This document shows positions 1 through 64,000 of a stretch of 64,000 bases of DNA, one piece after another. Position 1 is the first letter of the stretch. Every line of letters begins with the position of its first letter. Where the stretch lies: positions 269,283 to 333,282 of the forward strand of contig NZ_CANLNS010000005.1 of assembly GCF_947492715.1 (NCBI RefSeq), in the 5' to 3' direction. Source of the DNA: an uncultured Psychroserpens sp. GTDB taxonomy: Bacteria; Bacteroidota; Bacteroidia; Flavobacteriales; Flavobacteriaceae. Position numbers and translations under genes: made by a program. The notes under the pieces are model-generated. The model searched no databases and was not told the DNA's origin. It worked only from the letters and a program-made list of their open reading frames with translations.

Positions 1-275
1 TCTGCGATATGTTGATGTGCTATAGTTTGCGCTCTAAAATCGCCACGTAAGCAAGATATAATAATAGATGGCTTAGTTGCTTCTAGTACGTCATAGACAT
101 CGTCTTCCTCTACATTGTAATGAAAAAAATGATGATTGTTTTCATAGATTTTTTTGGGAATACGATAGGTGCCAAAGGTTTTGAAATAGGCACAGAGTTC
201 TTTGTAAATCGCGTTACCAATAAACCCGCTAGCACCTAAAATTAAAATACGATGTTTACTTTCAAATGCCTTCAT
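1..275 (-). CDS. NAD-dependent epimerase/dehydratase-like protein (partial, N-terminal part)
   Basis: The gene is cut by the left edge, so only the first 91 codons are visible, from an ATG at 275. The start carries a Rossmann nucleotide-binding motif, ILGASGFIG, around residues 11-19. This is typical of extended short-chain dehydrogenases and RmlD-type sugar-nucleotide epimerases or reductases. The substrate cannot be told from this fragment. It begins 22 bp downstream of the gcvT stop on the same strand and may be co-transcribed with it. Confidence 0.7.
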   Translation of the reverse strand, partial: MKAFESKHRILILGASGFIGNAIYKELCAYFKTFGTYRIPKKIYENNHHFFHYNVEEDDVYDVLEATKPSIIISCLRGDFRAQTIAHQHIA

Positions 276-297
276 TAATCACGCCTCAATCTATAAA

Positions 298-1368
298 TTA
301 TCCTTTGTAAAAAGGCAATTTTACTACAGTAGCTGGCACTGCATTTTTACGAATCTGTATGTTAATTTTACTATCAACTTTCGAGAAGATGATTGGCACA
401 TAACCAAGGCCTATACCTTTTCCTAAACTTGGCGACATAGTTCCAGAAGTGACATTTCCAATTGTTTTTCCACTAGAATCAACAATGTCATAGCCTTGTC
501 GAGGAATACCACGATCGTCTAATTCGAAAGCCACAAGTTTACGTTCTGGCCCGCGACGTTTTTCGTCTTCTAAAGCCTCAGAATTAGTGAAATCTTTTGA
601 GAATTTTGTAATCCATCCTAAACCAGCTTCAATTGGAGATGTTGTATCGTCTATATCATTTCCGTAGAGACAATATCCCATTTCTAAACGTAGCGTATCA
701 CGTGCAGCTAGGCCAATAGGCTTTGCTCCAGCGTCTACAACCTTATCCCAAATTTGCTTCACTTCATCATTTTTGCAGTAGATTTCAAATCCACCACTTC
801 CTGTATAGCCTGTTGCCGAAATAATAACATGCTCAATACCTGCAAAATCACCAACAACGAAATTATAGAATTTAATTTCTGAAAGGTCATGACTTGATAA
901 GCTCTGCATGGCTTCTACTGCCTTTGGACCTTGAATAGCAAGTAAGGAGTAAGACTCACTTAAATCACGCATTTCAGCACCAATGTCATTTTTTGAAGAA
1001 ATCCAGTTCCAATCTTTTTCAATATTACTAGCATTAACGACTAAAAGGTAAGTTTCATCCTTTACTCTGTAGACAATTAAATCATCTACAATACCACCAT
1101 CATCATTTGGTAGACAGCTGTATTGTGCTTTTCCAATTGTTAATTTAGAGGCGTCATTACTACATACTTTCTGAATTAAGTCTAAAGCATGAGGTCCTTC
1201 AATAAGGAATTCTCCCATGTGAGACACATCAAATACACCAACTCCAGTCCTTACGGCTTCGTGTTCTACATTAACACCATCATATTGTACAGGCATATTG
1301 TATCCTGCAAAAGGTACCATTTTTGCACCTAGGGCTTCGTGAGTTGCGGTTAAAGCTGTGTTTTTCAT
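298..1368 (-). CDS. gcvT: Aminomethyltransferase, glycine cleavage system T protein
   Basis: T protein of the glycine cleavage system. It takes the aminomethyl group from lipoyl-H-protein, releases ammonia and passes the one-carbon unit to tetrahydrofolate in the cytoplasm. The 356-residue length is normal. Visible family motifs are [11 protein letters not shown] at 44-54, DDLIVY at 95-100 (which holds the catalytic Asp of the family), [11 protein letters not shown] at 186-196 and [13 protein letters not shown] at 226-238. The start [17 protein letters not shown] is the usual one for Bacteroidota. The epimerase-like gene follows 22 bp downstream. This is a core metabolic gene and probably lies just outside the cassette array. 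Confidence 0.97.
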
Positions 1369-1556
1369 ATTAGAGTAATTATCAGTTAGTAGTCTTGATT
1401 TTCACAGGCAAATGTATCGAAAAATATCTATTTCTTAATACCTGTTTCCGAAGAAAATTGGATTAAAAATTTGTTAAAACGTTACTGTGTCGAATAGCTA
1501 TTGTGGTTAGGGTTTTTGATATATTAAGTTAATAAAAGGCAATACCCTGGTATGCA

Positions 1557-2132
1557 TTAGGGTTGTAAAATAAATTTAGACCACTTGTTGTTGGTTTTAA
1601 CATATAATTCGCGATAGTGTAATCTGTTTTTTTTGAACGTCATAAGTTCAATTCGTTTAGGAACAATATAAAAACCAGACCAATGTTTTGGTTTATCTAT
1701 GATAGAATTGACAGTATTTATTTTTTCTTTTTCAAATGTGCTCACCAATTCCGAAAAGTCATTGGTTTGTTCACCTTGATTAGAGATGTGACTTACTATT
1801 TGTGCGCCTTTGGATCTTTTACTAAAATAAGTCTTGGCAAGGTCATTTTCAATTTGAATGGCATCACCTTGAACTCTCACTTGACGTTCAGTAGCTGTCC
1901 ACCAAAATGTGAGCGCTGCTTTTGGGTTTGCCAATAATTCTACCCCTTTTCTAGACTTAATTGGTCCAGTAATCACAAATTTTTGGTCTATAACCTCTTT
2001 AAGTGATACAAATCTGGAATTAGGATAGCCGTCCGATCCAATGGAGCTTAGACAGCAAGCGGAAGGTAGAGGAACTGTACTTTTATTAAGTTCTTCCTGA
2101 TACCATGTGTTAAACAAATTTAGCGGATTCAT
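1557..2132 (-). CDS. pdxH: Pyridoxine/pyridoxamine 5'-phosphate oxidase
   Basis: FMN enzyme that oxidises pyridoxine or pyridoxamine 5'-phosphate to PLP. The open frame extends upstream to 2192, but I choose the internal ATG at 2132 (MNPLNLFNTWYQEEL) because PdxH homology begins there. The upstream 20 residues are cysteine- and asparagine-rich with no family match. In the 191-residue form, RFVSLK (40-45) and ERQVRVQG (82-89) match the FMN-binding core. RLHYRELY (170-177), with the terminal Trp and Pro, matches the C-terminal PNPOx dimerisation segment. The usual RLHDR is RLHYR here, keeping the substrate-contacting Arg and His. It is slightly short for the family. A second FMN-binding PNPOx-fold gene lies at 9874. 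Confidence 0.88.
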   Translation of the reverse strand: MNPLNLFNTWYQEELNKSTVPLPSACCLSSIGSDGYPNSRFVSLKEVIDQKFVITGPIKSRKGVELLANPKAALTFWWTATERQVRVQGDAIQIENDLAKTYFSKRSKGAQIVSHISNQGEQTNDFSELVSTFEKEKINTVNSIIDKPKHWSGFYIVPKRIELMTFKKNRLHYRELYVKTNNKWSKFILQP

Positions 2133-2233
2133 GCTTAGTTTTATCTTGTTACATGTGTTTGTAAAATTACATCGTTTAAAATGAAGTAACAAAAGAAAGA
2201 ACGAAAGGAAATTACAAGTATTGTTGTCGTAGG

Positions 2234-3160
2234 CTATTCGTTTTTGTTGGTAAGTTGTGTCACCTCTGATGTTTCAAGATTGAAATCAAACAGCTGATAT
2301 GTCCCTGTTCTTTTTGAAGTAAAGATAACGCGATTTTTACCTGGTACATAATTAGGACCTTGGTCTCTATAGCTATTATGTGTAATTTGTTTTCGATTAG
2401 AACCGTTTTTTTGAATTTCGTAAATTTCTGCTCCTGACCACGATTTTTTTGCAGAACCTGCAACTTTTGATGGTTCTCTTGAGTACCAAATAATTTTTTC
2501 GCTATCGGGTGACCATCTCGGAACACGGTCTGACCGTGGGTCGGTTGTTAGGCGTTTTACATTAGTGCCATCACTATTCATGATATATAACTCGTTATTC
2601 CCATCTCTATTAGATACAAAAACAATATGTTTACCATCGGGAGAAATTGAAGGGGTTTGATCTGAAGCCTCGTGATGGGTGAGTTGTTTCCAATTTTTTC
2701 CAGTTACATCCATTACATAGATATTGTTATTGCCTCCTTTTGCTGAGCTAAAAATGAGCTGGCTGCCATCTGGAGACCAATTAGGATCTGAAGTCATATC
2801 TTTTTCAGTACTTAGGGCTTTATAGTTGCTACCATCTTTATCAATAAGGCAAATAATAGTGTGTTCTCCTGCTAAAGACATAAATACAATTTTGGAGGCA
2901 TCTGGTGAAAAGAAAGGGTAATAACAACTATGTTGAAGATAGGTGAGTTGTTTCTTATTGGAGCCATTAGTGTTCATCGTGAAAATTTGGTTGATACCAT
3001 CTACGTTTGACACATAAACTATGGTGCTCCCATCTTTAGAGTATGATGCATTTCTTGATTGAGAGCTACTTATATTACTCCAGAAGAAAAGACAAAAAAC
3101 GATGAGCATTTTAGATATTGATGACATAAATGTTTGAAGTTTTAGTACTGATTCTTTCAT
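2234..3160 (-). CDS. Secreted TolB-like PD40 beta-propeller protein
   Basis: 308 residues with an N-terminal hydrophobic stretch (SKMLIVFCLFFWSNISSSQS) that looks like a Sec signal. The true start may be the ATG before SSISKMLIV rather than the first one. After it come repeated PD40/WD40-like blades with the pattern WSPDGSQLIFSS or ISPDGKHIVFVS, each about 42 residues and followed by a YIMNSDGTN-type strand. This is the TolB propeller layout, probably a periplasmic binding or scaffold protein. It lacks the TolB N-terminal domain and any peptidase domain, so it is not TolB or DPP-IV. The operon partner is unclear. Confidence 0.8.
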   Translation of the reverse strand: MKESVLKLQTFMSSISKMLIVFCLFFWSNISSSQSRNASYSKDGSTIVYVSNVDGINQIFTMNTNGSNKKQLTYLQHSCYYPFFSPDASKIVFMSLAGEHTIICLIDKDGSNYKALSTEKDMTSDPNWSPDGSQLIFSSAKGGNNNIYVMDVTGKNWKQLTHHEASDQTPSISPDGKHIVFVSNRDGNNELYIMNSDGTNVKRLTTDPRSDRVPRWSPDSEKIIWYSREPSKVAGSAKKSWSGAEIYEIQKNGSNRKQITHNSYRDQGPNYVPGKNRVIFTSKRTGTYQLFDFNLETSEVTQLTNKNE

Positions 3161-3306
3161 TAAAAAAGGTTTATAAGTTTCAGGTCTACTGAGTGTGTAT
3201 TCATATGGTTATAATTAAAAGTAGCAAAATGAAAGAAAGAAAGGTAAAGTCTTATAAAAGTTAACCAAAGGGGTAACGTCGCAGCACAAAGATGTTTAAG
3301 AACCGA

Positions 3307-3942
3307 TTAGTTTATCTTGTGCAAGCAGCTTTTGCATAATTCAAAACCAGCCAAGTCTACAGTTTTAATGGTTTCTACTGCATCTTGCATGACGCATTTG
3401 TCTGTATCACAGTGGGGAAGCTCTAGATTATGTCCAATTTCATGGACAGCAATTTTTTGAATTCGATTTATATACGTTTTGGGTGTTGTATTTTTTAATC
3501 TGAAATTAGAAATGACACAGCTTTTACCTGGTTTATATCCTAATCCGAAAATTCCCCAGTCTCCATATTTTGCTTCGGGTTGCTTAATGTTTCCGTTGAC
3601 ATCTCTTTTGGTTGTAGAAATGTCTTTTGACGTGATTCCTAGTATGAAATCAATAGAATCTGGACGATGCCTTAGTAAGTCTTTGAGAAGAGAATCGGCA
3701 CGATATCGAGGGCTTTTAATATTGACAAATGCCTGTTTTGGGAGTGCTTTTTTATCTAGCACTATGACATTAGCATTGTAGGTTTCTTTTAAGATTTTAG
3801 TAACCGAGTTAATGATTGCTTTATCAGGCTCTCCATAAGGTTGAATGCCAATTTGTTTTGGATTCGATGTGCAAGAGTAACAACTTATTATAAGTACCCA
3901 AAGTATAAACTTACTCCTATATGCAGCGACTGTTTTTATCAT
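3307..3942 (-). CDS. Archaemetzincin-like zinc metalloprotease lipoprotein
   Basis: 211 residues. A hydrophobic start with Cys21/Cys24 (ISCYSC) suggests a lipoprotein. The C-terminal third has the archaemetzincin signature: HEIGH at 167-171, His177-Cys178, Cys183 followed by VMQ, and a CxxC pair at 203/206. Together these give one catalytic zinc and one structural four-Cys zinc. The canonical Gly in HExxHxxGxxH is Glu here (HEIGHNLELPH), an unusual change at the metzincin turn. Archaemetzincins are putative metallopeptidases with poorly known substrates. The catalytic Glu168 is kept, so activity is plausible. Confidence 0.88.
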   Translation of the reverse strand: MIKTVAAYRSKFILWVLIISCYSCTSNPKQIGIQPYGEPDKAIINSVTKILKETYNANVIVLDKKALPKQAFVNIKSPRYRADSLLKDLLRHRPDSIDFILGITSKDISTTKRDVNGNIKQPEAKYGDWGIFGLGYKPGKSCVISNFRLKNTTPKTYINRIQKIAVHEIGHNLELPHCDTDKCVMQDAVETIKTVDLAGFELCKSCLHKIN

Positions 3943-3949
3943 TTTAGAT

Positions 3950-4318
3950 TCACCTGTCTACGTTAACATGTCCTTGTCCTTTTTGGCCAGTAGAACTAAA
4001 GTAGCTACCTCCATAAAGATACCATTCTAAGGATTTTAGTACATCTACTGCATTTTCGGGTGTAATTGTTTTAATCGTTTTTTTTGAAATTAAGCCTCTA
4101 TACCATCTGCCAGATCTTGAGAAGGATTCATATTCTACCAAATAGTGTAACCATCGCGACTTGCAATGCACGCATTTTTCAATGGTAACCTCTCCATACC
4201 TACCATTAGTAGTATCGATACCAACCAAACGTGATTTATAATCTGAGAATAAAAGTGGAGGTTTATGACATTTACAATCGCTCGTTTGAATTGTAGGATA
4301 GGTTTTATATGTCATCAT
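3950..4318 (-). CDS. Hypothetical protein with two Cys-pair zinc-binding motifs
   Basis: The longest frame opens at 4363, but the ATG at 4318 overlaps the upstream gene's stop as TAATG. This translational-coupling geometry makes 4318 the likely start (122 residues). CxC at 15/17 and CxxC at 49/52 could bind a zinc ion. The rest has aromatic stretches (RWYRGLISKKT, LEWYLYGGSYF) and ends in a Gly/Gln-rich tail. I do not recognise the family. It forms a two-gene unit with the NTF2-like lipoprotein upstream. Confidence 0.55.
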   Translation of the reverse strand: MMTYKTYPTIQTSDCKCHKPPLLFSDYKSRLVGIDTTNGRYGEVTIEKCVHCKSRWLHYLVEYESFSRSGRWYRGLISKKTIKTITPENAVDVLKSLEWYLYGGSYFSSTGQKGQGHVNVDR

Positions 4319-4800
4319 TATTCTGATTCGATTGATAAATACGTGATAGAGGTTATGTGCCATTTATTTTCAAATTTGATAAGACTGAATACGTCGTAAC
4401 CTTGCCATTGCATTAAGTTACTTTCTGTTCCGAACTTTGCTGTATACTTTACCCATACACTTGCTAAATCATTTTTTATGTCGGTAGTTATTGTTAAAGG
4501 TTTTTCTTCAAAAATGGGTTGATTATCGGGACCGTTTTTTGTTTGAGCTAAAAATTCTGTAATTGAATTAGAGAATAGTGTTGGTTTTGGGTCATTTGGG
4601 CCATGCCAAATTGTTGTTAGTATTGCTTTATCTGCAAAAAATTGACGGTATGTATTCCAATCTCGTTCAGACATTACCGAGTAATACTGTGTGATAAAAG
4701 ATTCTAACTTGGCGGTGTCTTCATTAGACGTTTTCGTTTGTGGCGTATTGCATCCAAATATAACTAGGCCAAGGATTAGGATATATAAATGAATCTTCAT
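4318..4800 (-). CDS. NTF2-like (SnoaL/DUF4440 type) lipoprotein
   Basis: 160 residues with a lipoprotein signal (LVIFGC at the lipobox). It has a typical NTF2-like alpha+beta cone: FITQYYSVMSERDWNTYRQFFADKA, then strands with WVKYTAKF and a closing WHITSITYLS. DUF4440/SnoaL members are often small periplasmic or secreted proteins of unknown ligand. No catalytic residues can be named from the sequence. It is followed directly by the Cys-pair protein with a TAATG overlap. A worn repeat remnant with a TAACTTAG element lies about 70 bp upstream. Confidence 0.7.
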   Translation of the reverse strand: MKIHLYILILGLVIFGCNTPQTKTSNEDTAKLESFITQYYSVMSERDWNTYRQFFADKAILTTIWHGPNDPKPTLFSNSITEFLAQTKNGPDNQPIFEEKPLTITTDIKNDLASVWVKYTAKFGTESNLMQWQGYDVFSLIKFENKWHITSITYLSIESE

Positions 4801-4864
4801 ATCATATGTTTTTCAAATGTCATAACTCGCAATAAATAAGTGTGAAATGCTTACTCTGACTTGT

Positions 4865-4890
4865 GAACTAAGTTAGGAAAAAAGAACGAA
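4865..4890 (-). promoter_or_regulatory. Remnant of repeat promoter-like element
   Basis: GAACTAAGTTAGGAAAA followed by GAACGAAG matches the conserved core of the array repeats. On the minus strand it contains TAACTTAG (4868-4875), close to the Bacteroidota -7 consensus TAnnTTTG, about 65 bp upstream of the lipoprotein start at 4800. The palindromic arms of the repeat are gone. Confidence 0.4.
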
Positions 4891-4964
4891 GTTTTGGGGT
4901 TGTGCCTAATTTTACACCTGTTTTTAAGAATTAATAACGGTATACATTATTCTTAGTAGTGTCG

Positions 4965-6392
4965 CTAGTTTTTCATTGATTTAAATATCGCACTATCTTC
5001 CATTTTAGTTTGTTTCTCTTTTTCGATAGCCTTAAATATGCTTTCAAAGTCACCTTTGAAATTTGATTTTATTTGAGTGTCTCCTAGCTTGTCTAAACAA
5101 TACAGAAAGTTATGAATTGACTTTTGAGAATTATCTTTATCAAACGTTGCTGTTAGCCAAAATAACTGCGCTGCAAAATCATAAATCCCTAAATCGGATG
5201 CTATTTCTGCATATTTGAAGACATCGCTTAATTTTTCATTTTCATTTTTGAATAAACCACCAATTTCTTGACGTCTAAATAAAAGATAGGCGTCTTTTCC
5301 TGTCTTTGCTCTTACATCCATATGATATAACGGGTTATGTTTATAAATTTCAACCTTGGCAATATCCCAATCTTTTTTGTCTTCTGGTGATATCTTATCT
5401 TCTTTTAGTTTTAGTGCGTTTTCAGAATAATATTTCTCATAAAGTGCCCAAGCAGAGTTTGGGTAAATGTCAAGAATAGCATTATAGATGTTTATTGCTA
5501 CTTTATAGTTGCCTTTATTGTGTTCTGAAATTCCTTTAAGTATTTCTTTTTCTAGATCTTGATAAAACAAATTTAATCTGTAATTAATGGTTTCTAAGTA
5601 ATCATTTGAAATTGTTTGTGGATTTGAAAATGGACGAAGAATTTCGATATATTTTTTTGCATGATCAAATTCACCTTGTGCTACTAATGCATAGATTTTA
5701 GTAATTGGAATGAGCTGATTTCCTCTATCCATTTCTAGAGTAGCTCTCCAATAATTAGTGTTTAAACTTGTTGCTTTTTGAGTGTCATATGTCTTATTAA
5801 AATTAGCATTCTGTATGAGGTTTCCAAATGTTTTAACCCCAACGAATTTGTCATTTACAATAACTTGATAAGCACTTAATATTGGAAGCGCTTCATTAAT
5901 AGCATAGGCTTTGTTTAGTTTTAATTTCGTTTTTAAATCTGCTTTTTTATATGCATCTAATTTTAATTTAACTGGATTTGTAAATGCTTTGAAGTCGGTT
6001 ATTTCTCTATTGTTAGTACTATTTATAGAAATGAAAATAGGAAAATCGACGAGTTTAGTATTGTCTATTTTTAGTTTACTTAAGTCTTTTAAAGTTTGAT
6101 CCTTTAAAGTGTTATCTATTTTTGGGTTTGAATAGATTTCATAGGTTGGCTTTCCTTTTTTATGGGCAATTATTAAGATTCCAATTTTTTGAGTTTTTGG
6201 GAGGTCATTAAAGCTCGATTTACAGTAATCTGTAATTTTTGAAATCGAATTGATAAATGCGTCTTCATCAATGTTAATGTCGCTTATTTTTTCGTTTTCA
6301 AGTAGGTTAATCATTATCTCTACCTCATTTTCTTGAGAAAAAACATTTCCGCATATAAGAACTAGTACGAGTGCTAAAATTTTTATTTTCAT
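4965..6392 (-). CDS. Secreted TPR-like hypothetical protein
   Basis: 475 residues starting MKIKILALVLVLICGNVFSQ, a clear Sec signal. The middle and C-terminal parts are helical. Around residues 285-330 (HNKGNYKVAINIYNAILDIYPNSAWALYEK) there is a recognisable tetratricopeptide-like pair. No catalytic motif is visible. It starts 5 bp after the end of the alpha/beta hydrolase gene (6398-7189) and is probably co-transcribed with it. This suggests an envelope pair of unknown role. Confidence 0.55.
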   Translation of the reverse strand: MKIKILALVLVLICGNVFSQENEVEIMINLLENEKISDINIDEDAFINSISKITDYCKSSFNDLPKTQKIGILIIAHKKGKPTYEIYSNPKIDNTLKDQTLKDLSKLKIDNTKLVDFPIFISINSTNNREITDFKAFTNPVKLKLDAYKKADLKTKLKLNKAYAINEALPILSAYQVIVNDKFVGVKTFGNLIQNANFNKTYDTQKATSLNTNYWRATLEMDRGNQLIPITKIYALVAQGEFDHAKKYIEILRPFSNPQTISNDYLETINYRLNLFYQDLEKEILKGISEHNKGNYKVAINIYNAILDIYPNSAWALYEKYYSENALKLKEDKISPEDKKDWDIAKVEIYKHNPLYHMDVRAKTGKDAYLLFRRQEIGGLFKNENEKLSDVFKYAEIASDLGIYDFAAQLFWLTATFDKDNSQKSIHNFLYCLDKLGDTQIKSNFKGDFESIFKAIEKEKQTKMEDSAIFKSMKN

Positions 6393-6397
6393 GCGTT

Positions 6398-7189
6398 TTA
6401 ATGTTTAGAGAGAAAGGTTTTTGACTTCAAAATGAATTCATCTTTAGTTTCACCTTCATGAGCTCCATGAGATACATTTGGTAATATCCAAAGATCAGAT
6501 AAAGGCAGATTTTTTCTTACTCGAGCAACTTCTTCTAAATCCATACCTTCATCATCATCACCCATCATAATTAGAACTTCGGGCTTTATGCTTTTTAATT
6601 CTTCATTGGTTAATGCAACCGTATAATTATTAAACTGCTTCATAATTGCCTTTATTTTGTCATCAGAGCCATGATAATCTGATAACCACGGAAAGTCTTC
6701 TTTATTTTCAAAAGTAAAAGCATTTTGGTATTCAGGAAAATCGTTCACAGTCCAAGTCCCAACAGCGCCAATTGTTATCATAGAGGTTATTAAAGAAGGG
6801 TTTAGTAAAGCAAGTTGATACAGGACGTCACCACCAAAACTAAAACCTATGGCTTTAATCTTATCCAATTTCAAATATTGAATTAAAGCATTAAGATCTT
6901 CTGCTACCGATTTTATAGATAGGTTTTCTTTAAAAGCATCCGATTTACCATGTCCAGTTAAATCAATTAGATAAACTTTGTATGATGAATCAAAATTTTC
7001 AACGTAAGGTAACCATGCTTTTGAAGACAGTGAATAACCATGTAAAAGAAACAAAGGTTCTCCTTGTCCATAGCTTTCATAGTATATATGTTTTCCGTTA
7101 ACTAATACAGATTCTGACGTCTTTAAGTTTTGAGAAAACATATGAGTTGACATTAAAGTTAGTAGTATAAGTATTGTGTGTATTTTCAT
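6398..7189 (-). CDS. Secreted alpha/beta hydrolase
   Basis: 263 residues with a signal peptide (ILILLTLMSTHMFSQ). It is a standard alpha/beta hydrolase: oxyanion-side LLHGYS at 49-53, DLTGHGKSD at 76-84, nucleophile elbow GFSFGG with Ser117, acid Asp in GDDDEGMD at 210-216 and His241 in NVSHGAH. The likely reaction is ester or amide hydrolysis in the periplasm, substrate unknown. The gene downstream is only 5 bp away. A promoter-like repeat remnant lies 27-34 bp upstream of the ATG. Confidence 0.85.
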   Translation of the reverse strand: MKIHTILILLTLMSTHMFSQNLKTSESVLVNGKHIYYESYGQGEPLFLLHGYSLSSKAWLPYVENFDSSYKVYLIDLTGHGKSDAFKENLSIKSVAEDLNALIQYLKLDKIKAIGFSFGGDVLYQLALLNPSLITSMITIGAVGTWTVNDFPEYQNAFTFENKEDFPWLSDYHGSDDKIKAIMKQFNNYTVALTNEELKSIKPEVLIMMGDDDEGMDLEEVARVRKNLPLSDLWILPNVSHGAHEGETKDEFILKSKTFLSKH

Positions 7190-7212
7190 TTGAACTATGT
7201 GTTGATAGGTAG

Positions 7213-7240
7213 TAACGAAGTTATCAAAAGAAAACGAACC
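7213..7240 (-). promoter_or_regulatory. Remnant of repeat promoter-like element
   Basis: The plus-strand text ACGAAGTTATCAAAAG then AAAACGAACC matches the array core. On the minus strand it holds TAACTTCG (7216-7223), which fits TAnnTTnG, just upstream of the hydrolase start at 7189. Confidence 0.4.
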
Positions 7241-7334
7241 TTCTGAAAATCTGACACGAATTTTCCGATGACGTTATAATGATACAAGTTAGAGCTTATA
7301 ATATTTTAATATCCGAAAGGGCGTTTTTGGATAT

Positions 7335-8084
7335 TCAAGGGCTATCAAAAGTTTTCCAGCGGGTTGGGCTTAATGCTTTTCCATCTATGGTCATTGGGAT
7401 AAACCTAACCTTATATTTTCCATTTTTATTAAAGGTAAAGGCTCCAGAGCACATGCCATGTCCAACACTTAGTTTTTCATTCCACATGCGTAAGTAATAG
7501 GTTGTTTTTTTGTTGGAGGAAAGTTCAACAACTTCTGTTTTAAACCATAATTCGTCATCTGGTATATACTTTACATTGAAAATAGCATAAGATGCTGGTC
7601 CGCAGCCATAAAACACTGTTTCTGTTTTTTTAAATTCTACCGTTAAATCCGAGTTTAGCTCGGCCAGTGATTCTTTATCTGACGTTGTCCAATAAATTTT
7701 TTCTCTTTTCTTTTTTTCTCTATTATACCTTACCATTTCTGCTAATTCAGCATTTGTTTGATTAGCATATTTGAGGACATAAGTGGTGTTTGGCTTTAGA
7801 GGGCTTGATGTGCAAAAGATAGCCTGGGTTAAATGCATTTGACCTTTTAATATGTCTTGAAGGTTTAACTCAATTAATTCTCCATTTTCACTCTCCAAAT
7901 AAACACTGCGCTCTTTAAAGCTATTAACTGTTTTTTGACTAAAATAATAGCCTTCTATGATAAACATAGGATTTAAACTAATGTTCTTTTGCTCAGGAAA
8001 GAAGTACATTCCACTGCTAGAGCAATCTGCAAAAGCCGATTTAACGCCAAAAGTAAAGATAAAGAGAAGTACAAGTTTTTTCAT
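7335..8084 (-). CDS. Secreted Cys-containing hypothetical protein (Ig-like fold suspected)
   Basis: 249 residues with a signal peptide ending around SAFADC. Four separated cysteines (near FADCSSS, AIFCTSS, FYGCGPAS and GHGMCSGA) could form two disulfides in the periplasm. The text NTTYVLKYANQTNAEL resembles an SbsA/Ig-like strand pattern, but I do not recognise a named family. Long inter-gene spacing suggests it is transcribed alone. Function unknown. Confidence 0.5.
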   Translation of the reverse strand: MKKLVLLFIFTFGVKSAFADCSSSGMYFFPEQKNISLNPMFIIEGYYFSQKTVNSFKERSVYLESENGELIELNLQDILKGQMHLTQAIFCTSSPLKPNTTYVLKYANQTNAELAEMVRYNREKKKREKIYWTTSDKESLAELNSDLTVEFKKTETVFYGCGPASYAIFNVKYIPDDELWFKTEVVELSSNKKTTYYLRMWNEKLSVGHGMCSGAFTFNKNGKYKVRFIPMTIDGKALSPTRWKTFDSP

Positions 8085-8097
8085 AATGTTAGTTCTA

Positions 8098-8165
8098 TAA
8101 CATTTATCAAATATCGTTCCGTTGCTGTTAGGCTGGGATGGAAATGATTGACTTATACGTTAAGT
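8098..8165 (-). repeat. Degenerate array repeat
   Basis: Between the VOC gene and the secreted Cys protein, text such as TTCCGTTGCTGTTAGGCTGG and TGACTTATACGTT resembles the inner and right arms of the intact repeats at 33-62 kb. The conserved TAnnTTAG core is missing. Weak call based on eye alignment. Confidence 0.3.
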
Positions 8166-8180
8166 TTTGGGAATAAGGTT

Positions 8181-8576
8181 TTATAATTCTTCTACTAATT
8201 GAATATTATTTCCGCAGGTGTCATTGAAAACAGCAACCTTTACAGTGCCCATCTCAGTTGGTTTTACACTAAATTCAACATCAAGATTTATAAGTCGGTC
8301 ATATTCAGATTGCACATCGTCTACATCAAATTGAGTCCATGGATATCCTGCTTCCATCAATGCATCTTGAAAGACTTTAGACGGTTCAAAATGAAGCGGA
8401 GCAGGTTCTAGTAATAATTCTGGACCATCCTGCCAATCTTTTGAAACTAAGGTTAGCCATCTATTGCCTCCACCTAATGGCAGATCTTTCTTTTTTAAGA
8501 AGCCCAGCTTTTCTGTATAAAATTGTAATGCTTTTTCTTGGTCACGAACTGGAATACTAATTAGTGTTACTTTCAT
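8181..8576 (-). CDS. VOC-family (glyoxalase/bleomycin-resistance fold) protein
   Basis: 131 residues. It starts MKVTLISIPVRDQEKALQFYTEKLGF, the classic first beta-alpha-beta of the vicinal-oxygen-chelate fold, and has the second module ending VAVFNDTCGNNIQLVEEL. The metal-ligand Glu near the end of such modules is plausible (QLVEEL). Members include lactoylglutathione lyase-like enzymes and antibiotic-binding proteins, and the ligand is not predictable here. The AraC-type regulator gene lies 29 bp upstream on the same strand, so the pair probably forms a unit. Confidence 0.85.
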   Translation of the reverse strand: MKVTLISIPVRDQEKALQFYTEKLGFLKKKDLPLGGGNRWLTLVSKDWQDGPELLLEPAPLHFEPSKVFQDALMEAGYPWTQFDVDDVQSEYDRLINLDVEFSVKPTEMGTVKVAVFNDTCGNNIQLVEEL

Positions 8577-8605
8577 CTTGATTCTATTTTATTGTTAGTC
8601 AAAGT

Positions 8606-9010
8606 TCAGAACTCCCTATCTATTTTACTTCTCGAAAGTTGCTCTTTTTGAAATTTGGCAGGTGATTTTCCTATTTTTCTCTTAAATAAAGTACTGAATG
8701 AACCTAGACTTTCAAAACCGACAGCGAAACAGGTTTCAGTTACCGACATATCATTTACGAGATGTTCCTTGGCTTTTTCAATTCGTTTGTCTATTAAGTA
8801 TTGTCTTGGCGTTTGTCCATAATATTTTTTAAACAAGCGTAGCAAATGATACTTAGAAACATACTGCATATGAGACAACACATCCAAATTTAAGTCGACA
8901 TCATAATTGTTTTCGATGTAGTTTCGAATCCCAATTACAGTGTTAATTTGTCCTTCATTTGAATAGACTACATCACGAATTCTATCAAGTTCTTTTTCGT
9001 AAAATGTCAT
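8606..9010 (-). CDS. AraC-family transcriptional regulator (stand-alone DNA-binding domain)
   Basis: 134 residues, essentially only the AraC/XylS double helix-turn-helix domain. The first HTH is around LDVLSHMQYVSKYHLLRLFK and the second around SVTETCFAVGFESLGSFSTL, then the terminal FKRKIGKSPAKFQ signature. No ligand-binding domain is attached. It is immediately followed by the VOC gene, which it probably controls. A repeat remnant with TAACTTAG lies 48 bp upstream of its ATG. Confidence 0.92.
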   Translation of the reverse strand: MTFYEKELDRIRDVVYSNEGQINTVIGIRNYIENNYDVDLNLDVLSHMQYVSKYHLLRLFKKYYGQTPRQYLIDKRIEKAKEHLVNDMSVTETCFAVGFESLGSFSTLFKRKIGKSPAKFQKEQLSRSKIDREF

Positions 9011-9054
9011 TAGTTTGTTGTCTTAGATGGCAGTAAATGTGTTGTCCTGGTTTG

Positions 9055-9080
9055 GAACTAAGTTAGCAAAAGAAAACGAA
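9055..9080 (-). promoter_or_regulatory. Remnant of repeat promoter-like element
   Basis: GGAACTAAGTTAGCAAAAG then AAAACGAAG is a near-perfect copy of the array core. TAACTTAG on the minus strand is at 9058-9065. Only this core survives here, with no palindromic arms. It lies directly upstream of the AraC-type gene. Confidence 0.45.
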
Positions 9081-9128
9081 GTAGAGTAATATATGTATGT
9101 AATTTAGGGCATAAAAAGAACAAACAGT

Positions 9129-9770
9129 TTAATCTAAATTCAATTCTATCTCTTCGATATCCTTATAAATGTTTTTGATAACGCTTTTACTTTTTCCCCA
9201 ATCAATAAGCTGGCCTTTAATTTTTGCATCGACGTCCATTTTTATGTTATCGTCATGTTCTTGTAATGAGATAATAATATCTCCTCCGAAAGTTTTAAAG
9301 TCGGATGGAATTTCTGCAAGCATTACAACACCGTTATCTGCTTGTTCAACACTAACTAAAGGGTAGTTGTTTTTCGCTAGTGAACACAAGATTTTTATAA
9401 AGAGTTCTTGAATGATTATGTCGAAATGTGCTGTGCTAGACCTCCCCGTTTTTACACCAAGATTTTTATAGATAGGAATTATAATATCTGCGGTTCTTTT
9501 TACCGATAAGCTTGTTAGCGGAGCAATGAGTAAGTCTGCACGTTCTAAAAATACTTCTGCAGAAATAGAGCGTTTAGAATTTTCTAGAAAATGAGAGATA
9601 AAACTATGAACTTTCGGGTTTTTGATTAACAAGTCGAAGTCTTTTTCTGTACGCCAATTAGGAATAGATAGCGCTTCTGTTTTATTGTTGTTAAGTCCTT
9701 TAGTTCCGCATTCTGAGCAATAGTTTCCTTCAATTTCGATGCTACATGTTGGGCAATAATTCTTTTCCAT
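9129..9770 (-). CDS. Zinc-ribbon protein with unknown C-terminal domain
   Basis: 213 residues. The N-terminus has four cysteines at 6, 9, 18 and 21 (YCPTCS...YCSECG), a zinc ribbon. After a linker, residues 35-213 form a mixed alpha/beta domain with no signal peptide or membrane span. I do not recognise that domain. Probably cytoplasmic. Upstream is another worn repeat remnant. Confidence 0.55.
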   Translation of the reverse strand: MEKNYCPTCSIEIEGNYCSECGTKGLNNNKTEALSIPNWRTEKDFDLLIKNPKVHSFISHFLENSKRSISAEVFLERADLLIAPLTSLSVKRTADIIIPIYKNLGVKTGRSSTAHFDIIIQELFIKILCSLAKNNYPLVSVEQADNGVVMLAEIPSDFKTFGGDIIISLQEHDDNIKMDVDAKIKGQLIDWGKSKSVIKNIYKDIEEIELNLD

Positions 9771-9823
9771 TTAGGAGGCTTAAAAAGGGGCTACTACAGG
9801 TTTACGTAATGCCGTCGTGTTTA

Positions 9824-9860
9824 GGCAACTAAAATAGGAAATACAAACCGAATAGAAAAT
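9824..9860 (-). promoter_or_regulatory. Remnant of repeat promoter-like element (type C)
   Basis: GGCAACTAAAATAGGAAATA then CAAACCGAATAGAAAAT matches the type C repeats at 33.2, 49.4 and 57.6 kb. The minus strand reads TATTTTAG at 9829-9836, again TAnnTTnG. The zinc-ribbon gene start at 9770 lies about 55 bp downstream. Confidence 0.4.
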
Positions 9861-9873
9861 AGATTATAAGGTT

Positions 9874-10533
9874 CTATTTGTTTTGATGATAATAATCTAA
9901 AATGTGTTTAGGGATTTTCATTTTTTGAGGTAAACCTTCATCAGGGACAGGGTATTCGGCTACTTGCTTTATAGGAATTAATCCGGCCCAAACATCTAAA
10001 TTATAATCTTCGGGTTCGTCTCCAACGCCAACATCTCTAATTTTAGCTGAAGCGGTTTCAATAGTCATTTCCACTACTAATGTTCTATCTAGTTCTTCTT
10101 GATGCATGGGTCTAATACCATCCCAACGCCCTTCCATCATATGTTCCATAAAACAATGAAGAGCTAGTTCCTTTTCTTTCGGATCATTAATGTTTTTAAT
10201 TGTGCCAAATAACGTTGCACTGCGATAGTTAACAGAGTGATGCAAGCCTGAACGCGCTAAAACTAATGCATCTAAATGCATGACAGTCATGCTCATTTTT
10301 TTGGATTCTAATAAATGGAGCAACATCCTATTTGCTTGTGAGCCATGTAAATATATTTTGTTGTCTTTTCTGCCGTAAGCCATAGGTAACGTTATGGCTC
10401 TACCTTCATAAACATAACTTACGTAACCAATAAAACCCGCATCCAAAATAGTATTGATTTTTTCAACATCATAGGACGCTCGTATTTGTCCGCGTTTTAT
10501 TCTATTTAATTTTGATTTTGAATAGTCTGTCAT
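9874..10533 (-). CDS. FMN-binding PNPOx-fold protein (NimA/Pyridox_ox_2 type)
   Basis: 219 residues of the pyridoxamine 5'-phosphate oxidase-like split-barrel family. Typical text is GFIGYVSYVYEGRAITLPMA, IYLHGSQANRMLLHL and VNYRSATLFGTIKNI. This group binds FMN or heme and includes NimA-like reductases, and it lacks the PdxH C-terminal domain. It is the last gene of a five-gene run (12127 to 9874) with 2-4 bp spacings. A MocR-type regulator that probably binds PLP diverges from the top of the run. Confidence 0.85.
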   Translation of the reverse strand: MTDYSKSKLNRIKRGQIRASYDVEKINTILDAGFIGYVSYVYEGRAITLPMAYGRKDNKIYLHGSQANRMLLHLLESKKMSMTVMHLDALVLARSGLHHSVNYRSATLFGTIKNINDPKEKELALHCFMEHMMEGRWDGIRPMHQEELDRTLVVEMTIETASAKIRDVGVGDEPEDYNLDVWAGLIPIKQVAEYPVPDEGLPQKMKIPKHILDYYHQNK

Positions 10534-10535
10534 TG

Positions 10536-11051
10536 TTATATGTGTTTTGAGAATACGATATTGTCATATGGTTTTCCATTAACTAGGAAGTTTAATTCTC
10601 CTACGTTTTTAAATTCATTTTTCTCATAGAATCTAATGGCTCTATGGTTTTTTACGTAGACCGAAAGCCATATCATATCTAATTGCAGTTCTTTGGCCTG
10701 CTTTTCAACATAAGTTAGTAGCTGTTGCCCAATCTTTAATGGTATAAATTCATTTAAGATGTAGATACGATCTAGTCGACAATTGTTTTGAGAAACCACA
10801 TCTTTGTGGTAAGCATTTACTATTAATTTGGCATAACCAGCAGGCAGATCATTAACATAAATAATGTAGAATATGATTTTAGGGTTGTTTATATCTTCCT
10901 TTGTTTTAGATACAGAAAACGCTTCGTTAATATATTGAAGTAGGTCATTCTTGTCATCAATAAAGCGACCATGAGATTCAACGTAAGTAAGCCGACCTAA
11001 AAGAGCTAAAACGTCTGTATTTGATTCTATAGCTTTTTTTATTTTTATCAT
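10536..11051 (-). CDS. GNAT-family N-acetyltransferase
   Basis: 171 residues with the GNAT core. The acetyl-CoA-binding motif A region is RIYILNEFIPLKIGQQLLTYVEKQAK (about 95-120), followed by LDMIWLSVYVKNHRAIRFYEKNEFK, the motif B with the usual N..A..FYEK..F pattern. The first substrate is unknown. It lies 2 bp from the PNPOx-fold gene in the MocR-linked operon. Confidence 0.9.
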   Translation of the reverse strand: MIKIKKAIESNTDVLALLGRLTYVESHGRFIDDKNDLLQYINEAFSVSKTKEDINNPKIIFYIIYVNDLPAGYAKLIVNAYHKDVVSQNNCRLDRIYILNEFIPLKIGQQLLTYVEKQAKELQLDMIWLSVYVKNHRAIRFYEKNEFKNVGELNFLVNGKPYDNIVFSKHI

Positions 11052-11052
11052 T

Positions 11053-11280
11053 TCACGCTTTTTTTGTTTGTAATCTTTTTAAATGATATGCATGCAGAAG
11101 TACGGCAATAGCGCATCCAACAATTACTGGAGCTGCACTAATCAGTACACCATAAAGAATGTAAAATACATTAGCAATTAGTGAGATTAATCTTAATTTA
11201 TATTCCCCTTTTGTAGACATCGAATACAAATTGATGATTAGCGCTCCATAACCAATACTATCAATTAAAACTGGACTCAT
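11053..11280 (-). CDS. Small YgjV-like inner-membrane protein
   Basis: 75 residues with three hydrophobic segments (about 5-20, 28-47 and 49-64). The text resembles the YgjV/Imp family and the SWEET-like half-repeat (GYGALIINLYSMSTKGEYKLRLISLIANVFYILYG). It probably sits in the inner membrane, perhaps as an oligomer. The function is not known to me. Its stop and the GNAT start are joined as TGAAATG, indicating tight coupling. Confidence 0.7.
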   Translation of the reverse strand: MSPVLIDSIGYGALIINLYSMSTKGEYKLRLISLIANVFYILYGVLISAAPVIVGCAIAVLLHAYHLKRLQTKKA

Positions 11281-11283
11281 ATG

Positions 11284-11574
11284 TTATCTTTTTTCTGGAG
11301 GAATAGTTTTATATCTATCTGAATTTAATTTGGTCTTTTGTACATCTTTTGGTTTAAATATGCGTTTGCTTGAAGCTGGGTTCCTTTCTATTTCTTTTTT
11401 AGGTCTAATTGGACGCTCAACAAAATTCCCAGAACAGCTAGGGCATACATTCTCGAAAATTTCGAGCGCGCATGTTTTACAATACGTGCATTCATAGGAA
11501 CAAATCATTGCCTCGGTAGATGTATAGGGCAGGTCTTTATCACAATGCTCACAATTGGGTCTAAGGTCTAACAT
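11284..11574 (-). CDS. DUF1272 zinc-finger protein
   Basis: 96 residues. The N-terminal 50 residues carry eight cysteines (8, 11, 25, 29, 32, 35, 44, 47) in the DUF1272 arrangement beginning MLDLRPNCEHC and ending CPSCSGNFVERP. This would bind two zinc ions. The basic C-terminal tail (RPKKEIERN...KRIFKPKD) may bind nucleic acid, which is inference. Third from last in the MocR-linked operon, with 1-3 bp gaps on either side. Confidence 0.85.
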   Translation of the reverse strand: MLDLRPNCEHCDKDLPYTSTEAMICSYECTYCKTCALEIFENVCPSCSGNFVERPIRPKKEIERNPASSKRIFKPKDVQKTKLNSDRYKTIPPEKR

Positions 11575-11575
11575 G

Positions 11576-12094
11576 TTATAAATATTTGTTTTTTATGACT
11601 TCCATATGCCAAATATCGTGACCTAAAATTGTAAAAGCTGCTGCGCGTGCAGACATAGCTCCTCCGTTAGAATTTCCTATAAAGGATAAGTTTTCATTAG
11701 ATAAACTATTTAATAATGATATGGAATGATTTCTATTGATTTCAAATTCGTTCAATAAATGTTCTATTGATTTGAGGTTGGCCTCAGATGGTTTCATATA
11801 TACGTTCTGATCAAATCCGGCTAAAGGTGTCGTATCTTGTCTAGCAATTCTAAAGCAGCGATACATGAAAATTCGTTCGGTATCTATGATGTGTTGCAAA
11901 ATTTCTTTTATACTCCATTTTTCGGCTTGATAGCGATACATGAGCTTTTCATTTGGAATTGATTTAAAAAAATCAATTAAGGTGTCTTTACCTGTTGAAA
12001 AGCCTTTTTTTAGTTCAGTTTTATGAGATAATTTGTCAATATATCTTAGATAGTAGTTATCGAATTCTGCTGATTTTAAATCTAGTTTTGTCAT
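11576..12094 (-). CDS. DinB-family protein
   Basis: DinB-like four-helix bundle. The frame opens at 12127, but I prefer the ATG at 12094 (MTKLDLKSAEF), giving 172 residues. Helices with WSIKEILQHIIDTERIFMYR supply the first metal-site His, and FTILGHDIWHMEVI supplies the two C-terminal His residues. The family uses a 3-His metal site for thiol-dependent transferase reactions in characterised members. It heads the operon that runs leftward to 9874 and is divergent from the MocR regulator. Confidence 0.85.
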   Translation of the reverse strand: MTKLDLKSAEFDNYYLRYIDKLSHKTELKKGFSTGKDTLIDFFKSIPNEKLMYRYQAEKWSIKEILQHIIDTERIFMYRCFRIARQDTTPLAGFDQNVYMKPSEANLKSIEHLLNEFEINRNHSISLLNSLSNENLSFIGNSNGGAMSARAAAFTILGHDIWHMEVIKNKYL

Positions 12095-12124
12095 TTTAAT
12101 TAAGGCTTTTATGCTTTTATAATT

Positions 12125-12132
12125 CAAAAATA
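12125..12132 (-). promoter_or_regulatory. Candidate -7 element of the DinB operon
   Basis: On the minus strand this is TATTTTTG, an exact match to the Bacteroidota -7 consensus TAnnTTTG. It lies about 30 bp upstream of the preferred DinB start at 12094. If real, it supports the downstream start choice over 12127. Confidence 0.45.
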
Positions 12133-12141
12133 TTATATTTA

Positions 12142-12184
12142 TGGACTACATTGATGATCCAGAATTAATATAATTAATAGTCCA
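12142..12184. promoter_or_regulatory. Inverted repeat in the divergent MocR/DinB promoter region
   Basis: TGGACTA (12142-12148) and TAGTCCA (12178-12184) form a perfect 7-bp inverted repeat with a 29-bp spacer. An AT-rich near-palindrome (ATTAATATAATTAAT) lies inside it. It fills the gap between the two divergent transcripts and is a good candidate operator for the MocR-type protein. MocR/PdxR regulators more often use direct repeats, so this is inference. Confidence 0.4.
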
Positions 12185-12185
12185 G

Positions 12186-13667
12186 GTGTTTCCATATAAA
12201 ACGAGTATTCAATTTGATAGAACGTGTAATCAGGCCTTGTATCTACAATTGGCAAATCAAATTATTCAATATATTAAAGATCAAACCTTAGCCCCTAATA
12301 CTAAACTTCCGGGGAGTAGGACTTTAGCAGAACTATTAAATGTGCATAGAAAAACGGTTGTAGCGTGTTATGAGGAGTTGTTATTACAAGGATGGGTTGA
12401 AAGTATTCCCAAGAAAGGAACATTTGTACTTGGTAGTCTGCCAATATTACATCAGCAAAAGTTAGATGACGCTGAGGTTTTTGGTGTCAAGACAACTGCT
12501 GGTTTTTCTTTTTATAACCATGCGAATTTGCCTGAAAAGCCTTCAAAAAGCGATGCTGATTTTATGTATTTGAATGATGGAATTTCTGATGGAAGATTGA
12601 CACCAATTGATGACATAGCCAGAACATACAGAAGAGTTTGTACCAAAAAAAGGATTTTCGAGCATTTGTCATATGGTTCTACTTATGGTAATGACTCTTT
12701 ACGTGATGTATTGGTTGATTATTTGAACGCTACACGAGGTTTACATATAACCAAAGAGAATGTACTGATTACGCGCGGGAGTCAAATGGGTATCTGGCTG
12801 ACCTCACAATTGGTGCTTAAAAAAGCAGATATTATAGTTGTAGGAACTACTAATTACGAATCGGCAGATTCCACTTTTCTATATCAGAAAGCGACAATAG
12901 AACGCGTAACGGTTGATGAGAATGGTATCATAACCGATGAGATTGAAAGGCTGTGTAAACGAAAACAAATTAAAGCCGTATATGTAACAACGCATCATCA
13001 TCATCCTACTACAGTAACGCTTTCAGCAAAAAGAAGAATCCACCTTTTAAATCTAGCAAAGCAATACAATTTTGCGATTATTGAAGATGATTATGATTAC
13101 GATTTTAATTATAATCACGCTCCAATTTTACCTTTAGCCAGTCATGATGTCAATGGAAATGTTATTTATATTGGCTCGGTTTGTAAGGCGGTTGCTCCAG
13201 TATATAGAATTGGTTATCTAATTGCTTCAAAAGCATTTGTAGATGAAGCTGCTAAACTAAGAGGCTTTGTTGATAGGCAAGGTGATGCCTTGTTAGAATT
13301 GACATTTGCAGATTTTATAAAATCTGGAGATTTAGATCGACATATTCGAAAAGTGATGAAAATCTATAAGCTACGTCGCGATTTGTTTTGTAAACTTTTT
13401 AATGAAGAATTAGGTGCTTTTTTCCATTTCGAAATTCCAAAGGGAGGAATGGCTGTTTGGGCAAAGTTGAATTCGAATTATTCTTGGGCAACTGTTTCTG
13501 AAGTTGCTAAGACCTACCACTTAGACATTGGTAACTGGAAACGCTATGATAGCGCTAAACTAAAGCATAATTATATTAGAATTGGTTTTGCATCGTATAA
13601 CGAAGAAGAAATTTACGAATTGGTAAATAGATTCAAGAAAACGATGGATGAGGTTAAAAACTTATAA
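12186..13667 (+). CDS. MocR/PdxR-type GntR regulator with aminotransferase-like domain
   Basis: 493 residues. An N-terminal GntR winged helix (about 12-80, with LPGSRTLAELLNVHRKTVVACYEELLLQGW) is fused to a fold-type I aminotransferase-like domain. PLP-site residues are visible: EDDYDYDF at 300-307 and the internal-aldimine Lys334 in GSVCKAVAP. The start is a GTG directly after an inverted repeat and matches the usual start of the family. It diverges from a five-gene operon holding an FMN-binding PNPOx-fold protein. It is therefore likely a PLP-responsive switch for that operon and itself. Confidence 0.93.
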   Translation: MFPYKTSIQFDRTCNQALYLQLANQIIQYIKDQTLAPNTKLPGSRTLAELLNVHRKTVVACYEELLLQGWVESIPKKGTFVLGSLPILHQQKLDDAEVFGVKTTAGFSFYNHANLPEKPSKSDADFMYLNDGISDGRLTPIDDIARTYRRVCTKKRIFEHLSYGSTYGNDSLRDVLVDYLNATRGLHITKENVLITRGSQMGIWLTSQLVLKKADIIVVGTTNYESADSTFLYQKATIERVTVDENGIITDEIERLCKRKQIKAVYVTTHHHHPTTVTLSAKRRIHLLNLAKQYNFAIIEDDYDYDFNYNHAPILPLASHDVNGNVIYIGSVCKAVAPVYRIGYLIASKAFVDEAAKLRGFVDRQGDALLELTFADFIKSGDLDRHIRKVMKIYKLRRDLFCKLFNEELGAFFHFEIPKGGMAVWAKLNSNYSWATVSEVAKTYHLDIGNWKRYDSAKLKHNYIRIGFASYNEEEIYELVNRFKKTMDEVKNL

Positions 13668-13726
13668 AAATTACCTTAAACCTTTGCACTAATTTATGCA
13701 GTTAAAATATAGCTGTTATGGAAGTT

Positions 13727-14098
13727 TTATTTCTTTTCTTCTCGCAAAATTTTTTCCATTTTGTGACCTTTTGCTAGTTCATCAACCAACTTGTCCATAT
13801 ATCTAATCTGTCGTGTTAGTACATTGTCAATGTCTTCAATTCTATAACCACAGATCACTCCTTTAATAAGGTGAGCATTTGGATGTATGCTTGCCTTATC
13901 AAAAAATGTTTTAAAGTTTACCTTACTGTCAATTAATTCTTGTAATTGATGGTTATCAAAACCAGTTAACCATTCTATGACTTGATTTAGTTCTTCCTTG
14001 GTTCGTCCTTTGTTCTCCACTTTAGTCACATAATGTGGATAAATTGAGCCAAAGACCAAGTTTGCAATACGTTCGTTATGTTCAGCAGTTACTTTCAT
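13727..14098 (-). CDS. DUF2200 family protein
   Basis: 123 residues matching DUF2200 over the full length: FGSIYPHYVTKVENKGRTKEE, IEWLTGFDN, LIKGVICGYRIEDI and the ending IRYMDKLVDELAKGHKMEKIL. Cytoplasmic, no known activity. It stands alone, with a repeat-derived promoter-like element about 65 bp upstream. Confidence 0.88.
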   Translation of the reverse strand: MKVTAEHNERIANLVFGSIYPHYVTKVENKGRTKEELNQVIEWLTGFDNHQLQELIDSKVNFKTFFDKASIHPNAHLIKGVICGYRIEDIDNVLTRQIRYMDKLVDELAKGHKMEKILREEKK

Positions 14099-14156
14099 TT
14101 TTAATCCTATCTAGTTAGTGTGAACATATCCATTTATGAATAGTTCTGTAGACTAG

Positions 14157-14190
14157 GGACTAAGTTAATAAAAGAAAACGAGCCAGAGGA
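14157..14190 (-). promoter_or_regulatory. Remnant of repeat promoter-like element
   Basis: GGACTAAGTTAATAAAAG then AAAACGAGCCAGAGGAAA matches the repeat core closely. TAACTTAG on the minus strand is at 14160-14167. It points at the DUF2200 gene. No arms are recognisable in the 420-bp gap. Confidence 0.45.
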
Positions 14191-14270
14191 AATGATGTTT
14201 ATTTATGGACAGCTAAGGAACCAATGGTTTTCGTTTAGATACAAGTTTAAAGATTTTCGTATATTTAGAT

Positions 14271-14411
14271 ATGAGTTTATCAGAAGAATATTATCAGATA
14301 ATTATTTTAATTATAGTTATAAGTGTAGTTTGGGGTTTTACGACCTATTTTACCAGAAATGGGAAGAACTTCAGGAGCAGTAGAAATAAAAGGGCAAGAA
14401 GACAACTGTAA
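14271..14411 (+). CDS. Possible small membrane protein (46 residues)
   Basis: An ATG frame of 46 codons in the 420-bp gap between DUF2200 and the next gene. The product starts MSLSEEYYQ, has one hydrophobic helix (about residues 8-28, IIILIIVISVVWGFTTYF) and ends in a strongly basic tail (RSSRNKRARRQL). This acidic-TM-basic layout is that of a genuine single-pass small membrane protein. It is one of the few plus-strand genes. A longer overlapping frame at 14192-14383 looks spurious. No homologue is recognised. Confidence 0.4.
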   Translation: MSLSEEYYQIIILIIVISVVWGFTTYFTRNGKNFRSSRNKRARRQL

Positions 14412-14518
14412 TGAACAGAGTTTTCTTAGAATTTAGATTACAAACACTTTTATCAATTGTTTAAATTTTTTTATTTCAGAATACATTTTGTAATGAATAG
14501 CTGTGGTTTCGTTTATGG

Positions 14519-15076
14519 CTAATTGTGTGTTGTTAATTCTTCTTTTCTATAAAGAAGTAGTGCTAGTCCAGATGCGAATACGACACAACTAATTAACATT
14601 AAAATCCCATTATTCCAGATAAAATAAGAGAGTCCAACAAATGGTCCACCTATTATAACCATAAGAGAGCTTATTGTATTGGTTTTGATAAAATTTAAAG
14701 CGTGTAGGGCTAAACCGACGAAAAGTAATGATGGTCCAATTATCACAAAAGGATATAAAATCGAAGGTGTATTACTTATTTGTTCGCTTAATGCATTTCT
14801 TCCCATATCGTCATTTCCGAAACTCCACATCATAAAATCAATAGTGCAAAGTCCGATATGAGCTATTACTCCTAGTCCAGTTAAAATAGACGCAACAGAA
14901 TTAAGTCTGTTTTTAGGAAATACGAAATTGAAAAAAAACAATAATACTGCTCCTATTAGGTTAAACCAATGGGCTAAGTCGATATGCTTCTGGGCGCTCA
15001 AAGAACCTTGAGCAAAGTAGATGTAGCTTATGACAAAAAAGATTAGTCCAAGTAAACAAATGGTTTTTGATTTCAT
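14519..15076 (-). CDS. Multi-pass membrane protein of unknown function
   Basis: 185 residues with about six hydrophobic spans (7-23, 38-54, 62-82, 105-127, 133-151, 155-176), no signal cleavage site and short loops. It ends in a basic tail (YRKEEL). The general layout is like small bacterial DUF998/YhhN-type membrane proteins, but no signature is convincing. Transcribed alone. Confidence 0.55.
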   Translation of the reverse strand: MKSKTICLLGLIFFVISYIYFAQGSLSAQKHIDLAHWFNLIGAVLLFFFNFVFPKNRLNSVASILTGLGVIAHIGLCTIDFMMWSFGNDDMGRNALSEQISNTPSILYPFVIIGPSLLFVGLALHALNFIKTNTISSLMVIIGGPFVGLSYFIWNNGILMLISCVVFASGLALLLYRKEELTTHN

Positions 15077-15207
15077 TATAGTTTTGATTGATTAATATTT
15101 TTAAAATTCTACCTTTTTTAGATTATTAAGAATTATCAAAGCCTGAATTGTTGAAAAATGATGATGATTTGTCAAAATGTTTGATAAGCTATTAGCCTCA
15201 TTTTACT

Positions 15208-15789
15208 TCAAGTTTTTCTCCATCCTCTTTTTTCAATGTTTCTAACATGTGTTTTGTCTTTTAGCGTTTTCAAGTATTGAGATAGCGCTTTCAATTCGTC
15301 ATCGTTGAGATCGCCTACATACTCTTTTGGATAAATTGCATTCCCAAAATTATCACTTGATTTATGAGGTGTATCATCAATAATAAGCATCCTATCGAGG
15401 CTAAACCCTCTTCTCTTGAGCTTTTTTAATGGTTTAATAAAATTATAATGATCCATATATCTACTTTCATAGTTGCCAAAATCATCTGTATTTAAAAACC
15501 GTTTAGGCTTACATCTGCTTCTTCCCCAAACAAACTCTAATTTTAGTTCTGCAGGAAAAATAATGTCAACAACTTCTTCAACATAATCATCAGATGCAGA
15601 TGACCATACAGCTATTAAAAAGTCATCCTTAATTTGATCTAAAAAATGATCTAAATATGGTCTGCGATAAACATAATAGTCAAATACTTTAAAATCTGCT
15701 TTTCTATTTAATTCCTTTGGAGTTGCATGAACTAAAGTTTCGTCAATGTCTAGAACGAGTAATATTTTATGATCTTCTTTTTGATTCAT
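15208..15789 (-). CDS. FCP1/SCP-like (NIF domain) HAD phosphatase
   Basis: 193 residues of the NLI-interacting-factor/FCP1 type, mainly known as eukaryotic CTD phosphatases. The nucleophile motif DxDxT is at D14, D16, T18. Then come YRRPYLDHFL at 41-50, motif II Ser63 in VWSSAS, a Lys-rich KPLKKLKRR near 119-127, and IDDTP with D138/D139. NAIYPKEYVGD at 150-160 is the SCP signature end. All catalytic residues seem present. It probably dephosphorylates a phosphoprotein or small molecule in the cytoplasm. Its bacterial target is unknown. Confidence 0.88.
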   Translation of the reverse strand: MNQKEDHKILLVLDIDETLVHATPKELNRKADFKVFDYYVYRRPYLDHFLDQIKDDFLIAVWSSASDDYVEEVVDIIFPAELKLEFVWGRSRCKPKRFLNTDDFGNYESRYMDHYNFIKPLKKLKRRGFSLDRMLIIDDTPHKSSDNFGNAIYPKEYVGDLNDDELKALSQYLKTLKDKTHVRNIEKRGWRKT

Positions 15790-15832
15790 TTTATAAAGAC
15801 TAGCGAGATTTGGTTGTTTTACTATTTCAGAC

Positions 15833-17614
15833 TTAATTATCCAACTGCCAAAATATGACCTTATAGCTAAAGACTGAAAAGGCTATTTTATCCTCAACTG
15901 GGGAAAAGACAGGATGTGCTTTGTCTGTTGGGTCAAAGGTAAGTTGTTTCAATTGTTTACCATTAAAAGACACTTTGTATAATTGATAATATCCTTGGTC
16001 ATCAGGTGCAATATAAGCTATCCATTGGTCGTTGGATGATAGGCCAATTCCAGAATATAGTTGATCACTGTTAAATGAATAGATTAATTTACCTTTCCCG
16101 CCATCTATTGGGATGCACCATATTTCTTTTCGATTGTCATCCACCACATATTCTACAACTAGACTTTTACTATCAGAGGTCCATTGAACGTCTGTAAAAC
16201 TGCCATTTTCTAAACCAATTGGGGAAATTAATTTTTGCGGTGAGGTAACTTCACCTTTATCCTGGTCTATACCAACAATGATTAAACCCATTTTTTCGCC
16301 CTGTTTTGTGCCTGTTGTTGAAACAATCCACTTACCATCTTTTGACCATCTTGGCCAACCCGTTTCATATCCACCTTTAGTTAGCGGTTGCTCCATTTTA
16401 TCTCCAGATACAGGCATAATCCAAAGGTCATCAGTTTTATCTGCGTGTGTGTGAAATGCAATCCATTTGAGGTTCGGGGACCAGCACATGCCTTGATCTT
16501 CTGAATAGGAAGCTCTTATGATGGTATCGGGTTGTTTAGCCGGACTTTCTCTGTTCACATAAGCCCAACCTAGATTTTGATCAATATCTGGGTACTTGGC
16601 ATCGTCCATTACAGTCCTCCAGTTGCCATAGGTAAAAGCCACTCTTTTTCCATCGGGATGCCAGTAAGGAATTTCAGATTGAAACCCTGTGAGTGTGGTA
16701 GATGGACCGCCTTGACCAGAAACAGTTGCAATGGATATGCGATAATCTTTTAATTTGAATAACACTTTGCCGTCTTTACTGATGCTTGGAGCATAAGTGT
16801 CCTTAGAAAAGTTTGTAAGTTGCTGTTTTTGATTGGTTTCTAGATTTTGTTTCCATAATTCTAAAATTTTATTGTCATTTCCTGAGGCATAATACATGGA
16901 CTTACCATCGTTTGTAAATGCAATTTTACCATAAATGTTTCCACTTATTTTTTGAGCTTTTGGGTTTCCAAGATCAAGCTGAATATAGCGCTCATCATCT
17001 TTAATTACAATTCCGGCCCAACAAGATAAGTTCGGATTCCATTGTAAGGATGTTACGTGTTCAAAATCTGAAACCACTTTTGGATTGTTACCACCTGCTT
17101 CAAATTCAATGACAGCGGTTCTTCCATTTAGATTAGCACTACCAGCAATGTGTTTTCCGTCTAAAGACCAAGTAAGCTCTCGCAGGTTATGCCGAGAAAT
17201 CTCGGTTTTTGTACCATCTGGCTTTATTACAATAAATGCCTCTTTATCTGGCCATAACGGTTTACTAGTATTTGCTTGAATGTTGTATGTATACCATGTC
17301 TTGCGTGGTCCTCCTAATTCGTAGGTAATGAGATTGCCATTAGGTGTCCACGTAAAATAGCGAATAATAGATCCGTTATTAGCGAGTTTAGTTGATATGC
17401 CTCCAGTAATAGATTGAATTTCTAATCGCCTTGAATCAGAAAAGGCAACTAATTTACCATCTGGTGATACAGCACCAATAGGATCGCGATAAGCTACAGG
17501 TCCTTTTTGCTTGACAATATTTACAAGTTGAAATTCATCTTGGGCCACACAAAAATCGGATATGAAGAAAAGAAACAACACATTCGACAAAATAAAAAGA
17601 TGTGATTTCGACAT
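15833..17614 (-). CDS. Secreted PD40 beta-propeller (TolB-like) protein, large
   Basis: 593 residues with a signal peptide (LFILSNVLFLFFISDFCVAQ). At least ten PD40-like blades repeat, for example SKDGKVLFKL, WHPDGKRVAFTYG, WSPNLKWIAFHTH, WSKDGKWIVSTTG and FSPVEDKIAFSVF. There is no peptidase or amidohydrolase domain, though such propellers often precede one. Two propellers may be stacked. Probably periplasmic or surface-bound. A second, shorter PD40 protein is at 2234. Confidence 0.8.
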   Translation of the reverse strand: MSKSHLFILSNVLFLFFISDFCVAQDEFQLVNIVKQKGPVAYRDPIGAVSPDGKLVAFSDSRRLEIQSITGGISTKLANNGSIIRYFTWTPNGNLITYELGGPRKTWYTYNIQANTSKPLWPDKEAFIVIKPDGTKTEISRHNLRELTWSLDGKHIAGSANLNGRTAVIEFEAGGNNPKVVSDFEHVTSLQWNPNLSCWAGIVIKDDERYIQLDLGNPKAQKISGNIYGKIAFTNDGKSMYYASGNDNKILELWKQNLETNQKQQLTNFSKDTYAPSISKDGKVLFKLKDYRISIATVSGQGGPSTTLTGFQSEIPYWHPDGKRVAFTYGNWRTVMDDAKYPDIDQNLGWAYVNRESPAKQPDTIIRASYSEDQGMCWSPNLKWIAFHTHADKTDDLWIMPVSGDKMEQPLTKGGYETGWPRWSKDGKWIVSTTGTKQGEKMGLIIVGIDQDKGEVTSPQKLISPIGLENGSFTDVQWTSDSKSLVVEYVVDDNRKEIWCIPIDGGKGKLIYSFNSDQLYSGIGLSSNDQWIAYIAPDDQGYYQLYKVSFNGKQLKQLTFDPTDKAHPVFSPVEDKIAFSVFSYKVIFWQLDN

Positions 17615-17687
17615 GATTATTAAGTTTAAAAAGAAATATAATAAAAATAGACGTTTAGCACGTGATTTTTAACACTCTAAGGACTAT

Positions 17688-17712
17688 TAATTAACTGAAC
17701 ACGTTGCTGTTT
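17688..17712 (-). repeat. Remnant of array repeat (right arm only)
   Basis: AATTAACTGAACACGTTGCT closely follows the right arm AATTAACTATACACGTTGTT of the intact sites. The rest of the 225-bp gap 17615-17839 shows nothing else I can name. Confidence 0.35.
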
Positions 17713-17839
17713 GGATTGTGTTCTATTCAGGGGTTTTTAATGTATTCCTTTCAACTTTTAAGCGATCAATACTGTTTGTAATACATAGTAATAATATAAT
17801 CGCTATAAGATTAAAATTTACTTATATATATCAAAAGTG

Positions 17840-18406
17840 CTATTGTGAGGCGTGTTTTTTAATTGATTCTGCTATGCTCTCAAACCATAAGTCTCTTTCA
17901 TTAACAACAAAATTAAAGACCTTGTTATCAAGTGTTACAATTTTGATTTTGTTGTCAATAATTTTAGCGGTTTTTCCTTTAATGATTGTTTTGATATTCT
18001 GATATGCAATAGTCGTTTGTTCTTTTCGGATATTCAATTTATGCGACTTAAATATCATTTTTTTATTGGTCAGAAATAGTTTTCCACCAACACCACCTAT
18101 CCCTCGAAATACATTTGCAGGACCTTCAATTTCAATAATTTCGTCGGGTTCTAATTCTGGTTTTATTGCAGCTCCCATTGTATTCGAGAATCTTCCAGCA
18201 AGTTTTTCATTAATGTAAGGAAAACCGATTCCAAAAATAATCCCGAATACTACGCCTTGAAAAATGATACTATTACTAGTGTAAATGTCTTCATCTGAAA
18301 AATAATCAAATGTCCACAGTAAAATGGAATAAAGAATTGCAGTTCCGACGGCGAATAGTATTCGGAATTTCAAGCTCATTTTTATTAATTTCGTTCCTAT
18401 TTCCAT
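17840..18406 (-). CDS. Two-TM protein with GRAM/PH-like domain
   Basis: 188 residues. Two N-terminal hydrophobic spans (about 12-30 and 47-62) are followed by a GRAM-like domain: ELEPDEIIEIEGPANVFRG, GGKLFLTNKKMIFKSHK, and a strand series ending FNFVVNERDLWFESIAESI. GRAM domains in bacteria are membrane-proximal modules of unknown ligand. No enzymatic motif. Confidence 0.7.
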   Translation of the reverse strand: MEIGTKLIKMSLKFRILFAVGTAILYSILLWTFDYFSDEDIYTSNSIIFQGVVFGIIFGIGFPYINEKLAGRFSNTMGAAIKPELEPDEIIEIEGPANVFRGIGGVGGKLFLTNKKMIFKSHKLNIRKEQTTIAYQNIKTIIKGKTAKIIDNKIKIVTLDNKVFNFVVNERDLWFESIAESIKKHASQ

Positions 18407-18529
18407 ATTGCTTTTCTAAGATATAATGGGATGTGTTTGTCTAAGGTTAGTAGTGTTAGTATACATAAAGTTACAGATTATTCTAAACCAGAAGGACATC
18501 AAGATGAACTTCAGAGTATGCCAAAGTAA

Positions 18530-19021
18530 TTAATTAAATACGCTATCGTAAGGTCTTTTTTTTACTTTTTCTTTTAAAAACCCAAGTACTTTTTGAAAAT
18601 CAGATGCATCCATTTGGGTTTCACTTATTATCAAATTGTGTTCGTCTTTATTTTTCCTAAACATAACAATATGGATTGAATTGACCACTTTATAATTCAA
18701 TATATCTGTCCAATTTATGTCTTGATGGTTTCTTTTGCTTTCATATATTAGGCTTTCGTCTGTGAATTTAAATGAACCAAAATGCAACATTTCTGAAACT
18801 TTATTGGCAGGTAAATATTCTAAATACACCTTTTTATATGTTTTGTATGTGCCATTTAGCATATAGAACCAAAAAAAAGATAAAACGGCACCTAATAATA
18901 GAAGACTGCCAAAATTTCTATAATCGAGCGCGATTGAAACTATGCCAGCAATCAAACAGATAACGCCAATTACGACACTTAATGTTCTAAATATATATAT
19001 GTCGTTATCTATATTTGGCAT
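18530..19021 (-). CDS. Two-TM protein with YcxB-like domain
   Basis: About 163 residues from the second ATG (MPNIDNDIYIF). The frame also allows a start at 19027. Two hydrophobic segments (about 13-29 and 38-53) precede a YcxB-like strand-rich part with FTDESLIYESKRNHQDINWTD and a closing helix FQKVLGFLKEKVKKRP. Either start overlaps the end of the upstream GNAT gene, so the two are co-transcribed. Confidence 0.65.
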   Translation of the reverse strand: MPNIDNDIYIFRTLSVVIGVICLIAGIVSIALDYRNFGSLLLLGAVLSFFWFYMLNGTYKTYKKVYLEYLPANKVSEMLHFGSFKFTDESLIYESKRNHQDINWTDILNYKVVNSIHIVMFRKNKDEHNLIISETQMDASDFQKVLGFLKEKVKKRPYDSVFN

Positions 19022-19544
19022 TTGCATTTATAAGATTTTTGTCACACCAATACCAAATAGCGTCTTCGCTTTCGGGTTCATATGGCGCAAATTTATCGAA
19101 TTTCATTCCAACTTTTTCCATCACTCTGATAGACGCTTTGTTTTCTTTTTCTGCAATGGCAATTATCTTTTTTAATTTGAGTCTATCAAATCCATAATTT
19201 AAAATTGCATGTGAAGCTTCGGTTGCAATGCCTAATCCCCAATATTCAGGTAAGAACCTATAACCAAGATCAATTTCATCAAATTCTGGGAGATATGCCA
19301 ATCCTGACCAACCGACAAATTGATTTCCATTTTTTAATATAGTCGCCCATCTACCAAATCCATATTTTTTATAATTAATAATTCTTTTTTCTATAGCCTT
19401 TGTCATTGCTTCTATAGATTTCACTACAGGTTCTCCAGTATATTTCTGTACCTCAGGATTAGAATGTAATTTAAATAATGCCTCTTTGTCATCAAGGGTG
19501 ATTTCTCTTAATAATAACCTTTCTGTTTCGATTAAAGTTTTCAT
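19005..19544 (-). CDS. GNAT-family (RimJ/RimL type) N-acetyltransferase
   Basis: 179 residues starting MKTLIETERLLLREITLDDKEALFKLHSNPEV, the hallmark of the Acetyltransf_3/RimJ-RimL group. The CoA loop region is ELDLGYRFLPEYWGLGIATEASHAILNYGF-like, followed by AIAEKENKASIRVMEKVGM. The substrate could be a ribosomal protein N-terminus or a small amine. Overlaps the next gene by about 17-23 bp. Confidence 0.92.
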   Translation of the reverse strand: MKTLIETERLLLREITLDDKEALFKLHSNPEVQKYTGEPVVKSIEAMTKAIEKRIINYKKYGFGRWATILKNGNQFVGWSGLAYLPEFDEIDLGYRFLPEYWGLGIATEASHAILNYGFDRLKLKKIIAIAEKENKASIRVMEKVGMKFDKFAPYEPESEDAIWYWCDKNLINANAKYR

Positions 19545-19589
19545 GCAATTACTTATAACACGTTTATTAATGATTAGCTGGATAGGGTA

Positions 19590-19620
19590 GGTCTAAGATA
19601 CTAAAAGGGAAGAAACCAGA
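19590..19620 (-). promoter_or_regulatory. Remnant of repeat promoter-like element
   Basis: GGTCTAAGATACTAAAAGG then AAGAAACCAGATG matches the TATCTTAG variant of the repeat core (19593-19600 on the minus strand). Nearby AACACGTTTATTAATGATTA may be a worn left arm. It points at the GNAT gene starting at 19544. Confidence 0.4.
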
Positions 19621-19641
19621 TGAAAATTTACCATAAATTAA

Positions 19642-20124
19642 CTAGTCTGAAATTGTTGAAGTTTGTCCGCATAGCAGTTTCCATCCATCGTGTCGCTTTA
19701 CTACAACGCCAGTTTCAACAAGTTTGACTTTAAAAACTTGTCCTGATGTGTCTATCACTATAGAACTTAATTTACCTGTATATGTTGCAAACTCTTTAGT
19801 TAAAGGGTTGATTTTTAATACGTCCCATTGGTTGTCAATAGATTGATAACGTGGAGCACTTTGTTTGAGTATTGTGACCACAGAATCGTATGAAATGGAT
19901 GATGTATATCCTGGAGGTGTCCAGAAAAACGCCTTAGAATTATCGAGGTATTTAAATTCGGCTGTAAGTCCTGATTCTCGAATGTCGTCAAAGTAACTGT
20001 TCAATGTTTGCTTGACGTCATCAGCAACTTCAATGCTCTGTTTCTCTGTAATCGTTTTAGGCTCATTACATGATACTGCAGTTAGCAGGCAGGATATTGT
20101 TACTATTTTAAGAAGGTATCTCAA
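19642..20124 (-). CDS. NTF2-like lipoprotein
   Basis: 160 residues with a lipobox (LLTAVSC) at about 19. The body follows the NTF2/DUF4440 pattern: helix VKQTLNSYFDDIRESGLTAEFKYLDNSK, a strand with FFWTPPGYTSSISYD, and final strands VKLVETGVVVKRHDGWKLLCGQTS. The ligand is unknown. It lies 18 bp after another NTF2-like gene, so a tandem pair is co-transcribed. Confidence 0.7.
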   Translation of the reverse strand: MRYLLKIVTISCLLTAVSCNEPKTITEKQSIEVADDVKQTLNSYFDDIRESGLTAEFKYLDNSKAFFWTPPGYTSSISYDSVVTILKQSAPRYQSIDNQWDVLKINPLTKEFATYTGKLSSIVIDTSGQVFKVKLVETGVVVKRHDGWKLLCGQTSTISD

Positions 20125-20142
20125 ATCACTTTTTTTATGTTA

Positions 20143-20610
20143 TTACCAATATTCAAAGATTCGAGCTATTTTACCGTTTTTAAATTCAAAAAGTGTCATT
20201 TGAGGTTCTCCATCTTCGGTTTTACCATCTTTTTTTTTCACGAACACTTTTTGAACAACAACAGCATTCAGTCCGATAATTTCGTTTAGTATTTTAATCT
20301 CTTTGATTTTTCCATCATAACCTCCATTTTTTTGGTTTCGGACATATCCTTTATACAAATCGTCACGAGTATATATTCCACCATATTTTGGGTGAACATA
20401 TGTGAAATCTTTCGTGAAAAGTTCAAAGGCGTTGTTGATATCTTCCACAGTAGAATTTGCTTGAAATATTTTAAGGTTTAAATCATAATATTTCTTAACC
20501 ATTGTTTTAAGGGAGTCCTTATGGTCTTTTGTGACATCCTGTGCATTAATTTGATTAGTGGCTACTAGAATTAAGAAAAGAGGAATTAATAATTTTAGAT
20601 ATGTTTTCAT
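20143..20610 (-). CDS. Secreted NTF2-like (SnoaL/DUF4440) protein
   Basis: 155 residues with a signal peptide (LLIPLFLILVATNQINAQ). Helical start YYDLNLKIFQANSTVEDINNAFELFTKDF, the YVHPKYGGIYTRDDLYKGYVRNQ turn, and final strands ending FEFKNGKIARIFEYW, a strong SnoaL/DUF4440 ending. First gene of a two-gene unit. The repeat-derived TAACTTAG element is about 50 bp upstream. Confidence 0.75.
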   Translation of the reverse strand: MKTYLKLLIPLFLILVATNQINAQDVTKDHKDSLKTMVKKYYDLNLKIFQANSTVEDINNAFELFTKDFTYVHPKYGGIYTRDDLYKGYVRNQKNGGYDGKIKEIKILNEIIGLNAVVVQKVFVKKKDGKTEDGEPQMTLFEFKNGKIARIFEYW

Positions 20611-20624
20611 TTTCGATTGTTCAA

Positions 20625-20760
20625 ACGCGTTCGTGTTTATTTTCGTTGGTAAGAAAGAACTAAGTTAGTAAAAGAAAATGAACCAGAGGGAACCTGTGAT
20701 GTCTTAGTTGTGTTAGTTGGTTACGCCATGATACTTGTATGTAAAAATCATCAATTAACT
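20625..20760 (-). repeat. Degenerate array repeat with conserved core
   Basis: Left arm CAAACGCGTTCGTGTTTATT and inner TTTCGTTGGTAAG are still recognisable. The core GAACTAAGTTAGTAAAAG then AAATGAACCAGAGGG is nearly perfect, with TAACTTAG on the minus strand at 20660-20667. The right arm is worn to TTAGTTGGTTACGCC-like text. Confidence 0.5.
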
Positions 20761-20779
20761 TTTTACATTGTGAATACTG

Positions 20780-21820
20780 TTAATTTTTAGCTTGCTTTTC
20801 GATGCTATCCAACCAGCGATGATATTTCCTAGCATTTCTATGATGTTCTGTTATCGTTTCTGCAAAAACATGATAACCTGGATCTTCTGGTTTTACACAC
20901 ATGTAAAAGAAATTATGCTTTTCCGAATCCAAAACGGCATCAATACTTTTGATGGAAGCCATACTTATAGGTCCTGGCGGAAGTCCCTTGTGTAAATACG
21001 TATTATAAGGAGAATCGAAACGAATATGCTTATATAAAATCCTTGTTGCTCTAAAGTCTCTTGTTGCAAATTTTGCTGTAGGATCTGCATCTAATTTCAT
21101 GCCTATTCTCATTCGATTTAAATATAATCCTGCAACTCGTTTTTTTTCTTCATCCTTTGAAATTTCCCTTTCCACAATTGAAGCTAAGGTATACACCTCT
21201 TCGGGAGTCAATCCTATTTTTTGTGCTTTTGCAAGTCTGTTGTTAGCATTCCAAAAACGTTTATGTTCTTTAATCATGCGTTCAAAAAAGTCCTTTTCAT
21301 TTGTGTTCCAATAAAATTCATATGTATTTGGAATAAACAAGCTCATAAGGGTCTCATTGGTGTATCCGAATTTGGTTATATAATCCTCATTTTGAAAAAG
21401 GTTAAGCAAATCTGTTGAGTCACTTTCTATAAATCTAGCGGCTTTGCCTGCGACATCTGACAATAACCAACCGTGAGTTAAAACTAAATTTACAGTTTCC
21501 TGTTTTCCTGCTCTGAGATGACTTATTAATGAACGATTACTCCAAGAAGGCTTAATTTTATAGCGTCCAGATCTCATAATACTTTTTTTGTAATTCATCA
21601 TTTCTGACACCTCGCGAAAGGAAACCGTATCTATGATTTGGTTATTCTTATAGAGGATGTCAACGACATCATTGAATGAGGAATTTGCCGGAATAATAAC
21701 AGAAGTGTTCTCCAGTTTTTCAGGAACATTAGGCCCCATTATTCTTAAATATTTATAGTAGCCAAAGATGCCTCCTATAATACCAAGAATTAATAGTCCC
21801 CAAAGTATTTTTTTTAGCAT
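20780..21820 (-). CDS. mltG: Endolytic murein transglycosylase MltG
   Basis: 346 residues: an N-terminal membrane anchor (4-23), a LysM-like region (VIIPANSSFNDVVDILYKNN), then the YceG fold with LFIPNTYEFYW at 161-171. The catalytic Glu217 sits in LASIVEREI (212-220), followed by LDADPT at 243-248 and GLPPGPI near 280. MltG cuts nascent peptidoglycan glycan strands and terminates their elongation at the inner membrane. Length and motifs are complete. It is a widely conserved gene, yet sits between worn array repeats, so it may be a landmark of the ancestral chromosome. Confidence 0.96.
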   Translation of the reverse strand: MLKKILWGLLILGIIGGIFGYYKYLRIMGPNVPEKLENTSVIIPANSSFNDVVDILYKNNQIIDTVSFREVSEMMNYKKSIMRSGRYKIKPSWSNRSLISHLRAGKQETVNLVLTHGWLLSDVAGKAARFIESDSTDLLNLFQNEDYITKFGYTNETLMSLFIPNTYEFYWNTNEKDFFERMIKEHKRFWNANNRLAKAQKIGLTPEEVYTLASIVEREISKDEEKKRVAGLYLNRMRIGMKLDADPTAKFATRDFRATRILYKHIRFDSPYNTYLHKGLPPGPISMASIKSIDAVLDSEKHNFFYMCVKPEDPGYHVFAETITEHHRNARKYHRWLDSIEKQAKN

Positions 21821-21884
21821 CTAGTTTTCGTTTTTTTTCTAATGACTGTCAACAAGTTTGTGTTATAATTGATTACGTATTGTT

Positions 21885-22307
21885 CTATTCTTTTGACGAC
21901 CTATTTTTATATGTTGTGTATTTAAATCTTCCGCTTCCAAGTGTTCCATGTTCTCCAATGTCAACAATCCAATAATCTCCGCCACTTCTAAAGTTCCATT
22001 TTCCATGTTCAATTTTACTGCCTTCTATTGAAACTAAATACGTATTGTCGTCATTCAGTTTTAAAATACATGAATCACAATTTGGATATTCGGTTAAATC
22101 ATAAATTCCAACATAGTCTAATTCAGCATCTCTATGATTTTGATATTGACTATAACTGAAAAGGGCTAGCGGTATTAACGATATTATTATAAATAGAGTA
22201 CCACTCAATTTCTTTTTTCTTTTAATACATACAATTAAAGTCAAAAGGATAGGAATAATGAGTATCACATAAATTCCGAAAACAATGAGTTCTCCTAATG
22301 CCGACAT
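21885..22307 (-). CDS. Membrane-anchored small beta-domain protein
   Basis: 140 residues. Two hydrophobic spans (about 7-27 and 36-52) are followed by a beta-rich domain: VGIYDLTEYPNCDSCILKLND, TYLVSIEGSKIEHGKWNF, YWIVDIGEHGTLGSGRF. The strand pattern looks lipocalin-like, with one CDSC pair. No family recognised. A degenerate repeat lies directly upstream. Confidence 0.5.
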   Translation of the reverse strand: MSALGELIVFGIYVILIIPILLTLIVCIKRKKKLSGTLFIIISLIPLALFSYSQYQNHRDAELDYVGIYDLTEYPNCDSCILKLNDDNTYLVSIEGSKIEHGKWNFRSGGDYWIVDIGEHGTLGSGRFKYTTYKNRSSKE

Positions 22308-22308
22308 T

Positions 22309-22478
22309 TAGTTTTGTTAAAGGTTTATACAGGTTTGCCCAAAAAAATCTACCAGTTTTAATAATTGATTGAACGCGCAAGAACTAAATTAGCAAAAGAA
22401 AACGAACCAGAGGAAAAATAGGTAAGATTTTACGAGTGCTGGGACTAGTAATTGAGTATTCACATGGTTAGCCACTAC
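22309..22478 (-). repeat. Degenerate long-type array repeat
   Basis: AAAAAATCTACCAGTTTTAA and TAATTGATTGAACGCG follow the extra segment of the long (type B) repeats. The core GAACTAAATTAGCAAAAG (TAATTTAG on the minus strand, 22384-22391) then GAACCAGAGG is intact. A worn right arm TATTCACATGGTTAGCC closes it. Confidence 0.5.
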
Positions 22479-22490
22479 TAGTATTTTAAA

Positions 22491-22877
22491 CTAACTATAA
22501 ATAGTTATTAAGCAAAAAGTATTTGCTAGACCTAAAACAAGTTCAAATAGAATTCCTTGGGTAATTTGTTTACTTGGTTTACCATCAAGTTTTAAGCTAA
22601 TTAATCTACCAATTGCGAAACCTAGAAAAATTAGAGATGCAATAAGGTGTGAAGAAAAGGTAAGTTTTTCAATAAATAAACCGAAAGCGATAATAATTCC
22701 TGCCGAAAGCATTACTGCACTAACTCCTCTCATTTCGTTTAAAAGACTAGCATCACGTTCTAGTCTGATTCCTGAATTCTTTCCATAAGTTTTGATAGGA
22801 TTACTCAACCTCATTATACCAACGAAGACGAGCATTAAAGCCGATAATGATAAAGTTGCGATACTGATAATTTCCAT
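22491..22877 (-). CDS. DUF4345 membrane protein
   Basis: 128 residues from the ATG at MEIISIATLS. The frame opens further upstream at 22931, but homology starts here. Four hydrophobic spans and the DUF4345 text LVFVGIMRLSNPIKTYGKNSGI, then LLNEMRGVSAVMLSAGI and AIGRLISLKLDGKPS. Inner-membrane protein of unknown role. It follows a WYL-type regulator on the same strand and is probably regulated by it. Confidence 0.8.
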   Translation of the reverse strand: MEIISIATLSLSALMLVFVGIMRLSNPIKTYGKNSGIRLERDASLLNEMRGVSAVMLSAGIIIAFGLFIEKLTFSSHLIASLIFLGFAIGRLISLKLDGKPSKQITQGILFELVLGLANTFCLITIYS

Positions 22878-22938
22878 TTTTAGATGTTTTAGTATTAATA
22901 TATCTGCAAATGTAAATTGAGGTTGTGACAAAGGTATG

Positions 22939-23649
22939 TCAAGGGTGTTTTTGATGCTTTACATATTTTTCAAAATATTCTTTTATAGACATATTATGCG
23001 GACTAAATGTTTCGGTATCAGTCCTAAGATTTTGGATGAAATCTATTCTGAAATGTCTAAAATCATTTCGTAATCGACAAAAGGCGATTAACAGAAAATC
23101 TCCATGAATACTGTAAATAGCAAACGGCTCAATGCTTCTAGTGGATTGTTTGTTTTCGGAAGAAAGATACTCCATATTTAAGACTTTATATTGGGTTATA
23201 GCCGATTGTATTTGCATTAGATTATTACTAGTTTTCTCTTCGTTATTGTTTCCACTAAAGTAGATCCTGTCTGCTAACAAATCTGCGTTTCCTTTTTGAG
23301 AGTATCGTAAGATGGCTTTTATTTTTTCTATGGCGCTTGTGGTGTTTTTAACAAGCGATGCGTCTTTGTTTTTGATTGCTAATTGTTCAATTGTGATTAA
23401 GGCATTTGCTTCTTCCTCGGTAAAGAGAACAGGAGGAAGGTGATAGCCTTCCATAATAGAATAGCCTTTTCCTTCTTCGGTTACAATAGGTATTCCCGAT
23501 TTTTCTAGGGTACGAATGTCTCGATAAATGGTTCTTACACTAACGCCATGTTTTTCAGCAAGTTGTTTTGCCGTAATAATTCTTTTAGATTGTAGTTGAG
23601 TAAGAATAGCAGTTAATCTTGAAAGTCTAGGTTTTTCTTTTTCCTCCAT
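22939..23649 (-). CDS. YafY-type HTH_11/WYL transcriptional regulator
   Basis: 236 residues. The N-terminal winged helix (about 8-60, with SKRIITAKQLAEKHGVSVRTIYRDIRTLE) is followed by a WYL domain containing VLNMEYLSSENKQSTRSIEPFAIYSIHGDFLLIAFCRLRND and FRIDFIQNL. WYL domains sense ligands, often nucleic acid ends or cyclic nucleotides. The usual W-Y-L triad is altered here. The downstream DUF4345 gene is the probable target. Confidence 0.92.
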   Translation of the reverse strand: MEEKEKPRLSRLTAILTQLQSKRIITAKQLAEKHGVSVRTIYRDIRTLEKSGIPIVTEEGKGYSIMEGYHLPPVLFTEEEANALITIEQLAIKNKDASLVKNTTSAIEKIKAILRYSQKGNADLLADRIYFSGNNNEEKTSNNLMQIQSAITQYKVLNMEYLSSENKQSTRSIEPFAIYSIHGDFLLIAFCRLRNDFRHFRIDFIQNLRTDTETFSPHNMSIKEYFEKYVKHQKHP

Positions 23650-23811
23650 ATAGGTGTTTTCTGCTTGTAATCAATGTACTTGAGTAGGGTTAGCCTTTGG
23701 TTATTTAATTTAGCCATAATTAGGTTAGTTTGAGGAACTCACTTAATTCATAGGCAACAAATATTGTTAAAATAGATAATTCTGTTTTATAAGATTCTGG
23801 TTTTCTAAAAG

Positions 23812-24246
23812 TTACTGTCTACAAGCACACTCATGATGTTCATTGAGATATGCAATTGTTTCCATACTGAGTTGTTCTACAACAGGAATGTTTATGTCTG
23901 TTAGTTTCTTAAAATAAATACAAGCTTTTCCCATTTTGAATTTGCCTAAATCCTCCAAAAGCGCATCACTTTTTTCTGTTTTGGAATAGATATAGAGCGA
24001 AAATTGAGCTTTTCGCGGAGAGAAACCTAACAAAGGAGCATTACCCTCATGGCCGCTTGCATATTTATAATGATACCTTCCAAAACCAATTATTGTTGGA
24101 CCCCACATTCTTGGTTTAAAACCCGACCATTCGCTCATTAATTCTATTAATTTATAACTATCAGCTTTCTTTTGATCATTATCTACGTATGATTCAATAA
24201 AATCAAAGACGTCTACTTCGGTTTTGGTGGTTTTATTTTTAGCCAT
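23812..24246 (-). CDS. DUF1801 (YdhG-like) protein
   Basis: 144 residues with the DUF1801 layout: VFDFIESYVDNDQKKADSYKLIELM, MWGPTIIGFGRYHYKYASG, APLLGFSPRKAQFSLYIY, then FKMGKACIYFKKLTDI. Members resemble the frataxin-like B. subtilis YdhG fold. Cytoplasmic. No operon partner. Confidence 0.85.
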   Translation of the reverse strand: MAKNKTTKTEVDVFDFIESYVDNDQKKADSYKLIELMSEWSGFKPRMWGPTIIGFGRYHYKYASGHEGNAPLLGFSPRKAQFSLYIYSKTEKSDALLEDLGKFKMGKACIYFKKLTDINIPVVEQLSMETIAYLNEHHECACRQ

Positions 24247-24270
24247 TTCGTTATGATTTTAAGTTGCCTT

Positions 24271-24405
24271 ACAATACTTACCAGCGTATTCTTGTAGTGT
24301 TCGCCATAAGGTATTTAGACAGCACTTTTCAGAAAGTAATTTACAAAATAAAAAGTAATAGCGATTTGAATTAAAGTTCAAATCGCTATTACTTATAGAC
24401 GTTGT
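24271..24405 (-). repeat. Array repeat, type F, with perfect 18-bp hairpin
   Basis: The right end TATAGACGTTGTTGCCCAAGG is the usual right arm plus a cassette-specific end. Inside it, AAGTAATAGCGATTTGAA (24352-24369) and its exact reverse complement (24376-24393) form an 18-bp stem with a 6-nt loop. The site at 47140-47261 has the same kind of centre. The left arm is worn. Confidence 0.6.
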
Positions 24406-24417
24406 TGCCCAAGGTTT

Positions 24418-24939
24418 TTAATTCCAATAATTTATTAAATCGTCAATTTCAAAGTTGTCTTCAGGAATGTAAATATTATCCCAGTATAAGTTTCCGTTGA
24501 TTTTCACAAAAACTCTATAATATCCAGCAGCTAAATTTTCTAAATTGAGCACTAAATTTGTTGTATTCAAGTTCATGAATTCCATTTCGGCATTTGATTC
24601 GATTAACGATTCGGCGTACAAATTGGAGTTCAAAACTGAATTGAAATCGGTTTGCTGGAACGTTTTTTGTGCATTGGCAGGTATAATCCAAACATCAGAA
24701 ATGTTTTCAGACGCGAGTAAACTCAATGCTCCAGCTGGAGGATTTGGATAAGCAATAAATTGATTATTGATTAAAACATTTGGATTGCCTAATTGCGTAG
24801 GTGCTGAAAATTCAGAACTTCTAATATTAATACCAGTTACTAATTCAATATTAGTTTCTACTGTAGAATTGTTGTTGTCATCGTCATTGCTACAGCTAAT
24901 ACATATTAGAAGGGCAAAAATAATTGTCATTTTTTTCAT
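24418..24939 (-). CDS. Hypothetical lipoprotein
   Basis: 173 residues with a lipobox (LLICISCSNDDDNNN) and the acidic/Asn linker common in flavobacterial surface lipoproteins. The rest is beta-rich (NLVLNLENLAAGYYRVFVKINGNLYWDNIYI). No family recognised. The cassette ends GTTGCCCAAGG (left) and TGTTGGGTAAT (right) are complementary, so this is a one-gene cassette. Confidence 0.55.
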   Translation of the reverse strand: MKKMTIIFALLICISCSNDDDNNNSTVETNIELVTGINIRSSEFSAPTQLGNPNVLINNQFIAYPNPPAGALSLLASENISDVWIIPANAQKTFQQTDFNSVLNSNLYAESLIESNAEMEFMNLNTTNLVLNLENLAAGYYRVFVKINGNLYWDNIYIPEDNFEIDDLINYWN

Positions 24940-24965
24940 TCGTATTGCTTTTTCAAATGTTGGGT

Positions 24966-25092
24966 AATGTGTTTGTGTATGGTCTATTTTGGAAAATTAG
25001 CTCTCATGGTTTATTGTAATTCAAAGGCAGAGAATACGCGTTGAATTTTGTCTAAGAAATTTAACTGCAAGCAGCTACATATATTGTTCGTA
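24966..25092 (-). repeat. Degenerate array repeat
   Basis: The left arm AATGTGTTTGTGTATGG is clear. The centre and right arm (ATATATTGTTCGTACATGT) are worn, and the TAnnTTAG core is lost or rearranged. Confidence 0.45.
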
Positions 25093-25101
25093 CATGTATT
25101 T

Positions 25102-25533
25102 TTAAATTCTGCTAAGTAAGTCCGTTATAAAATTCCAAATAGAATTCCATGTTGTGATTTCTTTTTCATTATTTGGGTCTGTTAGCCATAACCCGCAAAC
25201 GTTACAAATAATTTTATCTTTATAAGTAGATTTCCCAGCAATCCCATCAAGTACAGCTACATCAAACTCATCTGTTGTATTTGTGAATTCGGTTTTTTCA
25301 ACTCTAATTTTATTTGAATAACACCTTGAGCATCTAATGTTGTTATCATTGAATTTTCTCTTTTTGTTTTCAGAGATCAGTTGATTAATTCTGGATTCGG
25401 TTAGATGGCGTGCAGCTAAATAGTTTTCTATTTCTGATTGCGTTTCTTTCATATAGCTTAGGCGTTTGAATTTTGCAAAATTTGCTAATTCGTAATCGTC
25501 TAATTTGGTAAGAAAGTCTTTAACTCTGCTCAT
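25102..25533 (-). CDS. Zinc-ribbon hypothetical protein
   Basis: 143 residues. The N-terminal half is helical (MSRVKDFLTKLDDYELANFAKFKR). The C-terminal half has two Cys pairs, CSRC near 68-71 and CNVC near 110-113, giving a split zinc ribbon resembling those on DNA-binding or membrane-targeting proteins. The C-terminus is aromatic and hydrophobic (TTWNSIWNFITDLLSRI). Function unknown. Confidence 0.5.
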   Translation of the reverse strand: MSRVKDFLTKLDDYELANFAKFKRLSYMKETQSEIENYLAARHLTESRINQLISENKKRKFNDNNIRCSRCYSNKIRVEKTEFTNTTDEFDVAVLDGIAGKSTYKDKIICNVCGLWLTDPNNEKEITTWNSIWNFITDLLSRI

Positions 25534-25590
25534 TTTCTGTTTATAGTCGTGTATAGCTCGTTGCCTGAGCTAGCCGATGACACTAATAAT

Positions 25591-25947
25591 TTATTCCCGT
25601 ATTAGGGTCATAACCTCTTTTTGTCCAGATCTACTCATAGTAAACTGAAGTGTGTCAATCTTTAATTTGTCTAAATGAACGCCTATTTTCATTTTACCGT
25701 CGGGATAACAGATTAATTGAGCGCCAGATATTTCAAATTTTCCAGAATCAGAGATGTTTCCGATTTTGGAGGTATAAGATTTGTCAGCAGAAAATATAAA
25801 TTCAACATTATCTTTACAATTGTCTTTGCCATTAGAATCAATGATCCAGCTGCCACATCCCCATTTGCCAGTGATTAAGTCGTATTTTTCAGAATTGTCA
25901 CAACCGAATAGTATTGTTAATAGTAGTAGGAATCCAATTTTTTTCAT
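25591..25947 (-). CDS. Small hypothetical lipoprotein (lipocalin-like strands)
   Basis: 118 residues with a lipobox (LTILFGC). It has the pattern LITGKWGCGSWIID...VEFIFSADKSYTSKIG...GKFEISGAQLICYP...LQFTMSRSG. This is the repeated-strand layout of the many DUF-type lipocalin-like proteins in Bacteroidota. The four cysteines may form disulfides. No specific family. Confidence 0.55.
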   Translation of the reverse strand: MKKIGFLLLLTILFGCDNSEKYDLITGKWGCGSWIIDSNGKDNCKDNVEFIFSADKSYTSKIGNISDSGKFEISGAQLICYPDGKMKIGVHLDKLKIDTLQFTMSRSGQKEVMTLIRE

Positions 25948-25993
25948 AATGTCTTTTCTAAGTATGAGTTAATAATTAATACGAACGTTGTGA

Positions 25994-26119
25994 TAATGTG
26001 TTGGTGTATGTTTCGTTGCTTTGGCTAGCACTAAGTTAGTAAATAGAAAACGAACTAACGAGATTTGTTAACGTGAGTTCGTTGTTTATGTTACATAACA
26101 ATTCACTATACTTAATGTT
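25994..26119 (-). repeat. Worn array repeat, still recognisable over full length
   Basis: Left arm AATGTGTTGGTGTATG, inner TTTCGTTGCTTTGGCTAGCA and core CTAAGTTAGTAAATAG are present. The minus strand holds TAACTTAG at 26031-26038. Right arm CACTATACTTAATGTTGT. Confidence 0.6.
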
Positions 26120-26141
26120 GTAATAAGCTCTTATAGATCAA

Positions 26142-26588
26142 TTAGCTGATTAACTTCGTAAATGGTTTGAAAATGAAATTTGTTCTAGGCAAATCAACTA
26201 CACTTTCTTTAATTAGTTTTCCGTTTCTGAAAATTTTATAGTTTTGAGTTTTAAATACTATTGAATCACCTGATTTTAATAAATTAACATTACTAAAAAC
26301 TAAATCTGCTTTTTTACCTTTTATTACACCAAGATATTTGTCTAAATTTTTACGTTCATCGTAGTTAGTTATATTAGAGTCATGAATATCAATTGCTATT
26401 ACACCAAAGCCATGACCGTATTTATTTAAAGGTTTAATTTCTTTTATTATACCTGTAAAATTAAGATTGACTTCTTTGTAATATTCTCCGTGTTGATTAG
26501 TGGTGTTTAACCCAATAACTAGAATTGTGATAAACAATAAAACTACTCCAAGAAATTTGAACAAGGCTTTTTTGTTTTCTTTTTTCAT
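26142..26588 (-). CDS. Membrane-anchored hypothetical protein
   Basis: 148 residues. A basic start and one hydrophobic span (about 8-27, LFKFLGVVLLFITILVIGL) anchor a beta-rich outer domain (INLNFTGIIKEIKPLNKYGHGFGVIAIDI-like). No motif or family recognised. Flanked by worn repeats. Confidence 0.5.
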   Translation of the reverse strand: MKKENKKALFKFLGVVLLFITILVIGLNTTNQHGEYYKEVNLNFTGIIKEIKPLNKYGHGFGVIAIDIHDSNITNYDERKNLDKYLGVIKGKKADLVFSNVNLLKSGDSIVFKTQNYKIFRNGKLIKESVVDLPRTNFIFKPFTKLIS

Positions 26589-26654
26589 TTAAATGGTGTA
26601 TTTATCCATTTTATTAGTCATATAATTTGAGGGAATGTTACAGTTTATGATGAA

Positions 26655-26705
26655 TTCAGAAATGTACCACAACATGTTTGTATGAGGTTAGTTATGGGTT
26701 AAATA
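26655..26705 (-). repeat. Collapsed array repeat
   Basis: CACAACATGTTTGTATGAGG resembles the left arm, followed at once by GTTAGTTATGGG. The central part is missing. Weak. Confidence 0.3.
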
Positions 26706-26709
26706 AGTT

Positions 26710-27159
26710 TTATGTAGAAGGTGTCATGTCGAAATAGGCATATGCTAATTCAACCGTTTCAATCAATAGTTCGCTTTCTTGCGATTTTAAATCGGAGAGC
26801 GAATATTTTACAGGATAGCTATTGTAAAATGTCCATTTCATCAATATTTTGCTGTCGTTGTCCATCAATTCTACAGATACATCTTTTGTTTGTATTGCCG
26901 CTCCTAATCCATCATTGAGCGTTTCGGAACACCAGGCAATAAGTTTTGAACCCAATGGAACAATGGCTCTTTTGAGGACTAAGTTTTTACTTGAGTTGGC
27001 AGTTGGTAATCGATATTTGAATCGACTTTCTCCACCATTAGTTATGTCCTTCACGCCAAACTCTTTCGTGATTCCTGATACTTCTTTAAATGCTACATTT
27101 TCGCCTTCAAATGAAAGTGAAAAATAGAATCCAACAGGATATTCGTTGCTATTTTTCAT
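26710..27159 (-). CDS. Phage/eCIS tail-tube-like protein (gp19 family), stand-alone
   Basis: 149 residues matching the T4 gp19-like tube proteins (PF06841) that form the inner tube of contractile tails and extracellular contractile injection systems. It shows the typical YPVGFYFSLSFEGENVAFKEVSGI start, the basic FKYRLPTANSSKNLVLKRAI, WCSETLNDGL in the middle, and MKWTFYNSYPVKYSLSDLKS near the end. No sheath, baseplate, spike or ATPase gene lies nearby. It is either an orphan cargo or tube variant, or a domesticated relative. Confidence 0.8.
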   Translation of the reverse strand: MKNSNEYPVGFYFSLSFEGENVAFKEVSGITKEFGVKDITNGGESRFKYRLPTANSSKNLVLKRAIVPLGSKLIAWCSETLNDGLGAAIQTKDVSVELMDNDSKILMKWTFYNSYPVKYSLSDLKSQESELLIETVELAYAYFDMTPST

Positions 27160-27188
27160 TTTAAATAATTAGTATTGATGTGTTGGTT

Positions 27189-27692
27189 CTATTGTATCAT
27201 TCCGTTAAATGTTTTCGATTCGTTATAAACGGTTATTCCGAAAAGCTGCCACTTCAAAATTCCATTTGCGGTAAATTCGGCTTTCCCATTCGGTTTATAA
27301 TTATCAGTTTCAATAGCGGTGAATTCCCAATCGTAACCGCTAACAAATCCCGTTATAGAACTATTACTCTCTATAGGAATCCATTGGTTTTGTTCAATCG
27401 AATACTTTACGAACATATTTATATCAAAAGTCAGGTTATCTTCGAGTTTTACTTTTTCTATTTTAGAATTATTCTTTTTATTATAATTGTTTGTAATGGT
27501 TATTTGGTTCGTTTTTTCTTCCGAATTAACAGCCGAAATTACTTGGACAATTCCAATGAGCATTACAAATGCCGAAACAACTTTAAATTTAGGGTTAAAA
27601 ATTCGCATACCTTTTCTAATAAATCCAACAACCAGATATAGAAAGTAGAATGCAATGGTTAAATTAACAATGGACCACAGTAAATATATCAT
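27189..27692 (-). CDS. Membrane-anchored hypothetical protein
   Basis: 167 residues with two N-terminal hydrophobic spans (about 2-24 and 38-56). A soluble part rich in Asn/Lys and strands follows (YSIEQNQWIPIESNSSITGFVSG). No family recognised. A worn left-arm-like GGTGTTTGTTTAAG lies upstream near 27715-27730. Confidence 0.45.
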   Translation of the reverse strand: MIYLLWSIVNLTIAFYFLYLVVGFIRKGMRIFNPKFKVVSAFVMLIGIVQVISAVNSEEKTNQITITNNYNKKNNSKIEKVKLEDNLTFDINMFVKYSIEQNQWIPIESNSSITGFVSGYDWEFTAIETDNYKPNGKAEFTANGILKWQLFGITVYNESKTFNGMIQ

Positions 27693-27743
27693 GAGTTTTT
27701 TAAGTTTGTTTATAAGGTGTTTGTTTAAGTTGGGGTCGTTCTG

Positions 27744-28139
27744 CTATTTGAAAGTTTGCGTCTTTAGGAGTTCGCCAGCGTCACTATAGACCTTCCATGT
27801 ACCTTTCTTCTTGCCGTGTTCGAATTGACCTTCGTCCCAGAGTTGACCATTGGCATGGTATCGCTTCCATAGACCATGTTTCTGTTCGTTATCGTTGAAA
27901 CCTCCAATTCCTCGAGGCTCACCAGTTTTGAAGAACCATGTCCACTGACCAACAATCTTTCCGTCCTTGAAGCTACCAGTGGATTGCATCTGGCCATTGT
28001 TGAGAAAATAGGTCCACTTTCCTGATTTCTTTCCGTTGTCGAACTCACCTTGACAAGAGATAAGACCGTTTTTGAAGAACAGTTTAAAAGGTCCATGTTT
28101 AGGATTACCGTTTTCATCGATTCCAGGGATGTCTTTCAT
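27744..28139 (-). CDS. MORN-repeat protein (YwqK antitoxin-like)
   Basis: 131 residues made of about five MORN-type repeats: HGPFKLFFKNGLISCQGEF, KSGKWTYFLNNGQMQSTGSF, VGQWTWFFKTGEPRGIGGF, HGLWKRYHANGQLWDEGQF, KKGTWKVYSDAGELLKTQTF. Cytoplasmic, no signal. The YwqK family is often annotated as an antitoxin or immunity protein, but the role is not proven. No toxin gene is adjacent. Confidence 0.85.
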   Translation of the reverse strand: MKDIPGIDENGNPKHGPFKLFFKNGLISCQGEFDNGKKSGKWTYFLNNGQMQSTGSFKDGKIVGQWTWFFKTGEPRGIGGFNDNEQKHGLWKRYHANGQLWDEGQFEHGKKKGTWKVYSDAGELLKTQTFK

Positions 28140-28160
28140 TGGTATTCTTTTTTATTGGTT

Positions 28161-28312
28161 ACAAGGTGTTCTTGTTATGGTGCGCTATTTTGGTTAGGAA
28201 CTAAGTTAATAAAAGAAAACGAATTAGAGGGAAATTAGTAGGGTTTTGGGAAGGCCAATTCGCTATGTTCGTGTCTCGAGTACACTAGACCAGTCAACTC
28301 GTTATATCGGTT
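28161..28312 (-). repeat. Worn array repeat with intact core
   Basis: Left arm ACAAGGTGTTCTTGTTATGG, core GGAACTAAGTTAATAAAAG (TAACTTAG, minus) then AAACGAATTAGAGGG, an AGTAGGGTTTTGGG centre, and right arm CGTTATATCGGTTGTAAGG. Confidence 0.6.
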
Positions 28313-28325
28313 GTAAGGCGCTGTT

Positions 28326-28493
28326 TTATTTCCACTCTTTAATAAACGTTCCTTTATTATATTTTTTTGAACCTACGGTAAGCCCTCCGTTAATTATTCC
28401 AGTATTATATTCCTCTTGATCCTTTATAGTGTTTTTTGGATACAAATAAAAAATACCTTCAAGTTTTTTTGTTTCGGAATTCCAGAATATCAT
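28326..28493 (-). CDS. Small ORF in frame after the 89-residue gene
   Basis: 55 codons from an ATG at 28493 (MIFWNSETKKLEG...FIKEWK). It is in the same frame as the gene at 28518-28787, separated only by that gene's TGA and eight sense codons. The composition looks coding. It may be a separate small protein or the C-terminal part of one gene split by a stop. No family recognised. Confidence 0.4.
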   Translation of the reverse strand: MIFWNSETKKLEGIFYLYPKNTIKDQEEYNTGIINGGLTVGSKKYNKGTFIKEWK

Positions 28494-28517
28494 GAATTGT
28501 TTGAATTCAGTTCTGAC

Positions 28518-28787
28518 TCAATTTAATTTTAATTTTTTTGCGGAACAAGATTCTAACTCATCTATTGTTTTCTTCCAATTGGCTAGAACATCTTCTTCGA
28601 ACTTATCTCGGTTTAAGTCCATTGCTGTTTTTAATCTAAGACGATAAAGACTAGTAAGTTCTTTTTTCTCCTGTTCAAATCCAGAATGAAATAATACTTG
28701 CCTGTTTTGAATTTCATTCAAACATTCCTGAGCTAAATTATTTTCCTTTTCTAATTTTAGATTATTTAATACCTCTTCAAATTCCAT
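28518..28787 (-). CDS. Helical hypothetical protein, possibly truncated
   Basis: 89 residues, highly charged and helical (LNNLKLEKENNLAQECLNEI, ELTSLYRLRLKTAMDLNRD), probably coiled coil. No signal peptide. The frame continues after the TGA for 63 more codons, ending at 28326. The product may therefore be an N-terminal fragment of a longer ancestral protein. Confidence 0.45.
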   Translation of the reverse strand: MEFEEVLNNLKLEKENNLAQECLNEIQNRQVLFHSGFEQEKKELTSLYRLRLKTAMDLNRDKFEEDVLANWKKTIDELESCSAKKLKLN

Positions 28788-28815
28788 CTTTAAATTAATA
28801 TCGACCTTACTGTGC

Positions 28816-29631
28816 TTAATTACTTCTTTCGTATGTGTATTTTATTTGCGCTAGTAGCTTTCCTTTTTTTGAAAAATATTCAATTTTTTCAATAAGTCCG
28901 TTTTCTAATTTTGTTTCGATTCTTTCACCTCCTTTTTCTAAAACAAGTTTTATACCAGAGAGATAGCCCACATTATCTTTAAGGATTTTCCAAATATTCT
29001 TGTTTCCATCTTTACATTTAATAGACACTAGTTTATTTCTGTTTCCTCTTTTTTTCATACAATTTCCACTTTTTTCATAAGTATATGATTGGCTCGAAAA
29101 TAAATTACCGTTTTTGTCATACTGCTCTTTTGATGTAAGCATATGACCTTGATTATAATTCCATTTATGACTCACGATTTTTTTCCCATTTCTCACTCGG
29201 TAAAGAATACTGTCATTCAAATTTTTATCTCTAATCCAAACTTGTTCAACTAGGGTGTCATTCTTGGAGCTTATTTGCATCCTTCTTATAGAGCGTTTTT
29301 CTTTGTTTTTTATGGTAACGATAGTATACTTTAATTTACCGTCTTTATCACGCATTTCCCCATATTCCGTCATTCCGTCATCAGAAAACTTGTATTTTGT
29401 TTCTTCAACTAATGAGTCGTTTAAATCATACTCTCGAAATGATATTGTATTTCCAAATTCATCCAATTGATCAACAAGATAAGTTTGTTTTATAAGTGAG
29501 TCATTTTTGTATTCAAATCCTTGAATTATTCTCTTTGTAATACCATTTTTTATTAAAATCTCTTGCTCATTAACTTGAGCATAAAGATTTGAAAATGATA
29601 GTATAGTTATTAAAATTATTAGGTATCTCAT
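28816..29631 (-). CDS. Secreted repeat protein (RHS/YD-like strands)
   Basis: 271 residues from the ATG at MRYLIILITIL. The open frame extends to 29667, into the repeat. Signal peptide ends near NLYAQ. The body is a series of short strand pairs such as YDKNGNLFSSQSYTYEKSG and YFSKKGKLLAQIKYTYE, the loose YD/MORN-like pattern seen in Bacteroidota surface proteins. Function unknown. Confidence 0.55.
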   Translation of the reverse strand: MRYLIILITILSFSNLYAQVNEQEILIKNGITKRIIQGFEYKNDSLIKQTYLVDQLDEFGNTISFREYDLNDSLVEETKYKFSDDGMTEYGEMRDKDGKLKYTIVTIKNKEKRSIRRMQISSKNDTLVEQVWIRDKNLNDSILYRVRNGKKIVSHKWNYNQGHMLTSKEQYDKNGNLFSSQSYTYEKSGNCMKKRGNRNKLVSIKCKDGNKNIWKILKDNVGYLSGIKLVLEKGGERIETKLENGLIEKIEYFSKKGKLLAQIKYTYERSN

Positions 29632-29641
29632 AATTAAATGC

Positions 29642-29792
29642 GAGGTGTTTGTGTATGGTTGATGCATTGGTAGTAACTAATTTAGCGAAAGGAAAAGAGC
29701 CACAGGGAAATCTGTAGGATTTTGCTAATATCAGTTTGTTAAGCTCGTGTTCGATTACATATGGCATAAGCTGTTAACTATACACCTTGCTA
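29642..29792 (-). repeat. Worn array repeat
   Basis: Left arm GAGGTGTTTGTGTATGGTTG, core AGTAACTAATTTAGCGAAAGG (TAAATTAG, minus), centre AAATCTGTAGGATTTTGC, right arm AACTATACACCTTGC. Confidence 0.6.
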
Positions 29793-29802
29793 TATACTAA
29801 TT

Positions 29803-30444
29803 TTAATCAATATTAGGCTGAGGTGTTAACCTTAAGTATGGTTTAACTTCAGTATGTCCTTTTGGAAATAAGCTAGGAATATCTTCATTAGAAACAGAAG
29901 GAACAATAACACATTCATCGCCATTATTCCAATTTGCAGGTGTCGCAACTTTATGATAAGCTGTTAACTGTAAAGAATCTATAACTCTTAGTAATTCATC
30001 AAAATTTCTGCCTGTTGAAGCGGGATAGGTGATAGTTAATTTCACCTTTTTATCACTACCTATAACAAAAACAGATCTGACCGTCAATTTACTATCAGCA
30101 TTAGGATGAATCATATCATATAGCATAGCTACTTTTCTATCCTCATCTGCAATTATTGGAAAGTTTACAATTGTATTTTGTGTTTCATTAATATCATTAA
30201 TCCAGCCATTATGCGACTTTAAACCATCTACACTCAATGCAGCTACCTTTACATTTCTTCTGTCAAATTCAGTTTTATATTTAGCAACTGTTCCCAGTTC
30301 GGTGGTACAAACAGGAGTATAATCTGCTGGATGTGAAAATAAAATGCCCCAACTATCTCCAAGCCAATTATGAAAATTTAATTCCCCTTCTGTTGATTGT
30401 GCTGTAAAGTTTGGTGCTTCATCACCTAATCTAATTGCTCCCAT
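29803..30444 (-). CDS. 1-Cys peroxiredoxin (Prx6 type)
   Basis: 213 residues, full length for the Prx6/AhpC-TSA plus C-terminal 1-cysPrx domain layout. The active site is HPADYTPVCTTE with peroxidatic Cys46 and His38. No resolving Cys of 2-Cys enzymes is seen. The Arg of the SVFVIG strand region and a C-terminal dimer arm (DIPSLFPKGHTEVKPYLRLTPQP) are present. Reduces hydrogen peroxide and organic or lipid peroxides in the cytoplasm. A metabolic-type gene between array repeats. Confidence 0.95.
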   Translation of the reverse strand: MGAIRLGDEAPNFTAQSTEGELNFHNWLGDSWGILFSHPADYTPVCTTELGTVAKYKTEFDRRNVKVAALSVDGLKSHNGWINDINETQNTIVNFPIIADEDRKVAMLYDMIHPNADSKLTVRSVFVIGSDKKVKLTITYPASTGRNFDELLRVIDSLQLTAYHKVATPANWNNGDECVIVPSVSNEDIPSLFPKGHTEVKPYLRLTPQPNID

Positions 30445-30495
30445 GATTTTTAAATTTTAAATATTAATAAATGTGTTGCTTTAATTTTTGCATAT

Positions 30496-30643
30496 AACGT
30501 GTAGGTTTATGGTTCGTTATGTTGGCAAGGTCTAAGATAGTAAAAGGGAATGAATCAACGCGGAAATCTGTATGATTTTGTTAGCACAGTTTGCCTCGCT
30601 CGTATTAGAGTACACACAGACCAAGTAATTGGTTATATTCGTT
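30496..30643 (-). repeat. Array repeat, type A variant
   Basis: Left end CATATAACGTGTAGGTTTATG, core GGTCTAAGATAGTAAAAGGG (TATCTTAG, minus), an extra TTTGCCTCGCTCGTATT segment, right arm GGTTATATTCGTTGTGAGG. One GTT of the usual right end is missing. Confidence 0.6.
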
Positions 30644-30657
30644 GTGAGGTAGTGTTA

Positions 30658-31272
30658 TTAATTTTCGAGATTTGATAAAACAGCATAGCAATAGGAGTCA
30701 TGTTCACCTACTAAAATATAGAATTCATCATTCATGTTAATTTTATTGAATGTATTTTGTTTGTATAGCTCATAGAAAACCTCATGAATAGCAATAAATC
30801 CTTTTAATCTATAGCAGTGAGCCAATTTGTAATCGTCTATTGATTCGTCATTAATAATCTCAACATAAGGGTTAAAGAAATCAAGTGTAATTCCTTCATC
30901 TTGTTCTAATCCATCTGCAAAATCATAACTACATCCCATATCAACATCCACGTCATTTACATCTCTTTCTTCCCATTCAATAATGCCGTAAGCGTAAGCC
31001 TCTAAATTTAGTTGATTAGGTATGTAATGTTCTAATAAAATTGCATCTAATTTTTGTTCAGGGTTTATTCCGTTTTCAACATTTGTCCAAACAGAGGATA
31101 GTTTCCTATGTATCTCTTCTTTTAATTTAACTTTATAAGACTCAAAATCAAAGCTCATGAGTTTATCATAACCAATTTGTAGCTTCACATCAATATCAGA
31201 AGACTTAAATTCAGATATTGCATTTTCTAGTTCAATTTTAAGTTGAGTTTTTATATCACTATTTTTTAGCAT
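30658..31272 (-). CDS. Hypothetical protein, acidic
   Basis: 204 residues, cytoplasmic, acidic. Text such as WEERDVNDVDVDMGCSYDFADGLEQDEG and YDKLMSFDFESYKVKLKEEIHRK is similar in style to polymorphic-toxin immunity proteins, which is an impression only. No family recognised. One-gene cassette. Confidence 0.5.
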   Translation of the reverse strand: MLKNSDIKTQLKIELENAISEFKSSDIDVKLQIGYDKLMSFDFESYKVKLKEEIHRKLSSVWTNVENGINPEQKLDAILLEHYIPNQLNLEAYAYGIIEWEERDVNDVDVDMGCSYDFADGLEQDEGITLDFFNPYVEIINDESIDDYKLAHCYRLKGFIAIHEVFYELYKQNTFNKINMNDEFYILVGEHDSYCYAVLSNLEN

Positions 31273-31293
31273 TGTAGTCTGGTTTAATCGTCT

Positions 31294-31433
31294 AACGTTT
31301 ATGTATGACTTGTTAGAACTAAATTAGTAAAAGAAAACGAACCACAAGGAAATTTGTAGGATTTTGCTAATGCCAGTTCGCTTCGCTCGTGTATGAGTAC
31401 AAGCTGAACGAATAATTAACAATACACGTTGTT
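31294..31433 (-). repeat. attC-like array repeat, type A plus extra segment
   Basis: Left end CGTCTAACG. Core AGAACTAAATTAGTAAAAG (TAATTTAG, minus). Centre AAATTTGTAGGATTTTG. Extra CAGTTCGCTTCGCTCGTG segment. Right arm AATACACGTTGTTGTAAGC. Confidence 0.7.
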
Positions 31434-31446
31434 GTAAGCTGGCTAT

Positions 31447-32544
31447 TTACAGTTCTAATTTTTCAAATGACTCTCCATTATATTTATAAACTCCAGCGTT
31501 ATGTGTTCCGAGCCATAGAACATCTTGGTTGTCTTTATATATTGAAAATAGTAAAACATCAGTTTCGCCATCTTTAATTGGATAATGAATTAGTTCAGTG
31601 CCATTACTTCTCCATACACCATTATCGTATGTTACCATCCACAAGTTTCCATCATTATCTATAGTCATCGACATAGAATACAAACTTTCTAATTCTTTAC
31701 TTTTTACTCCTAACTCTCGTTGATAATTTATTGATTTGAGCTCATTAGACTTAGTGTCATCCAGTAATATTTTGTATTTATATTTCGGATTACAAATCCA
31801 GATATATCCATCTCTGTCTTCAATAATTGAACGAATCCCGAAAGAACCGCCTTCAGGAGTTTCTGTTAAATGTTTTTCATACATCCAACGAATTTCCTTT
31901 CCATCATATTGATAAACGCCTAAATTAGAAGTGCCAAACCACATATTTCCTTTAGAGTCTTTATAGATATAATAAACACCATAAGGATTGTAACTAGCAT
32001 TAGGATTAATGGAAATGAATTCGTTCTCTACTTCATTTTTTGGAAATTTTAAATGATATAAATACTTTCCATCAAATCGATATGGTCCGTTATTATTCCA
32101 TCCAATTCTAAACCATAAATCGTACGGTTCTAATTTCCATTCATTTTCTACAGAATTATCTTCTACTATCTCTAAAGTTGTAAATTTTTGCCCATCAAAT
32201 TTGCTCACTCCTTCTGCTGTGTCGAAGTAGATGTTTCCAAATCTGTCTTCTTGAATTCCCCAAATATTACTTTCAATAAGTCCATCTTTATCAGTAAAAA
32301 GAACTAGACTTTCCCCATCATATTTATAAGCTCCTTTATCATTACCTCCAAACCAAATATTATTATTAGAATCTTGGAAGATTAGTAATATTTTTTGGTC
32401 GAGCTTAGAAACAGTTTCACCAAGTTCAATAACTTTTTCAGGCGTATCTAAATTTTTAGATTTATTCTGTCCGTTGCATGTAAATAATGTTGTTAAAATT
32501 CCAAAAATTAGAACAACTTTAATAGTTAGTATTTTTAAGTTCAT
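31447..32544 (-). CDS. Two-component-regulator-propeller lipoprotein
   Basis: 365 residues with a lipobox (TTLFTC). Repeated Reg_prop blades follow: ILLIFQDSNNNIWFGGNDKGAYKYDG, IWGIQEDRFGNIYFDTAEGVSKFDG, YYIYKDSKGNMWFGTSNLGVYQYDG and LFSIYKDNQDVLWLGTHNAGVYKYNG. This propeller is normally the periplasmic sensor of hybrid two-component systems. Here it is a free lipoprotein with no kinase. A second stand-alone propeller is at 54314. One-gene cassette. Confidence 0.9.
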   Translation of the reverse strand: MNLKILTIKVVLIFGILTTLFTCNGQNKSKNLDTPEKVIELGETVSKLDQKILLIFQDSNNNIWFGGNDKGAYKYDGESLVLFTDKDGLIESNIWGIQEDRFGNIYFDTAEGVSKFDGQKFTTLEIVEDNSVENEWKLEPYDLWFRIGWNNNGPYRFDGKYLYHLKFPKNEVENEFISINPNASYNPYGVYYIYKDSKGNMWFGTSNLGVYQYDGKEIRWMYEKHLTETPEGGSFGIRSIIEDRDGYIWICNPKYKYKILLDDTKSNELKSINYQRELGVKSKELESLYSMSMTIDNDGNLWMVTYDNGVWRSNGTELIHYPIKDGETDVLLFSIYKDNQDVLWLGTHNAGVYKYNGESFEKLEL

Positions 32545-32582
32545 TCTATTTTTTGTTTGTTCTGGATTTTTAGCTTGATAAC

Positions 32583-32708
32583 AACGTGTTCGTGTAGGAT
32601 TATGTTACGGAAAAGAACGTGCGTTATTTTCTGCTAGATTTGATTTTTATTAAAAGTAGGAATTTTTCTTGTGCTTAGCCAACTTAGCAATGAATTATAC
32701 ATGTTGTT
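32583..32708 (-). repeat. attC-like array repeat, type E
   Basis: Left arm AACAACGTGTTCGTGTAGG. The centre differs (ATTAAAAGTAGGAATTTTTC) and resembles the site at 48577. Right arm AATTATACATGTTGTTGTACAA. The TAnnTTAG core of type A is absent. Confidence 0.65.
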
Positions 32709-32721
32709 GTACAACGTTTTT

Positions 32722-33186
32722 TTATGTTTGTCGTTTCCAAGTCGATTCAAAATTCCAACAAGATTTGTCAATATTTTCAGGAAATTCTCCATTGTGAATT
32801 ACTTTATAGGTATTCAAGTCAACACTCCATGAGAGCGTTTGTAATTCAGAGTATTCAGTTTGAAAATGAACTTTTGATTCCAGCCATATTAATTCAGATA
32901 ATAGTTTTTCGTATTTAGCAATCCATTCGTCCAATTCATATTCAACCGATTTTAGATTTGCACCGAAGTGGATAATTCTACCAGAATACTCCAAATTCGC
33001 ACGAGGAATTTCGTGACTTGAGTTATGGGTTATAGAAAACATTTCATAGGAAAGTGGTGGCCACTCATCTGCTTTATTTAACTGTTTTATTACTTCATGA
33101 TTATGTTTTTTGACTTTATTTTGAACAGGACTTTTCCAAAAATCCATTTCCTCAATATAACCATATAAAGTGGTTCTCATTCCCAT
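32722..33186 (-). CDS. Hypothetical cytoplasmic protein
   Basis: 154 residues starting MGMRTTLYGYIEEMDFWKSP, without signal or membrane span. A helical middle (YELDEWIAKYEKLLSELIWLES) lies between aromatic, strand-rich ends. The style resembles small immunity proteins, but no family is recognised. The cassette ends GTTGTACAACG and TGGTGTACAAT are complementary. Confidence 0.5.
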   Translation of the reverse strand: MGMRTTLYGYIEEMDFWKSPVQNKVKKHNHEVIKQLNKADEWPPLSYEMFSITHNSSHEIPRANLEYSGRIIHFGANLKSVEYELDEWIAKYEKLLSELIWLESKVHFQTEYSELQTLSWSVDLNTYKVIHNGEFPENIDKSCWNFESTWKRQT

Positions 33187-33224
33187 AATTATTTGTCTTC
33201 GTTCATTTTTGTTAAATGGTGTAC

Positions 33225-33349
33225 AATGCGTTGGTGTATGATTTCGTTGCGTATTTCTAGCAACTAATTTAGCAAATACAAACCGAATAGAAAATCCGCG
33301 AGGATTTTCGTAAGTAGGCGAGTACTAGCAATGAATTATACACGTTGTT
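33225..33349 (-). repeat. attC-like array repeat, type C
   Basis: Left GTACAATGCGTTGGTGTATG. Inner TTCGTTGCG pairs with right GCAATGAA. Core CAACTAATTTAGCAAATAC (TAAATTAG, minus). Centre AAATCCGCGAGGATTTTCG. Right ATACACGTTGTTAGGTG. Confidence 0.72.
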
Positions 33350-33363
33350 AGGTGTAGTTTTTT

Positions 33364-33831
33364 TCAATCGAGTTCTTTTATTTTACTTTCTATTAAAAGT
33401 CTAAATTTTCTCAATTCGGTCGGTAGGTTTTCAGTTTCTATTTCATAATCATCAATTGTAATTTCTTTCTTTAGAATTCCATCACATATTTCCACTATCA
33501 GTTTATCCTCGTTTTTATTTCCAGTGGTATAAAATCCGTTTAGATTTTCATCAAGCATGTCATTTGGTACTTGGTTAATTAAATCTTTTATAAGTTCAAA
33601 TTTTTCTTGAGACATTAATTCACCGACGAACGTGTATCCATTTTTGGTATGTCTTTCATTGTGCCACAACTCTCTTTTATCTACTAATAATTCCGAACGC
33701 GTTAGTTTGTAAATTTCATAAGTGCCATAGTTATCACTGAAGAATCTTCCGAAAACAAGATATTCTAAATTTTCAAGATTAGTTTTCTTTGTCTTCTTAA
33801 AGAATCTATTTAACCATTTAAACATATTCAA
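33364..33831 (-). CDS. Hypothetical cytoplasmic protein
   Basis: 155 residues with a basic start (MNMFKWLNRFFKKTKKTN). An alpha/beta body follows (YLVFGRFFSDNYGTYEIYKL, FELIKDLINQVPNDMLDE). No family recognised. It lies 17 bp after a DUF4288 gene on the same strand. The two share one cassette, whose ends GTTAGGTGTAG and TTGTAGCTAAC are largely complementary. Confidence 0.5.
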   Translation of the reverse strand: MNMFKWLNRFFKKTKKTNLENLEYLVFGRFFSDNYGTYEIYKLTRSELLVDKRELWHNERHTKNGYTFVGELMSQEKFELIKDLINQVPNDMLDENLNGFYTTGNKNEDKLIVEICDGILKKEITIDDYEIETENLPTELRKFRLLIESKIKELD

Positions 33832-33848
33832 AGTTTGTTCAATTAAAA

Positions 33849-34244
33849 TTACATTGGTTTAAAATTCTTTAATAACTCTTTCTTATCAAAAACTAATCGA
33901 TTGGTTCTCCGATCAGATATAAATCCGTAATCTCTCCACATTAGTTCGGTTCCGTCCTCAATATTTTCTTCATAAATTGGTAAAAGTTCTCCAATTCCGA
34001 CAAAAATCCATTCCATTTCCAATTTGTCAGTATTAGTGAATTTGTATTCAGCTTCTTTTCCGAGTTTTACAGCTTTATCGAATGCCCTTTCAGGAGAATT
34101 AGCTTTAATCAGGTGATGGTTTCCCCAAGTCGTAACTCTCCTTAAATCTTGCTTTTCATTGCGATCAACTGGCTCGCATTTTTCGATAATCTCAACGATG
34201 TACCAGTTACCTTTTTCGTTCGATATTTTTTCTTGGGATTTCAT
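33849..34244 (-). CDS. DUF4288-like protein
   Basis: 131 residues with the DUF4288 pattern: NWYIVEIIEKCEPV, TWGNHHLIKANSPERAFDKAVKLGKEAE, then EWIFVGIGELLPIYEE and a C-terminal strand region. Cytoplasmic, of unknown function. First gene of a two-gene cassette. Confidence 0.75.
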   Translation of the reverse strand: MKSQEKISNEKGNWYIVEIIEKCEPVDRNEKQDLRRVTTWGNHHLIKANSPERAFDKAVKLGKEAEYKFTNTDKLEMEWIFVGIGELLPIYEENIEDGTELMWRDYGFISDRRTNRLVFDKKELLKNFKPM

Positions 34245-34272
34245 TTTTTTAAATTGTAGCTAACGTTTTTTT
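34245..34272. other. Cassette junction without an attC-like repeat
   Basis: TTGTAGCTAACGTTTTTTTT joins the upstream end of one cassette straight to the gene-downstream end of the next. The roughly 120-bp palindrome normally found between AAC and GTT is missing. A deletion of the site, perhaps between short repeats, is the simplest reading. Confidence 0.5.
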
Positions 34273-34683
34273 TTATTCACATTTTTTGGATTTCAATCGA
34301 TTATTAAATCCATTCCAAAATTCATCGAGATTTTCAAAGTTTAGATTCTCATTAATTGGTTTTAAATCTACCCTGTCATTGTTTTCGAAAACATGTAATT
34401 CGATTTTATTTATTCCGATATATCTTATTCTTGCTTTCCTATTCTCACTCCATTCTCCGAACGACTCAAAATAAAGAGTATCATTTTTAATTTCAATTTT
34501 TCGCCATTCTGATAGTTGAACCCATTCATTTTTCAACGTTACTCTCATCGAATCTTGTTTGAAATAAACCTCAGTATATTCTCCCATGCTACATGAGAAA
34601 TAATTTCCATTAAGATTTTGGTCAGATTGACAACCAAAAGATAATGCTAAAATCAAAATAATTTTCCAAAGATTGAGTTTCAT
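34273..34683 (-). CDS. Small hypothetical lipoprotein
   Basis: 136 residues with a lipobox (LALSFGC). A short strand-rich domain follows (YTEVYFKQDSMRVTLKNEW, RKIEIKNDTLYFESFG, RIRYIGINKIELHVFEN), again lipocalin-like. Ends basic with a final Cys (KSKKCE). No family recognised. Confidence 0.55.
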   Translation of the reverse strand: MKLNLWKIILILALSFGCQSDQNLNGNYFSCSMGEYTEVYFKQDSMRVTLKNEWVQLSEWRKIEIKNDTLYFESFGEWSENRKARIRYIGINKIELHVFENNDRVDLKPINENLNFENLDEFWNGFNNRLKSKKCE

Positions 34684-34695
34684 CTAATGTTTGCT

Positions 34696-34905
34696 AACGT
34701 GTTTTTGTATGGTTTACCTTCGGTGATTATTTTCTCTAGTTCGTTTTTGTTGGCGTTATTTTTTCAAAATGTCGAGCAAAAATCTACTAGCTTTAATAGT
34801 TGATCGCGTAGGTAAGAACTAAGTTAGTAAAAGAAAACGAACCAGAGGAAAATACGTATGATTTTCGCAAGTAGGCTAGTACTAACAATGGATTATACAG
34901 GTATT
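34696..34905 (-). repeat. attC-like array repeat, long type B
   Basis: Left TTTGCTAACGTGTTTTTG. Extra hairpin segment beginning TACCTTCGGTGATTATTTTC. Core AGAACTAAGTTAGTAAAAG (TAACTTAG, minus). The right arm is damaged to TTATACAGGTATTGGCC. Confidence 0.68.
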
Positions 34906-34916
34906 GGCCACAGTAT

Positions 34917-35492
34917 TCAAAATTCAATATCTTTAAAAAGCCACTTTAGAATTTCGTTGTCAAATGTTGTATTTTGAATATCTAGTTCCCAATCACCATC
35001 TTTAAATTTCATTTTATGTTGCAACATTTTTTCCGATAGATTATTGATTGAAATAACCTTGCCTTTTTTTACGCTTAATTCAATAACTTCTTCATAATCA
35101 GCGCCATAAAGCCTGTATTTTGTATCTAAGAGTTTTATGATTTTATGTCCAATTAAAATATATCCTGAATATTCAACTGGCAAGTTGGGGTCTCTATATT
35201 CTCTAAACGTAGTTCCTGATTTAATATCTGTTTTTGAGGAAATGTGAGGTGGAATTCCATTTACAAATTTTATATCATCATTCATATTTACATTAACGCA
35301 AAAGTTATTTAGAATAAGATTTAAGTCGGAATCAATTTTATAGGAAGTAACATATCCTCTCATGAGAATAGATGAGCAGTATTTAGGCTTAATGCCAAAA
35401 TCTTGAGGTTTTACCAACCCTTCTTTTGTCGTTTTTATGATGTCAAATTCTTTCTGATTCAAAATCAGAGTATTTTTTATTTGATATGACAT
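34917..35492 (-). CDS. Hypothetical protein
   Basis: 191 residues, cytoplasmic, strand-rich start (MSYQIKNTLILNQKEFDIIKTT). It contains KPKYCSSILMRGYVTSYKID and a C-terminal YRLYGADYEEVIELSVKKGKV. Resembles uncharacterised immunity-type proteins, without clear family assignment. Confidence 0.5.
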   Translation of the reverse strand: MSYQIKNTLILNQKEFDIIKTTKEGLVKPQDFGIKPKYCSSILMRGYVTSYKIDSDLNLILNNFCVNVNMNDDIKFVNGIPPHISSKTDIKSGTTFREYRDPNLPVEYSGYILIGHKIIKLLDTKYRLYGADYEEVIELSVKKGKVISINNLSEKMLQHKMKFKDGDWELDIQNTTFDNEILKWLFKDIEF

Positions 35493-35500
35493 TCGTTCTT

Positions 35501-35536
35501 TATTGTTGTGACACCACTATGATTTATACATCTTGT
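35501..35536 (-). repeat. Truncated array repeat (right part only)
   Basis: Only ATGATTTATACATCTTGTT, the right arm, remains. The left arm, core and centre are absent. The stop codon and last residues of the gene at 35517 lie inside it. Confidence 0.55.
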
Positions 35537-36017
35537 TAGCCAATGTTTTTCTATCTTTTATCACTTTTATTATTCTTTTGGGATCAATTCGGTTCGGAAT
35601 TATGATTTCAAAATCTTGATAATCTAAACCTCCTTCTTCTAAGGTTTCTTTATTCAGTTCAAACCCATATTCCTTTGGAGAAAAGTACTTTCCGTAAACT
35701 TTCGAAAACTCTTCTTTACTAGAATATTTGGACTTTTCAGGAAAACTACCAACAGCGGCAAATTCACCTGCATAAATCGGAAAATCAGAGTCCTCCAATT
35801 TAAAAACAATTCCGTTAAAGTTAGATAAATCTTGTCTCCAAACTTTTAGATTACTTTTCCAGTTATTATTGAGGCTTTTATTTCGAGTAAAAGGATAACA
35901 CCAAATTCCCTTAATTACTTTTTTTTCGTCCAATTCAGACGTTCTTCGTTTTGGTCGAATTCCATTTTTGAGAATATCAGATGTGTTTTTATGTTTTGTC
36001 CAATGAATTAATAACAT
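35517..36017 (-). CDS. Hypothetical protein, ADP-ribosyltransferase-like start
   Basis: 166 residues beginning MLLIHWTKHKNTSDILKNGI. The pattern of a His-x-Thr strand followed by a short helix and NGI is seen at the start of DarT, KptA and other ART-like enzymes. Later YAGEFAAVGSFPEKSKY and DFEIIIPNRIDPKRIIKVI are consistent but not decisive. The last codons (ANKMYKS and stop) are read from the truncated repeat. I do not assign activity. Confidence 0.5.
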   Translation of the reverse strand: MLLIHWTKHKNTSDILKNGIRPKRRTSELDEKKVIKGIWCYPFTRNKSLNNNWKSNLKVWRQDLSNFNGIVFKLEDSDFPIYAGEFAAVGSFPEKSKYSSKEEFSKVYGKYFSPKEYGFELNKETLEEGGLDYQDFEIIIPNRIDPKRIIKVIKDRKTLANKMYKS

Positions 36018-36032
36018 TTTTTAATGTTGGCT

Positions 36033-36153
36033 AACGTATTCGTATAAGGTTTCGTTGCGTTAGCACTAAGTTAGCAAATAAAGAGAAATTCATCGTTCAG
36101 AAGCGACAGAAATTCTGATAGGAATTTCCAAGCAATGCATAATACAAGTTGTT
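36033..36153 (-). repeat. attC-like array repeat, type D
   Basis: Left GTTGGCTAACGTATTCG. Inner TTCGTTGCG pairs with GCAATGCA. Core CACTAAGTTAGCAAATA (TAACTTAG, minus). Centre GAAATTCTGATAGGAATTTC is a palindrome. Right ATACAAGTTGTTACCCAACG. Confidence 0.72.
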
Positions 36154-36165
36154 ACCCAACGTTTT

Positions 36166-37047
36166 TTAATTTGCGATTTGAATAACTAGAGGCATTTTAT
36201 ATAAAACGTTTACTGGTTTTCCATTTTTCATTCCTGGTTTTAAATCAGGTAATAATCCTATAACCTCGATAGCATTTTGATTCATAATTTCAGGTCCACC
36301 GTTGGCAGTAATGTTTATTGGATTTCCGTTTGTGTCAATCACAAACTCAATATTTATTTTTATTTTACCTGTTTCACCAACTTTTGCTGCTAAATCAGTA
36401 TTGAATTTTCTTGAAACATGCATACTGATATATTTACTTGTACATTTTTTTCTTTTTTCGATGTCCCATTTTGATTGACATTCAGGTGCTAATGGTGGAT
36501 TCTCCAATTCGTTAAATTCTATAATTTGAGATTCATCAATGTCTTTAGTTACGATTTCTGCTTTTGAGTAATCGACACTTTCTGTTTTTTCTGACTTTGA
36601 TTTAATAATTTTTGGTTTTGAAGGTTTATCATTACTTAATTTTTCCATTTCTAGCCTAATCATTGGCAATATGAAGTAAGTTTTACCATTGTTTTCTTGA
36701 AAAGTAATACGCATTGAAGCGAACCCATTGTTCTCTGTTCCAATTAATATTTGGTCATTTTTTATTTTCCAGTTTTGATTATCGAGAAAGAATAGTTCTT
36801 TCATTTTTTTATCTGCTAATTTTCCAAATTTGATTCTAAAAACTGTATTTCCTTTGAAGTTGAATATTGAGTTTAGGAAGGCATTTTCTACCATTTCTAA
36901 AGCTTCTTTTTGTGGAATTTCGTCAGAGTTTGGAATATCAACTTTTACAGCTTGCCATTCTCCCATTAATTTTTCGTCTTTCAGGTTTTGCGCTTGTGTT
37001 AAAAAGCCAAATAGTAAAGTTGTAACTATTAGTAATTTTAATTTCAT
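36166..37047 (-). CDS. Secreted protein with TonB C-terminal-like domain
   Basis: 293 residues. A signal peptide (LLIVTTLLFGFLTQAQ) precedes a lipocalin-like strand domain (LMGEWQAVKVDIPN...FRIKFGKLADKKM...WKIKNDQILIG), a charged linker and a TonB_C-like domain at about 205-293. That domain contains GKIKINIEFVIDTNGNPINI, NQNAIEVIGLLPDLKPG and GKPVNVLYKMPLVIQI. It lacks the TM-Pro-rich TonB body, so it may not energise transport. The cassette ends GTTACCCAACG and ATTGGGTAAC are complementary. Confidence 0.75.
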   Translation of the reverse strand: MKLKLLIVTTLLFGFLTQAQNLKDEKLMGEWQAVKVDIPNSDEIPQKEALEMVENAFLNSIFNFKGNTVFRIKFGKLADKKMKELFFLDNQNWKIKNDQILIGTENNGFASMRITFQENNGKTYFILPMIRLEMEKLSNDKPSKPKIIKSKSEKTESVDYSKAEIVTKDIDESQIIEFNELENPPLAPECQSKWDIEKRKKCTSKYISMHVSRKFNTDLAAKVGETGKIKINIEFVIDTNGNPINITANGGPEIMNQNAIEVIGLLPDLKPGMKNGKPVNVLYKMPLVIQIAN

Positions 37048-37069
37048 AAGTTTTTTTTAAATATTGGGT

Positions 37070-37307
37070 AACGTGTTCGTGTATGGTTTACCTTAGGTGA
37101 TTATTTTGCCTAGTTCGTTTTTGCTGGCGTCATTTTTTCAAAATGCCGAGCAAAAATCTACTAGCTTTAATAGTTGATCGCATTGGCTGGAACTAAGTTA
37201 GTAAACAAAAACGAACCAGAGGGAATTCCGTATGATTTTCCTTGCGCCAGTTCGCTTCGCTCGTGTCCGAGTGCATACAGAACGAGCAATTATCTATACA
37301 TGTTGTT
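37070..37307 (-). repeat. attC-like array repeat, long type B plus extra segment
   Basis: Left ATTGGGTAACGTGTTCG. The type B hairpin insert, core GGAACTAAGTTAGTAAAC (TAACTTAG, minus), then a CAGTTCGCTTCGCTCGTG segment. Right CTATACATGTTGTTGTGCAC. The longest site seen (238 bp). Confidence 0.72.
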
Positions 37308-37318
37308 GTGCACTGTAT

Positions 37319-37879
37319 TTATTTTAGTTTTTTTCTCATTACATAATATTGATCATACTCCTTGTGCGTCTTGAAATTGTTTCTTTTATATAATTCTATT
37401 GGACCTTTGAAATTACTCGCATTTGATTCTCCTTTCTTTGGATATGATTCAATATAATGATAATCTGTATTTGAATAATCTGTAATAATTTTTTCAAGAA
37501 TCTTTTGAGATATCCCTTGTCTTCTATAATCGGGATGTATTAAAAAACAAACAATTGAACAAACCTTATCATCAGGGTTATCAATCAAATCATAGTCTCT
37601 CAATAACCTTTGATATTTTAATCTATCGTTTACATTGCACCATCCAATTGGGTTATTATTTTCAAAAACTAAATAACCTTGCAACTCACTCTCATTGATA
37701 CGATTAATTATCAAAGAACGGCTAATATCACGTGTACATGTTTCCACATCTCCTAGAAAATGATAGTCATTACAATAGCATTTTGACCAATCAGGATTTT
37801 CTTTGTGAATCATATTATCAAAGAGAAACAAGTAATCGTCTTGTAAATCTTTAGTCAAAGGCCTTATTTCAATATCCAT
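37319..37879 (-). CDS. GNAT-family N-acetyltransferase
   Basis: 186 residues. The GNAT core is visible: NPIGWCNVNDRLKYQRL, then VCSIVCFLIHPDYRRQGISQKILEKIITDYS, with the R-R-Q-G-I CoA loop at about 124-130. The final FKGPIELYKRNNFKTHKEYDQYYVM is the usual YK..GF end. N-terminal Cys-rich NPDWSKCYCND is typical of one GNAT subgroup. Ends GTTGTGCACTG and GACGCACAAC are complementary, so it is a one-gene cassette. Confidence 0.9.
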   Translation of the reverse strand: MDIEIRPLTKDLQDDYLFLFDNMIHKENPDWSKCYCNDYHFLGDVETCTRDISRSLIINRINESELQGYLVFENNNPIGWCNVNDRLKYQRLLRDYDLIDNPDDKVCSIVCFLIHPDYRRQGISQKILEKIITDYSNTDYHYIESYPKKGESNASNFKGPIELYKRNNFKTHKEYDQYYVMRKKLK

Positions 37880-37911
37880 TTTATTCGTTTTTTGTTTTTG
37901 ATATGACGCAC

Positions 37912-38122
37912 AACGTATTTATCTATGGTTTATCTTCGGTGATTATTTTCGTTAGTTCATTTTTGCTGGCATCATTTTTTCAAAACGTCGAGCAAAAATC
38001 TACTAGCCTTAATAGTTGATCACGTTGGTTAGGTCTAAATTAGTAAAAGAAAACGAACCAGAGGGAATTCCGAAAGAATTTCTAAGTAGTCTAGAATCAA
38101 GCAATTAATTATAGACGTTGTT
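37912..38122 (-). repeat. attC-like array repeat, long type B
   Basis: Left GACGCACAACGTATTTATC. The type B insert is more diverged here. Core GGTCTAAATTAGTAAAAG (TAATTTAG, minus). Right AATTATAGACGTTGTTGGC. Confidence 0.72.
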
Positions 38123-38132
38123 GGCAAATCGT

Positions 38133-38981
38133 TTATTCTATAACAGTATAGTATTCTTTGCTAAATGCCTCTGAATGATTTTTTAACTCACCTTTTTTGG
38201 CTATCATGTGGAATTTATTCAAAATTTTAAATTGAGATTCATGACAAAGAGCTACGTCATTCTTTATTTTCCAATAATCAGCTATATTAAGCGCAACATC
38301 TGGATTTGGAAGACCTTCACTATTTGTTAATTTCTTTGAATAATCATAAGCAGGAATATTACTTAGCATGAAATTTTCTAATTTTTCTGGTAAGCTAAAT
38401 TGATAAATTTTCTCAAGATAAAGTGTAGAATCACTTTTCTTTTCATGAAATATTTCTTCAGTTAATTGTGCAGATATTCGATGTTCAGGATGACCGTATC
38501 CACCAATTTCAGTATCGTATGTTATTAATATTTGAGGTTTGTACCTTTTTATCTTATCTGAAATTATAGCTTTAATGCTGTCTTTTTTGTCATACCAAAA
38601 TGAAATGTTATCATTCATTATATCATCCCATTTGTTAATAATTAGACCCGCTATTTCTAACTTTTCGACACCCATTTTAGTTGCCGAACAATTTAATTCT
38701 TCAATTCTAGTTTCATTTATTTTGGTTTCTGAGCTGTGCCCTAGAGTTAACATATGGATTTTCGCTCCTTTCGATTTCAGATAAGAAGTAAGTCCAACAC
38801 AAGTAATCTCGTCATCCGCATGAGGAAAAATAAGTAGAACACGTGTGTGTTTATCTGCCGAGATTTCTAAATTTTTAATGGAATGATCTTGAAAGGAAGC
38901 AATTTTTTTATAATTAACTTGGTTGTTATTACAACTGACAAGGATTAATGATAATAATAAAAAATAAAATTTGTAATTCAT
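38133..38981 (-). CDS. PIG-L/LmbE-type deacetylase lipoprotein
   Basis: 282 residues with a lipobox (LILVSC at 17). The PIG-L metal-site motif PHADDE (53-58) and the later GYGHPEHRIS with the third His are both present. PIG-L enzymes remove N-acetyl groups from GlcNAc-type amino sugars using zinc. This one would act in the periplasm or at the surface. Ends GTTGGCAAATCG and TTTGTCAAC are complementary over most positions. Confidence 0.9.
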   Translation of the reverse strand: MNYKFYFLLLSLILVSCNNNQVNYKKIASFQDHSIKNLEISADKHTRVLLIFPHADDEITCVGLTSYLKSKGAKIHMLTLGHSSETKINETRIEELNCSATKMGVEKLEIAGLIINKWDDIMNDNISFWYDKKDSIKAIISDKIKRYKPQILITYDTEIGGYGHPEHRISAQLTEEIFHEKKSDSTLYLEKIYQFSLPEKLENFMLSNIPAYDYSKKLTNSEGLPNPDVALNIADYWKIKNDVALCHESQFKILNKFHMIAKKGELKNHSEAFSKEYYTVIE

Positions 38982-39001
38982 GATATTTTCAACTGTTTGT
39001 C

Positions 39002-39079
39002 AACGTATTCGTTGTGGTTATTTATGCAAAAACCCTCAAGCTATTTTCGGCTAGATTCACTGTTATAACACCTTAATAT
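39002..39079 (-). repeat. Truncated array repeat (left part only)
   Basis: Left TTGTCAACGTATTCGTTGTGG is present, followed by TTTTCGGCTAGATTCACTG. No recognisable right arm remains before the next gene ends at 39080. Confidence 0.45.
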
Positions 39080-39943
39080 TTAGTTGATCCATTCCCCTAT
39101 TTTTTGTTGAATAATAGGATACGTATCTTTAGAGGGCATGTGTTTTGAATTTTTTAAAATATGGACTTCTTTTAAATTTGAGAACAGCTCCCTACACCTT
39201 CGCGCAATTTTTTCACCAGGAAAATAAACGTCATTTTTAGCTGCAATTACATAAACAGGTGCTGTAAAATTTTCAACGTCTTTAGTTTTTAGCAGTTTAG
39301 GTAGTCTTGTGTCTAATTTTACACCTTTCATGATTAAACTCAACATTTGATATAAAAAATCATTTTCAACAGGAACAAATGCGCTTAAAAAAGATTTTAA
39401 ATGCTTCTCTTTTTTAGTGATTTTCCATCTAATTAATGGAAAGGTTAATTTTTTTGTTGACTTCCAAACATTTCCATTAACAATTCCACTTGGAACTACA
39501 AGAATGCATTTTTCTATTCGTTGAGGTTTGTGGACAATTATTTTTCCAACTATAAAAGCACCATATGATATACCGATAACATTTGCTTTTTGTATTTCTA
39601 ACTTTTCCAATGCTTCATCTGCCCAAAGCGCAAAAGAATCGTCATTAATATTGATGATAGACTCTTCGCTTTTGGTTGCCTGTCCGACAGTTTCAATAAC
39701 ATAAAAACAATAGTTGTTTAATATGTCTTTTATTGCTTCTAAAGTAATCGGTGATCCTGCATTATAACCATGAAACATTACAATTTGTTTTCCACTATAG
39801 TTGCCTGCTTTTACAACTCTTGTTCTTCCAAATTTTGTGTCAATATCTATGTTTTCAAAATCAATTTGCAAATCTTTTAATTTTTTATCATAAAGATTCA
39901 TTAAATCAATTTTTGCTTGATTATTCTTGTATATTGATTTCAC
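39080..39943 (-). CDS. Cytoplasmic alpha/beta hydrolase
   Basis: 287 residues, no signal. MFHGYNAGSP at 56-65 is the oxyanion loop. The nucleophile elbow GISYGA has Ser126. The acid Asp lies in AAKNDVYFPGE, and the His in KNSKHMPS near the end. All triad members are present. It diverges from a TetR-type gene with a 26-bp palindrome between them, the usual set-up for a regulated detoxification or ester-cleaving enzyme. Confidence 0.88.
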   Translation of the reverse strand: MKSIYKNNQAKIDLMNLYDKKLKDLQIDFENIDIDTKFGRTRVVKAGNYSGKQIVMFHGYNAGSPITLEAIKDILNNYCFYVIETVGQATKSEESIININDDSFALWADEALEKLEIQKANVIGISYGAFIVGKIIVHKPQRIEKCILVVPSGIVNGNVWKSTKKLTFPLIRWKITKKEKHLKSFLSAFVPVENDFLYQMLSLIMKGVKLDTRLPKLLKTKDVENFTAPVYVIAAKNDVYFPGEKIARRCRELFSNLKEVHILKNSKHMPSKDTYPIIQQKIGEWIN

Positions 39944-39982
39944 TTTGAATATATTTTAAAGCAAAGATATCTAAATAATTTT

Positions 39983-40008
39983 AAAATTAGTCCAAATGAC
40001 CTAATTTT
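39983..40008. promoter_or_regulatory. Palindromic operator candidate for the TetR-type regulator
   Basis: AAAATTAG (39983-39990) and CTAATTTT (40001-40008) form a perfect 8-bp inverted repeat with a 10-bp spacer, in the 73-bp gap between the divergent hydrolase and TetR genes. Size and place fit a TetR operator. Confidence 0.55.
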
Positions 40009-40016
40009 ATGTAATA

Positions 40017-40622
40017 ATGAAGACAAAAGACAGGATTAAGAATATATCTAGAGAACTTTTTAATATAAAAGGGTTTAAAAACGTAACGTTAAGAGAAGTC
40101 GCTACAGAACTTTCTATTAGCTATGGTAATGTTACCTATCATTTCGAAACGAAAAATCAATTAATACTTAGTTTATATGAAGATATGCTAAAAGAAACGG
40201 TGGAAATTATTAAGACTTTTGATTTCGGTAATTTATTGAAAAGCATACTTGACGCGCCAAAAATCACTTTTGAAATCTCATTAAAATATTTATTTTTCTA
40301 TGTTGATTTTATTGAAATTAAGAGAAGTTATTCAGCTCTTTCTTTAAAGATAGAACAAGATAATAATGCTAGAAAAAATGGATATTTAAACATATTAAAA
40401 CAGCTGCAAGTTCAAAATTTATTGAGAAAAGAACTAACCGACAACGATTTAGATTATTTAATGGATTTAAGTGGTGCGATGCGTACTTTTTTCTTTATGA
40501 ACCTTAATGCTGATGATTTTCTAAATCCAAATTTAAAAAACAAATACGTAGTTTATGTAAATAATTTGATCTTCCCGTATTTAACTGAAGACGGAATGAA
40601 AAAGTACAAATGCTATAAATAA
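40017..40622 (+). CDS. TetR-family transcriptional regulator
   Basis: 201 residues. The HTH at about 6-50 (TKDRIKNISRELFNIKGFKNVTLREVATELSISYGNVTYHFETKNQLI) has the TetR recognition-helix pattern. The variable C-terminal ligand domain is helical. One of few plus-strand genes. It probably represses the divergent alpha/beta hydrolase and itself through the palindrome in the shared promoter. Confidence 0.93.
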   Translation: MKTKDRIKNISRELFNIKGFKNVTLREVATELSISYGNVTYHFETKNQLILSLYEDMLKETVEIIKTFDFGNLLKSILDAPKITFEISLKYLFFYVDFIEIKRSYSALSLKIEQDNNARKNGYLNILKQLQVQNLLRKELTDNDLDYLMDLSGAMRTFFFMNLNADDFLNPNLKNKYVVYVNNLIFPYLTEDGMKKYKCYK

Positions 40623-40656
40623 AATTTTTGTTTTAATTTTAATTCAAATGTTTACC

Positions 40657-40781
40657 AACGTGTTTGTGTATGATTTCGTTGCGTTGGCTAGAACTAATTT
40701 AGCAAAAGAAAACGAACCAGAGGAGATTCCGTAGGATTTTCCAAGTAGGCAATAACCTAGCAATTGATTGTAAACGTTGTT
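40657..40781 (-). repeat. attC-like array repeat, type A
   Basis: Left TTTACCAACGTGTTTGTG. Inner TTTCGTTGCG. Core AGAACTAATTTAGCAAAAG (TAAATTAG, minus). Centre GATTCCGTAGGATTTTCC. Right TTGTAAACGTTGTTGGCA. It follows a plus-strand gene. Confidence 0.74.
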
Positions 40782-40792
40782 GGCATTTCGTA

Positions 40793-41332
40793 TTATTTAT
40801 TTCGTTTATAATGACTTTGTGTTACTTGATTCAAATATGTTCTAGTTTCAACCAGTTCGAAATTCAATTGGTTTGGAAGTTCAGAGAATAAAGAAGATCC
40901 ACCACCTAATAAAACAGGAATCGTTGTAAGCACCATTTCGTCAATTAAGTCTTCTTTCAGAAAGTTTCTTATTGTAGTTCCTCCGTCAATGTACAATCTG
41001 TTAAAACCTTTTTCGTGAATATGTTCTAAAATTTCTATTAAAGTTCCCTTAACTAAAAACGCTTTTCCTTTATGACTTTCAGGTATCTCACTTAATTTGT
41101 TACTTAATACGAATACAGGTTTATCGTAAGGCCAATCGACATCAAATCCACACACAGTTTCAAACGTTGTTCTTCCCATAACAAGTGCATCAATATCGTT
41201 ATTGAATTCTACGTATCCCATATCATCCATATTAGGATTTGGTATTGTATGAAGCCAATCTATTCCGCCATTTTTGTCAGCGATGAATCCATCTAAACTT
41301 GTTGCGATAAATACACTATTTTTTTTGTTCAT
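40793..41332 (-). CDS. Dihydrofolate reductase-fold (RibD C-terminal) protein
   Basis: 179 residues: MNKKNSVFIATSLDGFIADKNGGIDWL is the start of the DHFR/RibD_C superfamily. ALVMGRTTFETV and PVFVLSNKL follow, then LYIDGGTTIRNFLKEDLIDEMVLTTIPVLLGGGSSLF, the usual NADPH-site G-G-x and end. Members reduce pteridine- or deazaflavin-like substrates; the substrate here is unknown. Ends GTTGGCATTTCG and GAATGCCAAC are complementary, giving a one-gene cassette. Confidence 0.92.
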   Translation of the reverse strand: MNKKNSVFIATSLDGFIADKNGGIDWLHTIPNPNMDDMGYVEFNNDIDALVMGRTTFETVCGFDVDWPYDKPVFVLSNKLSEIPESHKGKAFLVKGTLIEILEHIHEKGFNRLYIDGGTTIRNFLKEDLIDEMVLTTIPVLLGGGSSLFSELPNQLNFELVETRTYLNQVTQSHYKRNK

Positions 41333-41367
41333 TTTTTTCTTTCGTGTTCTTTGTCAATATGAATGCC

Positions 41368-41519
41368 AACGTGTTTGTGTATAATTTCGTTGCGTTGGCT
41401 AGGTCTAAATTAGTAAAAGAAAACGAACTAGAGGAAAATCCGTTGGATTTTGCTTGCGCCAGTTCGCTTCGCTCGTGTTCAAGTACACACAGACTGAGCA
41501 ATTAGCTATACACGTTGTT
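41368..41519 (-). repeat. attC-like array repeat, type A plus extra segment
   Basis: Left GAATGCCAACGTGTTTGTG. Core GGTCTAAATTAGTAAAAG (TAATTTAG, minus). Centre AAATCCGTTGGATTTTGC. CAGTTCGCTTCGCTCGTG segment. Right CTATACACGTTGTTGGCTAC. Confidence 0.75.
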
Positions 41520-41536
41520 GGCTACAGTTTTTTGAT

Positions 41537-42190
41537 TTACCATCCTTCTAACAATTCAGTATGACCATCCATTGCAGCTCCAGAATAAAATTCAATCTTT
41601 TCTTTCCAATGTTCACCAGAAAGAACTTTGTCAATTCTTTTTTCCAATCTGGTTCCTCTGATGGTTTTATGACTTTTAATACGAGTAAGTAATTCAATTA
41701 TTTTTTCGTTTTGATAGTATTTACTAACATAATGTCTATGTTTTATGATATTGAATATTACATTAAATTCAAATGTTTCAAGAGTTATTCGGTTAGACAA
41801 ATATTTATCGAAGCATCTATCGATAAACTCTATATATTCTTCAAAAGAAAGGCCGTTCATTGCATGTATTAAAAAACCCTTCTGTGATTCGGTTAAATTA
41901 GAACAGTTTAATAGAGATAAAACTTGTGTCTCATATTCTTTAGCATTATCTAATATTTTATCCCAGTGCTCATCATATTCAAAGTGGTCAAAAATGTTAA
42001 CATCCTTTCTAGTTGAAAATATGAATTTGGTTAATTCATTCGAATCAGTTTTACAGATGGTTTTTAGTGAATCAATTTCTGAGAATACTTCCTGTGAATT
42101 ACTTTCGATTTTACCAGACTCTCTATCTTGATTTTTACAATTTGTAAAGAATGGTATTGTAAATAATATAAATAAAAGAAATCTTGTCAA
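41537..42190 (-). CDS. Hypothetical lipoprotein, helical
   Basis: 217 residues with a lipobox (FFTNC). The mature part is helical with acidic and aromatic stretches (FDHFEYDEHWDKILDNAKEYE, FEYNVIFNIIKHRHYVSKYYQNEKIIELL-like). No family recognised. One-gene cassette with complementary ends GTTGGCTACAG and TGTTGCTAAC. Confidence 0.5.
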   Translation of the reverse strand: MTRFLLFILFTIPFFTNCKNQDRESGKIESNSQEVFSEIDSLKTICKTDSNELTKFIFSTRKDVNIFDHFEYDEHWDKILDNAKEYETQVLSLLNCSNLTESQKGFLIHAMNGLSFEEYIEFIDRCFDKYLSNRITLETFEFNVIFNIIKHRHYVSKYYQNEKIIELLTRIKSHKTIRGTRLEKRIDKVLSGEHWKEKIEFYSGAAMDGHTELLEGW

Positions 42191-42213
42191 TTTTGTTTTT
42201 TTAAATTGTTGCT

Positions 42214-42390
42214 AACGTGTTTGTGTATGGTTTGCTTCACCAGTTCGCTGCACTCGTGTGTTGCGTTGGTAAGAACTAAGTTAGCAAAAGAAACCGAACC
42301 AAATGAAAATCCGCAGGATTTTGCTTACGCCAGTTCGCTTCGCTCGTGTCCGAGTAGGCGAGAACCCAACAATTAATTATACACGTTGTT
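42214..42390 (-). repeat. attC-like array repeat, type A with two extra segments
   Basis: Left TTGCTAACGTGTTTGTG. A first CCAGTTCGCTGCACTCGTG and a second CAGTTCGCTTCGCTCGTG segment flank the core AGAACTAAGTTAGCAAAAG (TAACTTAG, minus). Right TTATACACGTTGTTGTACAA. Confidence 0.74.
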
Positions 42391-42484
42391 GTACAACGTT
42401 TTTATTTTCATCCGTCTTTCACTTCTTAACTAAAGTCAATGAATGTGTTTAATTTAAATAGGAGTTTTGCACTATAAATTAAAA

Positions 42485-43948
42485 ATGATGAAAAATATAA
42501 AAGTAATGTTCCTTTTCTTAATGATTATTGGAAATGGAAAATATGTTAAAGCACAATCTACTCAAGGAAATGATGAAATTAAGCAAAGAATAGATAATTA
42601 TTTAACTGCTGGTGTTTCTAAAGGACTATCTGGAACTGTTTTAGTTTATAAGGAAGGAAAAATCATCCTCAATAAAGGATACGGCTTTGCTGATAAGGAA
42701 AACGAAATTTTAAATACACCAACCACAGTTTTTGATATTGGTTCGGTTTCGAAGCAGTTTACTGCTGCAGCTATTCTAAAGCTGGAGGAGCAAGGGAAGC
42801 TAAAAGTAGGAGATTCATTAAGTGAATTTTTCAAGGATCTTCCAGAAGATAAAAAGAAGATTACAATTCATCAATTGCTAATACATTCAGCAGGAATTAT
42901 TAGAGCGATAGGAAAGAGTGATTTTGACATTATATCAACAGAAGACTATTTCAAAGAACTCTTTTCTACAAAACTAACTCACGAACCTGGAACAAAGCAT
43001 AAATATTCCAATGCTGGTTATAGTATTTTATCGCGAATTATTGAATTAGTATCTGGACAATCTTATGAATCATATATAAATCAATATTTGTTTATGCCAG
43101 CAGGCATGAAACATACAGGTTATTTATTACCTAAATGGAGCGATATGTCTATTGCAAAAGGTTATAGTTATAATGTAATGAACATTGGTACTATGATAGA
43201 GCGTTATAAAAAAGATAATGCTGTTTCTTGGGTTGTAATGGGTAATGGTGGAATCCATTCTACTCAAGAAGACATGTATAAATGGTATCAAGCTTTAACA
43301 TCTAATAATGTGTTATCTAAGGCACTTGTTGAGAAAATGACCAAACCTTATATTCTTGAATTTGAAGGAGAGACGAGTTATTATTCTTATGGATGGGTGG
43401 TTTTCCAATCACCTAGAAATACTAAAATGATAGCTCATGATGGAAGCAATGGGACTTTTTTCTATGATTATAGATGGTTTCCAAAGGAAGATATATTAAT
43501 TATTTATGGAACTAATGCGTTTACTACAAAAATTGGAGGTATTGGATGGTGGGTTGATAAAATGTTATTTGATGAAACATATACGCCAAAACCCATTGAA
43601 CCTGATTTTGTGAGTTCGCTTTTGGAGTATTCGGAAAAATTTAAAGGTTCATTAGCTGAATTAAAATCAAAAATTATCGAACAATTTGGTTCCGAACTTA
43701 CGAAACCGTTCTACTTAAATCGCTTGAGTGGTTTATACTCAAGGAACTATATGTTTGATAATGCAATATTGTTTGCAGAACTAAATATAGAATTATTTCC
43801 AAACGATAGTAATCTATGGGATAGTTTGGGACAGGTTTATTATAATAAAGGAAATATTAAAAAGGCATTAGTTGCTTTCAGAGAAGCTGTAGCTCTTGAT
43901 GCAAACAATTCTTATGCTCAAGAAATGATAAAGAAACTCACAAATTAA
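42485..43948 (+). CDS. Secreted serine hydrolase (beta-lactamase/class C fold) with TPR tail
   Basis: The frame opens with a TTG at 42467, but the ATG at 42485 (MMKNIKVM) gives a clean signal peptide ending KAQ. 487 residues. Motif SVSK (Ser87, Lys90), the Tyr of KYSNAGY (Tyr174) and a distal HDGSNG form the class C active site. The last about 60 residues are a TPR pair (FPNDSNLWDSLGQVYYNKGNIKKALVAFREAVAL). Likely a periplasmic peptidase or esterase. First of three plus-strand genes, the next starting 2 bp later. Confidence 0.9.
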   Translation: MMKNIKVMFLFLMIIGNGKYVKAQSTQGNDEIKQRIDNYLTAGVSKGLSGTVLVYKEGKIILNKGYGFADKENEILNTPTTVFDIGSVSKQFTAAAILKLEEQGKLKVGDSLSEFFKDLPEDKKKITIHQLLIHSAGIIRAIGKSDFDIISTEDYFKELFSTKLTHEPGTKHKYSNAGYSILSRIIELVSGQSYESYINQYLFMPAGMKHTGYLLPKWSDMSIAKGYSYNVMNIGTMIERYKKDNAVSWVVMGNGGIHSTQEDMYKWYQALTSNNVLSKALVEKMTKPYILEFEGETSYYSYGWVVFQSPRNTKMIAHDGSNGTFFYDYRWFPKEDILIIYGTNAFTTKIGGIGWWVDKMLFDETYTPKPIEPDFVSSLLEYSEKFKGSLAELKSKIIEQFGSELTKPFYLNRLSGLYSRNYMFDNAILFAELNIELFPNDSNLWDSLGQVYYNKGNIKKALVAFREAVALDANNSYAQEMIKKLTN

Positions 43949-43949
43949 A

Positions 43950-44669
43950 ATGAAAGTTGGTTCAAAATCGTATTTAAAACTTACAGGCCTTATCTATTTA
44001 CTTATTGCAATAACTGGAGGTTTTAGTATTGCTTATATGCCAAACGAGATTTTTGTTTCTGGTGATGGAATGATGACGACTCAAAATATTATTGACAATA
44101 TAGATTTGTTTCGTTTAGGAATAGTAGGTGATATTTTTGTTTTAATATTTGAAATAATACTGACAGTACTGCTTTATAGATTATTTAAGGTTGTGAGTAG
44201 CACAATTGCCATGGTTGCAACTTTCGCAAGATTCGCGATGAGTATAATTATGGGAATAAACCTTGTTAATTATTTAGTTCCTTTATTAATTCTTGAAAAA
44301 ACAGACTATTTAAATGGATTGCAAGCTAACGAGATTGATTCAATAATTCTTCTTTTTATGGAAGCACATAAATTTGGAGAATATATTTGGCAATTATTCT
44401 TTGCACTTCATTTGATAGCACTTGGCTATTTAATATTCAAGTCTAAGTATTTTCCTTGCTTTTTAGGGATATTAATGATGGTTGGAAGTATAGGCTATGC
44501 TAGTGATAGTATGATAAAATTATTGCTAATTAGCAATGAGATGGTTTCTATTGCAAATATAGTATTACTAGTGATAGCTGTTTTTGGAGAATTAGCCTTT
44601 ACATTCTGGCTTTTGATTAAAAAGATAAATTTTAGAAATCCGAATATCAATCAAATAAAAACAACATAA
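43950..44669 (+). CDS. DUF4386 membrane protein
   Basis: 239 residues with about six spans. DUF4386 text includes LTGLIYLLIAITGGFSIAYMP, DLFRLGIVGDIFVLIFEIIL and AHKFGEYIWQLFFALHLIALGYLIFKS. Inner-membrane protein of unknown role. It sits 1 bp after the serine hydrolase stop, so translation is probably coupled. Confidence 0.85.
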   Translation: MKVGSKSYLKLTGLIYLLIAITGGFSIAYMPNEIFVSGDGMMTTQNIIDNIDLFRLGIVGDIFVLIFEIILTVLLYRLFKVVSSTIAMVATFARFAMSIIMGINLVNYLVPLLILEKTDYLNGLQANEIDSIILLFMEAHKFGEYIWQLFFALHLIALGYLIFKSKYFPCFLGILMMVGSIGYASDSMIKLLLISNEMVSIANIVLLVIAVFGELAFTFWLLIKKINFRNPNINQIKTT

Positions 44670-44680
44670 GGTAACAAATT

Positions 44681-45658
44681 ATGAATAGTAAAATACTAAC
44701 TTATATTACAATAGCATGTATTGGATTTATCAATTGTATACATGCACAAAAAAAATCATTAGAGATAATAAAAATTGATGAAGGCTCAGGCTCTTTCTTC
44801 ATTAAAGGAGGTAAGGGACATGAGAATGATACTATTACTGTGTATTATCATAAGCCAAAAAATTTAACGCCTAAATCAAAAATTTTGATGGTTATTCCTG
44901 GAGCAGGAAGAAATGGAGATGATTATCGCGATTCTTGGATAGAAGCTTCAGAAAAGTATAATATACTGATACTTTCTCCATCCTATCCCGAAAAACAATA
45001 TGCTTATGAAGGGTATCATTTAGGAGGTTTGGTCGAGAATTTAGGGAGTAGAAAGGGGATTACTTTTAAAAAGAATTCCAATCAAGTTTTTATGGATGAG
45101 GATATCGTAAAATTTAAGCCAAATACAGATGCAAGTCTATGGATTTATCCTGATTTTGATCGAATTTTTATGATTGCCAAAAAATCAATAAAATCTAAGC
45201 AAAAAAAATATGATATGTTTGGACATTCTGCTGGTGGACAAATTTTGCATCGATTTGCTTTGATTCATCCTAATTCTAAAGCAAATCGTATTCTTGCTTC
45301 GAATGCTGGGTCATATACACTTTCTAGCATGAATACTACCCTTCCTTATGGAATAAAAAATTCGGGTATTACAAAGAGAGATTTAAAAAAATCTTTCAAA
45401 AAAAAATTAGTAGTTTTTCTTGGTGAATTGGACAATGAAGGTGAAAAAGGAGGCAAGATTTTAAGGTCAAAAACTACAGATAAGCAAGGTACACATAGAT
45501 TAGCAAGAGGAGCTTTTTTTTATAACGACAGTAAAGAAATGGCAACAATATTAAATGCGAAATTCAATTGGAAACTAGTAATTGTTGCTGGTGTGGGGCA
45601 CAATCAGAGAGAAATGGCTAAAGCTGCTGCTATCTATTTATACGATGCTAAACAGTGA
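44681..45658 (+). CDS. Secreted alpha/beta hydrolase
   Basis: 325 residues with a signal peptide (ITIACIGFINCIHAQ). Alpha/beta hydrolase layout: MVIPGAGRNGDDYRDSW, the nucleophile elbow FGHSAGGQI (Ser in GHSAG), and a C-terminal VVIAGVGHNQREM-type His (here IVAGVGHNQ). LVVFLGELDNEGEKGG probably supplies the acid. Likely an esterase or depolymerase-like enzyme in the envelope. Last gene of the plus-strand trio. Confidence 0.85.
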   Translation: MNSKILTYITIACIGFINCIHAQKKSLEIIKIDEGSGSFFIKGGKGHENDTITVYYHKPKNLTPKSKILMVIPGAGRNGDDYRDSWIEASEKYNILILSPSYPEKQYAYEGYHLGGLVENLGSRKGITFKKNSNQVFMDEDIVKFKPNTDASLWIYPDFDRIFMIAKKSIKSKQKKYDMFGHSAGGQILHRFALIHPNSKANRILASNAGSYTLSSMNTTLPYGIKNSGITKRDLKKSFKKKLVVFLGELDNEGEKGGKILRSKTTDKQGTHRLARGAFFYNDSKEMATILNAKFNWKLVIVAGVGHNQREMAKAAAIYLYDAKQ

Positions 45659-45667
45659 TAATGACGT

Positions 45668-46249
45668 CTATTCTTTCTTAGATAGAATTCTTTTTCTAAG
45701 TCTACTTAATGACTCGGGTTTTATACCAAGAAAACTAGCAATTTGATGTTGAGGAACTCGATTAAGTAATTTGGGTCTGTTTTTTATTAAATTAATATAT
45801 CGTTCTTCAGGAGAAGATGTAATAAAAAATGAAAGCTCTTCTTGAGCTTTACCAGCATTTTTTTCCATTTCTGAACGAATTATGGGTTCTAGTTTCGGGA
45901 ATTTTGAAATCATTTCTATCTCCTTTTCTTTAGTTCCAACTGTTAATGAACAATCTTCAACACAAACTAAATAATGCTTAGATGGAATTTCATTTACGTA
46001 ACTTGAAAATGAAGCTACAGCTTCACCTTCAATAAAGAATGCTGTTGTTTTCTCATCTCCATTAATTATGTAATACTGTCGAATACATCCTTTTAAAACG
46101 GAATAACATTCTTTCGAAACTTGTCCTTCTTTAAGTAAGATTGTTCCTTTTTTAAAAGTACGTACTACGATGTTCTCAGAAATAGCTTTTATTTCCTGTT
46201 CATTAAGTGAAGGAAATTCTGAAAAAAGATTAAGTAATTCATCATCCAT
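45668..46249 (-). CDS. Crp/Fnr-family regulator
   Basis: 193 residues. A cyclic-nucleotide-binding-like domain (about 15-115: VRTFKKGTILLKEGQVSKECYSVLKGCIRQYYI, EAVASFSSYVNEIPSKHYLVCVED) and a C-terminal HTH (VPQHQIASFLGIKPESLSRLRKRI). No FeS cysteine set of Fnr is seen. It is convergent with the hydrolase trio inside the same large cassette and may regulate it. Confidence 0.9.
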   Translation of the reverse strand: MDDELLNLFSEFPSLNEQEIKAISENIVVRTFKKGTILLKEGQVSKECYSVLKGCIRQYYIINGDEKTTAFFIEGEAVASFSSYVNEIPSKHYLVCVEDCSLTVGTKEKEIEMISKFPKLEPIIRSEMEKNAGKAQEELSFFITSSPEERYINLIKNRPKLLNRVPQHQIASFLGIKPESLSRLRKRILSKKE

Positions 46250-46286
46250 AGTTATTGCTTATTATTCGGTTTTACAAATGTTGTAC

Positions 46287-46498
46287 AACGTGTTCGTGTA
46301 TGGTTTACCTTCGGTGATTATTTTCCCTAGTTCGTTTTTGCTGGCGTCATTTTTTCAAAATGTCGAGCAAAAATCTACTAGCTTTAATAGTTGATCGCGT
46401 TGGCTAGGTCTAAATTAGTAAAAGAAAACGAACCAGAGGAAAATCCGCTAGGATTTTCCGAGTACACACAGAACGAGTAATTAACTATACACGTTGTT
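46287..46498 (-). repeat. attC-like array repeat, long type B
   Basis: Left TTGTACAACGTGTTCGTG. Type B hairpin insert. Core GGTCTAAATTAGTAAAAG (TAATTTAG, minus). Centre AAATCCGCTAGGATTTTCC. Right CTATACACGTTGTTGTACAC. Nearly identical to sites at 52083, 53523 and 55259. Confidence 0.78.
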
Positions 46499-47105
46499 GT
46501 ACACAGTTTTTTAATTTATTTTCAATGATTTTTATTTGAAATTCTAAGTTGTCAATTTCGTTAACATAACTTTTAATTATTTTTAATTCAATTTTTGCCT
46601 TTTCACACTCGCCCTTACTAATTAAACTGAATGATTTATGAATTCTTGCTCCAATTTCCTCATATTTATTTCGGGTGTTTTTTAGAACGAAATCCGCAAT
46701 TTCAATTCCTTTTTGATATTCTCCAATATTAAAGTATTCCAAACTTAAATTTGTTCCAGCTGATAAATAAGTTGAATCAGAAATTGTTAGTGCTTGTTGA
46801 TAATATAAAATTGAGTTATCATGATTTTTTAAGTGACTATTAACTAGTCCTAAATTACTTAGTATTGTCGCATTATCTGGTTCAATTTCAAGAGCTTCCA
46901 AGAGTATTTTATTAGCTTTTTCACTGAACCCTTTTTTACCATAATTAACTGCTTCGTCATTTAAGGCTTCAGCTTTTTCAAATTTGAATTCTTTATTTGT
47001 AATAACAATCTGTTCGGTATTATTTAAATCAGTTTTAGGTAATGAGGAATCTTTGCATGATAAAATTGATAATGCAATTAAGATGTAAAAGAAGTTACGA
47101 TTCAT
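46485..47105 (-). CDS. TPR lipoprotein ending inside the repeat
   Basis: 206 residues with a lipobox (LSILSC). Three tetratricopeptide-like units: ALNDEAVNYGKKGFSEKANKILLEALEIEP, ILSNLGLVNSHLKNHDNSILYYQQAL, LSLEYFNIGEYQKGIEIADFVLKN. The last residues, VQQRV, and the TAG stop are read from the neighbouring attC-like repeat, as also happens at 51500. Function unknown. Cassette ends GTTGTACAC and GTGTACAAC are exactly complementary. Confidence 0.8.
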   Translation of the reverse strand: MNRNFFYILIALSILSCKDSSLPKTDLNNTEQIVITNKEFKFEKAEALNDEAVNYGKKGFSEKANKILLEALEIEPDNATILSNLGLVNSHLKNHDNSILYYQQALTISDSTYLSAGTNLSLEYFNIGEYQKGIEIADFVLKNTRNKYEEIGARIHKSFSLISKGECEKAKIELKIIKSYVNEIDNLEFQIKIIENKLKNCVQQRV

Positions 47106-47139
47106 ATAGTTTTAGTTACGATTTTGGAAATTGTGTACA

Positions 47140-47261
47140 ACGTGTTTGTGTATGAGTAGTAGCGAATTTATTTGCGATACTTTTCGGAAAGTAAATTACA
47201 AAATAAAAAAGAATAGCGACTTGAATATAAACTCAAATCGCTATAACTTATACACGTTGTT
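47140..47261 (-). repeat. attC-like array repeat, type F
   Basis: Left GTGTACAACGTGTTTGTG. The centre has GAATAGCGACTTGAA and TCAAATCGCTATAACTT as an imperfect stem, like the site at 24271. The TAnnTTAG core is absent. Right TTATACACGTTGTTGGCT. Its left and right outer ends are not complementary to each other, but each pairs across its gene. Confidence 0.75.
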
Positions 47262-47279
47262 GGCTCTTGTTATTATTAT

Positions 47280-48470
47280 TTAGTTAGATTTATTTTTAAA
47301 TAATTTTTCAGCCTTTCTGTAATACATAGAAGCTTTTTTATTATTCAGAAGTGATTTATAATTATCTCCTAATCCTATGAGTGGTAATTCTGAATTAGGA
47401 TATTTATCTGCTAGGAGACTAAATATCTCTATGGACTTATCGTATTGTTTATTTTCTAAATAGTAGTCTGCAATTAAACAAGAACGATTTATTCTTATTC
47501 TTTCAAGAAACCCTGTTTCTTTAAACTCATTTATAAATATGTCAAATTGATTATAGTCTTTTGCTCTTATCGCGTTTCTTGTTAAACTGAACATTGTCCA
47601 ATCGGAAAGGTTACTTGAAAACCCATAATCTAAAGCTCTTTTTTTGTAATACTCATTAACATAATTTAGTCCGCCTGCTTTTGTAAATTCTTCAAGACTA
47701 TTGAATTGTAATTCTGGATAGTAGCCATAAAACTTTTTTAAACCGAAATAAATAGTTGAATAAGGTGTAGAAAGATGCTCTTCATTTTCTAATTCTTTAT
47801 AATTCCAATTCAGTGTTTTAGGAGCTTTCAATTTTAGCAAACTATCCAATTTTTTGGTTCCAATATTAACTTGGTTTTCATATGGACTTACTGAAAAATA
47901 TAACATGTTGTTAATTCTCGGATTATTTGAAAGAAAATTATCTAGTTCTTCAATTTTATTGTCCAAAGGAAAAGGGCTGGCGGCAAGATAAGCATCAAAA
48001 AGATCTGGTTTATCCATCATTGTCTGAACTACAAAACTTCCACCATATTCCCAACCAAATAATATACGTTTATCAGAAGTTCGATAGCTATTGTCAATAT
48101 AAGAAATGACTTCTTCTTCGATAAATTTTAAGAATCTTTTTTCTATATCAATAAAATGCCCAAATCTATCAGGATATTTGTTTGTAATTCCTACAATAAT
48201 AAATTCTGGCGTCAGTTGAAAATGAGTATTAGATTTTAAAAGGCTTACTCCAAAAGGAAATAACCTTTGACCATCTAAGATGTATAATACTGGGTACTTT
48301 TTATCTGTTGTTTTATAACTTTCAGGGACAAATACTTGAATTTGTCGATCTTCATTTAAACTTTTTGAATGAATTGTATAATTAACCCCTAAATTATTTA
48401 CTGTTTGTGCATATATATTTGTGCAGAAATAGCATATAGAAAAAAATATACATAGTTTTTTTATTGTCAT
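47280..48470 (-). CDS. Esterase-D-fold protein lacking the Ser nucleophile, with TPR tail
   Basis: 396 residues, secreted (IYAQ at the signal end). The N-terminal two thirds follow the putative-esterase family (YPVLYILDGQRLFPFG, FIIVGITNKYPDRFGH, FIEEEVISYIDNSYRT). The nucleophile elbow reads FGWEYGGSF, with Glu141 where GxSxG needs Ser. The C-terminal 120 residues are TPR-like (YDKSIEIFSLLADKYPNSEL, KASMYYRKAEKLFKN). Probably a non-catalytic binding protein. Ends GTTGGCTC and AGTGCCAAC are complementary. Confidence 0.82.
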   Translation of the reverse strand: MTIKKLCIFFSICYFCTNIYAQTVNNLGVNYTIHSKSLNEDRQIQVFVPESYKTTDKKYPVLYILDGQRLFPFGVSLLKSNTHFQLTPEFIIVGITNKYPDRFGHFIDIEKRFLKFIEEEVISYIDNSYRTSDKRILFGWEYGGSFVVQTMMDKPDLFDAYLAASPFPLDNKIEELDNFLSNNPRINNMLYFSVSPYENQVNIGTKKLDSLLKLKAPKTLNWNYKELENEEHLSTPYSTIYFGLKKFYGYYPELQFNSLEEFTKAGGLNYVNEYYKKRALDYGFSSNLSDWTMFSLTRNAIRAKDYNQFDIFINEFKETGFLERIRINRSCLIADYYLENKQYDKSIEIFSLLADKYPNSELPLIGLGDNYKSLLNNKKASMYYRKAEKLFKNKSN

Positions 48471-48576
48471 TTCAACTAGGCTTTAAATTAAATTCAAATC
48501 TATGTCATTTAGTAAGCACAAGTAGTTAAATTATTAATAAAATTGTCGTAGTAAGTATGAATTTATAATAAGTGCC

Positions 48577-48699
48577 AACGTGTTCGTGTATGGTTGGTTG
48601 CGGATAAATCCGCGAGGATTTTCCGCTGTATTGATTTTGATTAAAGGTAGGAATTTTTCTTTTGCTTAACCAACAGAGCAATTAAATATACACGTTGTT
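48577..48699 (-). repeat. attC-like array repeat, type E
   Basis: Left AGTGCCAACGTGTTCGTG. GGATAAATCCGCGAGGATTT and GATTAAAGGTAGGAATTTTTC centre. Right AATATACACGTTGTTGGCC. Shares the AGGAATTTTTC block with 32583. Confidence 0.72.
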
Positions 48700-48707
48700 G
48701 GCCATAG

Positions 48708-49385
48708 TTATTTTTGATTTGCTTTAATAAATTCAGACATAATTAAATCGTTATTCAGTCGAGCATTTTTAATAGATTCTATTCCATTAAAATCAAGATA
48801 GTAACCTCCATAAACAAGGTGGTTTTTGATATTAATTAAATTATATACATAAACTACTATGTAATTATGGTCGTCTGAATATGGTTTTATTAATTTAATT
48901 GCAGAATATATTTTTGGGTTTTTGCTATATTCTTGAAGTAAATATGGTTTGTCAGCAGTAATAAATGTTGAGTCAGAATATGTTTTATTAATGGCATCTT
49001 TAACTTCAATTTCCTCTACTGATGCTTTATTGATTTGAATGTCAAAAATTTTTTTTAAATCAGCATCCTTGATTTTTCGTTTTTGCTCTTCGTCTCTTAT
49101 AAATAACAAAGAATAATCAGTAAAATCAATGGAATCTATACTGTCTTTTTTTTTTGCTGTTTCATTATTTAAATAGACACCAATAATTGTTGTTCCATCG
49201 TTTGAGCTTTCTTCAAATCGATTTTTAACTAGCTCGTCAGAATAAAGTTCATTCCAGTTACTTAATACAGGTAATTCGATTTGAATTCTTTCCGTTTCAT
49301 TTAATTCCGTTGTAATATTCGAATTTGTACTAGTGTCTTTGCAACTTATTACTCCTATAAATAAAATTATGATGGCTTTTTTCAA
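48708..49385 (-). CDS. Hypothetical lipoprotein
   Basis: 225 residues with a lipobox (FIGVISC). The mature protein mixes strands and charged helices (DYSLLFIRDEEQKRKIKDADLKKIFDI) and a C-terminal strand pair (YIVVYVYNLINIKNHLVYGGYYLDF). No family recognised. Complementary ends GTTGGCCATAG and ATTATGGCTAAC extend for about ten bases. Confidence 0.5.
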   Translation of the reverse strand: MKKAIIILFIGVISCKDTSTNSNITTELNETERIQIELPVLSNWNELYSDELVKNRFEESSNDGTTIIGVYLNNETAKKKDSIDSIDFTDYSLLFIRDEEQKRKIKDADLKKIFDIQINKASVEEIEVKDAINKTYSDSTFITADKPYLLQEYSKNPKIYSAIKLIKPYSDDHNYIVVYVYNLINIKNHLVYGGYYLDFNGIESIKNARLNNDLIMSEFIKANQK

Positions 49386-49406
49386 TTGTCTGGTTTAATT
49401 ATGGCT

Positions 49407-49529
49407 AACGTGTAAGTGTATGGTTTGTTGTGTTGGTTTAGCACGTAATTTAGCAAATAAAACCGAATAGAAAATCCGCGAGGATTTTCGTAAGTAGGCT
49501 AGAACTTGCAATAAATTATATGCGGTGTT
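49407..49529 (-). repeat. attC-like array repeat, type C
   Basis: Left TATGGCTAACGTGTAAGTG. Core CACGTAATTTAGCAAATA (TAAATTAC, minus). Centre AAATCCGCGAGGATTTTCG. Right ATTATATGCGGTGTTACCC, slightly worn. Confidence 0.7.
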
Positions 49530-50064
49530 ACCCAGCGTTTTTTGTCATTTCGTTTATTCTATTTTCCGCTTCTGTTTTTAAAATTCCGTTGTAATAATCT
49601 CTAACAAATGGATGGTCAAAATCTTCGTGTGGAAAAATTTCAGGTCTATCATTTTCATTTTTTGTCATTACATCGCAAGGAATAGAAGACGTAGCTCCAT
49701 ATTCTGGAATATTGCTACATAACCAACCAAAATATCCAGTTTCGTGATTTGGATTATTGTAATTTTCTTTATAATCTAAATAACTTTTTTCACTTAATGA
49801 TACCCAAAGTCCGTATTCCAAAGTTTCACAAGCGTCTTTTACTTTTTGAGTAAGCGTTACTCTTATAAAGCGGTCAATTTGGTCTTCGTAATGAATTTCG
49901 CAAAAGTCCGATTCTAATTTTCCAAGTTCAGTTTTTTCTTTATCGGACAGAAAGTCGTAATTCGCAGGTGATTTAAACGCTAAAGCAGGCCATTCCGAAT
50001 GAACATTTCCACATTCTGAGCATTTAAATTCCTTTGATTTATTTTTCTTTCTTTTCCAGAACAT
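49528..50064 (-). CDS. DUF2199 family protein
   Basis: 178 residues. FKCSECGNVHSEWPALAFKSP (CxxC at about 15-18) then CEIHYEDQIDRFIRVTLTQKV, YGLWVSLSEKSYLDY and YFGWLCSNIPEY are the DUF2199 pattern. Cytoplasmic and small. Its TAA stop is formed by the variable GTTA end of the repeat. It starts one base into the end of the upstream membrane-protein gene, so the two form one cassette. Confidence 0.82.
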   Translation of the reverse strand: MFWKRKKNKSKEFKCSECGNVHSEWPALAFKSPANYDFLSDKEKTELGKLESDFCEIHYEDQIDRFIRVTLTQKVKDACETLEYGLWVSLSEKSYLDYKENYNNPNHETGYFGWLCSNIPEYGATSSIPCDVMTKNENDRPEIFPHEDFDHPFVRDYYNGILKTEAENRINEMTKNAG

Positions 50065-50378
50065 TATTCAAGAGTTTGATTCATTGCGATTATCATCATT
50101 ATTCCAATATATAAAAATGGAATTGCACTTAAAAAAATCCAAATCAGATTATTTTTCAAGTCAGATTTATGTTTTGAAAATAAAACAATAGTATTAATAA
50201 AAGAGAGAAACACAGCTCCATAAAATGCAAGTAGTAAAGTTGGTGCTCCATACCTATAAATCCAAGTTCCTCTATATTCTTTAACTATTTGTGCTAATAA
50301 CATTGTAATCAAACAAAATCCGATGATAAGAATACCACTATTTTTAGTCCAATTAATATTTCGTAGTTTAATGTTCAA
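50064..50378 (-). CDS. Small multi-pass membrane protein
   Basis: 104 residues with three hydrophobic spans (about 13-30, 42-66, 78-98). No signature. Overlaps the DUF2199 start by one base. Both genes share a cassette whose ends (GTTACCCAGCG, TTGACTAAC) are only partly complementary. Confidence 0.5.
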   Translation of the reverse strand: MNIKLRNINWTKNSGILIIGFCLITMLLAQIVKEYRGTWIYRYGAPTLLLAFYGAVFLSFINTIVLFSKHKSDLKNNLIWIFLSAIPFLYIGIMMIIAMNQTLE

Positions 50379-50398
50379 TGTTTTGTTAAGTGTTGACT

Positions 50399-50523
50399 AA
50401 CGTGTTCGTGTATGATTAGTTGCGTTGGCTAGGTCTAAGATAGTAAAAGGTAATGAACCATTAGGGAAATCGGCAGGATTTTCCGAGTACAAGCTGAACA
50501 AATAATTAACTATACACGTTGTT
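50399..50523 (-). repeat. attC-like array repeat, type A
   Basis: Left TTGACTAACGTGTTCGTG. Core GGTCTAAGATAGTAAAAGG (TATCTTAG, minus). Centre AAATCGGCAGGATTTTCC. Right CTATACACGTTGTTACCC. Confidence 0.74.
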
Positions 50524-50531
50524 ACCCAACG

Positions 50532-50795
50532 TTATTTATTCGGCCAGCATAAATATACAAATCCAGCAATTAATACTAATTCTATTAGATTTAGGGTCAA
50601 TTTATTTTTAATTGTTTTGAATAATAAATAATCAATTAGAATTCCGAAAAAACCAGTAATAATTGTTACTGTTGCTGCAATAGTACCATTACCATCTGGA
50701 TCTTTTAAACTTTCCTTGTCAAAAATATAAATCAATGGAAATATTATTATGAGCAAAATCGAAAATATCAGTAGTGCTGTTATCCGTTTTTTCAT
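50532..50795 (-). CDS. Small membrane protein
   Basis: 87 residues with three hydrophobic spans (6-25, 37-57, 66-84), for example LIFSILLIIIFPLIYIF and IELVLIAGFVYLCW. No family recognised. Shares a cassette with the gene at 50843, with no repeat between them. Confidence 0.5.
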   Translation of the reverse strand: MKKRITALLIFSILLIIIFPLIYIFDKESLKDPDGNGTIAATVTIITGFFGILIDYLLFKTIKNKLTLNLIELVLIAGFVYLCWPNK

Positions 50796-50842
50796 AAAAA
50801 GTTTAAAGTGTTTAATTGTTGAAGTACTTTTAAAATATCAAA

Positions 50843-51378
50843 TTAATCAACATTTTTATTCCGCAATTTAATTTTTCCTTCTTGTTTATATTTCCAAATC
50901 TTAAATCGAATTTTACCTAGAAAACTATTCCATTCGTAACGAATTCCACCCAATTCCCAATTAACATCAAATTTGTTTGTGTCATTTCTTCGATAATTTG
51001 GAAGTCCAATTTTACAATGCAGCATTGGGTCATTATTTTTTACAGTTTCATAAAAGTCAGATTCTAGAGATGATTTCGGATAATATTGAATTTCAATTAT
51101 TGTCTTGTCCTTTTTGCTTTTATATATGTGCAAGTTTATATCGTACAGATTTTCATAAAACGCTTTTAATTCAGTCGTTATTTTTCCGAGTGATTTAGGT
51201 ATCTTTTTATCATTTGCCTTTTTTCGTTCAGTTCGATTCGGTTCACCATTTTTGATTTCCGAAATAATGTAACTCGTATTATCTGAAATTTTATTCCAAC
51301 AAGAATTTCTTGCCATTTCTAATAGAGAAGAAGTGGCTTCTTTTAAATTCTGTTCGAGGTTATTTTTAGTGACAGTTT
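50843..51378 (-). CDS. Hypothetical protein with start unclear (frame runs into the repeat)
   Basis: The open frame extends to 51463 through the whole left arm of the repeat. The part beyond HLKTVTKNN is therefore probably not native. I suggest a TTG start near 51378 or the ATG at 51316 (MARNSCW); the longer option is given. The body is charged (RTERKKANDKKIPKSLGKITTEL) with a strand-rich end (IEIQYYPKSSLES, WELGGIRYEWNSFLGKIRFKIW). No family recognised. Confidence 0.45.
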
Positions 51379-51391
51379 TCAAATGTTGACT

Positions 51392-51513
51392 AACGTGTTC
51401 GTGTATGATTTCGTTGCGATTGGTACTAAGATATGAAATAGGAGAGAAACCATTGTTCAGCAACTAGGAAATTCCGAATAGGAATTTCAGAGCAATGAAC
51501 TATACACGTTGTT
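51392..51513 (-). repeat. attC-like array repeat, type D
   Basis: Left GTTGACTAACGTGTTCGTG. Inner TTTCGTTGCGATTGG. GTACTAAGATATGAAATAGG core (TATCTTAG, minus). Centre GGAAATTCCGAATAGGAATT. Right CTATACACGTTGTTGTAAAA. Confidence 0.74.
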
Positions 51514-52069
51514 GTAAAACGTTTTTAATTCCACTTTCAAATTCCGTTTTCAGTTTATTTATTTTTCTTTTATTCGCAAACCAATGAAAAGGTGAAGGGC
51601 TTGAAAAAAGTCCAAACGAAATACAATTTACAAGAATATCTTTTTCGTCATAAAGTATTGTCATTTGTTTTCCCCAATCAGTTCCAGAATCTTGCCAAGA
51701 AAAATTGATTATTGATATTTGTTGATTATTCGCTGAAATATTCCATTCATTTTTTTTCGCAATCTTTTTAATTAGATTAGAGTTTTTTCCTCTCGATACT
51801 CCTTTAATCCGCTTTAATTTATACACATTGAAAATTGAGTAAATCATAAACCCTCCAATTATTAGTGTGAAAATTAGAAACGCAAGAGAAAGTCCAATTG
51901 GTTCGTCGTTGTTTAAGTTCGAATTGAACTCCATTATCGCTACAAATGGAAACATTCCAACAGGCATTAATGGAAGTAAATATTCGAATAATTTTTCGAG
52001 AAACCATTGTCTAGTAATCAGCTTTCCAGCTTTTTTAGATTTCGATATGTCGATTGGAATTCTGTTCAC
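51500..52069 (-). CDS. Two-TM protein ending inside the repeat
   Basis: 189 residues. Two hydrophobic spans (about 28-48 and 60-80) precede a soluble domain (NEWNISANNQQISIINFSWQDSG, KDILVNCISFGLFSSPSPFHWFANKRKI). The last five residues (LQQRV) and the TAG stop come from the attC-like repeat. Ends GTTGTAAAACG and GTTTTACAAC are exactly complementary. No family recognised. Confidence 0.6.
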   Translation of the reverse strand: MNRIPIDISKSKKAGKLITRQWFLEKLFEYLLPLMPVGMFPFVAIMEFNSNLNNDEPIGLSLAFLIFTLIIGGFMIYSIFNVYKLKRIKGVSRGKNSNLIKKIAKKNEWNISANNQQISIINFSWQDSGTDWGKQMTILYDEKDILVNCISFGLFSSPSPFHWFANKRKINKLKTEFESGIKNVLQQRV

Positions 52070-52082
52070 TCAAATGTTTTAC

Positions 52083-52293
52083 AACGTGTTCGTGTATGGT
52101 TTACCTTCGGTGATTATTTTCCCTAGTTCGTTTTTGCTGGCGTCATTTTTTCAAAATGTCGAGCAAAAATCTACTAGCTTTAATAGTTGATCGCGTTGGC
52201 TAGAACTAAGTTAGCAAAAGAAAACGAACCAGAGGAAAATCCGTAGGATTTTCCGAGTAATCATTGCACGAGCAATGAATTATACACGTTGTT
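52083..52293 (-). repeat. attC-like array repeat, long type B
   Basis: Left TTTTACAACGTGTTCGTG. Type B insert. Core AGAACTAAGTTAGCAAAAG (TAACTTAG, minus). Centre AAATCCGTAGGATTTTCC. Right TTATACACGTTGTTGGCTAA. Confidence 0.78.
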
Positions 52294-52305
52294 GGCTAAC
52301 GTTTT

Positions 52306-52839
52306 TTAGTTCTCTATTATTCCAATTGGTATTTCTTCTTCCTCAATGTCGTCCAAATTCAAGGTGGGAATTACTTTCTCTTCTTCGGTTCTTAGGTCAG
52401 GACAACTTGCTAATTTTGCCCTTTTTTTAAATTCAGATAGAGTTTTGCTTTTCCACATTTTTAAATTTGTAGAGTCAATTTCATCATAATCAAATTCAGC
52501 TTTGTTTAGTTCAAGTTTGTCCCAGCTATAAGTGCTTTTTAAAATAATTTTACTTTTAGATTGAGAAATTGTAACAAGTGTGTCGTTATTTATGAGTAGT
52601 CCAAGTCCATTTTTAAATTTCGATAAAATTAATGTGCTGTCAGTGATCTTGTTTTGAAAAAGCCAAACTTCATCGGATACTGTTGTTAGATTTATGACAT
52701 ACTTGTCTGTTATTTTATATTCGGAATAATTACCATCCTTATGGCATATATTCCAAGTTCCAATTGCGATGTGTTTTTTATTCGCTTTTTGACAACCGAA
52801 AACTAAAAAAAGAACAAATATTATTTTCAGGTATCTCAT
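52306..52839 (-). CDS. Hypothetical lipoprotein
   Basis: 177 residues with a lipobox (FLVFGC). Lipocalin-like repeated strands: IGTWNICHKDGNYSEYKIT, SDEVWLFQNKITDSTLILSK, ILKSTYSWDKLELNKAEFDY. The acidic C-terminus (DDIEEEEIPIGIIEN) is odd for the group. One-gene cassette with complementary ends GTTGGCTAACG and TTTGCCAAC. Confidence 0.55.
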   Translation of the reverse strand: MRYLKIIFVLFLVFGCQKANKKHIAIGTWNICHKDGNYSEYKITDKYVINLTTVSDEVWLFQNKITDSTLILSKFKNGLGLLINNDTLVTISQSKSKIILKSTYSWDKLELNKAEFDYDEIDSTNLKMWKSKTLSEFKKRAKLASCPDLRTEEEKVIPTLNLDDIEEEEIPIGIIEN

Positions 52840-52855
52840 GTCTCAAATGTTTGCC

Positions 52856-53066
52856 AACGTGTTAGTGTATGGTTTACCTTCGGTGATTATTTTCCCTAGT
52901 TCGTTTTTGCTAGCGTCATTTTTTCAAAATGTCGAGCAAAAATCTACTAGCTTTAATAGTTGATTGCGTTGGCTAGGTCTAAATTAGTAAAAGAAAGCGA
53001 ACCAGAGGAAAATCCGTAGGATTTAGCAAGTAGGCGAGAACCAAGCAATTGATTATACACGTTGTT
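52856..53066 (-). repeat. attC-like array repeat, long type B
   Basis: Left TTTGCCAACGTGTTAGTG. Type B insert. Core GGTCTAAATTAGTAAAAG (TAATTTAG, minus), then AAGCGAACCAGAGG. Right TTATACACGTTGTTAGCAAC. Confidence 0.77.
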
Positions 53067-53131
53067 AGCAACTGGCTTTTTATTGGTTTATATTTCTTTC
53101 CAAATGGTTTTATAATCAGGAAATTTGCTTT

Positions 53132-53506
53132 TTAATCTTGAAATAAATAATGGGCTTGCGAATATAATTCTGCTGAAGGTTCAACTTCAGTAACCTCATT
53201 ATCTTCAACTTTCCAAGCTTTAATTCCAATATCACTTGAGTTAAGAAGTAAATAATTGTCCATATCACTCCAACCAACTTCCCATCTGCTAAAATCTCCA
53301 GCTCCAGACTCAATTTTTGCTATCAGTTGTTTTTTAGAATTATAAATTTCAAAAATAGGTTCAGCATAAAATTCCGCATTTTTGTCAGTCCGATTTACTT
53401 TTGCAATTACAGAGAATTTTCCATCCAAGGATTTTTTTTCAGATTCAACATAATCAGAACAACTAAAAATTAAAAATAGAACGACAAATAATGTTAGGTT
53501 TTTCAT
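53132..53506 (-). CDS. Small hypothetical lipoprotein, possible C-terminal frameshift
   Basis: 124 residues with a lipobox (LFLIFSC). A strand-rich domain follows (KFSVIAKVNRTDKNAEF, YAEPIFEIYNSKKQLIAKI, WSDMDNYLLLNS). The frame ends at LYSQAHYLFQD. In another frame the text ASPLFISRLKSKFPDYKTI then WKEI and a stop at 53088 looks more protein-like, so a single-base indel near 53160 is possible. Ends GTTAGCAACTGG and GTTGCCAAC are complementary. Confidence 0.55.
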   Translation of the reverse strand: MKNLTLFVVLFLIFSCSDYVESEKKSLDGKFSVIAKVNRTDKNAEFYAEPIFEIYNSKKQLIAKIESGAGDFSRWEVGWSDMDNYLLLNSSDIGIKAWKVEDNEVTEVEPSAELYSQAHYLFQD

Positions 53507-53522
53507 TTTTCAGCTTGTTGCC

Positions 53523-53733
53523 AACGTGTTCGTGTATGGTTTACCTTCGGTGATTATTTTCCCTAGTTCGTTTTTGCTGGCGTCATTTTTTCAAAATGTC
53601 GAGCAAAAATCTACTAGCTTTAATAGTTGATCGCGTAGGCTGGAACTAAGTTAGCAAAAGAAAACGAACCAGAGGAAAATCCGTAGGATTTTCCGAGTAC
53701 ACACAAACTTAGCAATTGATTATACACGTTGTT
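53523..53733 (-). repeat. attC-like array repeat, long type B
   Basis: Left TGTTGCCAACGTGTTCGTG. Type B insert. Core GGAACTAAGTTAGCAAAAG (TAACTTAG, minus). Centre AAATCCGTAGGATTTTCC. Right TTATACACGTTGTTGGCTG. Confidence 0.78.
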
Positions 53734-53751
53734 GGCTGTTGGCTTTTTACC

Positions 53752-54090
53752 TTATGCAGTTCCAACATAGTCTCTATTCCAATCTAACCATTTATTATAT
53801 ATCAAATTTTTTAGATTTTCCAATTCTGCATGTTTTTCCGCTAGAGGATAAACAGATTCTTTCATTTTTTTCATTTGTGAATCCGTCAAGTTTTCATTCC
53901 ATATTAATTCCGTTCCGTATTTTATAATTCCACTTATATGCTCATTATTGAGTGCTTTTTCAAATTTATTCCAATCTGATTTTAAAGTTTCAACATGTCT
54001 TTTTTTTCGTTTAGATAGCCAGATAAAATAAACGATTAGTGCAAGTAGAAGAATAGAAAAAGTTATAATAAGTAATAATCCGTTATCCAT
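53752..54090 (-). CDS. Single-span membrane protein with coiled tail
   Basis: 112 residues: one N-terminal span (3-24, GLLLIITFSILLLALIVYFIW) then a basic helix (LSKRKKRHVETLKSDWNKFEK) and a helical domain (DSQMKKMKESVYPLAEKHAELENLKNL). No family recognised. Ends GTTGGCTGTTGG and TTACTGCCAAC pair with one mismatch. Confidence 0.5.
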   Translation of the reverse strand: MDNGLLLIITFSILLLALIVYFIWLSKRKKRHVETLKSDWNKFEKALNNEHISGIIKYGTELIWNENLTDSQMKKMKESVYPLAEKHAELENLKNLIYNKWLDWNRDYVGTA

Positions 54091-54113
54091 AATTAGTTTT
54101 CGAGCTTACTGCC

Positions 54114-54302
54114 AACGGTCTTGTGTATGGCTCGTTGCATGCAAATTAGCGAATGTTTTTCGGTTGAGCACAAGCCAGATTTTTAAATTTTACTATTTAT
54201 CTTCTTTCTTGGAAATCATCAAATTTAAAAATTTGGCGACTTTCCAAATACGCCTTGACTTCGACTTAAGCAACTGAACAGCAATGAGCTATACACGTTG
54301 TT
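54114..54302 (-). repeat. attC-like array repeat, divergent centre (type G)
   Basis: Left TACTGCCAACGGTCTTGTG lacks the usual GTGTT spacer. The centre (TTTTTCGGTTGAGCACAAGC and TTTAAATTTTACTATTTATC) is unlike other types. Right CTATACACGTTGTTGTAACA. Confidence 0.68.
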
Positions 54303-54313
54303 GTAACACGTAT

Positions 54314-55249
54314 TTATAGTTCTATTTTAAATAATCCATAATTCGTAGCAATCCACGCAATATCATTTTCAATTGCTATATCTAAAATTGCATTTCCTCT
54401 TTGTCGGAAAAATATAGATTGTATTTTGTCTTTTGATACAATATTCAGCCCATCGTTTGTCGCCAACCAATAATTTCCGTCGTCATCGATTTCTATATCT
54501 CTAACCATATTATTTGATAAATCAGAATTATCTTTATTCACGTGATTCCATTTATCATTTTTTAGGATTGAATAACCACCAGTTATATTTCCTCCATAAC
54601 CAATATAAAGTTCATTATCATCATATAATCTTAAAGCTCGAACATATTGTTGTAGTTCAGAATTTTCGGTTGTTAGAGATTGCCATTTTGAGTTTTTATA
54701 AATTAGAAGTCCGTTATTGTGGCCAATATAAATTTCTTTGTCGTTTCTGACAGCCAATGCTCTTATTGTGACACTTTTCGGTAGTTTGATTTTATTCCAT
54801 TCAGTTCCGTTGAAAGAAGTCAGTCCGTTTGAACCTCCAAAGTATATTATTCCGTTTTCATCTTCTGTTATATCGATGATTGAAATTTTAGATAATTTGA
54901 TTTCGCTTGAAGAATAAGTCGTCCAATCTTTTCCATCAAATTTTGCTAAACCATCTGGTTGCGAAAATGATGCCCAAATATTATCTTTTGAGTCGATAAA
55001 AATTGGGGAAATATATTTTCCTTTAATAACTGAATTTTTGGCGTCAAAAGTTGTAAAATTTTCGCCATCAAATTTTATAAGTCCAGATTTTGCACTTCCT
55101 AGCCATTTGTTTCCTTCTTTATCAACTGCGATTGACCAAAAGTCATCATCTGTCAATTCAGAGTTTTCTTTCGTAAAATGCTCGATATTTTGTCCAAAGC
55201 TAAATTGGATAAATAGAATTATTAATATGGACGATAATGTTTTTCTCAT
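54314..55249 (-). CDS. Two-component-regulator-propeller protein, secreted
   Basis: 311 residues with a signal peptide (IILFIQFSFGQ). Reg_prop blades repeat: FWSIAVDKEGNKWLGSAKSGLIKFDG, ISPIFIDSKDNIWASFSQPDGLAKFDG, IIDITEDENGIIYFGGSNGLTSFNG and VRDIEIDDDGNYWLATNDGL. No kinase is attached. Same architecture as the lipoprotein at 31447 but only distantly similar in text. Ends GTTGTAACACG and TGTGTTACAAC are exactly complementary. Confidence 0.9.
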   Translation of the reverse strand: MRKTLSSILIILFIQFSFGQNIEHFTKENSELTDDDFWSIAVDKEGNKWLGSAKSGLIKFDGENFTTFDAKNSVIKGKYISPIFIDSKDNIWASFSQPDGLAKFDGKDWTTYSSSEIKLSKISIIDITEDENGIIYFGGSNGLTSFNGTEWNKIKLPKSVTIRALAVRNDKEIYIGHNNGLLIYKNSKWQSLTTENSELQQYVRALRLYDDNELYIGYGGNITGGYSILKNDKWNHVNKDNSDLSNNMVRDIEIDDDGNYWLATNDGLNIVSKDKIQSIFFRQRGNAILDIAIENDIAWIATNYGLFKIEL

Positions 55250-55258
55250 ATGTGTTAC

Positions 55259-55469
55259 AACGTGTTTGTGTATGGTTTACCTTCGGTGATTATTTTCCCT
55301 AGTTCGTTTTTGCTGGCGTCATTTTTTCAAAATGTCGAGCAAAAATCTACTAGCTTTAATAGTTGATCGCGTTGGCAAGAACTAAGTTAGCAAAAGAAAA
55401 CGAACCAGAGGAAAATCCGTAAGATTTTCCGAGTACACACAAAGCAAACAATGGGTTATACACGTTGTT
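55259..55469 (-). repeat. attC-like array repeat, long type B
   Basis: Left TGTTACAACGTGTTTGTG. Type B insert. Core AGAACTAAGTTAGCAAAAG (TAACTTAG, minus). Centre AAATCCGTAAGATTTTCC. Right TTATACACGTTGTTGTGCA. Confidence 0.78.
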
Positions 55470-55480
55470 GTGCATAGTAT

Positions 55481-56065
55481 TTAATGTTCAAATTTTGGAT
55501 ATTTTTTATATTCCTTAAGTATTTTTTCTTTATCAGTTTCCGATAATCCAAAGTCTGAAGTTGAATCTGGAGGAAATGGAGGCACGTCATCAGCAATATT
55601 CAGCACGTAATTGCTTACATATTTATTTAGTGTCATAGCTGTTCCGATACAACCTGATTGGTAATAAACCAAATCAGTAGTGTCTCTAATAGCTTTCAAT
55701 ATATATTCCGTTTTTTTATCAAAATTCTTTCTTCGTATAAGTCCTTCGTGAGCAACTGCTTTAATAGTTCCACTTGGAAAATCAGTTAATTTAATTAATT
55801 CAGATTCAGTCGCATTATTAATAATCCAAACTCTACTTATAATTGATAAGTCTTTTCCATTTCCTTCGATTCTGCTTGAGATAGATTGATGTTTATAGAC
55901 ACTAATAGAATCTTTTATTTCTGTTCTTATTCCATCCCAATTGAAAGACCAACTTTTTTCATAACCAGATGTGGAAATTAAAATAAGCGATATGCCAATT
56001 ACTGATAAAATTGGAAAAATTATCGAAAATCGATTACGATTATTAATATTCCTACGGTTTCTCAT
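55481..56065 (-). CDS. Membrane-anchored hypothetical protein
   Basis: 194 residues. Arg/Asn-rich start (MRNRRNINNRNRF), one span (about 13-31), then a soluble domain (YKHQSISSRIEGNGKDLSII, LVYYQSGCIGTAMTLNKYVSN). The acidic/Pro end is PPFPPDSTSDFG. Likely a type II membrane protein. No family recognised. Confidence 0.5.
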   Translation of the reverse strand: MRNRRNINNRNRFSIIFPILSVIGISLILISTSGYEKSWSFNWDGIRTEIKDSISVYKHQSISSRIEGNGKDLSIISRVWIINNATESELIKLTDFPSGTIKAVAHEGLIRRKNFDKKTEYILKAIRDTTDLVYYQSGCIGTAMTLNKYVSNYVLNIADDVPPFPPDSTSDFGLSETDKEKILKEYKKYPKFEH

Positions 56066-56077
56066 AATATTATTGCC

Positions 56078-56200
56078 AACGGTCTTGTATATGAAAAGTA
56101 GCGGATTTTATGCACTATTTTTTCAATTTAACAATGACCTCTAATTTATTCATTTTCTTTAGATTAAGCGATTAAACCGCTATTTTTTATATACGTTGTT
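56078..56200 (-). repeat. attC-like array repeat, divergent centre (type H)
   Basis: Left TATTGCCAACGGTCTTGTA. Inner stem AGTAGCGGATTTT with AAACCGCTATTTT. Right TATATACGTTGTTAGGAAAC. The TAnnTTAG core is absent. The inner GCGG arms resemble type F. Confidence 0.68.
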
Positions 56201-56840
56201 AGGAAACGTTTTTATTGGGTATTATTTCTGAACTAACATAAAACTCAGCAAGAAACTTTGGCATATTAAATATTCTCATTAAATCTTCAATTCCGTCTGC
56301 ATCATTATAGATCCAAGTTCCATCATGATCACCTAAGCCTAATTCTTCTACATCAATTGTTATAGGAATTAATTCGCCATTGTCGTTAAAGTGACATTCA
56401 AATAGTGAATCGCCAACTCTAATTGATTTATCATAGTAGTATTTAGAAGTTCCATTCCAGTATGGGATTTCATTTTCAATATCATCAGTAAAACTTGAAA
56501 CTATCACATTGTTTTCACAATCATAAACTGAATTCACAATAGTTTCTAAAATTTTATCGCTGTTATAGTGATATAACTTTTCATGTCTAAATTCTCCTAT
56601 GAATTCTCGCTGTCCTAAAACAAATTTTACTTCCTGTAAACCTACATTGTTGAGTATTTCGATTCGACTTTTATTGCTTTCGTTGAAAATGATATACTCG
56701 TTGAGTTTTTCATTTTTATAAATTTCTCGAGTTTTATATTTCCCTTGAATATCATTTGGTTCAGAATAGTATTCATCCACTGGCAATTCTATTTCTTTAA
56801 TTATCGCTTCATACTCATTTTTATAAATTATTTTCTTCAT
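56199..56840 (-). CDS. Hypothetical cytoplasmic protein
   Basis: 213 residues, acidic, strand-rich: VGLQEVKFVLGQREFIGEF, SIRVGDSLFECHFNDNGEL, DGTWIYNDADGIEDLMRIF. No signal or spans. Style of immunity-type proteins, family unknown. Ends GTTAGGAAACG and TTGCCTAAC are complementary but for one base. Confidence 0.5.
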   Translation of the reverse strand: MKKIIYKNEYEAIIKEIELPVDEYYSEPNDIQGKYKTREIYKNEKLNEYIIFNESNKSRIEILNNVGLQEVKFVLGQREFIGEFRHEKLYHYNSDKILETIVNSVYDCENNVIVSSFTDDIENEIPYWNGTSKYYYDKSIRVGDSLFECHFNDNGELIPITIDVEELGLGDHDGTWIYNDADGIEDLMRIFNMPKFLAEFYVSSEIIPNKNVS

Positions 56841-56887
56841 TAGAATTTATGTTGATAATTTAATTTGGTTGTGCTGAAATGTTGCCT

Positions 56888-57013
56888 AACGTGTTCGTGT
56901 ATGGTTTCGTTGTTTTAGTTTAGTACTAAATTAGCAAAAGAAAACGAACCAGATGAAAATCCGCAGGATTTTCCGAGTACACACAAAACGAGTAATTGAC
57001 TATACACGTTGTT
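56888..57013 (-). repeat. attC-like array repeat, type A
   Basis: Left GTTGCCTAACGTGTTCGTG. Core AGTACTAAATTAGCAAAAG (TAATTTAG, minus). Centre AAATCCGCAGGATTTTCC. Right CTATACACGTTGTTGTGAGT. Confidence 0.76.
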
Positions 57014-57025
57014 GTGAGTAGTATT

Positions 57026-57565
57026 TTATTCAGTCATGTATACAAAATCAACTCTTCTGTTTTCTTTGTTTCCGTTTTCTGTTTGCAGACCAAATGGTCT
57101 ATCAGATTTCCCGTCTATCAATTCTATTCGATTTTTTTTAATTCCGTTCTTTATGAATACAGCTTGAATAAATTCTGCACGTTCGCGTGATATATTCGAA
57201 TTAGTTTTATTCTCAACCGAGTCCGAATTTCCAATAATTTGGATTCTCAGTTTATCATATTTTAGCATTGATCCAATCATGTGATACGAAGATTCTAAAT
57301 CAGAAGTTGAATTACAATTTTGTTCAAAATAAATTGAATTTTGAAAATTGATTTCAAGTATTAGACCTTCTTTTTCAGCTTCATCTTTTTCTTTCCAAGC
57401 TAACATTCGTAATTCCGCAATCGAGTCAGCACTTCGAGTTAGAATTTCAGTTGAAACTTTTTCAATCGATTCTAATTTGACACATTTATATTTTGTTCCA
57501 CCACACGAGTATGTGAGAAATTGAAGTAGAATTATCAAATACAAAGGTTTTCTCATATTACTCAC
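57026..57565 (-). CDS. OmpA-like lipoprotein
   Basis: 179 residues with a lipobox (LLQFLTYSC). C-terminal OmpA-like domain: LEINFQNSIYFEQN, MLKYDKLRIQIIGNSDSVENKTNSN-like, ISRERAEFIQAVFIKNGIKKNRIELI and KENRRVDFVYMTE. This is the peptidoglycan-binding fold, with the Asp and Arg of the diaminopimelate site probably in GNSD and NRRVDF. Anchored in the outer membrane facing the murein. Exactly complementary ends GTTGTGAGTAG and TTACTCACAAC. Confidence 0.85.
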   Translation of the reverse strand: MSNMRKPLYLIILLQFLTYSCGGTKYKCVKLESIEKVSTEILTRSADSIAELRMLAWKEKDEAEKEGLILEINFQNSIYFEQNCNSTSDLESSYHMIGSMLKYDKLRIQIIGNSDSVENKTNSNISRERAEFIQAVFIKNGIKKNRIELIDGKSDRPFGLQTENGNKENRRVDFVYMTE

Positions 57566-57689
57566 AACGTGTTTGTGTATGATTTCGTTGCGTGTTTCAG
57601 CAACTAAATTAGCAAATACAAACCGAATAGAAAATCCGCGAGGATTTTCGTAAGTAGGCGAGTACTAGCAATGAATTATACACGTTGTT
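57566..57689 (-). repeat. attC-like array repeat, type C
   Basis: Left ACTCACAACGTGTTTGTG. Inner TTTCGTTGCG with GCAATGAA. Core CAACTAAATTAGCAAATAC (TAATTTAG, minus). Centre AAATCCGCGAGGATTTTCG. Right TTATACACGTTGTTGTATGC. Confidence 0.77.
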
Positions 57690-57701
57690 GTATGCCGTTT
57701 T

Positions 57702-58403
57702 TTATTTATAGTAATAGTACCAATTACTTTCATAATTCGTGTCAAAATTCTCTTTACTATCCAAAAAAATTGAATAAAAATCTCTCTTAAAATATCCAAA
57801 TTCGTCATACTTTTTTAGAATGTCAAAATATTGTTCATTCCATTTTTTATGTAATTCAGAATCTTGGTATTTCTTTAATTGCTCATCTGTGTATAAAAAA
57901 ATTGTCGCACTATTAAATCTTCTGTCAATCATCCATATTTCTGGATTATTTATTTCCGATTTCAGCTTTTTAATTTCTTTATCAGGTATATTTTTATTTG
58001 CCTCATCTTTTGCTATTGTTTCAAAGTCAGAGAAGTAAACAAATAGATTGTTTGATTTATAAGTCAGTCCAAGTAGTTTTTTAATCCAATTCGGCTTATT
58101 TTTCAATTCATAATTTGATGTTATTTCTCCAAATTTTTTCGCAATTTCGTGTTGCTTGGTTTTGTCAAAATTATAAGTCCGATTATCCATAAATTTCCCT
58201 TTGTCTTTTGCATATTCAAGACAAACTTGTAATCGTGGATTGGACTTGTTATTATCCATGAAATCAAAGACTAAATTTAGTGTTTTTACACTATATTTTT
58301 TATCAATCCATTTCGCAAGTGGCTCAAATTCATCCTTGATTTTTGAAATCCCTTGTTTTATTTTTTTGGTTGATTTATAATCTTTGTCAGAAGTAAATAT
58401 CAT
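57702..58403 (-). CDS. Hypothetical cytoplasmic protein
   Basis: 233 residues, Lys- and Tyr-rich. Mixed fold: LNLVFDFMDNNKSNPRLQVCLEYAKDKG, NNLFVYFSDFETIAKDEANK, NSATIFLYTDEQLKKYQ. It ends in an aromatic run (NYESNWYYYYK). No family recognised. Ends GTTGTATGCCG and AATGGCATACAAC are complementary. Confidence 0.5.
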   Translation of the reverse strand: MIFTSDKDYKSTKKIKQGISKIKDEFEPLAKWIDKKYSVKTLNLVFDFMDNNKSNPRLQVCLEYAKDKGKFMDNRTYNFDKTKQHEIAKKFGEITSNYELKNKPNWIKKLLGLTYKSNNLFVYFSDFETIAKDEANKNIPDKEIKKLKSEINNPEIWMIDRRFNSATIFLYTDEQLKKYQDSELHKKWNEQYFDILKKYDEFGYFKRDFYSIFLDSKENFDTNYESNWYYYYK

Positions 58404-58440
58404 TTTTCTTTAATGCAGAATGTTTTCTCAAATGGCATAC

Positions 58441-58563
58441 AACGTGTTCGTGTATGGTTAGTTGCGTTGGCTAGAACTAAGTTAGCAAAAGAAAACGAAC
58501 CAGAGGAAAATCCGCAGGATTTTCCGAGTACGCACAGAAGAGCAATTAATTATACACGTTGTT
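58441..58563 (-). repeat. attC-like array repeat, type A (reference copy)
   Basis: Left ATGGCATACAACGTGTTCGTG. Core AGAACTAAGTTAGCAAAAG (TAACTTAG, minus) then AAACGAACCAGAGG. Centre AAAATCCGCAGGATTTTCC is a perfect short palindrome. Right TTATACACGTTGTTACCTGC. 123 bp from AAC to GTT, close in length to the Vibrio VCR type of attC. Confidence 0.8.
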
Positions 58564-58573
58564 ACCTGCTGTA

Positions 58574-59245
58574 TTATTTCAATGGATTCCTTAAGATAAA
58601 ATCTCGTACAGAATTGAGCATTAATGCTACTTGATCTTTATTATATTCTGAATAATTTCCATGTGCAGCTTTGTTCCGTAAATCTAACCAAGCAGTAATG
58701 TTTTTTTCATCAAGTTTATTATAGACACTTAATTTTGCTAGTTCAGCATTAATTAAGTTTGCTTTTTTAGGTCTGTCTTTGGCATCTCTTATAGGGTTTC
58801 CAGCAAAAGTTGATAATTGCCGCATATGTTCTTCCAAAATACTTCCAATCATAACAGCCGATGCATCTTTATAATTTTCACTCAATAAATGTTCACTCAT
58901 TTCAAGAAAATCAGAGAAGATTTCTGCAGAAATTAAGCCTTTTATTGATGCTAGCCAATCATTGGCTATTTCAAATTTTATTGCGTTAAGTATACCACGA
59001 AGGATTTTATATGAATGATGAGAGTGATTCCCTTTAAATTCTAGATAATAAGGGTGATTTTTTCCATAAAGATTTAAAATTAGAGAAAGAGATGAAGACT
59101 TTATTTGTGAGTAAAGTTCGGTGTCATATTCTGTAGTAAAAGTTCTTCGTCCAGAAATAACTCTAGGTTTTTTAGTAATCGTAGATTCGTAAGTATCTAT
59201 ACTTCCTATTATTCCATTTATTCTATCTAATAATCTTTGCTTCAT
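58574..59245 (-). CDS. HEPN-like protein, possible defence or RNase role
   Basis: 223 residues, all helical, cytoplasmic. The C-terminal part carries WLDLRNKAAHG with Arg190 and His195, the Rx4-6H signature of HEPN RNases. The preceding DASAVMIGSILEEHMRQLSTF helix also fits the DUF4145/HEPN layout. HEPN domains often act as RNases in toxin-antitoxin and abortive-infection systems. No MNT or other antitoxin partner is adjacent. Ends GTTACCTGCTG and TTGCAGGTAAC are exactly complementary. Confidence 0.72.
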   Translation of the reverse strand: MKQRLLDRINGIIGSIDTYESTITKKPRVISGRRTFTTEYDTELYSQIKSSSLSLILNLYGKNHPYYLEFKGNHSHHSYKILRGILNAIKFEIANDWLASIKGLISAEIFSDFLEMSEHLLSENYKDASAVMIGSILEEHMRQLSTFAGNPIRDAKDRPKKANLINAELAKLSVYNKLDEKNITAWLDLRNKAAHGNYSEYNKDQVALMLNSVRDFILRNPLK

Positions 59246-59254
59246 ATTGCAGGT

Positions 59255-59378
59255 AACGTGTTCGTGTATGGTTAGTTGCGTTGGCTATGTCTAAATTAGT
59301 AAAAGAAAACGAACCAGAGGAAAATCCGTAGGATTTTCCGAGTACACACAGAACAAGCAATTAAATATACACGTTGTT
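59255..59378 (-). repeat. attC-like array repeat, type A
   Basis: Left TTGCAGGTAACGTGTTCGTG. Core TGTCTAAATTAGTAAAAG (TAATTTAG, minus). Centre AAATCCGTAGGATTTTCC. Right AATATACACGTTGTTGTACA. Confidence 0.78.
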
Positions 59379-59405
59379 GTACAACGTATTTTAATTTATA
59401 AAATG

Positions 59406-60368
59406 TTAATCTCTCTCCAAATGTAAAATTTCTAAATAACGAACTTCACTCAATTTATAAATGTAATTTGTTTTTAACTCATGATCTCTTAAAAAGATAT
59501 AATCTGCTGTAATTCCAAGTAATCTCTTATTTTCAGTAGTTTCTATATTTTGATTTTCGTATACAAAGCATAATTCTTTAGTAGCTTTTTGATGAATAAA
59601 ATTATAGCTTCTCAAGTTTTGATATTGCATCAATGTTGATATTATAACTATAAAAAATATGGCTATTAAATAAAACCTAAAAGATTTTTTTGTCATTTTA
59701 CCTTTTAAATGCCTTATTCCTAATACTACACCAACAGCTATAAAGCATATTAAAATAACAGTGACAAGCAAACGAGGTTCATTTAAATAACTTGGTTCTT
59801 TTATTTTTAGGCTTGTAATAGAGTAAAGAGGTAATATAATTATAGTAAATCCATACCACAAAATGAAAGTGGGTAGAAAAATTGTAATTATGAATAAGAG
59901 AAATAATAAAACCATTAGAACATAATTACCTATAGCTTTGAGATGTTTCCCTTTATTCCAATCTTGTTTTGCCTTTTTATATTTACTTATAAAAATTGAT
60001 TTTTTAAGTTCATAGTTTTCAATATGGTTTTCTTTATCTTTTTTCTCCTTTTGGTCATCTTCATTTTTTCGCTTTTTAAGTTTTATATCACCAATCATGA
60101 ATTCATTGTATGCATTCATAGATAAATATGATACAAAGAGAAAAATTATTGGATAAATAAGTGAAATAAATGAAAACAGAAATTCATTTATAGATAAATA
60201 ATTGAAAATGTCAATATTAAACTTCCTGTAGTAAAAATCATAATTGATGTAGCCTAAGAAAACAAAAATGGGATATACTATCGGTATGTATTTGGAAAAC
60301 TCAATGAAAGAACTATTAGACTCAACTTTAACATTGTCATTAGTAGATTTTGTTGTTTCATCATTCAT
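59406..60368 (-). CDS. Multi-pass membrane protein
   Basis: 320 residues with about six spans (27-45, 46-66, 148-166, 170-186, 200-218, 230-247). A charged loop after the second span is very Lys/Glu-rich (KLKKRKNEDDQKEKKDKEN). The soluble C-terminus ends IYKLSEVRYLEILHLERD. No family recognised. Membrane proteins with a short cytosolic tail are common in defence cassettes, but nothing specific supports that here. Confidence 0.55.
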   Translation of the reverse strand: MNDETTKSTNDNVKVESNSSFIEFSKYIPIVYPIFVFLGYINYDFYYRKFNIDIFNYLSINEFLFSFISLIYPIIFLFVSYLSMNAYNEFMIGDIKLKKRKNEDDQKEKKDKENHIENYELKKSIFISKYKKAKQDWNKGKHLKAIGNYVLMVLLFLLFIITIFLPTFILWYGFTIIILPLYSITSLKIKEPSYLNEPRLLVTVILICFIAVGVVLGIRHLKGKMTKKSFRFYLIAIFFIVIISTLMQYQNLRSYNFIHQKATKELCFVYENQNIETTENKRLLGITADYIFLRDHELKTNYIYKLSEVRYLEILHLERD

Positions 60369-60395
60369 TTAATAATTGTTCTTTATATGTTGTAC

Positions 60396-60516
60396 AACGT
60401 GTTCGTGTATGGTTTCGTTGCGTCTGCACTAAGATAGCAAATAGGAGCGAACCCATTGTTCAGAAGCGACAGAAATTCCGATAGGAATTTCCGAGCAATG
60501 AACTATACGCGTTGTT
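60396..60516 (-). repeat. attC-like array repeat, type D
   Basis: Left TTGTACAACGTGTTCGTG. Inner TTTCGTTGCG pairs with GCAATGAAC. Core CACTAAGATAGCAAATAGG (TATCTTAG, minus). Palindromic centre AAATTCCGATAGGAATTTCC. Right CTATACGCGTTGTTATATGC. Confidence 0.76.
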
Positions 60517-60717
60517 ATATGCTGTTGCGAAACAGAAGAGTAAACACGTATTGCCTCAAGGACGCTAGGAATAAACGAGCAAGAGTAATCACATTTAGTT
60601 GTAAGTAGCTCACGTTTTGCTATTTGAGTAAGTACGTATTGCCACAACCAAGCTAACGTACAGAGAGTATAAGTAAGTAGATAAATTGAGTTTGAGTGAG
60701 AATGAGCAATTGCTTGT
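60517..60717. other. ORF-less cassette 1
   Basis: A 201-bp cassette between two attC-like sites, with no convincing ORF on either strand (a 72-residue frame at 60429-60647 mostly reads the repeat). It has the usual cassette ends (GTTATATGC..., ...TTGCTTGTAAC, mostly complementary). It carries repeated GAGTAA-type words and shares two blocks with the second ORF-less cassette: GAGCAAGAGTAATCACAT and AAGCTAACGTACAGAGAGTA. It could encode a non-coding RNA, transcribed leftward from the repeat promoter element. Confidence 0.55.
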
Positions 60718-60841
60718 AACGTGTTCGTGTATGGTTAGTTACGTAGGCAATGTCTAAGATAGTAAAAGAGAACGAACCATTAGGTAAATCCGCAGGATTT
60801 TCCGAGTGCAAGCTGTACTAGTAATTAGTTATACACGTTGT
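60718..60841 (-). repeat. attC-like array repeat, type A
   Basis: Left TGCTTGTAACGTGTTCGTG. Core TGTCTAAGATAGTAAAAGAG (TATCTTAG, minus). Centre AAATCCGCAGGATTTTCC. Right TTATACACGTTGTTGTAAGT. It lies between ORF-less cassette 1 and the lipoprotein at 60854. Confidence 0.77.
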
Positions 60842-60853
60842 TGTAAGTAGTTT

Positions 60854-61615
60854 TTATTCAGATTTCAACTTCTTCACGCCTTGTTCAACACCTCTTTCCA
60901 TCCAATAGAAAATATATTTTTCCTGATAGTCCTTTTCAACAATATAATCTTTTGAAACAGGATATATTCCATCTAATTTTGAGTAAGAATATTTGTAAAA
61001 TTCAATTTCAATTGGTTTACCAGAATAATAATATAATTGGTATTCTTTAGATTCTTCTTGTAATTCTGCATTTGAAGGTGGTGACATATTAAGTTCAGAC
61101 CAGATTGAATCTCTCTTTTTAAAATCAGAAATTCTTTCTACTTTTTCAATAAACCCATTTTTGTTTAAATGATAAATTGATTGATAATGCGCTACATGTT
61201 TGTCAACAAAAAGAGTTTCTTCGTATTTGTCGTATGCAGTTTCAATAATTTTATTCTCGGAATACTCATAAGTTACTTTCGCTATTGGAAAATAGCCAAA
61301 CTCAGATAGTTTATCGTTTCTTAAAAATTCTAATTTTGTAACTCTATTTTTTTTATCAATCGTTTCTCTTATTTGTTTTTTGCTAGAGCCATTATTATTC
61401 CATTTTTCTATTATTAAGGGTCTTTTATCATATGTTCCGACTAAAATAGAATGGTAAATTACCTTTTGTTCAGAGGAATCTGAATTTGTTTTTTTAATTA
61501 ATATTGGTTTTTCAACACTAGTTTTCACTAAAATAGGTTTAGGAACTACTTTATGTTTTGAAGAGCAAGAATTCAATAAAAAAATAGTCATCAAAATTAA
61601 AATTCGATTCAGCAT
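60854..61615 (-). CDS. Hypothetical lipoprotein with YD-like strands
   Basis: 253 residues with a lipobox (TIFLLNSC). The N-terminus is Pro/Ser/Lys-rich. Then strand pairs follow (YEYSENKIIETAYDKYEETLF, IYHLNKNGFIEKVERISDF) and a Tyr-rich YQLYYYSGKPIEIEFYKYSYS. Similar in style to the protein at 28816. Function unknown. Ends GTTGTAAGTAG and TTACTTACAAC are exactly complementary. Confidence 0.55.
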   Translation of the reverse strand: MLNRILILMTIFLLNSCSSKHKVVPKPILVKTSVEKPILIKKTNSDSSEQKVIYHSILVGTYDKRPLIIEKWNNNGSSKKQIRETIDKKNRVTKLEFLRNDKLSEFGYFPIAKVTYEYSENKIIETAYDKYEETLFVDKHVAHYQSIYHLNKNGFIEKVERISDFKKRDSIWSELNMSPPSNAELQEESKEYQLYYYSGKPIEIEFYKYSYSKLDGIYPVSKDYIVEKDYQEKYIFYWMERGVEQGVKKLKSE

Positions 61616-61638
61616 AAATGTTTGGTCAAATTACTTAC

Positions 61639-61762
61639 AACGTGTTCGTGTATGGTTAGTTGCGTTGGCAAGAACTAAGTTAGCAAAAGAAAACGAACCA
61701 GAGGAAAATCCGTAGGATTTTCCGAGTACACACACAATCAGCAATGAACTATACACGTTGTT
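61639..61762 (-). repeat. attC-like array repeat, type A
   Basis: Left TACTTACAACGTGTTCGTG. Core AGAACTAAGTTAGCAAAAG (TAACTTAG, minus). Centre AAATCCGTAGGATTTTCC. Right CTATACACGTTGTTATGTAC. Confidence 0.78.
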
Positions 61763-61953
61763 ATGTACTGTTGCAACACAATAGAGTAAGAACGTGTTAC
61801 CATAACCAATCTAAGGTAAAGTGAGCAAGAGTAAGCACATAAAGCCGTAAACGAGCTAACGCAAGGAATTTTGAGTAATCAGTTTTCGCCGAAATAAGCT
61901 AACGTAAAGAGAGTATGAGTAAGTTACAAGAGTGAGAAGTTGCAATTGTACCT
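61763..61953. other. ORF-less cassette 2
   Basis: A 191-bp cassette with no ORF. Its ends GTTATGTACTGTTGCAAC and TTGCAATTGTACCTAAC are strongly complementary. It shares blocks with ORF-less cassette 1: GAGCAAGAGTAAGCACAT and AAGCTAACGTAAAGAGAGTA, plus several GAGTAAG-like words (GAGTAAGAAC, GAGTAATC, GAGTATGAGTAAGTTA, GAGTGAGAAG). A family of non-coding RNA or recombination-only cassettes is possible. Confidence 0.55.
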
Positions 61954-62077
61954 AACGTGTTCGTGTATAGTTTGTTGCGGAAAAGTACACGTTTATTTTT
62001 CCGCAGTTACAATATAGTGAAAAGCACACAAAGATCGTCGTCTTAACCAGCTAGAGCAATTGGCTATACGCGTTGTT
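61954..62077 (-). repeat. attC-like array repeat, type E
   Basis: Left TTGTACCTAACGTGTTCGTG. Centre GCGGAAAAGTACACG with TTTTTCCGC. Right GGCTATACGCGTTGTTATG. No TAnnTTAG core. Confidence 0.72.
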
Positions 62078-63893
62078 ATGTGGCGTTTTCAAAATCGAAA
62101 TGTTGAATTTGTATGTTTATACTAACTCCTTTATAGTATCCATCAAAATTTAGAACTTGTCTTTTTTCTCCAGTTTCAGGATCTTTAAATTCTCGAAAAT
62201 ATCTTTGGTTGACTGGAGCAGAAATAATATGTTTTTCAAATTTCAACCAATTATTTAAAGTATTCTCAATTGTAGTTTCAATTGGTTGATCTTTAAATTT
62301 AGCGTAATGTTTTAATATTGATGAAATCACAGCAAACTTACCATATCGTAAAGCATAACCATAGTTGATAATACCATCTTTATTGTTTACTTCTTGTTTA
62401 AACTTACTTTGTATTTTGTTTAAATGATTATACACTAAAAATGCAAAAACATATTCTTTATATCTGCTTGAATCATTTAGTGTGTTTTCAAAATTTGACT
62501 TTTTAAATAAAGTCTTACTTCCTGTTCTTCTTGCTTGAGATGGTTTTTGACTTATTGCTAGAATTAGTCTTAACATTAACTCTCGATCAATGATTTGTGA
62601 TCTGTCTATATATTTATTCCTAATTCCTTCTCCAAATTCGCCTGATTTTCGTTGATAAAAATAACCGTATTTATCATAGATCAATGTTTGTAAATCTATT
62701 TGTATTTTATCATTTGACCTTCTATCAGCATCACTTACAGCAGTTTGTTGATTTGTAGCTTTGGAGATTTCTTCTATTAATTTTAATTTTTTTTCACCTT
62801 TTTCATCTACTTCGTTAGAAAAGGTTATAACCTTTAGCAAAACTTCTTTTTTGTCAAAAATGCTTATTGATTTATTGCCTTGAATCACATCAGCGTATAA
62901 CATACTTAAAGTATAAGCTGTTTGGCCTCCATTAATAATTTGAGGGTTTTTGAGTATTAATTGACCAATGCCTTTTTTTCCTATTTTTTTATTTAAATCT
63001 GTTTCGTCAGAAAGAATAGTAATACCATTGTTAAAAAGAGCAAACTCATTTGTTTTTTTTGAAACTATTGTGTTAGCTATTGAGGCATTTACGCTTCCCG
63101 AGTGCATATCTAAATAACTTCTAGGATTATATTTTAAAATAGAATTCTTGTATTTGTATAGAGTTTTTGCAATCTCAATAGTAGGGACAAATAATACTGA
63201 AATCTCACAATCTTTAAATTCCGTTTCAACAGAATAACTTATGTCTTCGGAGTTTTTATCCAAAAGGTTTATTGATATCGCTAATTCTGATTGATTATAA
63301 AAAGTTCCCGTTACCACTGGAAAAACTAATTCTTTATAAGTTTTGGAATGATTAAATTCACTAACAGGATTGCTATCTGAAAGTTTTCTTAATTTATTTT
63401 GAGAAATCTCTTTTGTATTCGCAAGAATAATAATTTCATATTTGTACCTTCCCATATCAGGTATTTCTTGCAATTCTTTAATTAAGTTTTGAATATTTAC
63501 ATTATAATTTTTTCCATTTTCATATTTAGTTTCTCCTTCAGTAATTCTATCAATATCCATATTAAGTAGTTCACCATATTTGATTTCTCTACTTTCAAAA
63601 TTTTCTTGATTAGTTCTAAATTTTGCTTGTATAAAGTAAATAGCTTTATTATTCTTGTCGATATAATATCCGTCAATACCACCATCATCGATTCCATCTG
63701 TTACAAATTTTATTCGATCTTCAAAATTTAAGAGTCCAAATTTTACTTTTAAGAATAGATGAACATATGCTCTTGATCTAGCATTATTTAATTTGTCAAT
63801 CTCATTTTCTAAAGGATGATAGAATTTATAATCTTCAGGAGCTTCTTTTCTTAAAATGTCAAGAATATTGATAAGGGTTGTGTATTTACTCAT
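62076..63893 (-). CDS. AIPR-family abortive-infection protein
   Basis: 605 residues. The N-terminal part has GIDDGGIDGYYI (67-78) followed by FIQAKF (87-92), a PD-(D/E)xK-type nuclease motif (Asp, then Gln-x-Lys). The middle shows the AIPR signature: NPRSYLD at 256-262, FNNGITI at 287-293 and INGGQTA at 320-326. AIPR proteins are linked to abortive infection and phage resistance. This one seems complete and is the rightmost gene of the array in view. The TAA stop is read from the variable GTTATG end of the repeat, and the cassette ends GTTATGTGGCG and TGACACATAAC are complementary. Confidence 0.9.
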   Translation of the reverse strand: MSKYTTLINILDILRKEAPEDYKFYHPLENEIDKLNNARSRAYVHLFLKVKFGLLNFEDRIKFVTDGIDDGGIDGYYIDKNNKAIYFIQAKFRTNQENFESREIKYGELLNMDIDRITEGETKYENGKNYNVNIQNLIKELQEIPDMGRYKYEIIILANTKEISQNKLRKLSDSNPVSEFNHSKTYKELVFPVVTGTFYNQSELAISINLLDKNSEDISYSVETEFKDCEISVLFVPTIEIAKTLYKYKNSILKYNPRSYLDMHSGSVNASIANTIVSKKTNEFALFNNGITILSDETDLNKKIGKKGIGQLILKNPQIINGGQTAYTLSMLYADVIQGNKSISIFDKKEVLLKVITFSNEVDEKGEKKLKLIEEISKATNQQTAVSDADRRSNDKIQIDLQTLIYDKYGYFYQRKSGEFGEGIRNKYIDRSQIIDRELMLRLILAISQKPSQARRTGSKTLFKKSNFENTLNDSSRYKEYVFAFLVYNHLNKIQSKFKQEVNNKDGIINYGYALRYGKFAVISSILKHYAKFKDQPIETTIENTLNNWLKFEKHIISAPVNQRYFREFKDPETGEKRQVLNFDGYYKGVSINIQIQHFDFENAT

Positions 63894-63924
63894 TGAATTA
63901 TGAAGTTAGTTTTTAATGACACAT

Positions 63925-64000
63925 AACGGTCTTGGCTATGGTTTCGTTGCGGAATGGTTCGGTAGAACTATTCCGTCGTAAATCAAAGTTAGCAAATACG
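63925..64000 (-). repeat. attC-like array repeat, cut by window edge
   Basis: Left ACACATAACGGTCTTGGCTA. Inner TTTCGTTGCGGAATGG. Partial core AATCAAAGTTAGCAAATAC. It shows the array continues to the right. Confidence 0.7.

Follow-up and report, generated by a model that had tools for sequence, protein, structure and literature searches.

The 64,000-nt stretch of DNA analyzed here (the window; G000:C5:269283-333282) very probably represents the attI-distal part of an integron-like array. Its likely builder is a tyrosine recombinase of the Bacteroidia type, predicted to insert circles, mostly of a single gene, at an attI just behind its own gene. The genome is that of a marine member of Flavobacteriaceae, in agreement with the Bacteroidota-type chromosome recognized in the initial annotation. 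Because its 90 palindromic sites, counted genome-wide with a covariance model, occur together with an integrase and an insertion site that both differ from their counterparts in classic integrons, an integron-like gene capture system of its own is likely.

We searched the window with the covariance model, which was trained on sites of the same genome (38 training sites match by construction), and detected 42 attC-like sites from 7.2 to 62 kb at E ≤ 0.01; at E ≤ 1, there were 45 sites, all on the plus strand and none on the minus strand. A search for paired arms identified 31 palindromes, and both counts thus agree with the more than 30 related imperfect palindromes claimed initially. The arm pattern, with up to two mismatches, had 65 matches in the genome, compared with 2 for the reversed pattern. 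Site lengths between paired arms were mostly 121–127 nt, with other types of 150–152, 177, 189, 211–212 and 238 nt (Table 1), and an Rfam scan of the window returned nothing at gathering scores. As had also been noted from the sequence, the genes between sites are mostly single, and the polarity is the standard one: 38 of the 42 ORFs chosen as likely genes (28.5–63.9 kb) lie on the minus strand, and most of the 42 have a site directly behind the stop. The array start had been placed at 28,161, but weaker sites in the same orientation continue leftward to 7,193, and these are probably in decay. The attI side of the array is the right; since the right edge of the window is the end of the contig, which is 333,282 nt long, the array is cut at 64,000, inside a further site.

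Table 1. Features of the cassette array in the window (arms, paired-arm search; model, covariance model; C2 and C11, other contigs of the same genome)
Feature	Position	Strand	Evidence
Entire cassette array, cut by contig end at 64000	7193..64000	+	45/45 model matches on +; contig end
attC sites as 'bottom' strand on +, cassette genes mostly on -	7193..64000		model matches
Distal part, weak, probably decaying attC-like sites	7193..28272	+	model, 18-50 bits
Weak attC-like sites	7193-7290, 9038-9131, 14123-14235, 18430-18547, 19557-19657, 20624-20772	+	model
Weak attC-like sites	22350-22469, 24283-24406 (E 0.07), 24966-25088, 25995-26119, 28163-28272	+	model
attC-like site	29642..29791	+	arms + model
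attC-like site	30496..30646	+	arms + model
attC-like site	31294..31433	+	model
attC-like site	32583..32708	+	arms + model
attC-like site	33225..33349	+	arms + model
attC-like site, 211-nt type	34696..34906	+	arms; model covers inner part
attC-like site	36033..36153	+	arms + model
attC-like site, 238 nt	37070..37307	+	arms; model covers 37163-37307
attC-like site, 211-nt type	37912..38122	+	arms; model covers 37997-38122
attC-like site	40657..40781	+	arms + model
attC-like site	41368..41519	+	arms + model
attC-like site	42214..42390	+	arms + model
attC-like site, 212 nt	46287..46498	+	arms; model covers 46372-46498
attC-like site	47139..47261	+	arms + model
attC-like site	48577..48699	+	arms + model
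attC-like site	49407..49529	+	arms + model
attC-like site	50399..50523	+	arms + model
attC-like site	51392..51513	+	arms + model
attC-like site, 211-nt type	52083..52293	+	arms; model covers 52168-52293
attC-like site, 211-nt type	52856..53066	+	arms; model covers 52941-53066
attC-like site, 211-nt type	53523..53733	+	arms; model covers 53608-53733
attC-like site	54114..54302	+	arms + model
attC-like site, 211-nt type	55259..55469	+	arms; model covers 55358-55469
attC-like site	56078..56200	+	model
attC-like site	56888..57013	+	arms + model
attC-like site	57566..57689	+	arms + model
attC-like site, 131 bits, joint best in window	58441..58563	+	arms + model
Model cassette, one gene 58574-59245 (-)	58564..59254	-	ACCTGC after left site, GCAGGT before right site = reverse complements
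attC-like site	59255..59378	+	arms + model
attC-like site	60396..60516	+	arms + model
Cassette without ORF of 60 aa	60517..60717	-	second copy on C2, 97.5% identical
attC-like site	60718..60842	+	arms + model
attC-like site	61639..61762	+	arms + model
Cassette without ORF of 60 aa	61763..61953	-	two copies on C2, one on C11, 97.9-99.0% identical to this cassette
attC-like site	61954..62077	+	arms + model
Last complete cassette gene in window, AIPR/AbiU-like, 605 aa	62076..63893	-	
Start of further attC-like site, cut by contig end	63922..64000	+	model, E 0.52

The units between the sites are cassettes, because the variable bases outside the GTT are complementary between the two ends of a unit. 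For 60 units, the bases at opposite ends of one unit were reverse complements at 264 of 360 positions (best of 10,000 permutations, 164), and the flanks of one and the same site matched near chance. A complete relative exhibited the same end complementarity (696 of 762 positions; permutation maximum, 354), with an array that begins 0.8 kb behind the integrase gene and spans 245 kb. Such an array, in which every cassette has ends that complement each other and a gene followed by a palindromic site, is what is expected of an integron. The genes between the repeats did not prove to be syntenic and inherited, as counterparts of 3 of the 54 ORF-bearing cassettes of this genome were found in the first 120 kb of one relative's array. 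Among cassette-region proteins, 18 of 40 (from the 42 chosen ORFs) reached a Pfam family cut-off, and PADLOC matched 1 of 10 proteins selected from the 42, which leaves a defence-island reading unsupported. Duplicated and shared cassettes were also seen, as were contig breaks at attI; these are indirect signs that cassettes may be inserted, excised and shuffled by the integrase.

The R boxes followed GTTR at 57 of 65 sites, and the classic attC consensus was matched at 6 (GTTRRRY) and 4 (RYYYAAC) of the 65, in line with the early description of boxes that keep GTTR but not always RRRY. The arms are strongly conserved, and classic attC sites are less alike in sequence than the present ones. The foldability of the sites, raised at the same time, held in part: the arms are paired on both sides of a spacer that stays unpaired, but full-length folds of 42 sites gave the expected stem in 11, a shifted register in 15 and neither in 16. 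Covariation was modest, as 4 pairs were changed on both sides versus 2.4 in shuffles, with 78 of 500 shuffles as high. The plus-strand stem keeps G·T pairs at positions where the opposite strand has A·C mismatches. The arm pairing and this strand bias support the idea that attC may be recombined as a folded bottom strand.

A tyrosine recombinase does adjoin such arrays. On contig C11 of the same genome, its gene reads toward the array and into an attI-like site. Both there and in the complete relative, the attI-like sequence lies at most about 45 nt behind the integrase gene, and the first cassette, which on C11 carries the same end-complementarity signature, begins at this point; as in integrons, the integrase gene thus has an adjacent attI that marks the start of the cassettes. 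A second attI is located on C2, where only about the last nine codons of an integrase are left. Judging from orientation, the window would join C11, although it could instead belong to the attI on C2. Among 20 loci taken from complete genomes, 12 were exact at the attI GTT, 6 more had one mismatch and 2 had no match; exact matches were absent from 52 of 119 loci in the attI test and from 19 of 29 in a further class-wide set run without a control. The attI is not a lookalike of a folded attC. A TAnnTTTG box occurred in 25 of 75 recognized attI (2.5 expected), 23 times at one fixed distance, and the attI of this genome carries TATATTTA; the box could be the cassette promoter Pc or, alternatively, an integrase-binding arm.

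This integrase differs from IntI in several respects. Its genome contained no match to canonical IntI at E ≤ 1e-50, and of 198 Bacteroidia genomes searched, a single one had canonical IntI. The protein scored 203 bits against TIGR02249 (cut-off, 265), and the extra domain that IntI carries around patch III is missing from it. Between KGxKDR and HxLRH, all 18 class B proteins and all but one of the 36 class A proteins had 64–65 residues, compared with 106 residues in 14 of 15 IntI (the remaining class A protein and IntI were not measurable), and residues 183–240 of IntI4 (2a3v) fell outside both aligned stretches. It also lacks the N-terminal extension of about 85 residues found in most relatives. 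Two trees were computed, one with all rows and one without two long rows, a 176-residue row being left out of both; IntI were sampled from one search with one query. Class A formed one clade (support 100), as did the 15 sampled IntI (100), and the integrase fell outside the latter. A sister grouping of class A and IntI was poorly supported (64/10). XerC-D and XerA were split from IntI and these integrases with support 99/95. The same attI/attC arrangement was observed in relatives across Flavobacteriaceae, and integrase homologs were found in 146 of 295 Bacteroidia genomes, not all of which have proven arrays.

We propose that the integrase would fold and cut a single strand of attC, corresponding to the plus strand of the window, with strand exchange at GTT. 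New cassettes would come in at attI, and older ones would be shifted away and then decay. The promoter-like TAnnTTTG box inside many attI may drive the newest cassettes. Several observations weigh against this reading: the location of the integrase on a different contig, the loci without an exact attI match, the low share of full-length folds with the expected stem, the modest covariation, the missing N-terminal extension, an attI that does not resemble a folded attC, and attC sites that are more uniform than classic ones.

Other explanations were also considered. The array might be a classic integron or a CALIN whose ordinary IntI was lost or lies elsewhere, the neighboring recombinase being a mere passenger. 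The R''-L''-L'-R' layout, the polarity and the cassette logic are integron-like, and PMC9668308 describes attC clusters without integrases as commoner in bacteria than complete integrons; however, the scarcity of canonical IntI, the R boxes off the classic consensus and the finding that in many genera the gene beside the attI of the arrays encodes a non-IntI recombinase make this improbable. The initial annotation holds in part, being right on integron-like anatomy, polarity and cassette logic. The two placements it offered, the far end of an ordinary chromosomal integron or a CALIN, probably do not simply apply, because no canonical IntI was found in the genome and the recombinase at the attI of such arrays comes from a separate lineage that lacks the IntI-specific domain. 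A dispersed palindromic repeat (REP- or MITE-like), settled behind genes whose units were not recombined, would account for the conserved arms, and one-family repeats do spread between genes. It is nevertheless hardly credible, as it leaves unexplained the end-to-end complementarity of each unit, the uniform orientation (0 of 128 opposite), the confinement to one side of an integrase, and the presence of the same bases at attI. Dispersed repeats, TIR transposons and target duplication were all rejected because the inverted relation of the variable bases holds between the two ends of a unit, not between the two flanks of a site.

A further explanation departs from the integron-like reading only in mechanism: circles would enter a fixed site by ordinary Xer-type exchange of double strands, and no folded single strand would serve as substrate. 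The two explanations overlap, and their odds are not exclusive. Among solved structures, XerA is the nearest by sequence, and IntI and XerA were tied in the fold comparison (top match, 2a3v). The missing IntI domain, the near-palindromic attI of several class B loci and the low yield of the expected stem in full-length folds also agree with such insertion. However, an R'' kept complementary to the R' of its own cassette has no evident double-strand role, and the strand-biased G·T pairs and conserved arms point to folding, so that we consider a purely double-stranded mechanism unlikely.

The Vibrio superintegron with IntIA is a sedentary chromosomal integron. The present system resembles such integrons in its integrase gene, attI, long array in one orientation, mostly single-gene cassettes with mutually complementary ends, attC-like palindromes of about 125 nt and 2a3v as top fold match, whereas its integrase lies outside the sampled IntI clade, lacks the IntI-specific domain and reads toward the array, the R boxes are mostly not GTTRRRY/RYYYAAC, and the host belongs to Bacteroidia. 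The Treponema chromosomal integron likewise has an integrase transcribed toward attI, in the cassette direction, although that gene is described as an intI (PMC3607928). As characterized in PMC9024848 and PMC9668308, CALINs are attC clusters without integrases; the window alone, and C5 as assembled, are similar, but C11 has an integrase, attI and the same sites, and the standard attC consensus is mostly missed. These integrases share the fold family of XerA and XerC-D, and the motif spacing of XerA is close (66–68 residues), but they form a separate branch and adjoin cassette arrays. In PMC9892861, attC sites were predicted with standard models in Polaribacter phage P12002L, one of two being active with IntI1. 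These sites are of integron type and lie in a phage whose host is a related marine bacterium, whereas site 58441–58563 matched nothing among 50,697 phage records; plasmid records gave one match, in Tenacibaculum (73%).

On balance, we favor a second integron lineage. Bacteroidia would have their own cassette capture by an integrase that recognizes hairpin attC without the domain held essential for IntI; as many as about half of the genomes in this class would carry it, with arrays that can exceed 240 kb. This lineage may have been invented independently, or it may be the ancestral form that has survived, IntI having gained its extra domain later. No description of this system was found among the titles and abstract openings listed in searches of open-licence PMC literature. 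Integron surveys pick integrases by the extra domain (PMC2426708, PMC9668308) and report very few integrons in Bacteroidetes, with one complete integron named, in Salinibacter (PMC9024848). Standard surveys would likely miss the Bacteroidia system. If the present reading is true, much of a phylum that is common in the sea, soil and gut has been left uncounted for integrons, and the cassettes, which number in the hundreds in some genomes, would constitute an unexplored gene pool. A natural integrase without the supposed key domain would also make the origin of the use of folded single-strand sites by IntI testable.

The arm pattern of the palindromes matched 65 times in the 4.2-Mb draft genome, against 2 matches for the reversed pattern, and arm pairing gave 31 sites inside the window, which was taken from the right end of contig C5, and 34 outside it in the same genome. 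A covariance model trained on 38 sites, whose own members match by construction, identified 42 sites in the window (E ≤ 0.01), all on the + strand, and 90 over the whole genome. The initial annotation's count of more than 30 palindromes of one family was thus confirmed by both procedures. The array stretches on contigs C2, C7, C6 and C11 each have a single orientation. Sites of a 211-nt type, frequently carrying ACCTTCGGTGATTA after the left arm, are interspersed with those of the 121-127-nt type.

In classic integrons, the exchange point splits attC, so that the terminal part of each cassette's palindrome comes to lie at the front of that cassette. We compared the 6 nt outside the GTT at one unit end with the reverse complement at the opposite end; units hiding a site overlooked by the arm search were scored as failures. 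Within 60 units on five contigs, 264 of 360 positions were complementary, whereas the best of 10,000 permutations reached 164; the flanks of the same site matched at 2.35 of 6 positions, compared with 2.12 for random pairs. The window alone yielded 139 of 180 positions (30 units). In G007, the complete genome of a congener, the 120 kb from the integrase onward contained 128 sites, none in the opposite orientation; 696 of 762 positions were complementary within units (permutation mean 283, maximum 354), and same-site flanks matched at 302 of 768 positions. The units of the array are cassettes.

The + strand is the 'bottom' strand relative to the cassette genes. Its arms read AAC-(GTGTT)-CGTGTATGGTT.. 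and ..ATACACG-(TT)-GTT, and the predicted structure comprises 17 inner base pairs, a spacer with 5 nt on one side and 2 nt on the other left unpaired, and an outer stem that the variable bases of the cassette itself would complete only once it is circular. Among 745 cells, 93.7% pair, compared with at most 49% in slid versions, the structure having been chosen from the same sequences. Overall covariation was modest, with both sides changed in 4 pairs versus 2.4 in shuffles; one stem pair varied across the 38 sites (A-T in 11, C-G in 10, unpaired in 8), and 61 of 65 sites preserve a G.T pair. When the loop was shortened, 62 of the 65 sites gave a better fold for the + strand than for the complementary strand. 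At full length, the + strand folded better in 38 of 42 sites, but the named stem appeared in just 11, the other folds having a shifted register (15) or neither form (16). The bottom-strand preference of the attC-like sites is thus a prediction.

Three Phage_integrase proteins are encoded in this genome, on C11, C1 and C4. Three attC-like sites lie ahead of the C11 integrase (305 aa), which is read in their direction, and GCTAACGTGTTATATGAGGATAAATATACACG separates its stop codon from the first cassette gene; the first cassette starts there, with AGCCAAC after the predicted exchange point and an inverted copy at the cassette end. A second attI lies on C2 and shares with that of C11 about 72 nearly identical nucleotides, including only about the last 9 integrase codons; its first cassette also bears the complementary-end signature (GTAAGC). 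The genome thus has two attI, of which only that on C11 stands beside a working-length integrase, and the C2 array is one that lost its integrase. Of the 16 class A proteins in the genus (this integrase and its nearest relatives, loci L042-L056), 13 carry about 85 additional N-terminal residues (..WS....WY..), which this integrase and those of G011 and G004 lack.

Coordinates of the features (G000, the present genome; L, compared loci)
Feature	Location	Description
Covariance-model sites	window 7,193 to 62,077	
211-nt site type	window 37912-38122, 46287-46498, 52083-55469	
Multi-gene cassette	window 42391-46286	3.9 kb
Example cassette	58,564 to 59,254	complementary ends, ACCTGC ... GCAGGT
Own integrase	L034:2553-3470	
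Second attI	L037 (G000:C2:509000-528039), ~8.3 kb from start; C2rc 10686	ends C2 array
G007 array	at least 1,838,279 to 2,083,523	

An integrase homolog was detected at E ≤ 1e-40 in 22 of 23 genomes of the genus. Within about 45 nt behind all 16 closest integrases (class A, with the present one included), TATAAC-N-AGTT or an ACGTT variant was found by eye. In a search of named genomes, the 80 top-ranking loci among a larger number of listed matches belonged by label nearly all to Flavobacteriaceae or Flavobacteriales genera, with one MAG labelled Chlorobiota; a relaxed attI pattern was present in 71, two of them probably by chance. Downstream of these integrases lay 120 attC-like sites in one orientation and 0 in the opposite one, and no attC-like site was found in 731 kb upstream. 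At least one such site was present in 34 of the 38 loci with >2 kb downstream (43/80 overall). Exactly 25 nt before the predicted exchange point, 23 of 75 recognised attI (L041-L148 regions) carried a TAnnTTTG box, which has the form of the Bacteroidota promoter consensus.

We examined 20 complete-genome loci, 12 belonging to class A and 8 to more distant classes, for an inverted copy, ahead of AAC, of the 7 nt that follow the attI GTT; the copy was exact in 12, had one mismatch in 6 and was absent in 2; an attC-like core followed most, not all, of these recurrences. Among 119 loci with >600 nt downstream, a set that shares some genomes with the others and omits one locus lacking a readable frame, 67 scored; in the controls run on this set, altered targets gave 3, 4 and 1, and GTTs at 200-400 nt gave 6. 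A further class-wide set of 40 loci had a readable integrase frame in 39, and 10 of its 29 long-enough loci scored. Behind class B and third-group integrases, which are more distant (L192-L199, L057-L066), the attI differs from that of class A, several being near-perfect palindromes, such as GGATATAG-n6-CTATATCC before AATTGTT; the attC-like cores there resemble class A ones.

The G007 array starts 0.8 kb behind a class A integrase, holds at least 150 sites, with all 150 that were scored on one strand, and has about twice the length of the Vibrio cholerae superintegron. The search of other Flavobacteriaceae suggested initially recovered arrays in relatives, and 3 of 54 ORF-bearing cassettes of the present genome had a protein match in the first 120 kb of the G007 array. 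Several findings hint at cassette movement. Cassettes without an ORF of 60 aa occur on C5, C2 and C11 in a 191-nt kind (four copies) and a 201-nt kind (two copies), with 97.5-99.5% identity within each kind. A 516-aa protein of a C7 cassette has two relatives: one in G274, 82% identical and encoded singly between two sites downstream of a class B integrase, and one in Polaribacter sp. WD7, 81% identical over 321 residues, which follows a site and is truncated where the locus ends. On account of these relatives, cassettes seem to move from genus to genus and across integrase classes.

The Pfam cut-off was reached by 18 of 40 window cassette proteins, among which no common theme was seen; the matches include peroxiredoxin, GNAT, PIG-L, hydrolases, TetR, RibD_C, a serine beta-lactamase fold with TPR, cyclic-nucleotide-binding, OmpA and AIPR. 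The multi-gene cassette has one gene in the array direction and three on the opposite strand (the serine beta-lactamase fold with TPR, DUF4386 and an unknown).

Contig ends were also considered. In 37 contigs ending ≤260 nt from an integrase (two being the same contig), 9 ends lay 0-2 nt past the attI GTT (8 by script, 1 by eye), with about 0.4 expected under an even distribution. We infer that breaks at attI may reflect mixed first cassettes among the sequenced cells. Ten further contigs break 111-130 nt beyond, possibly at k-mer overlaps.

Related tyrosine recombinases of 298-304 residues in G318:C1 and G343:C1 (8 and 4 among the matches listed) form a separate tree branch (L212, L213) and perhaps represent a transposable element. 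Canonical IntI was rare, being found in 1 of 198 Bacteroidia genomes (L149 of G164, 422 bits over TIGR02249). Classic IntI-based integrons have an IntI domain, a place in the IntI clade and the R-box consensus, whereas tests for all three came out negative here, which places the system outside that family. The integron-like reading of the initial annotation holds for anatomy, by which the system would work like an integron. We class it as an integron-like system found in Bacteroidia whose integrase belongs to a lineage of its own.
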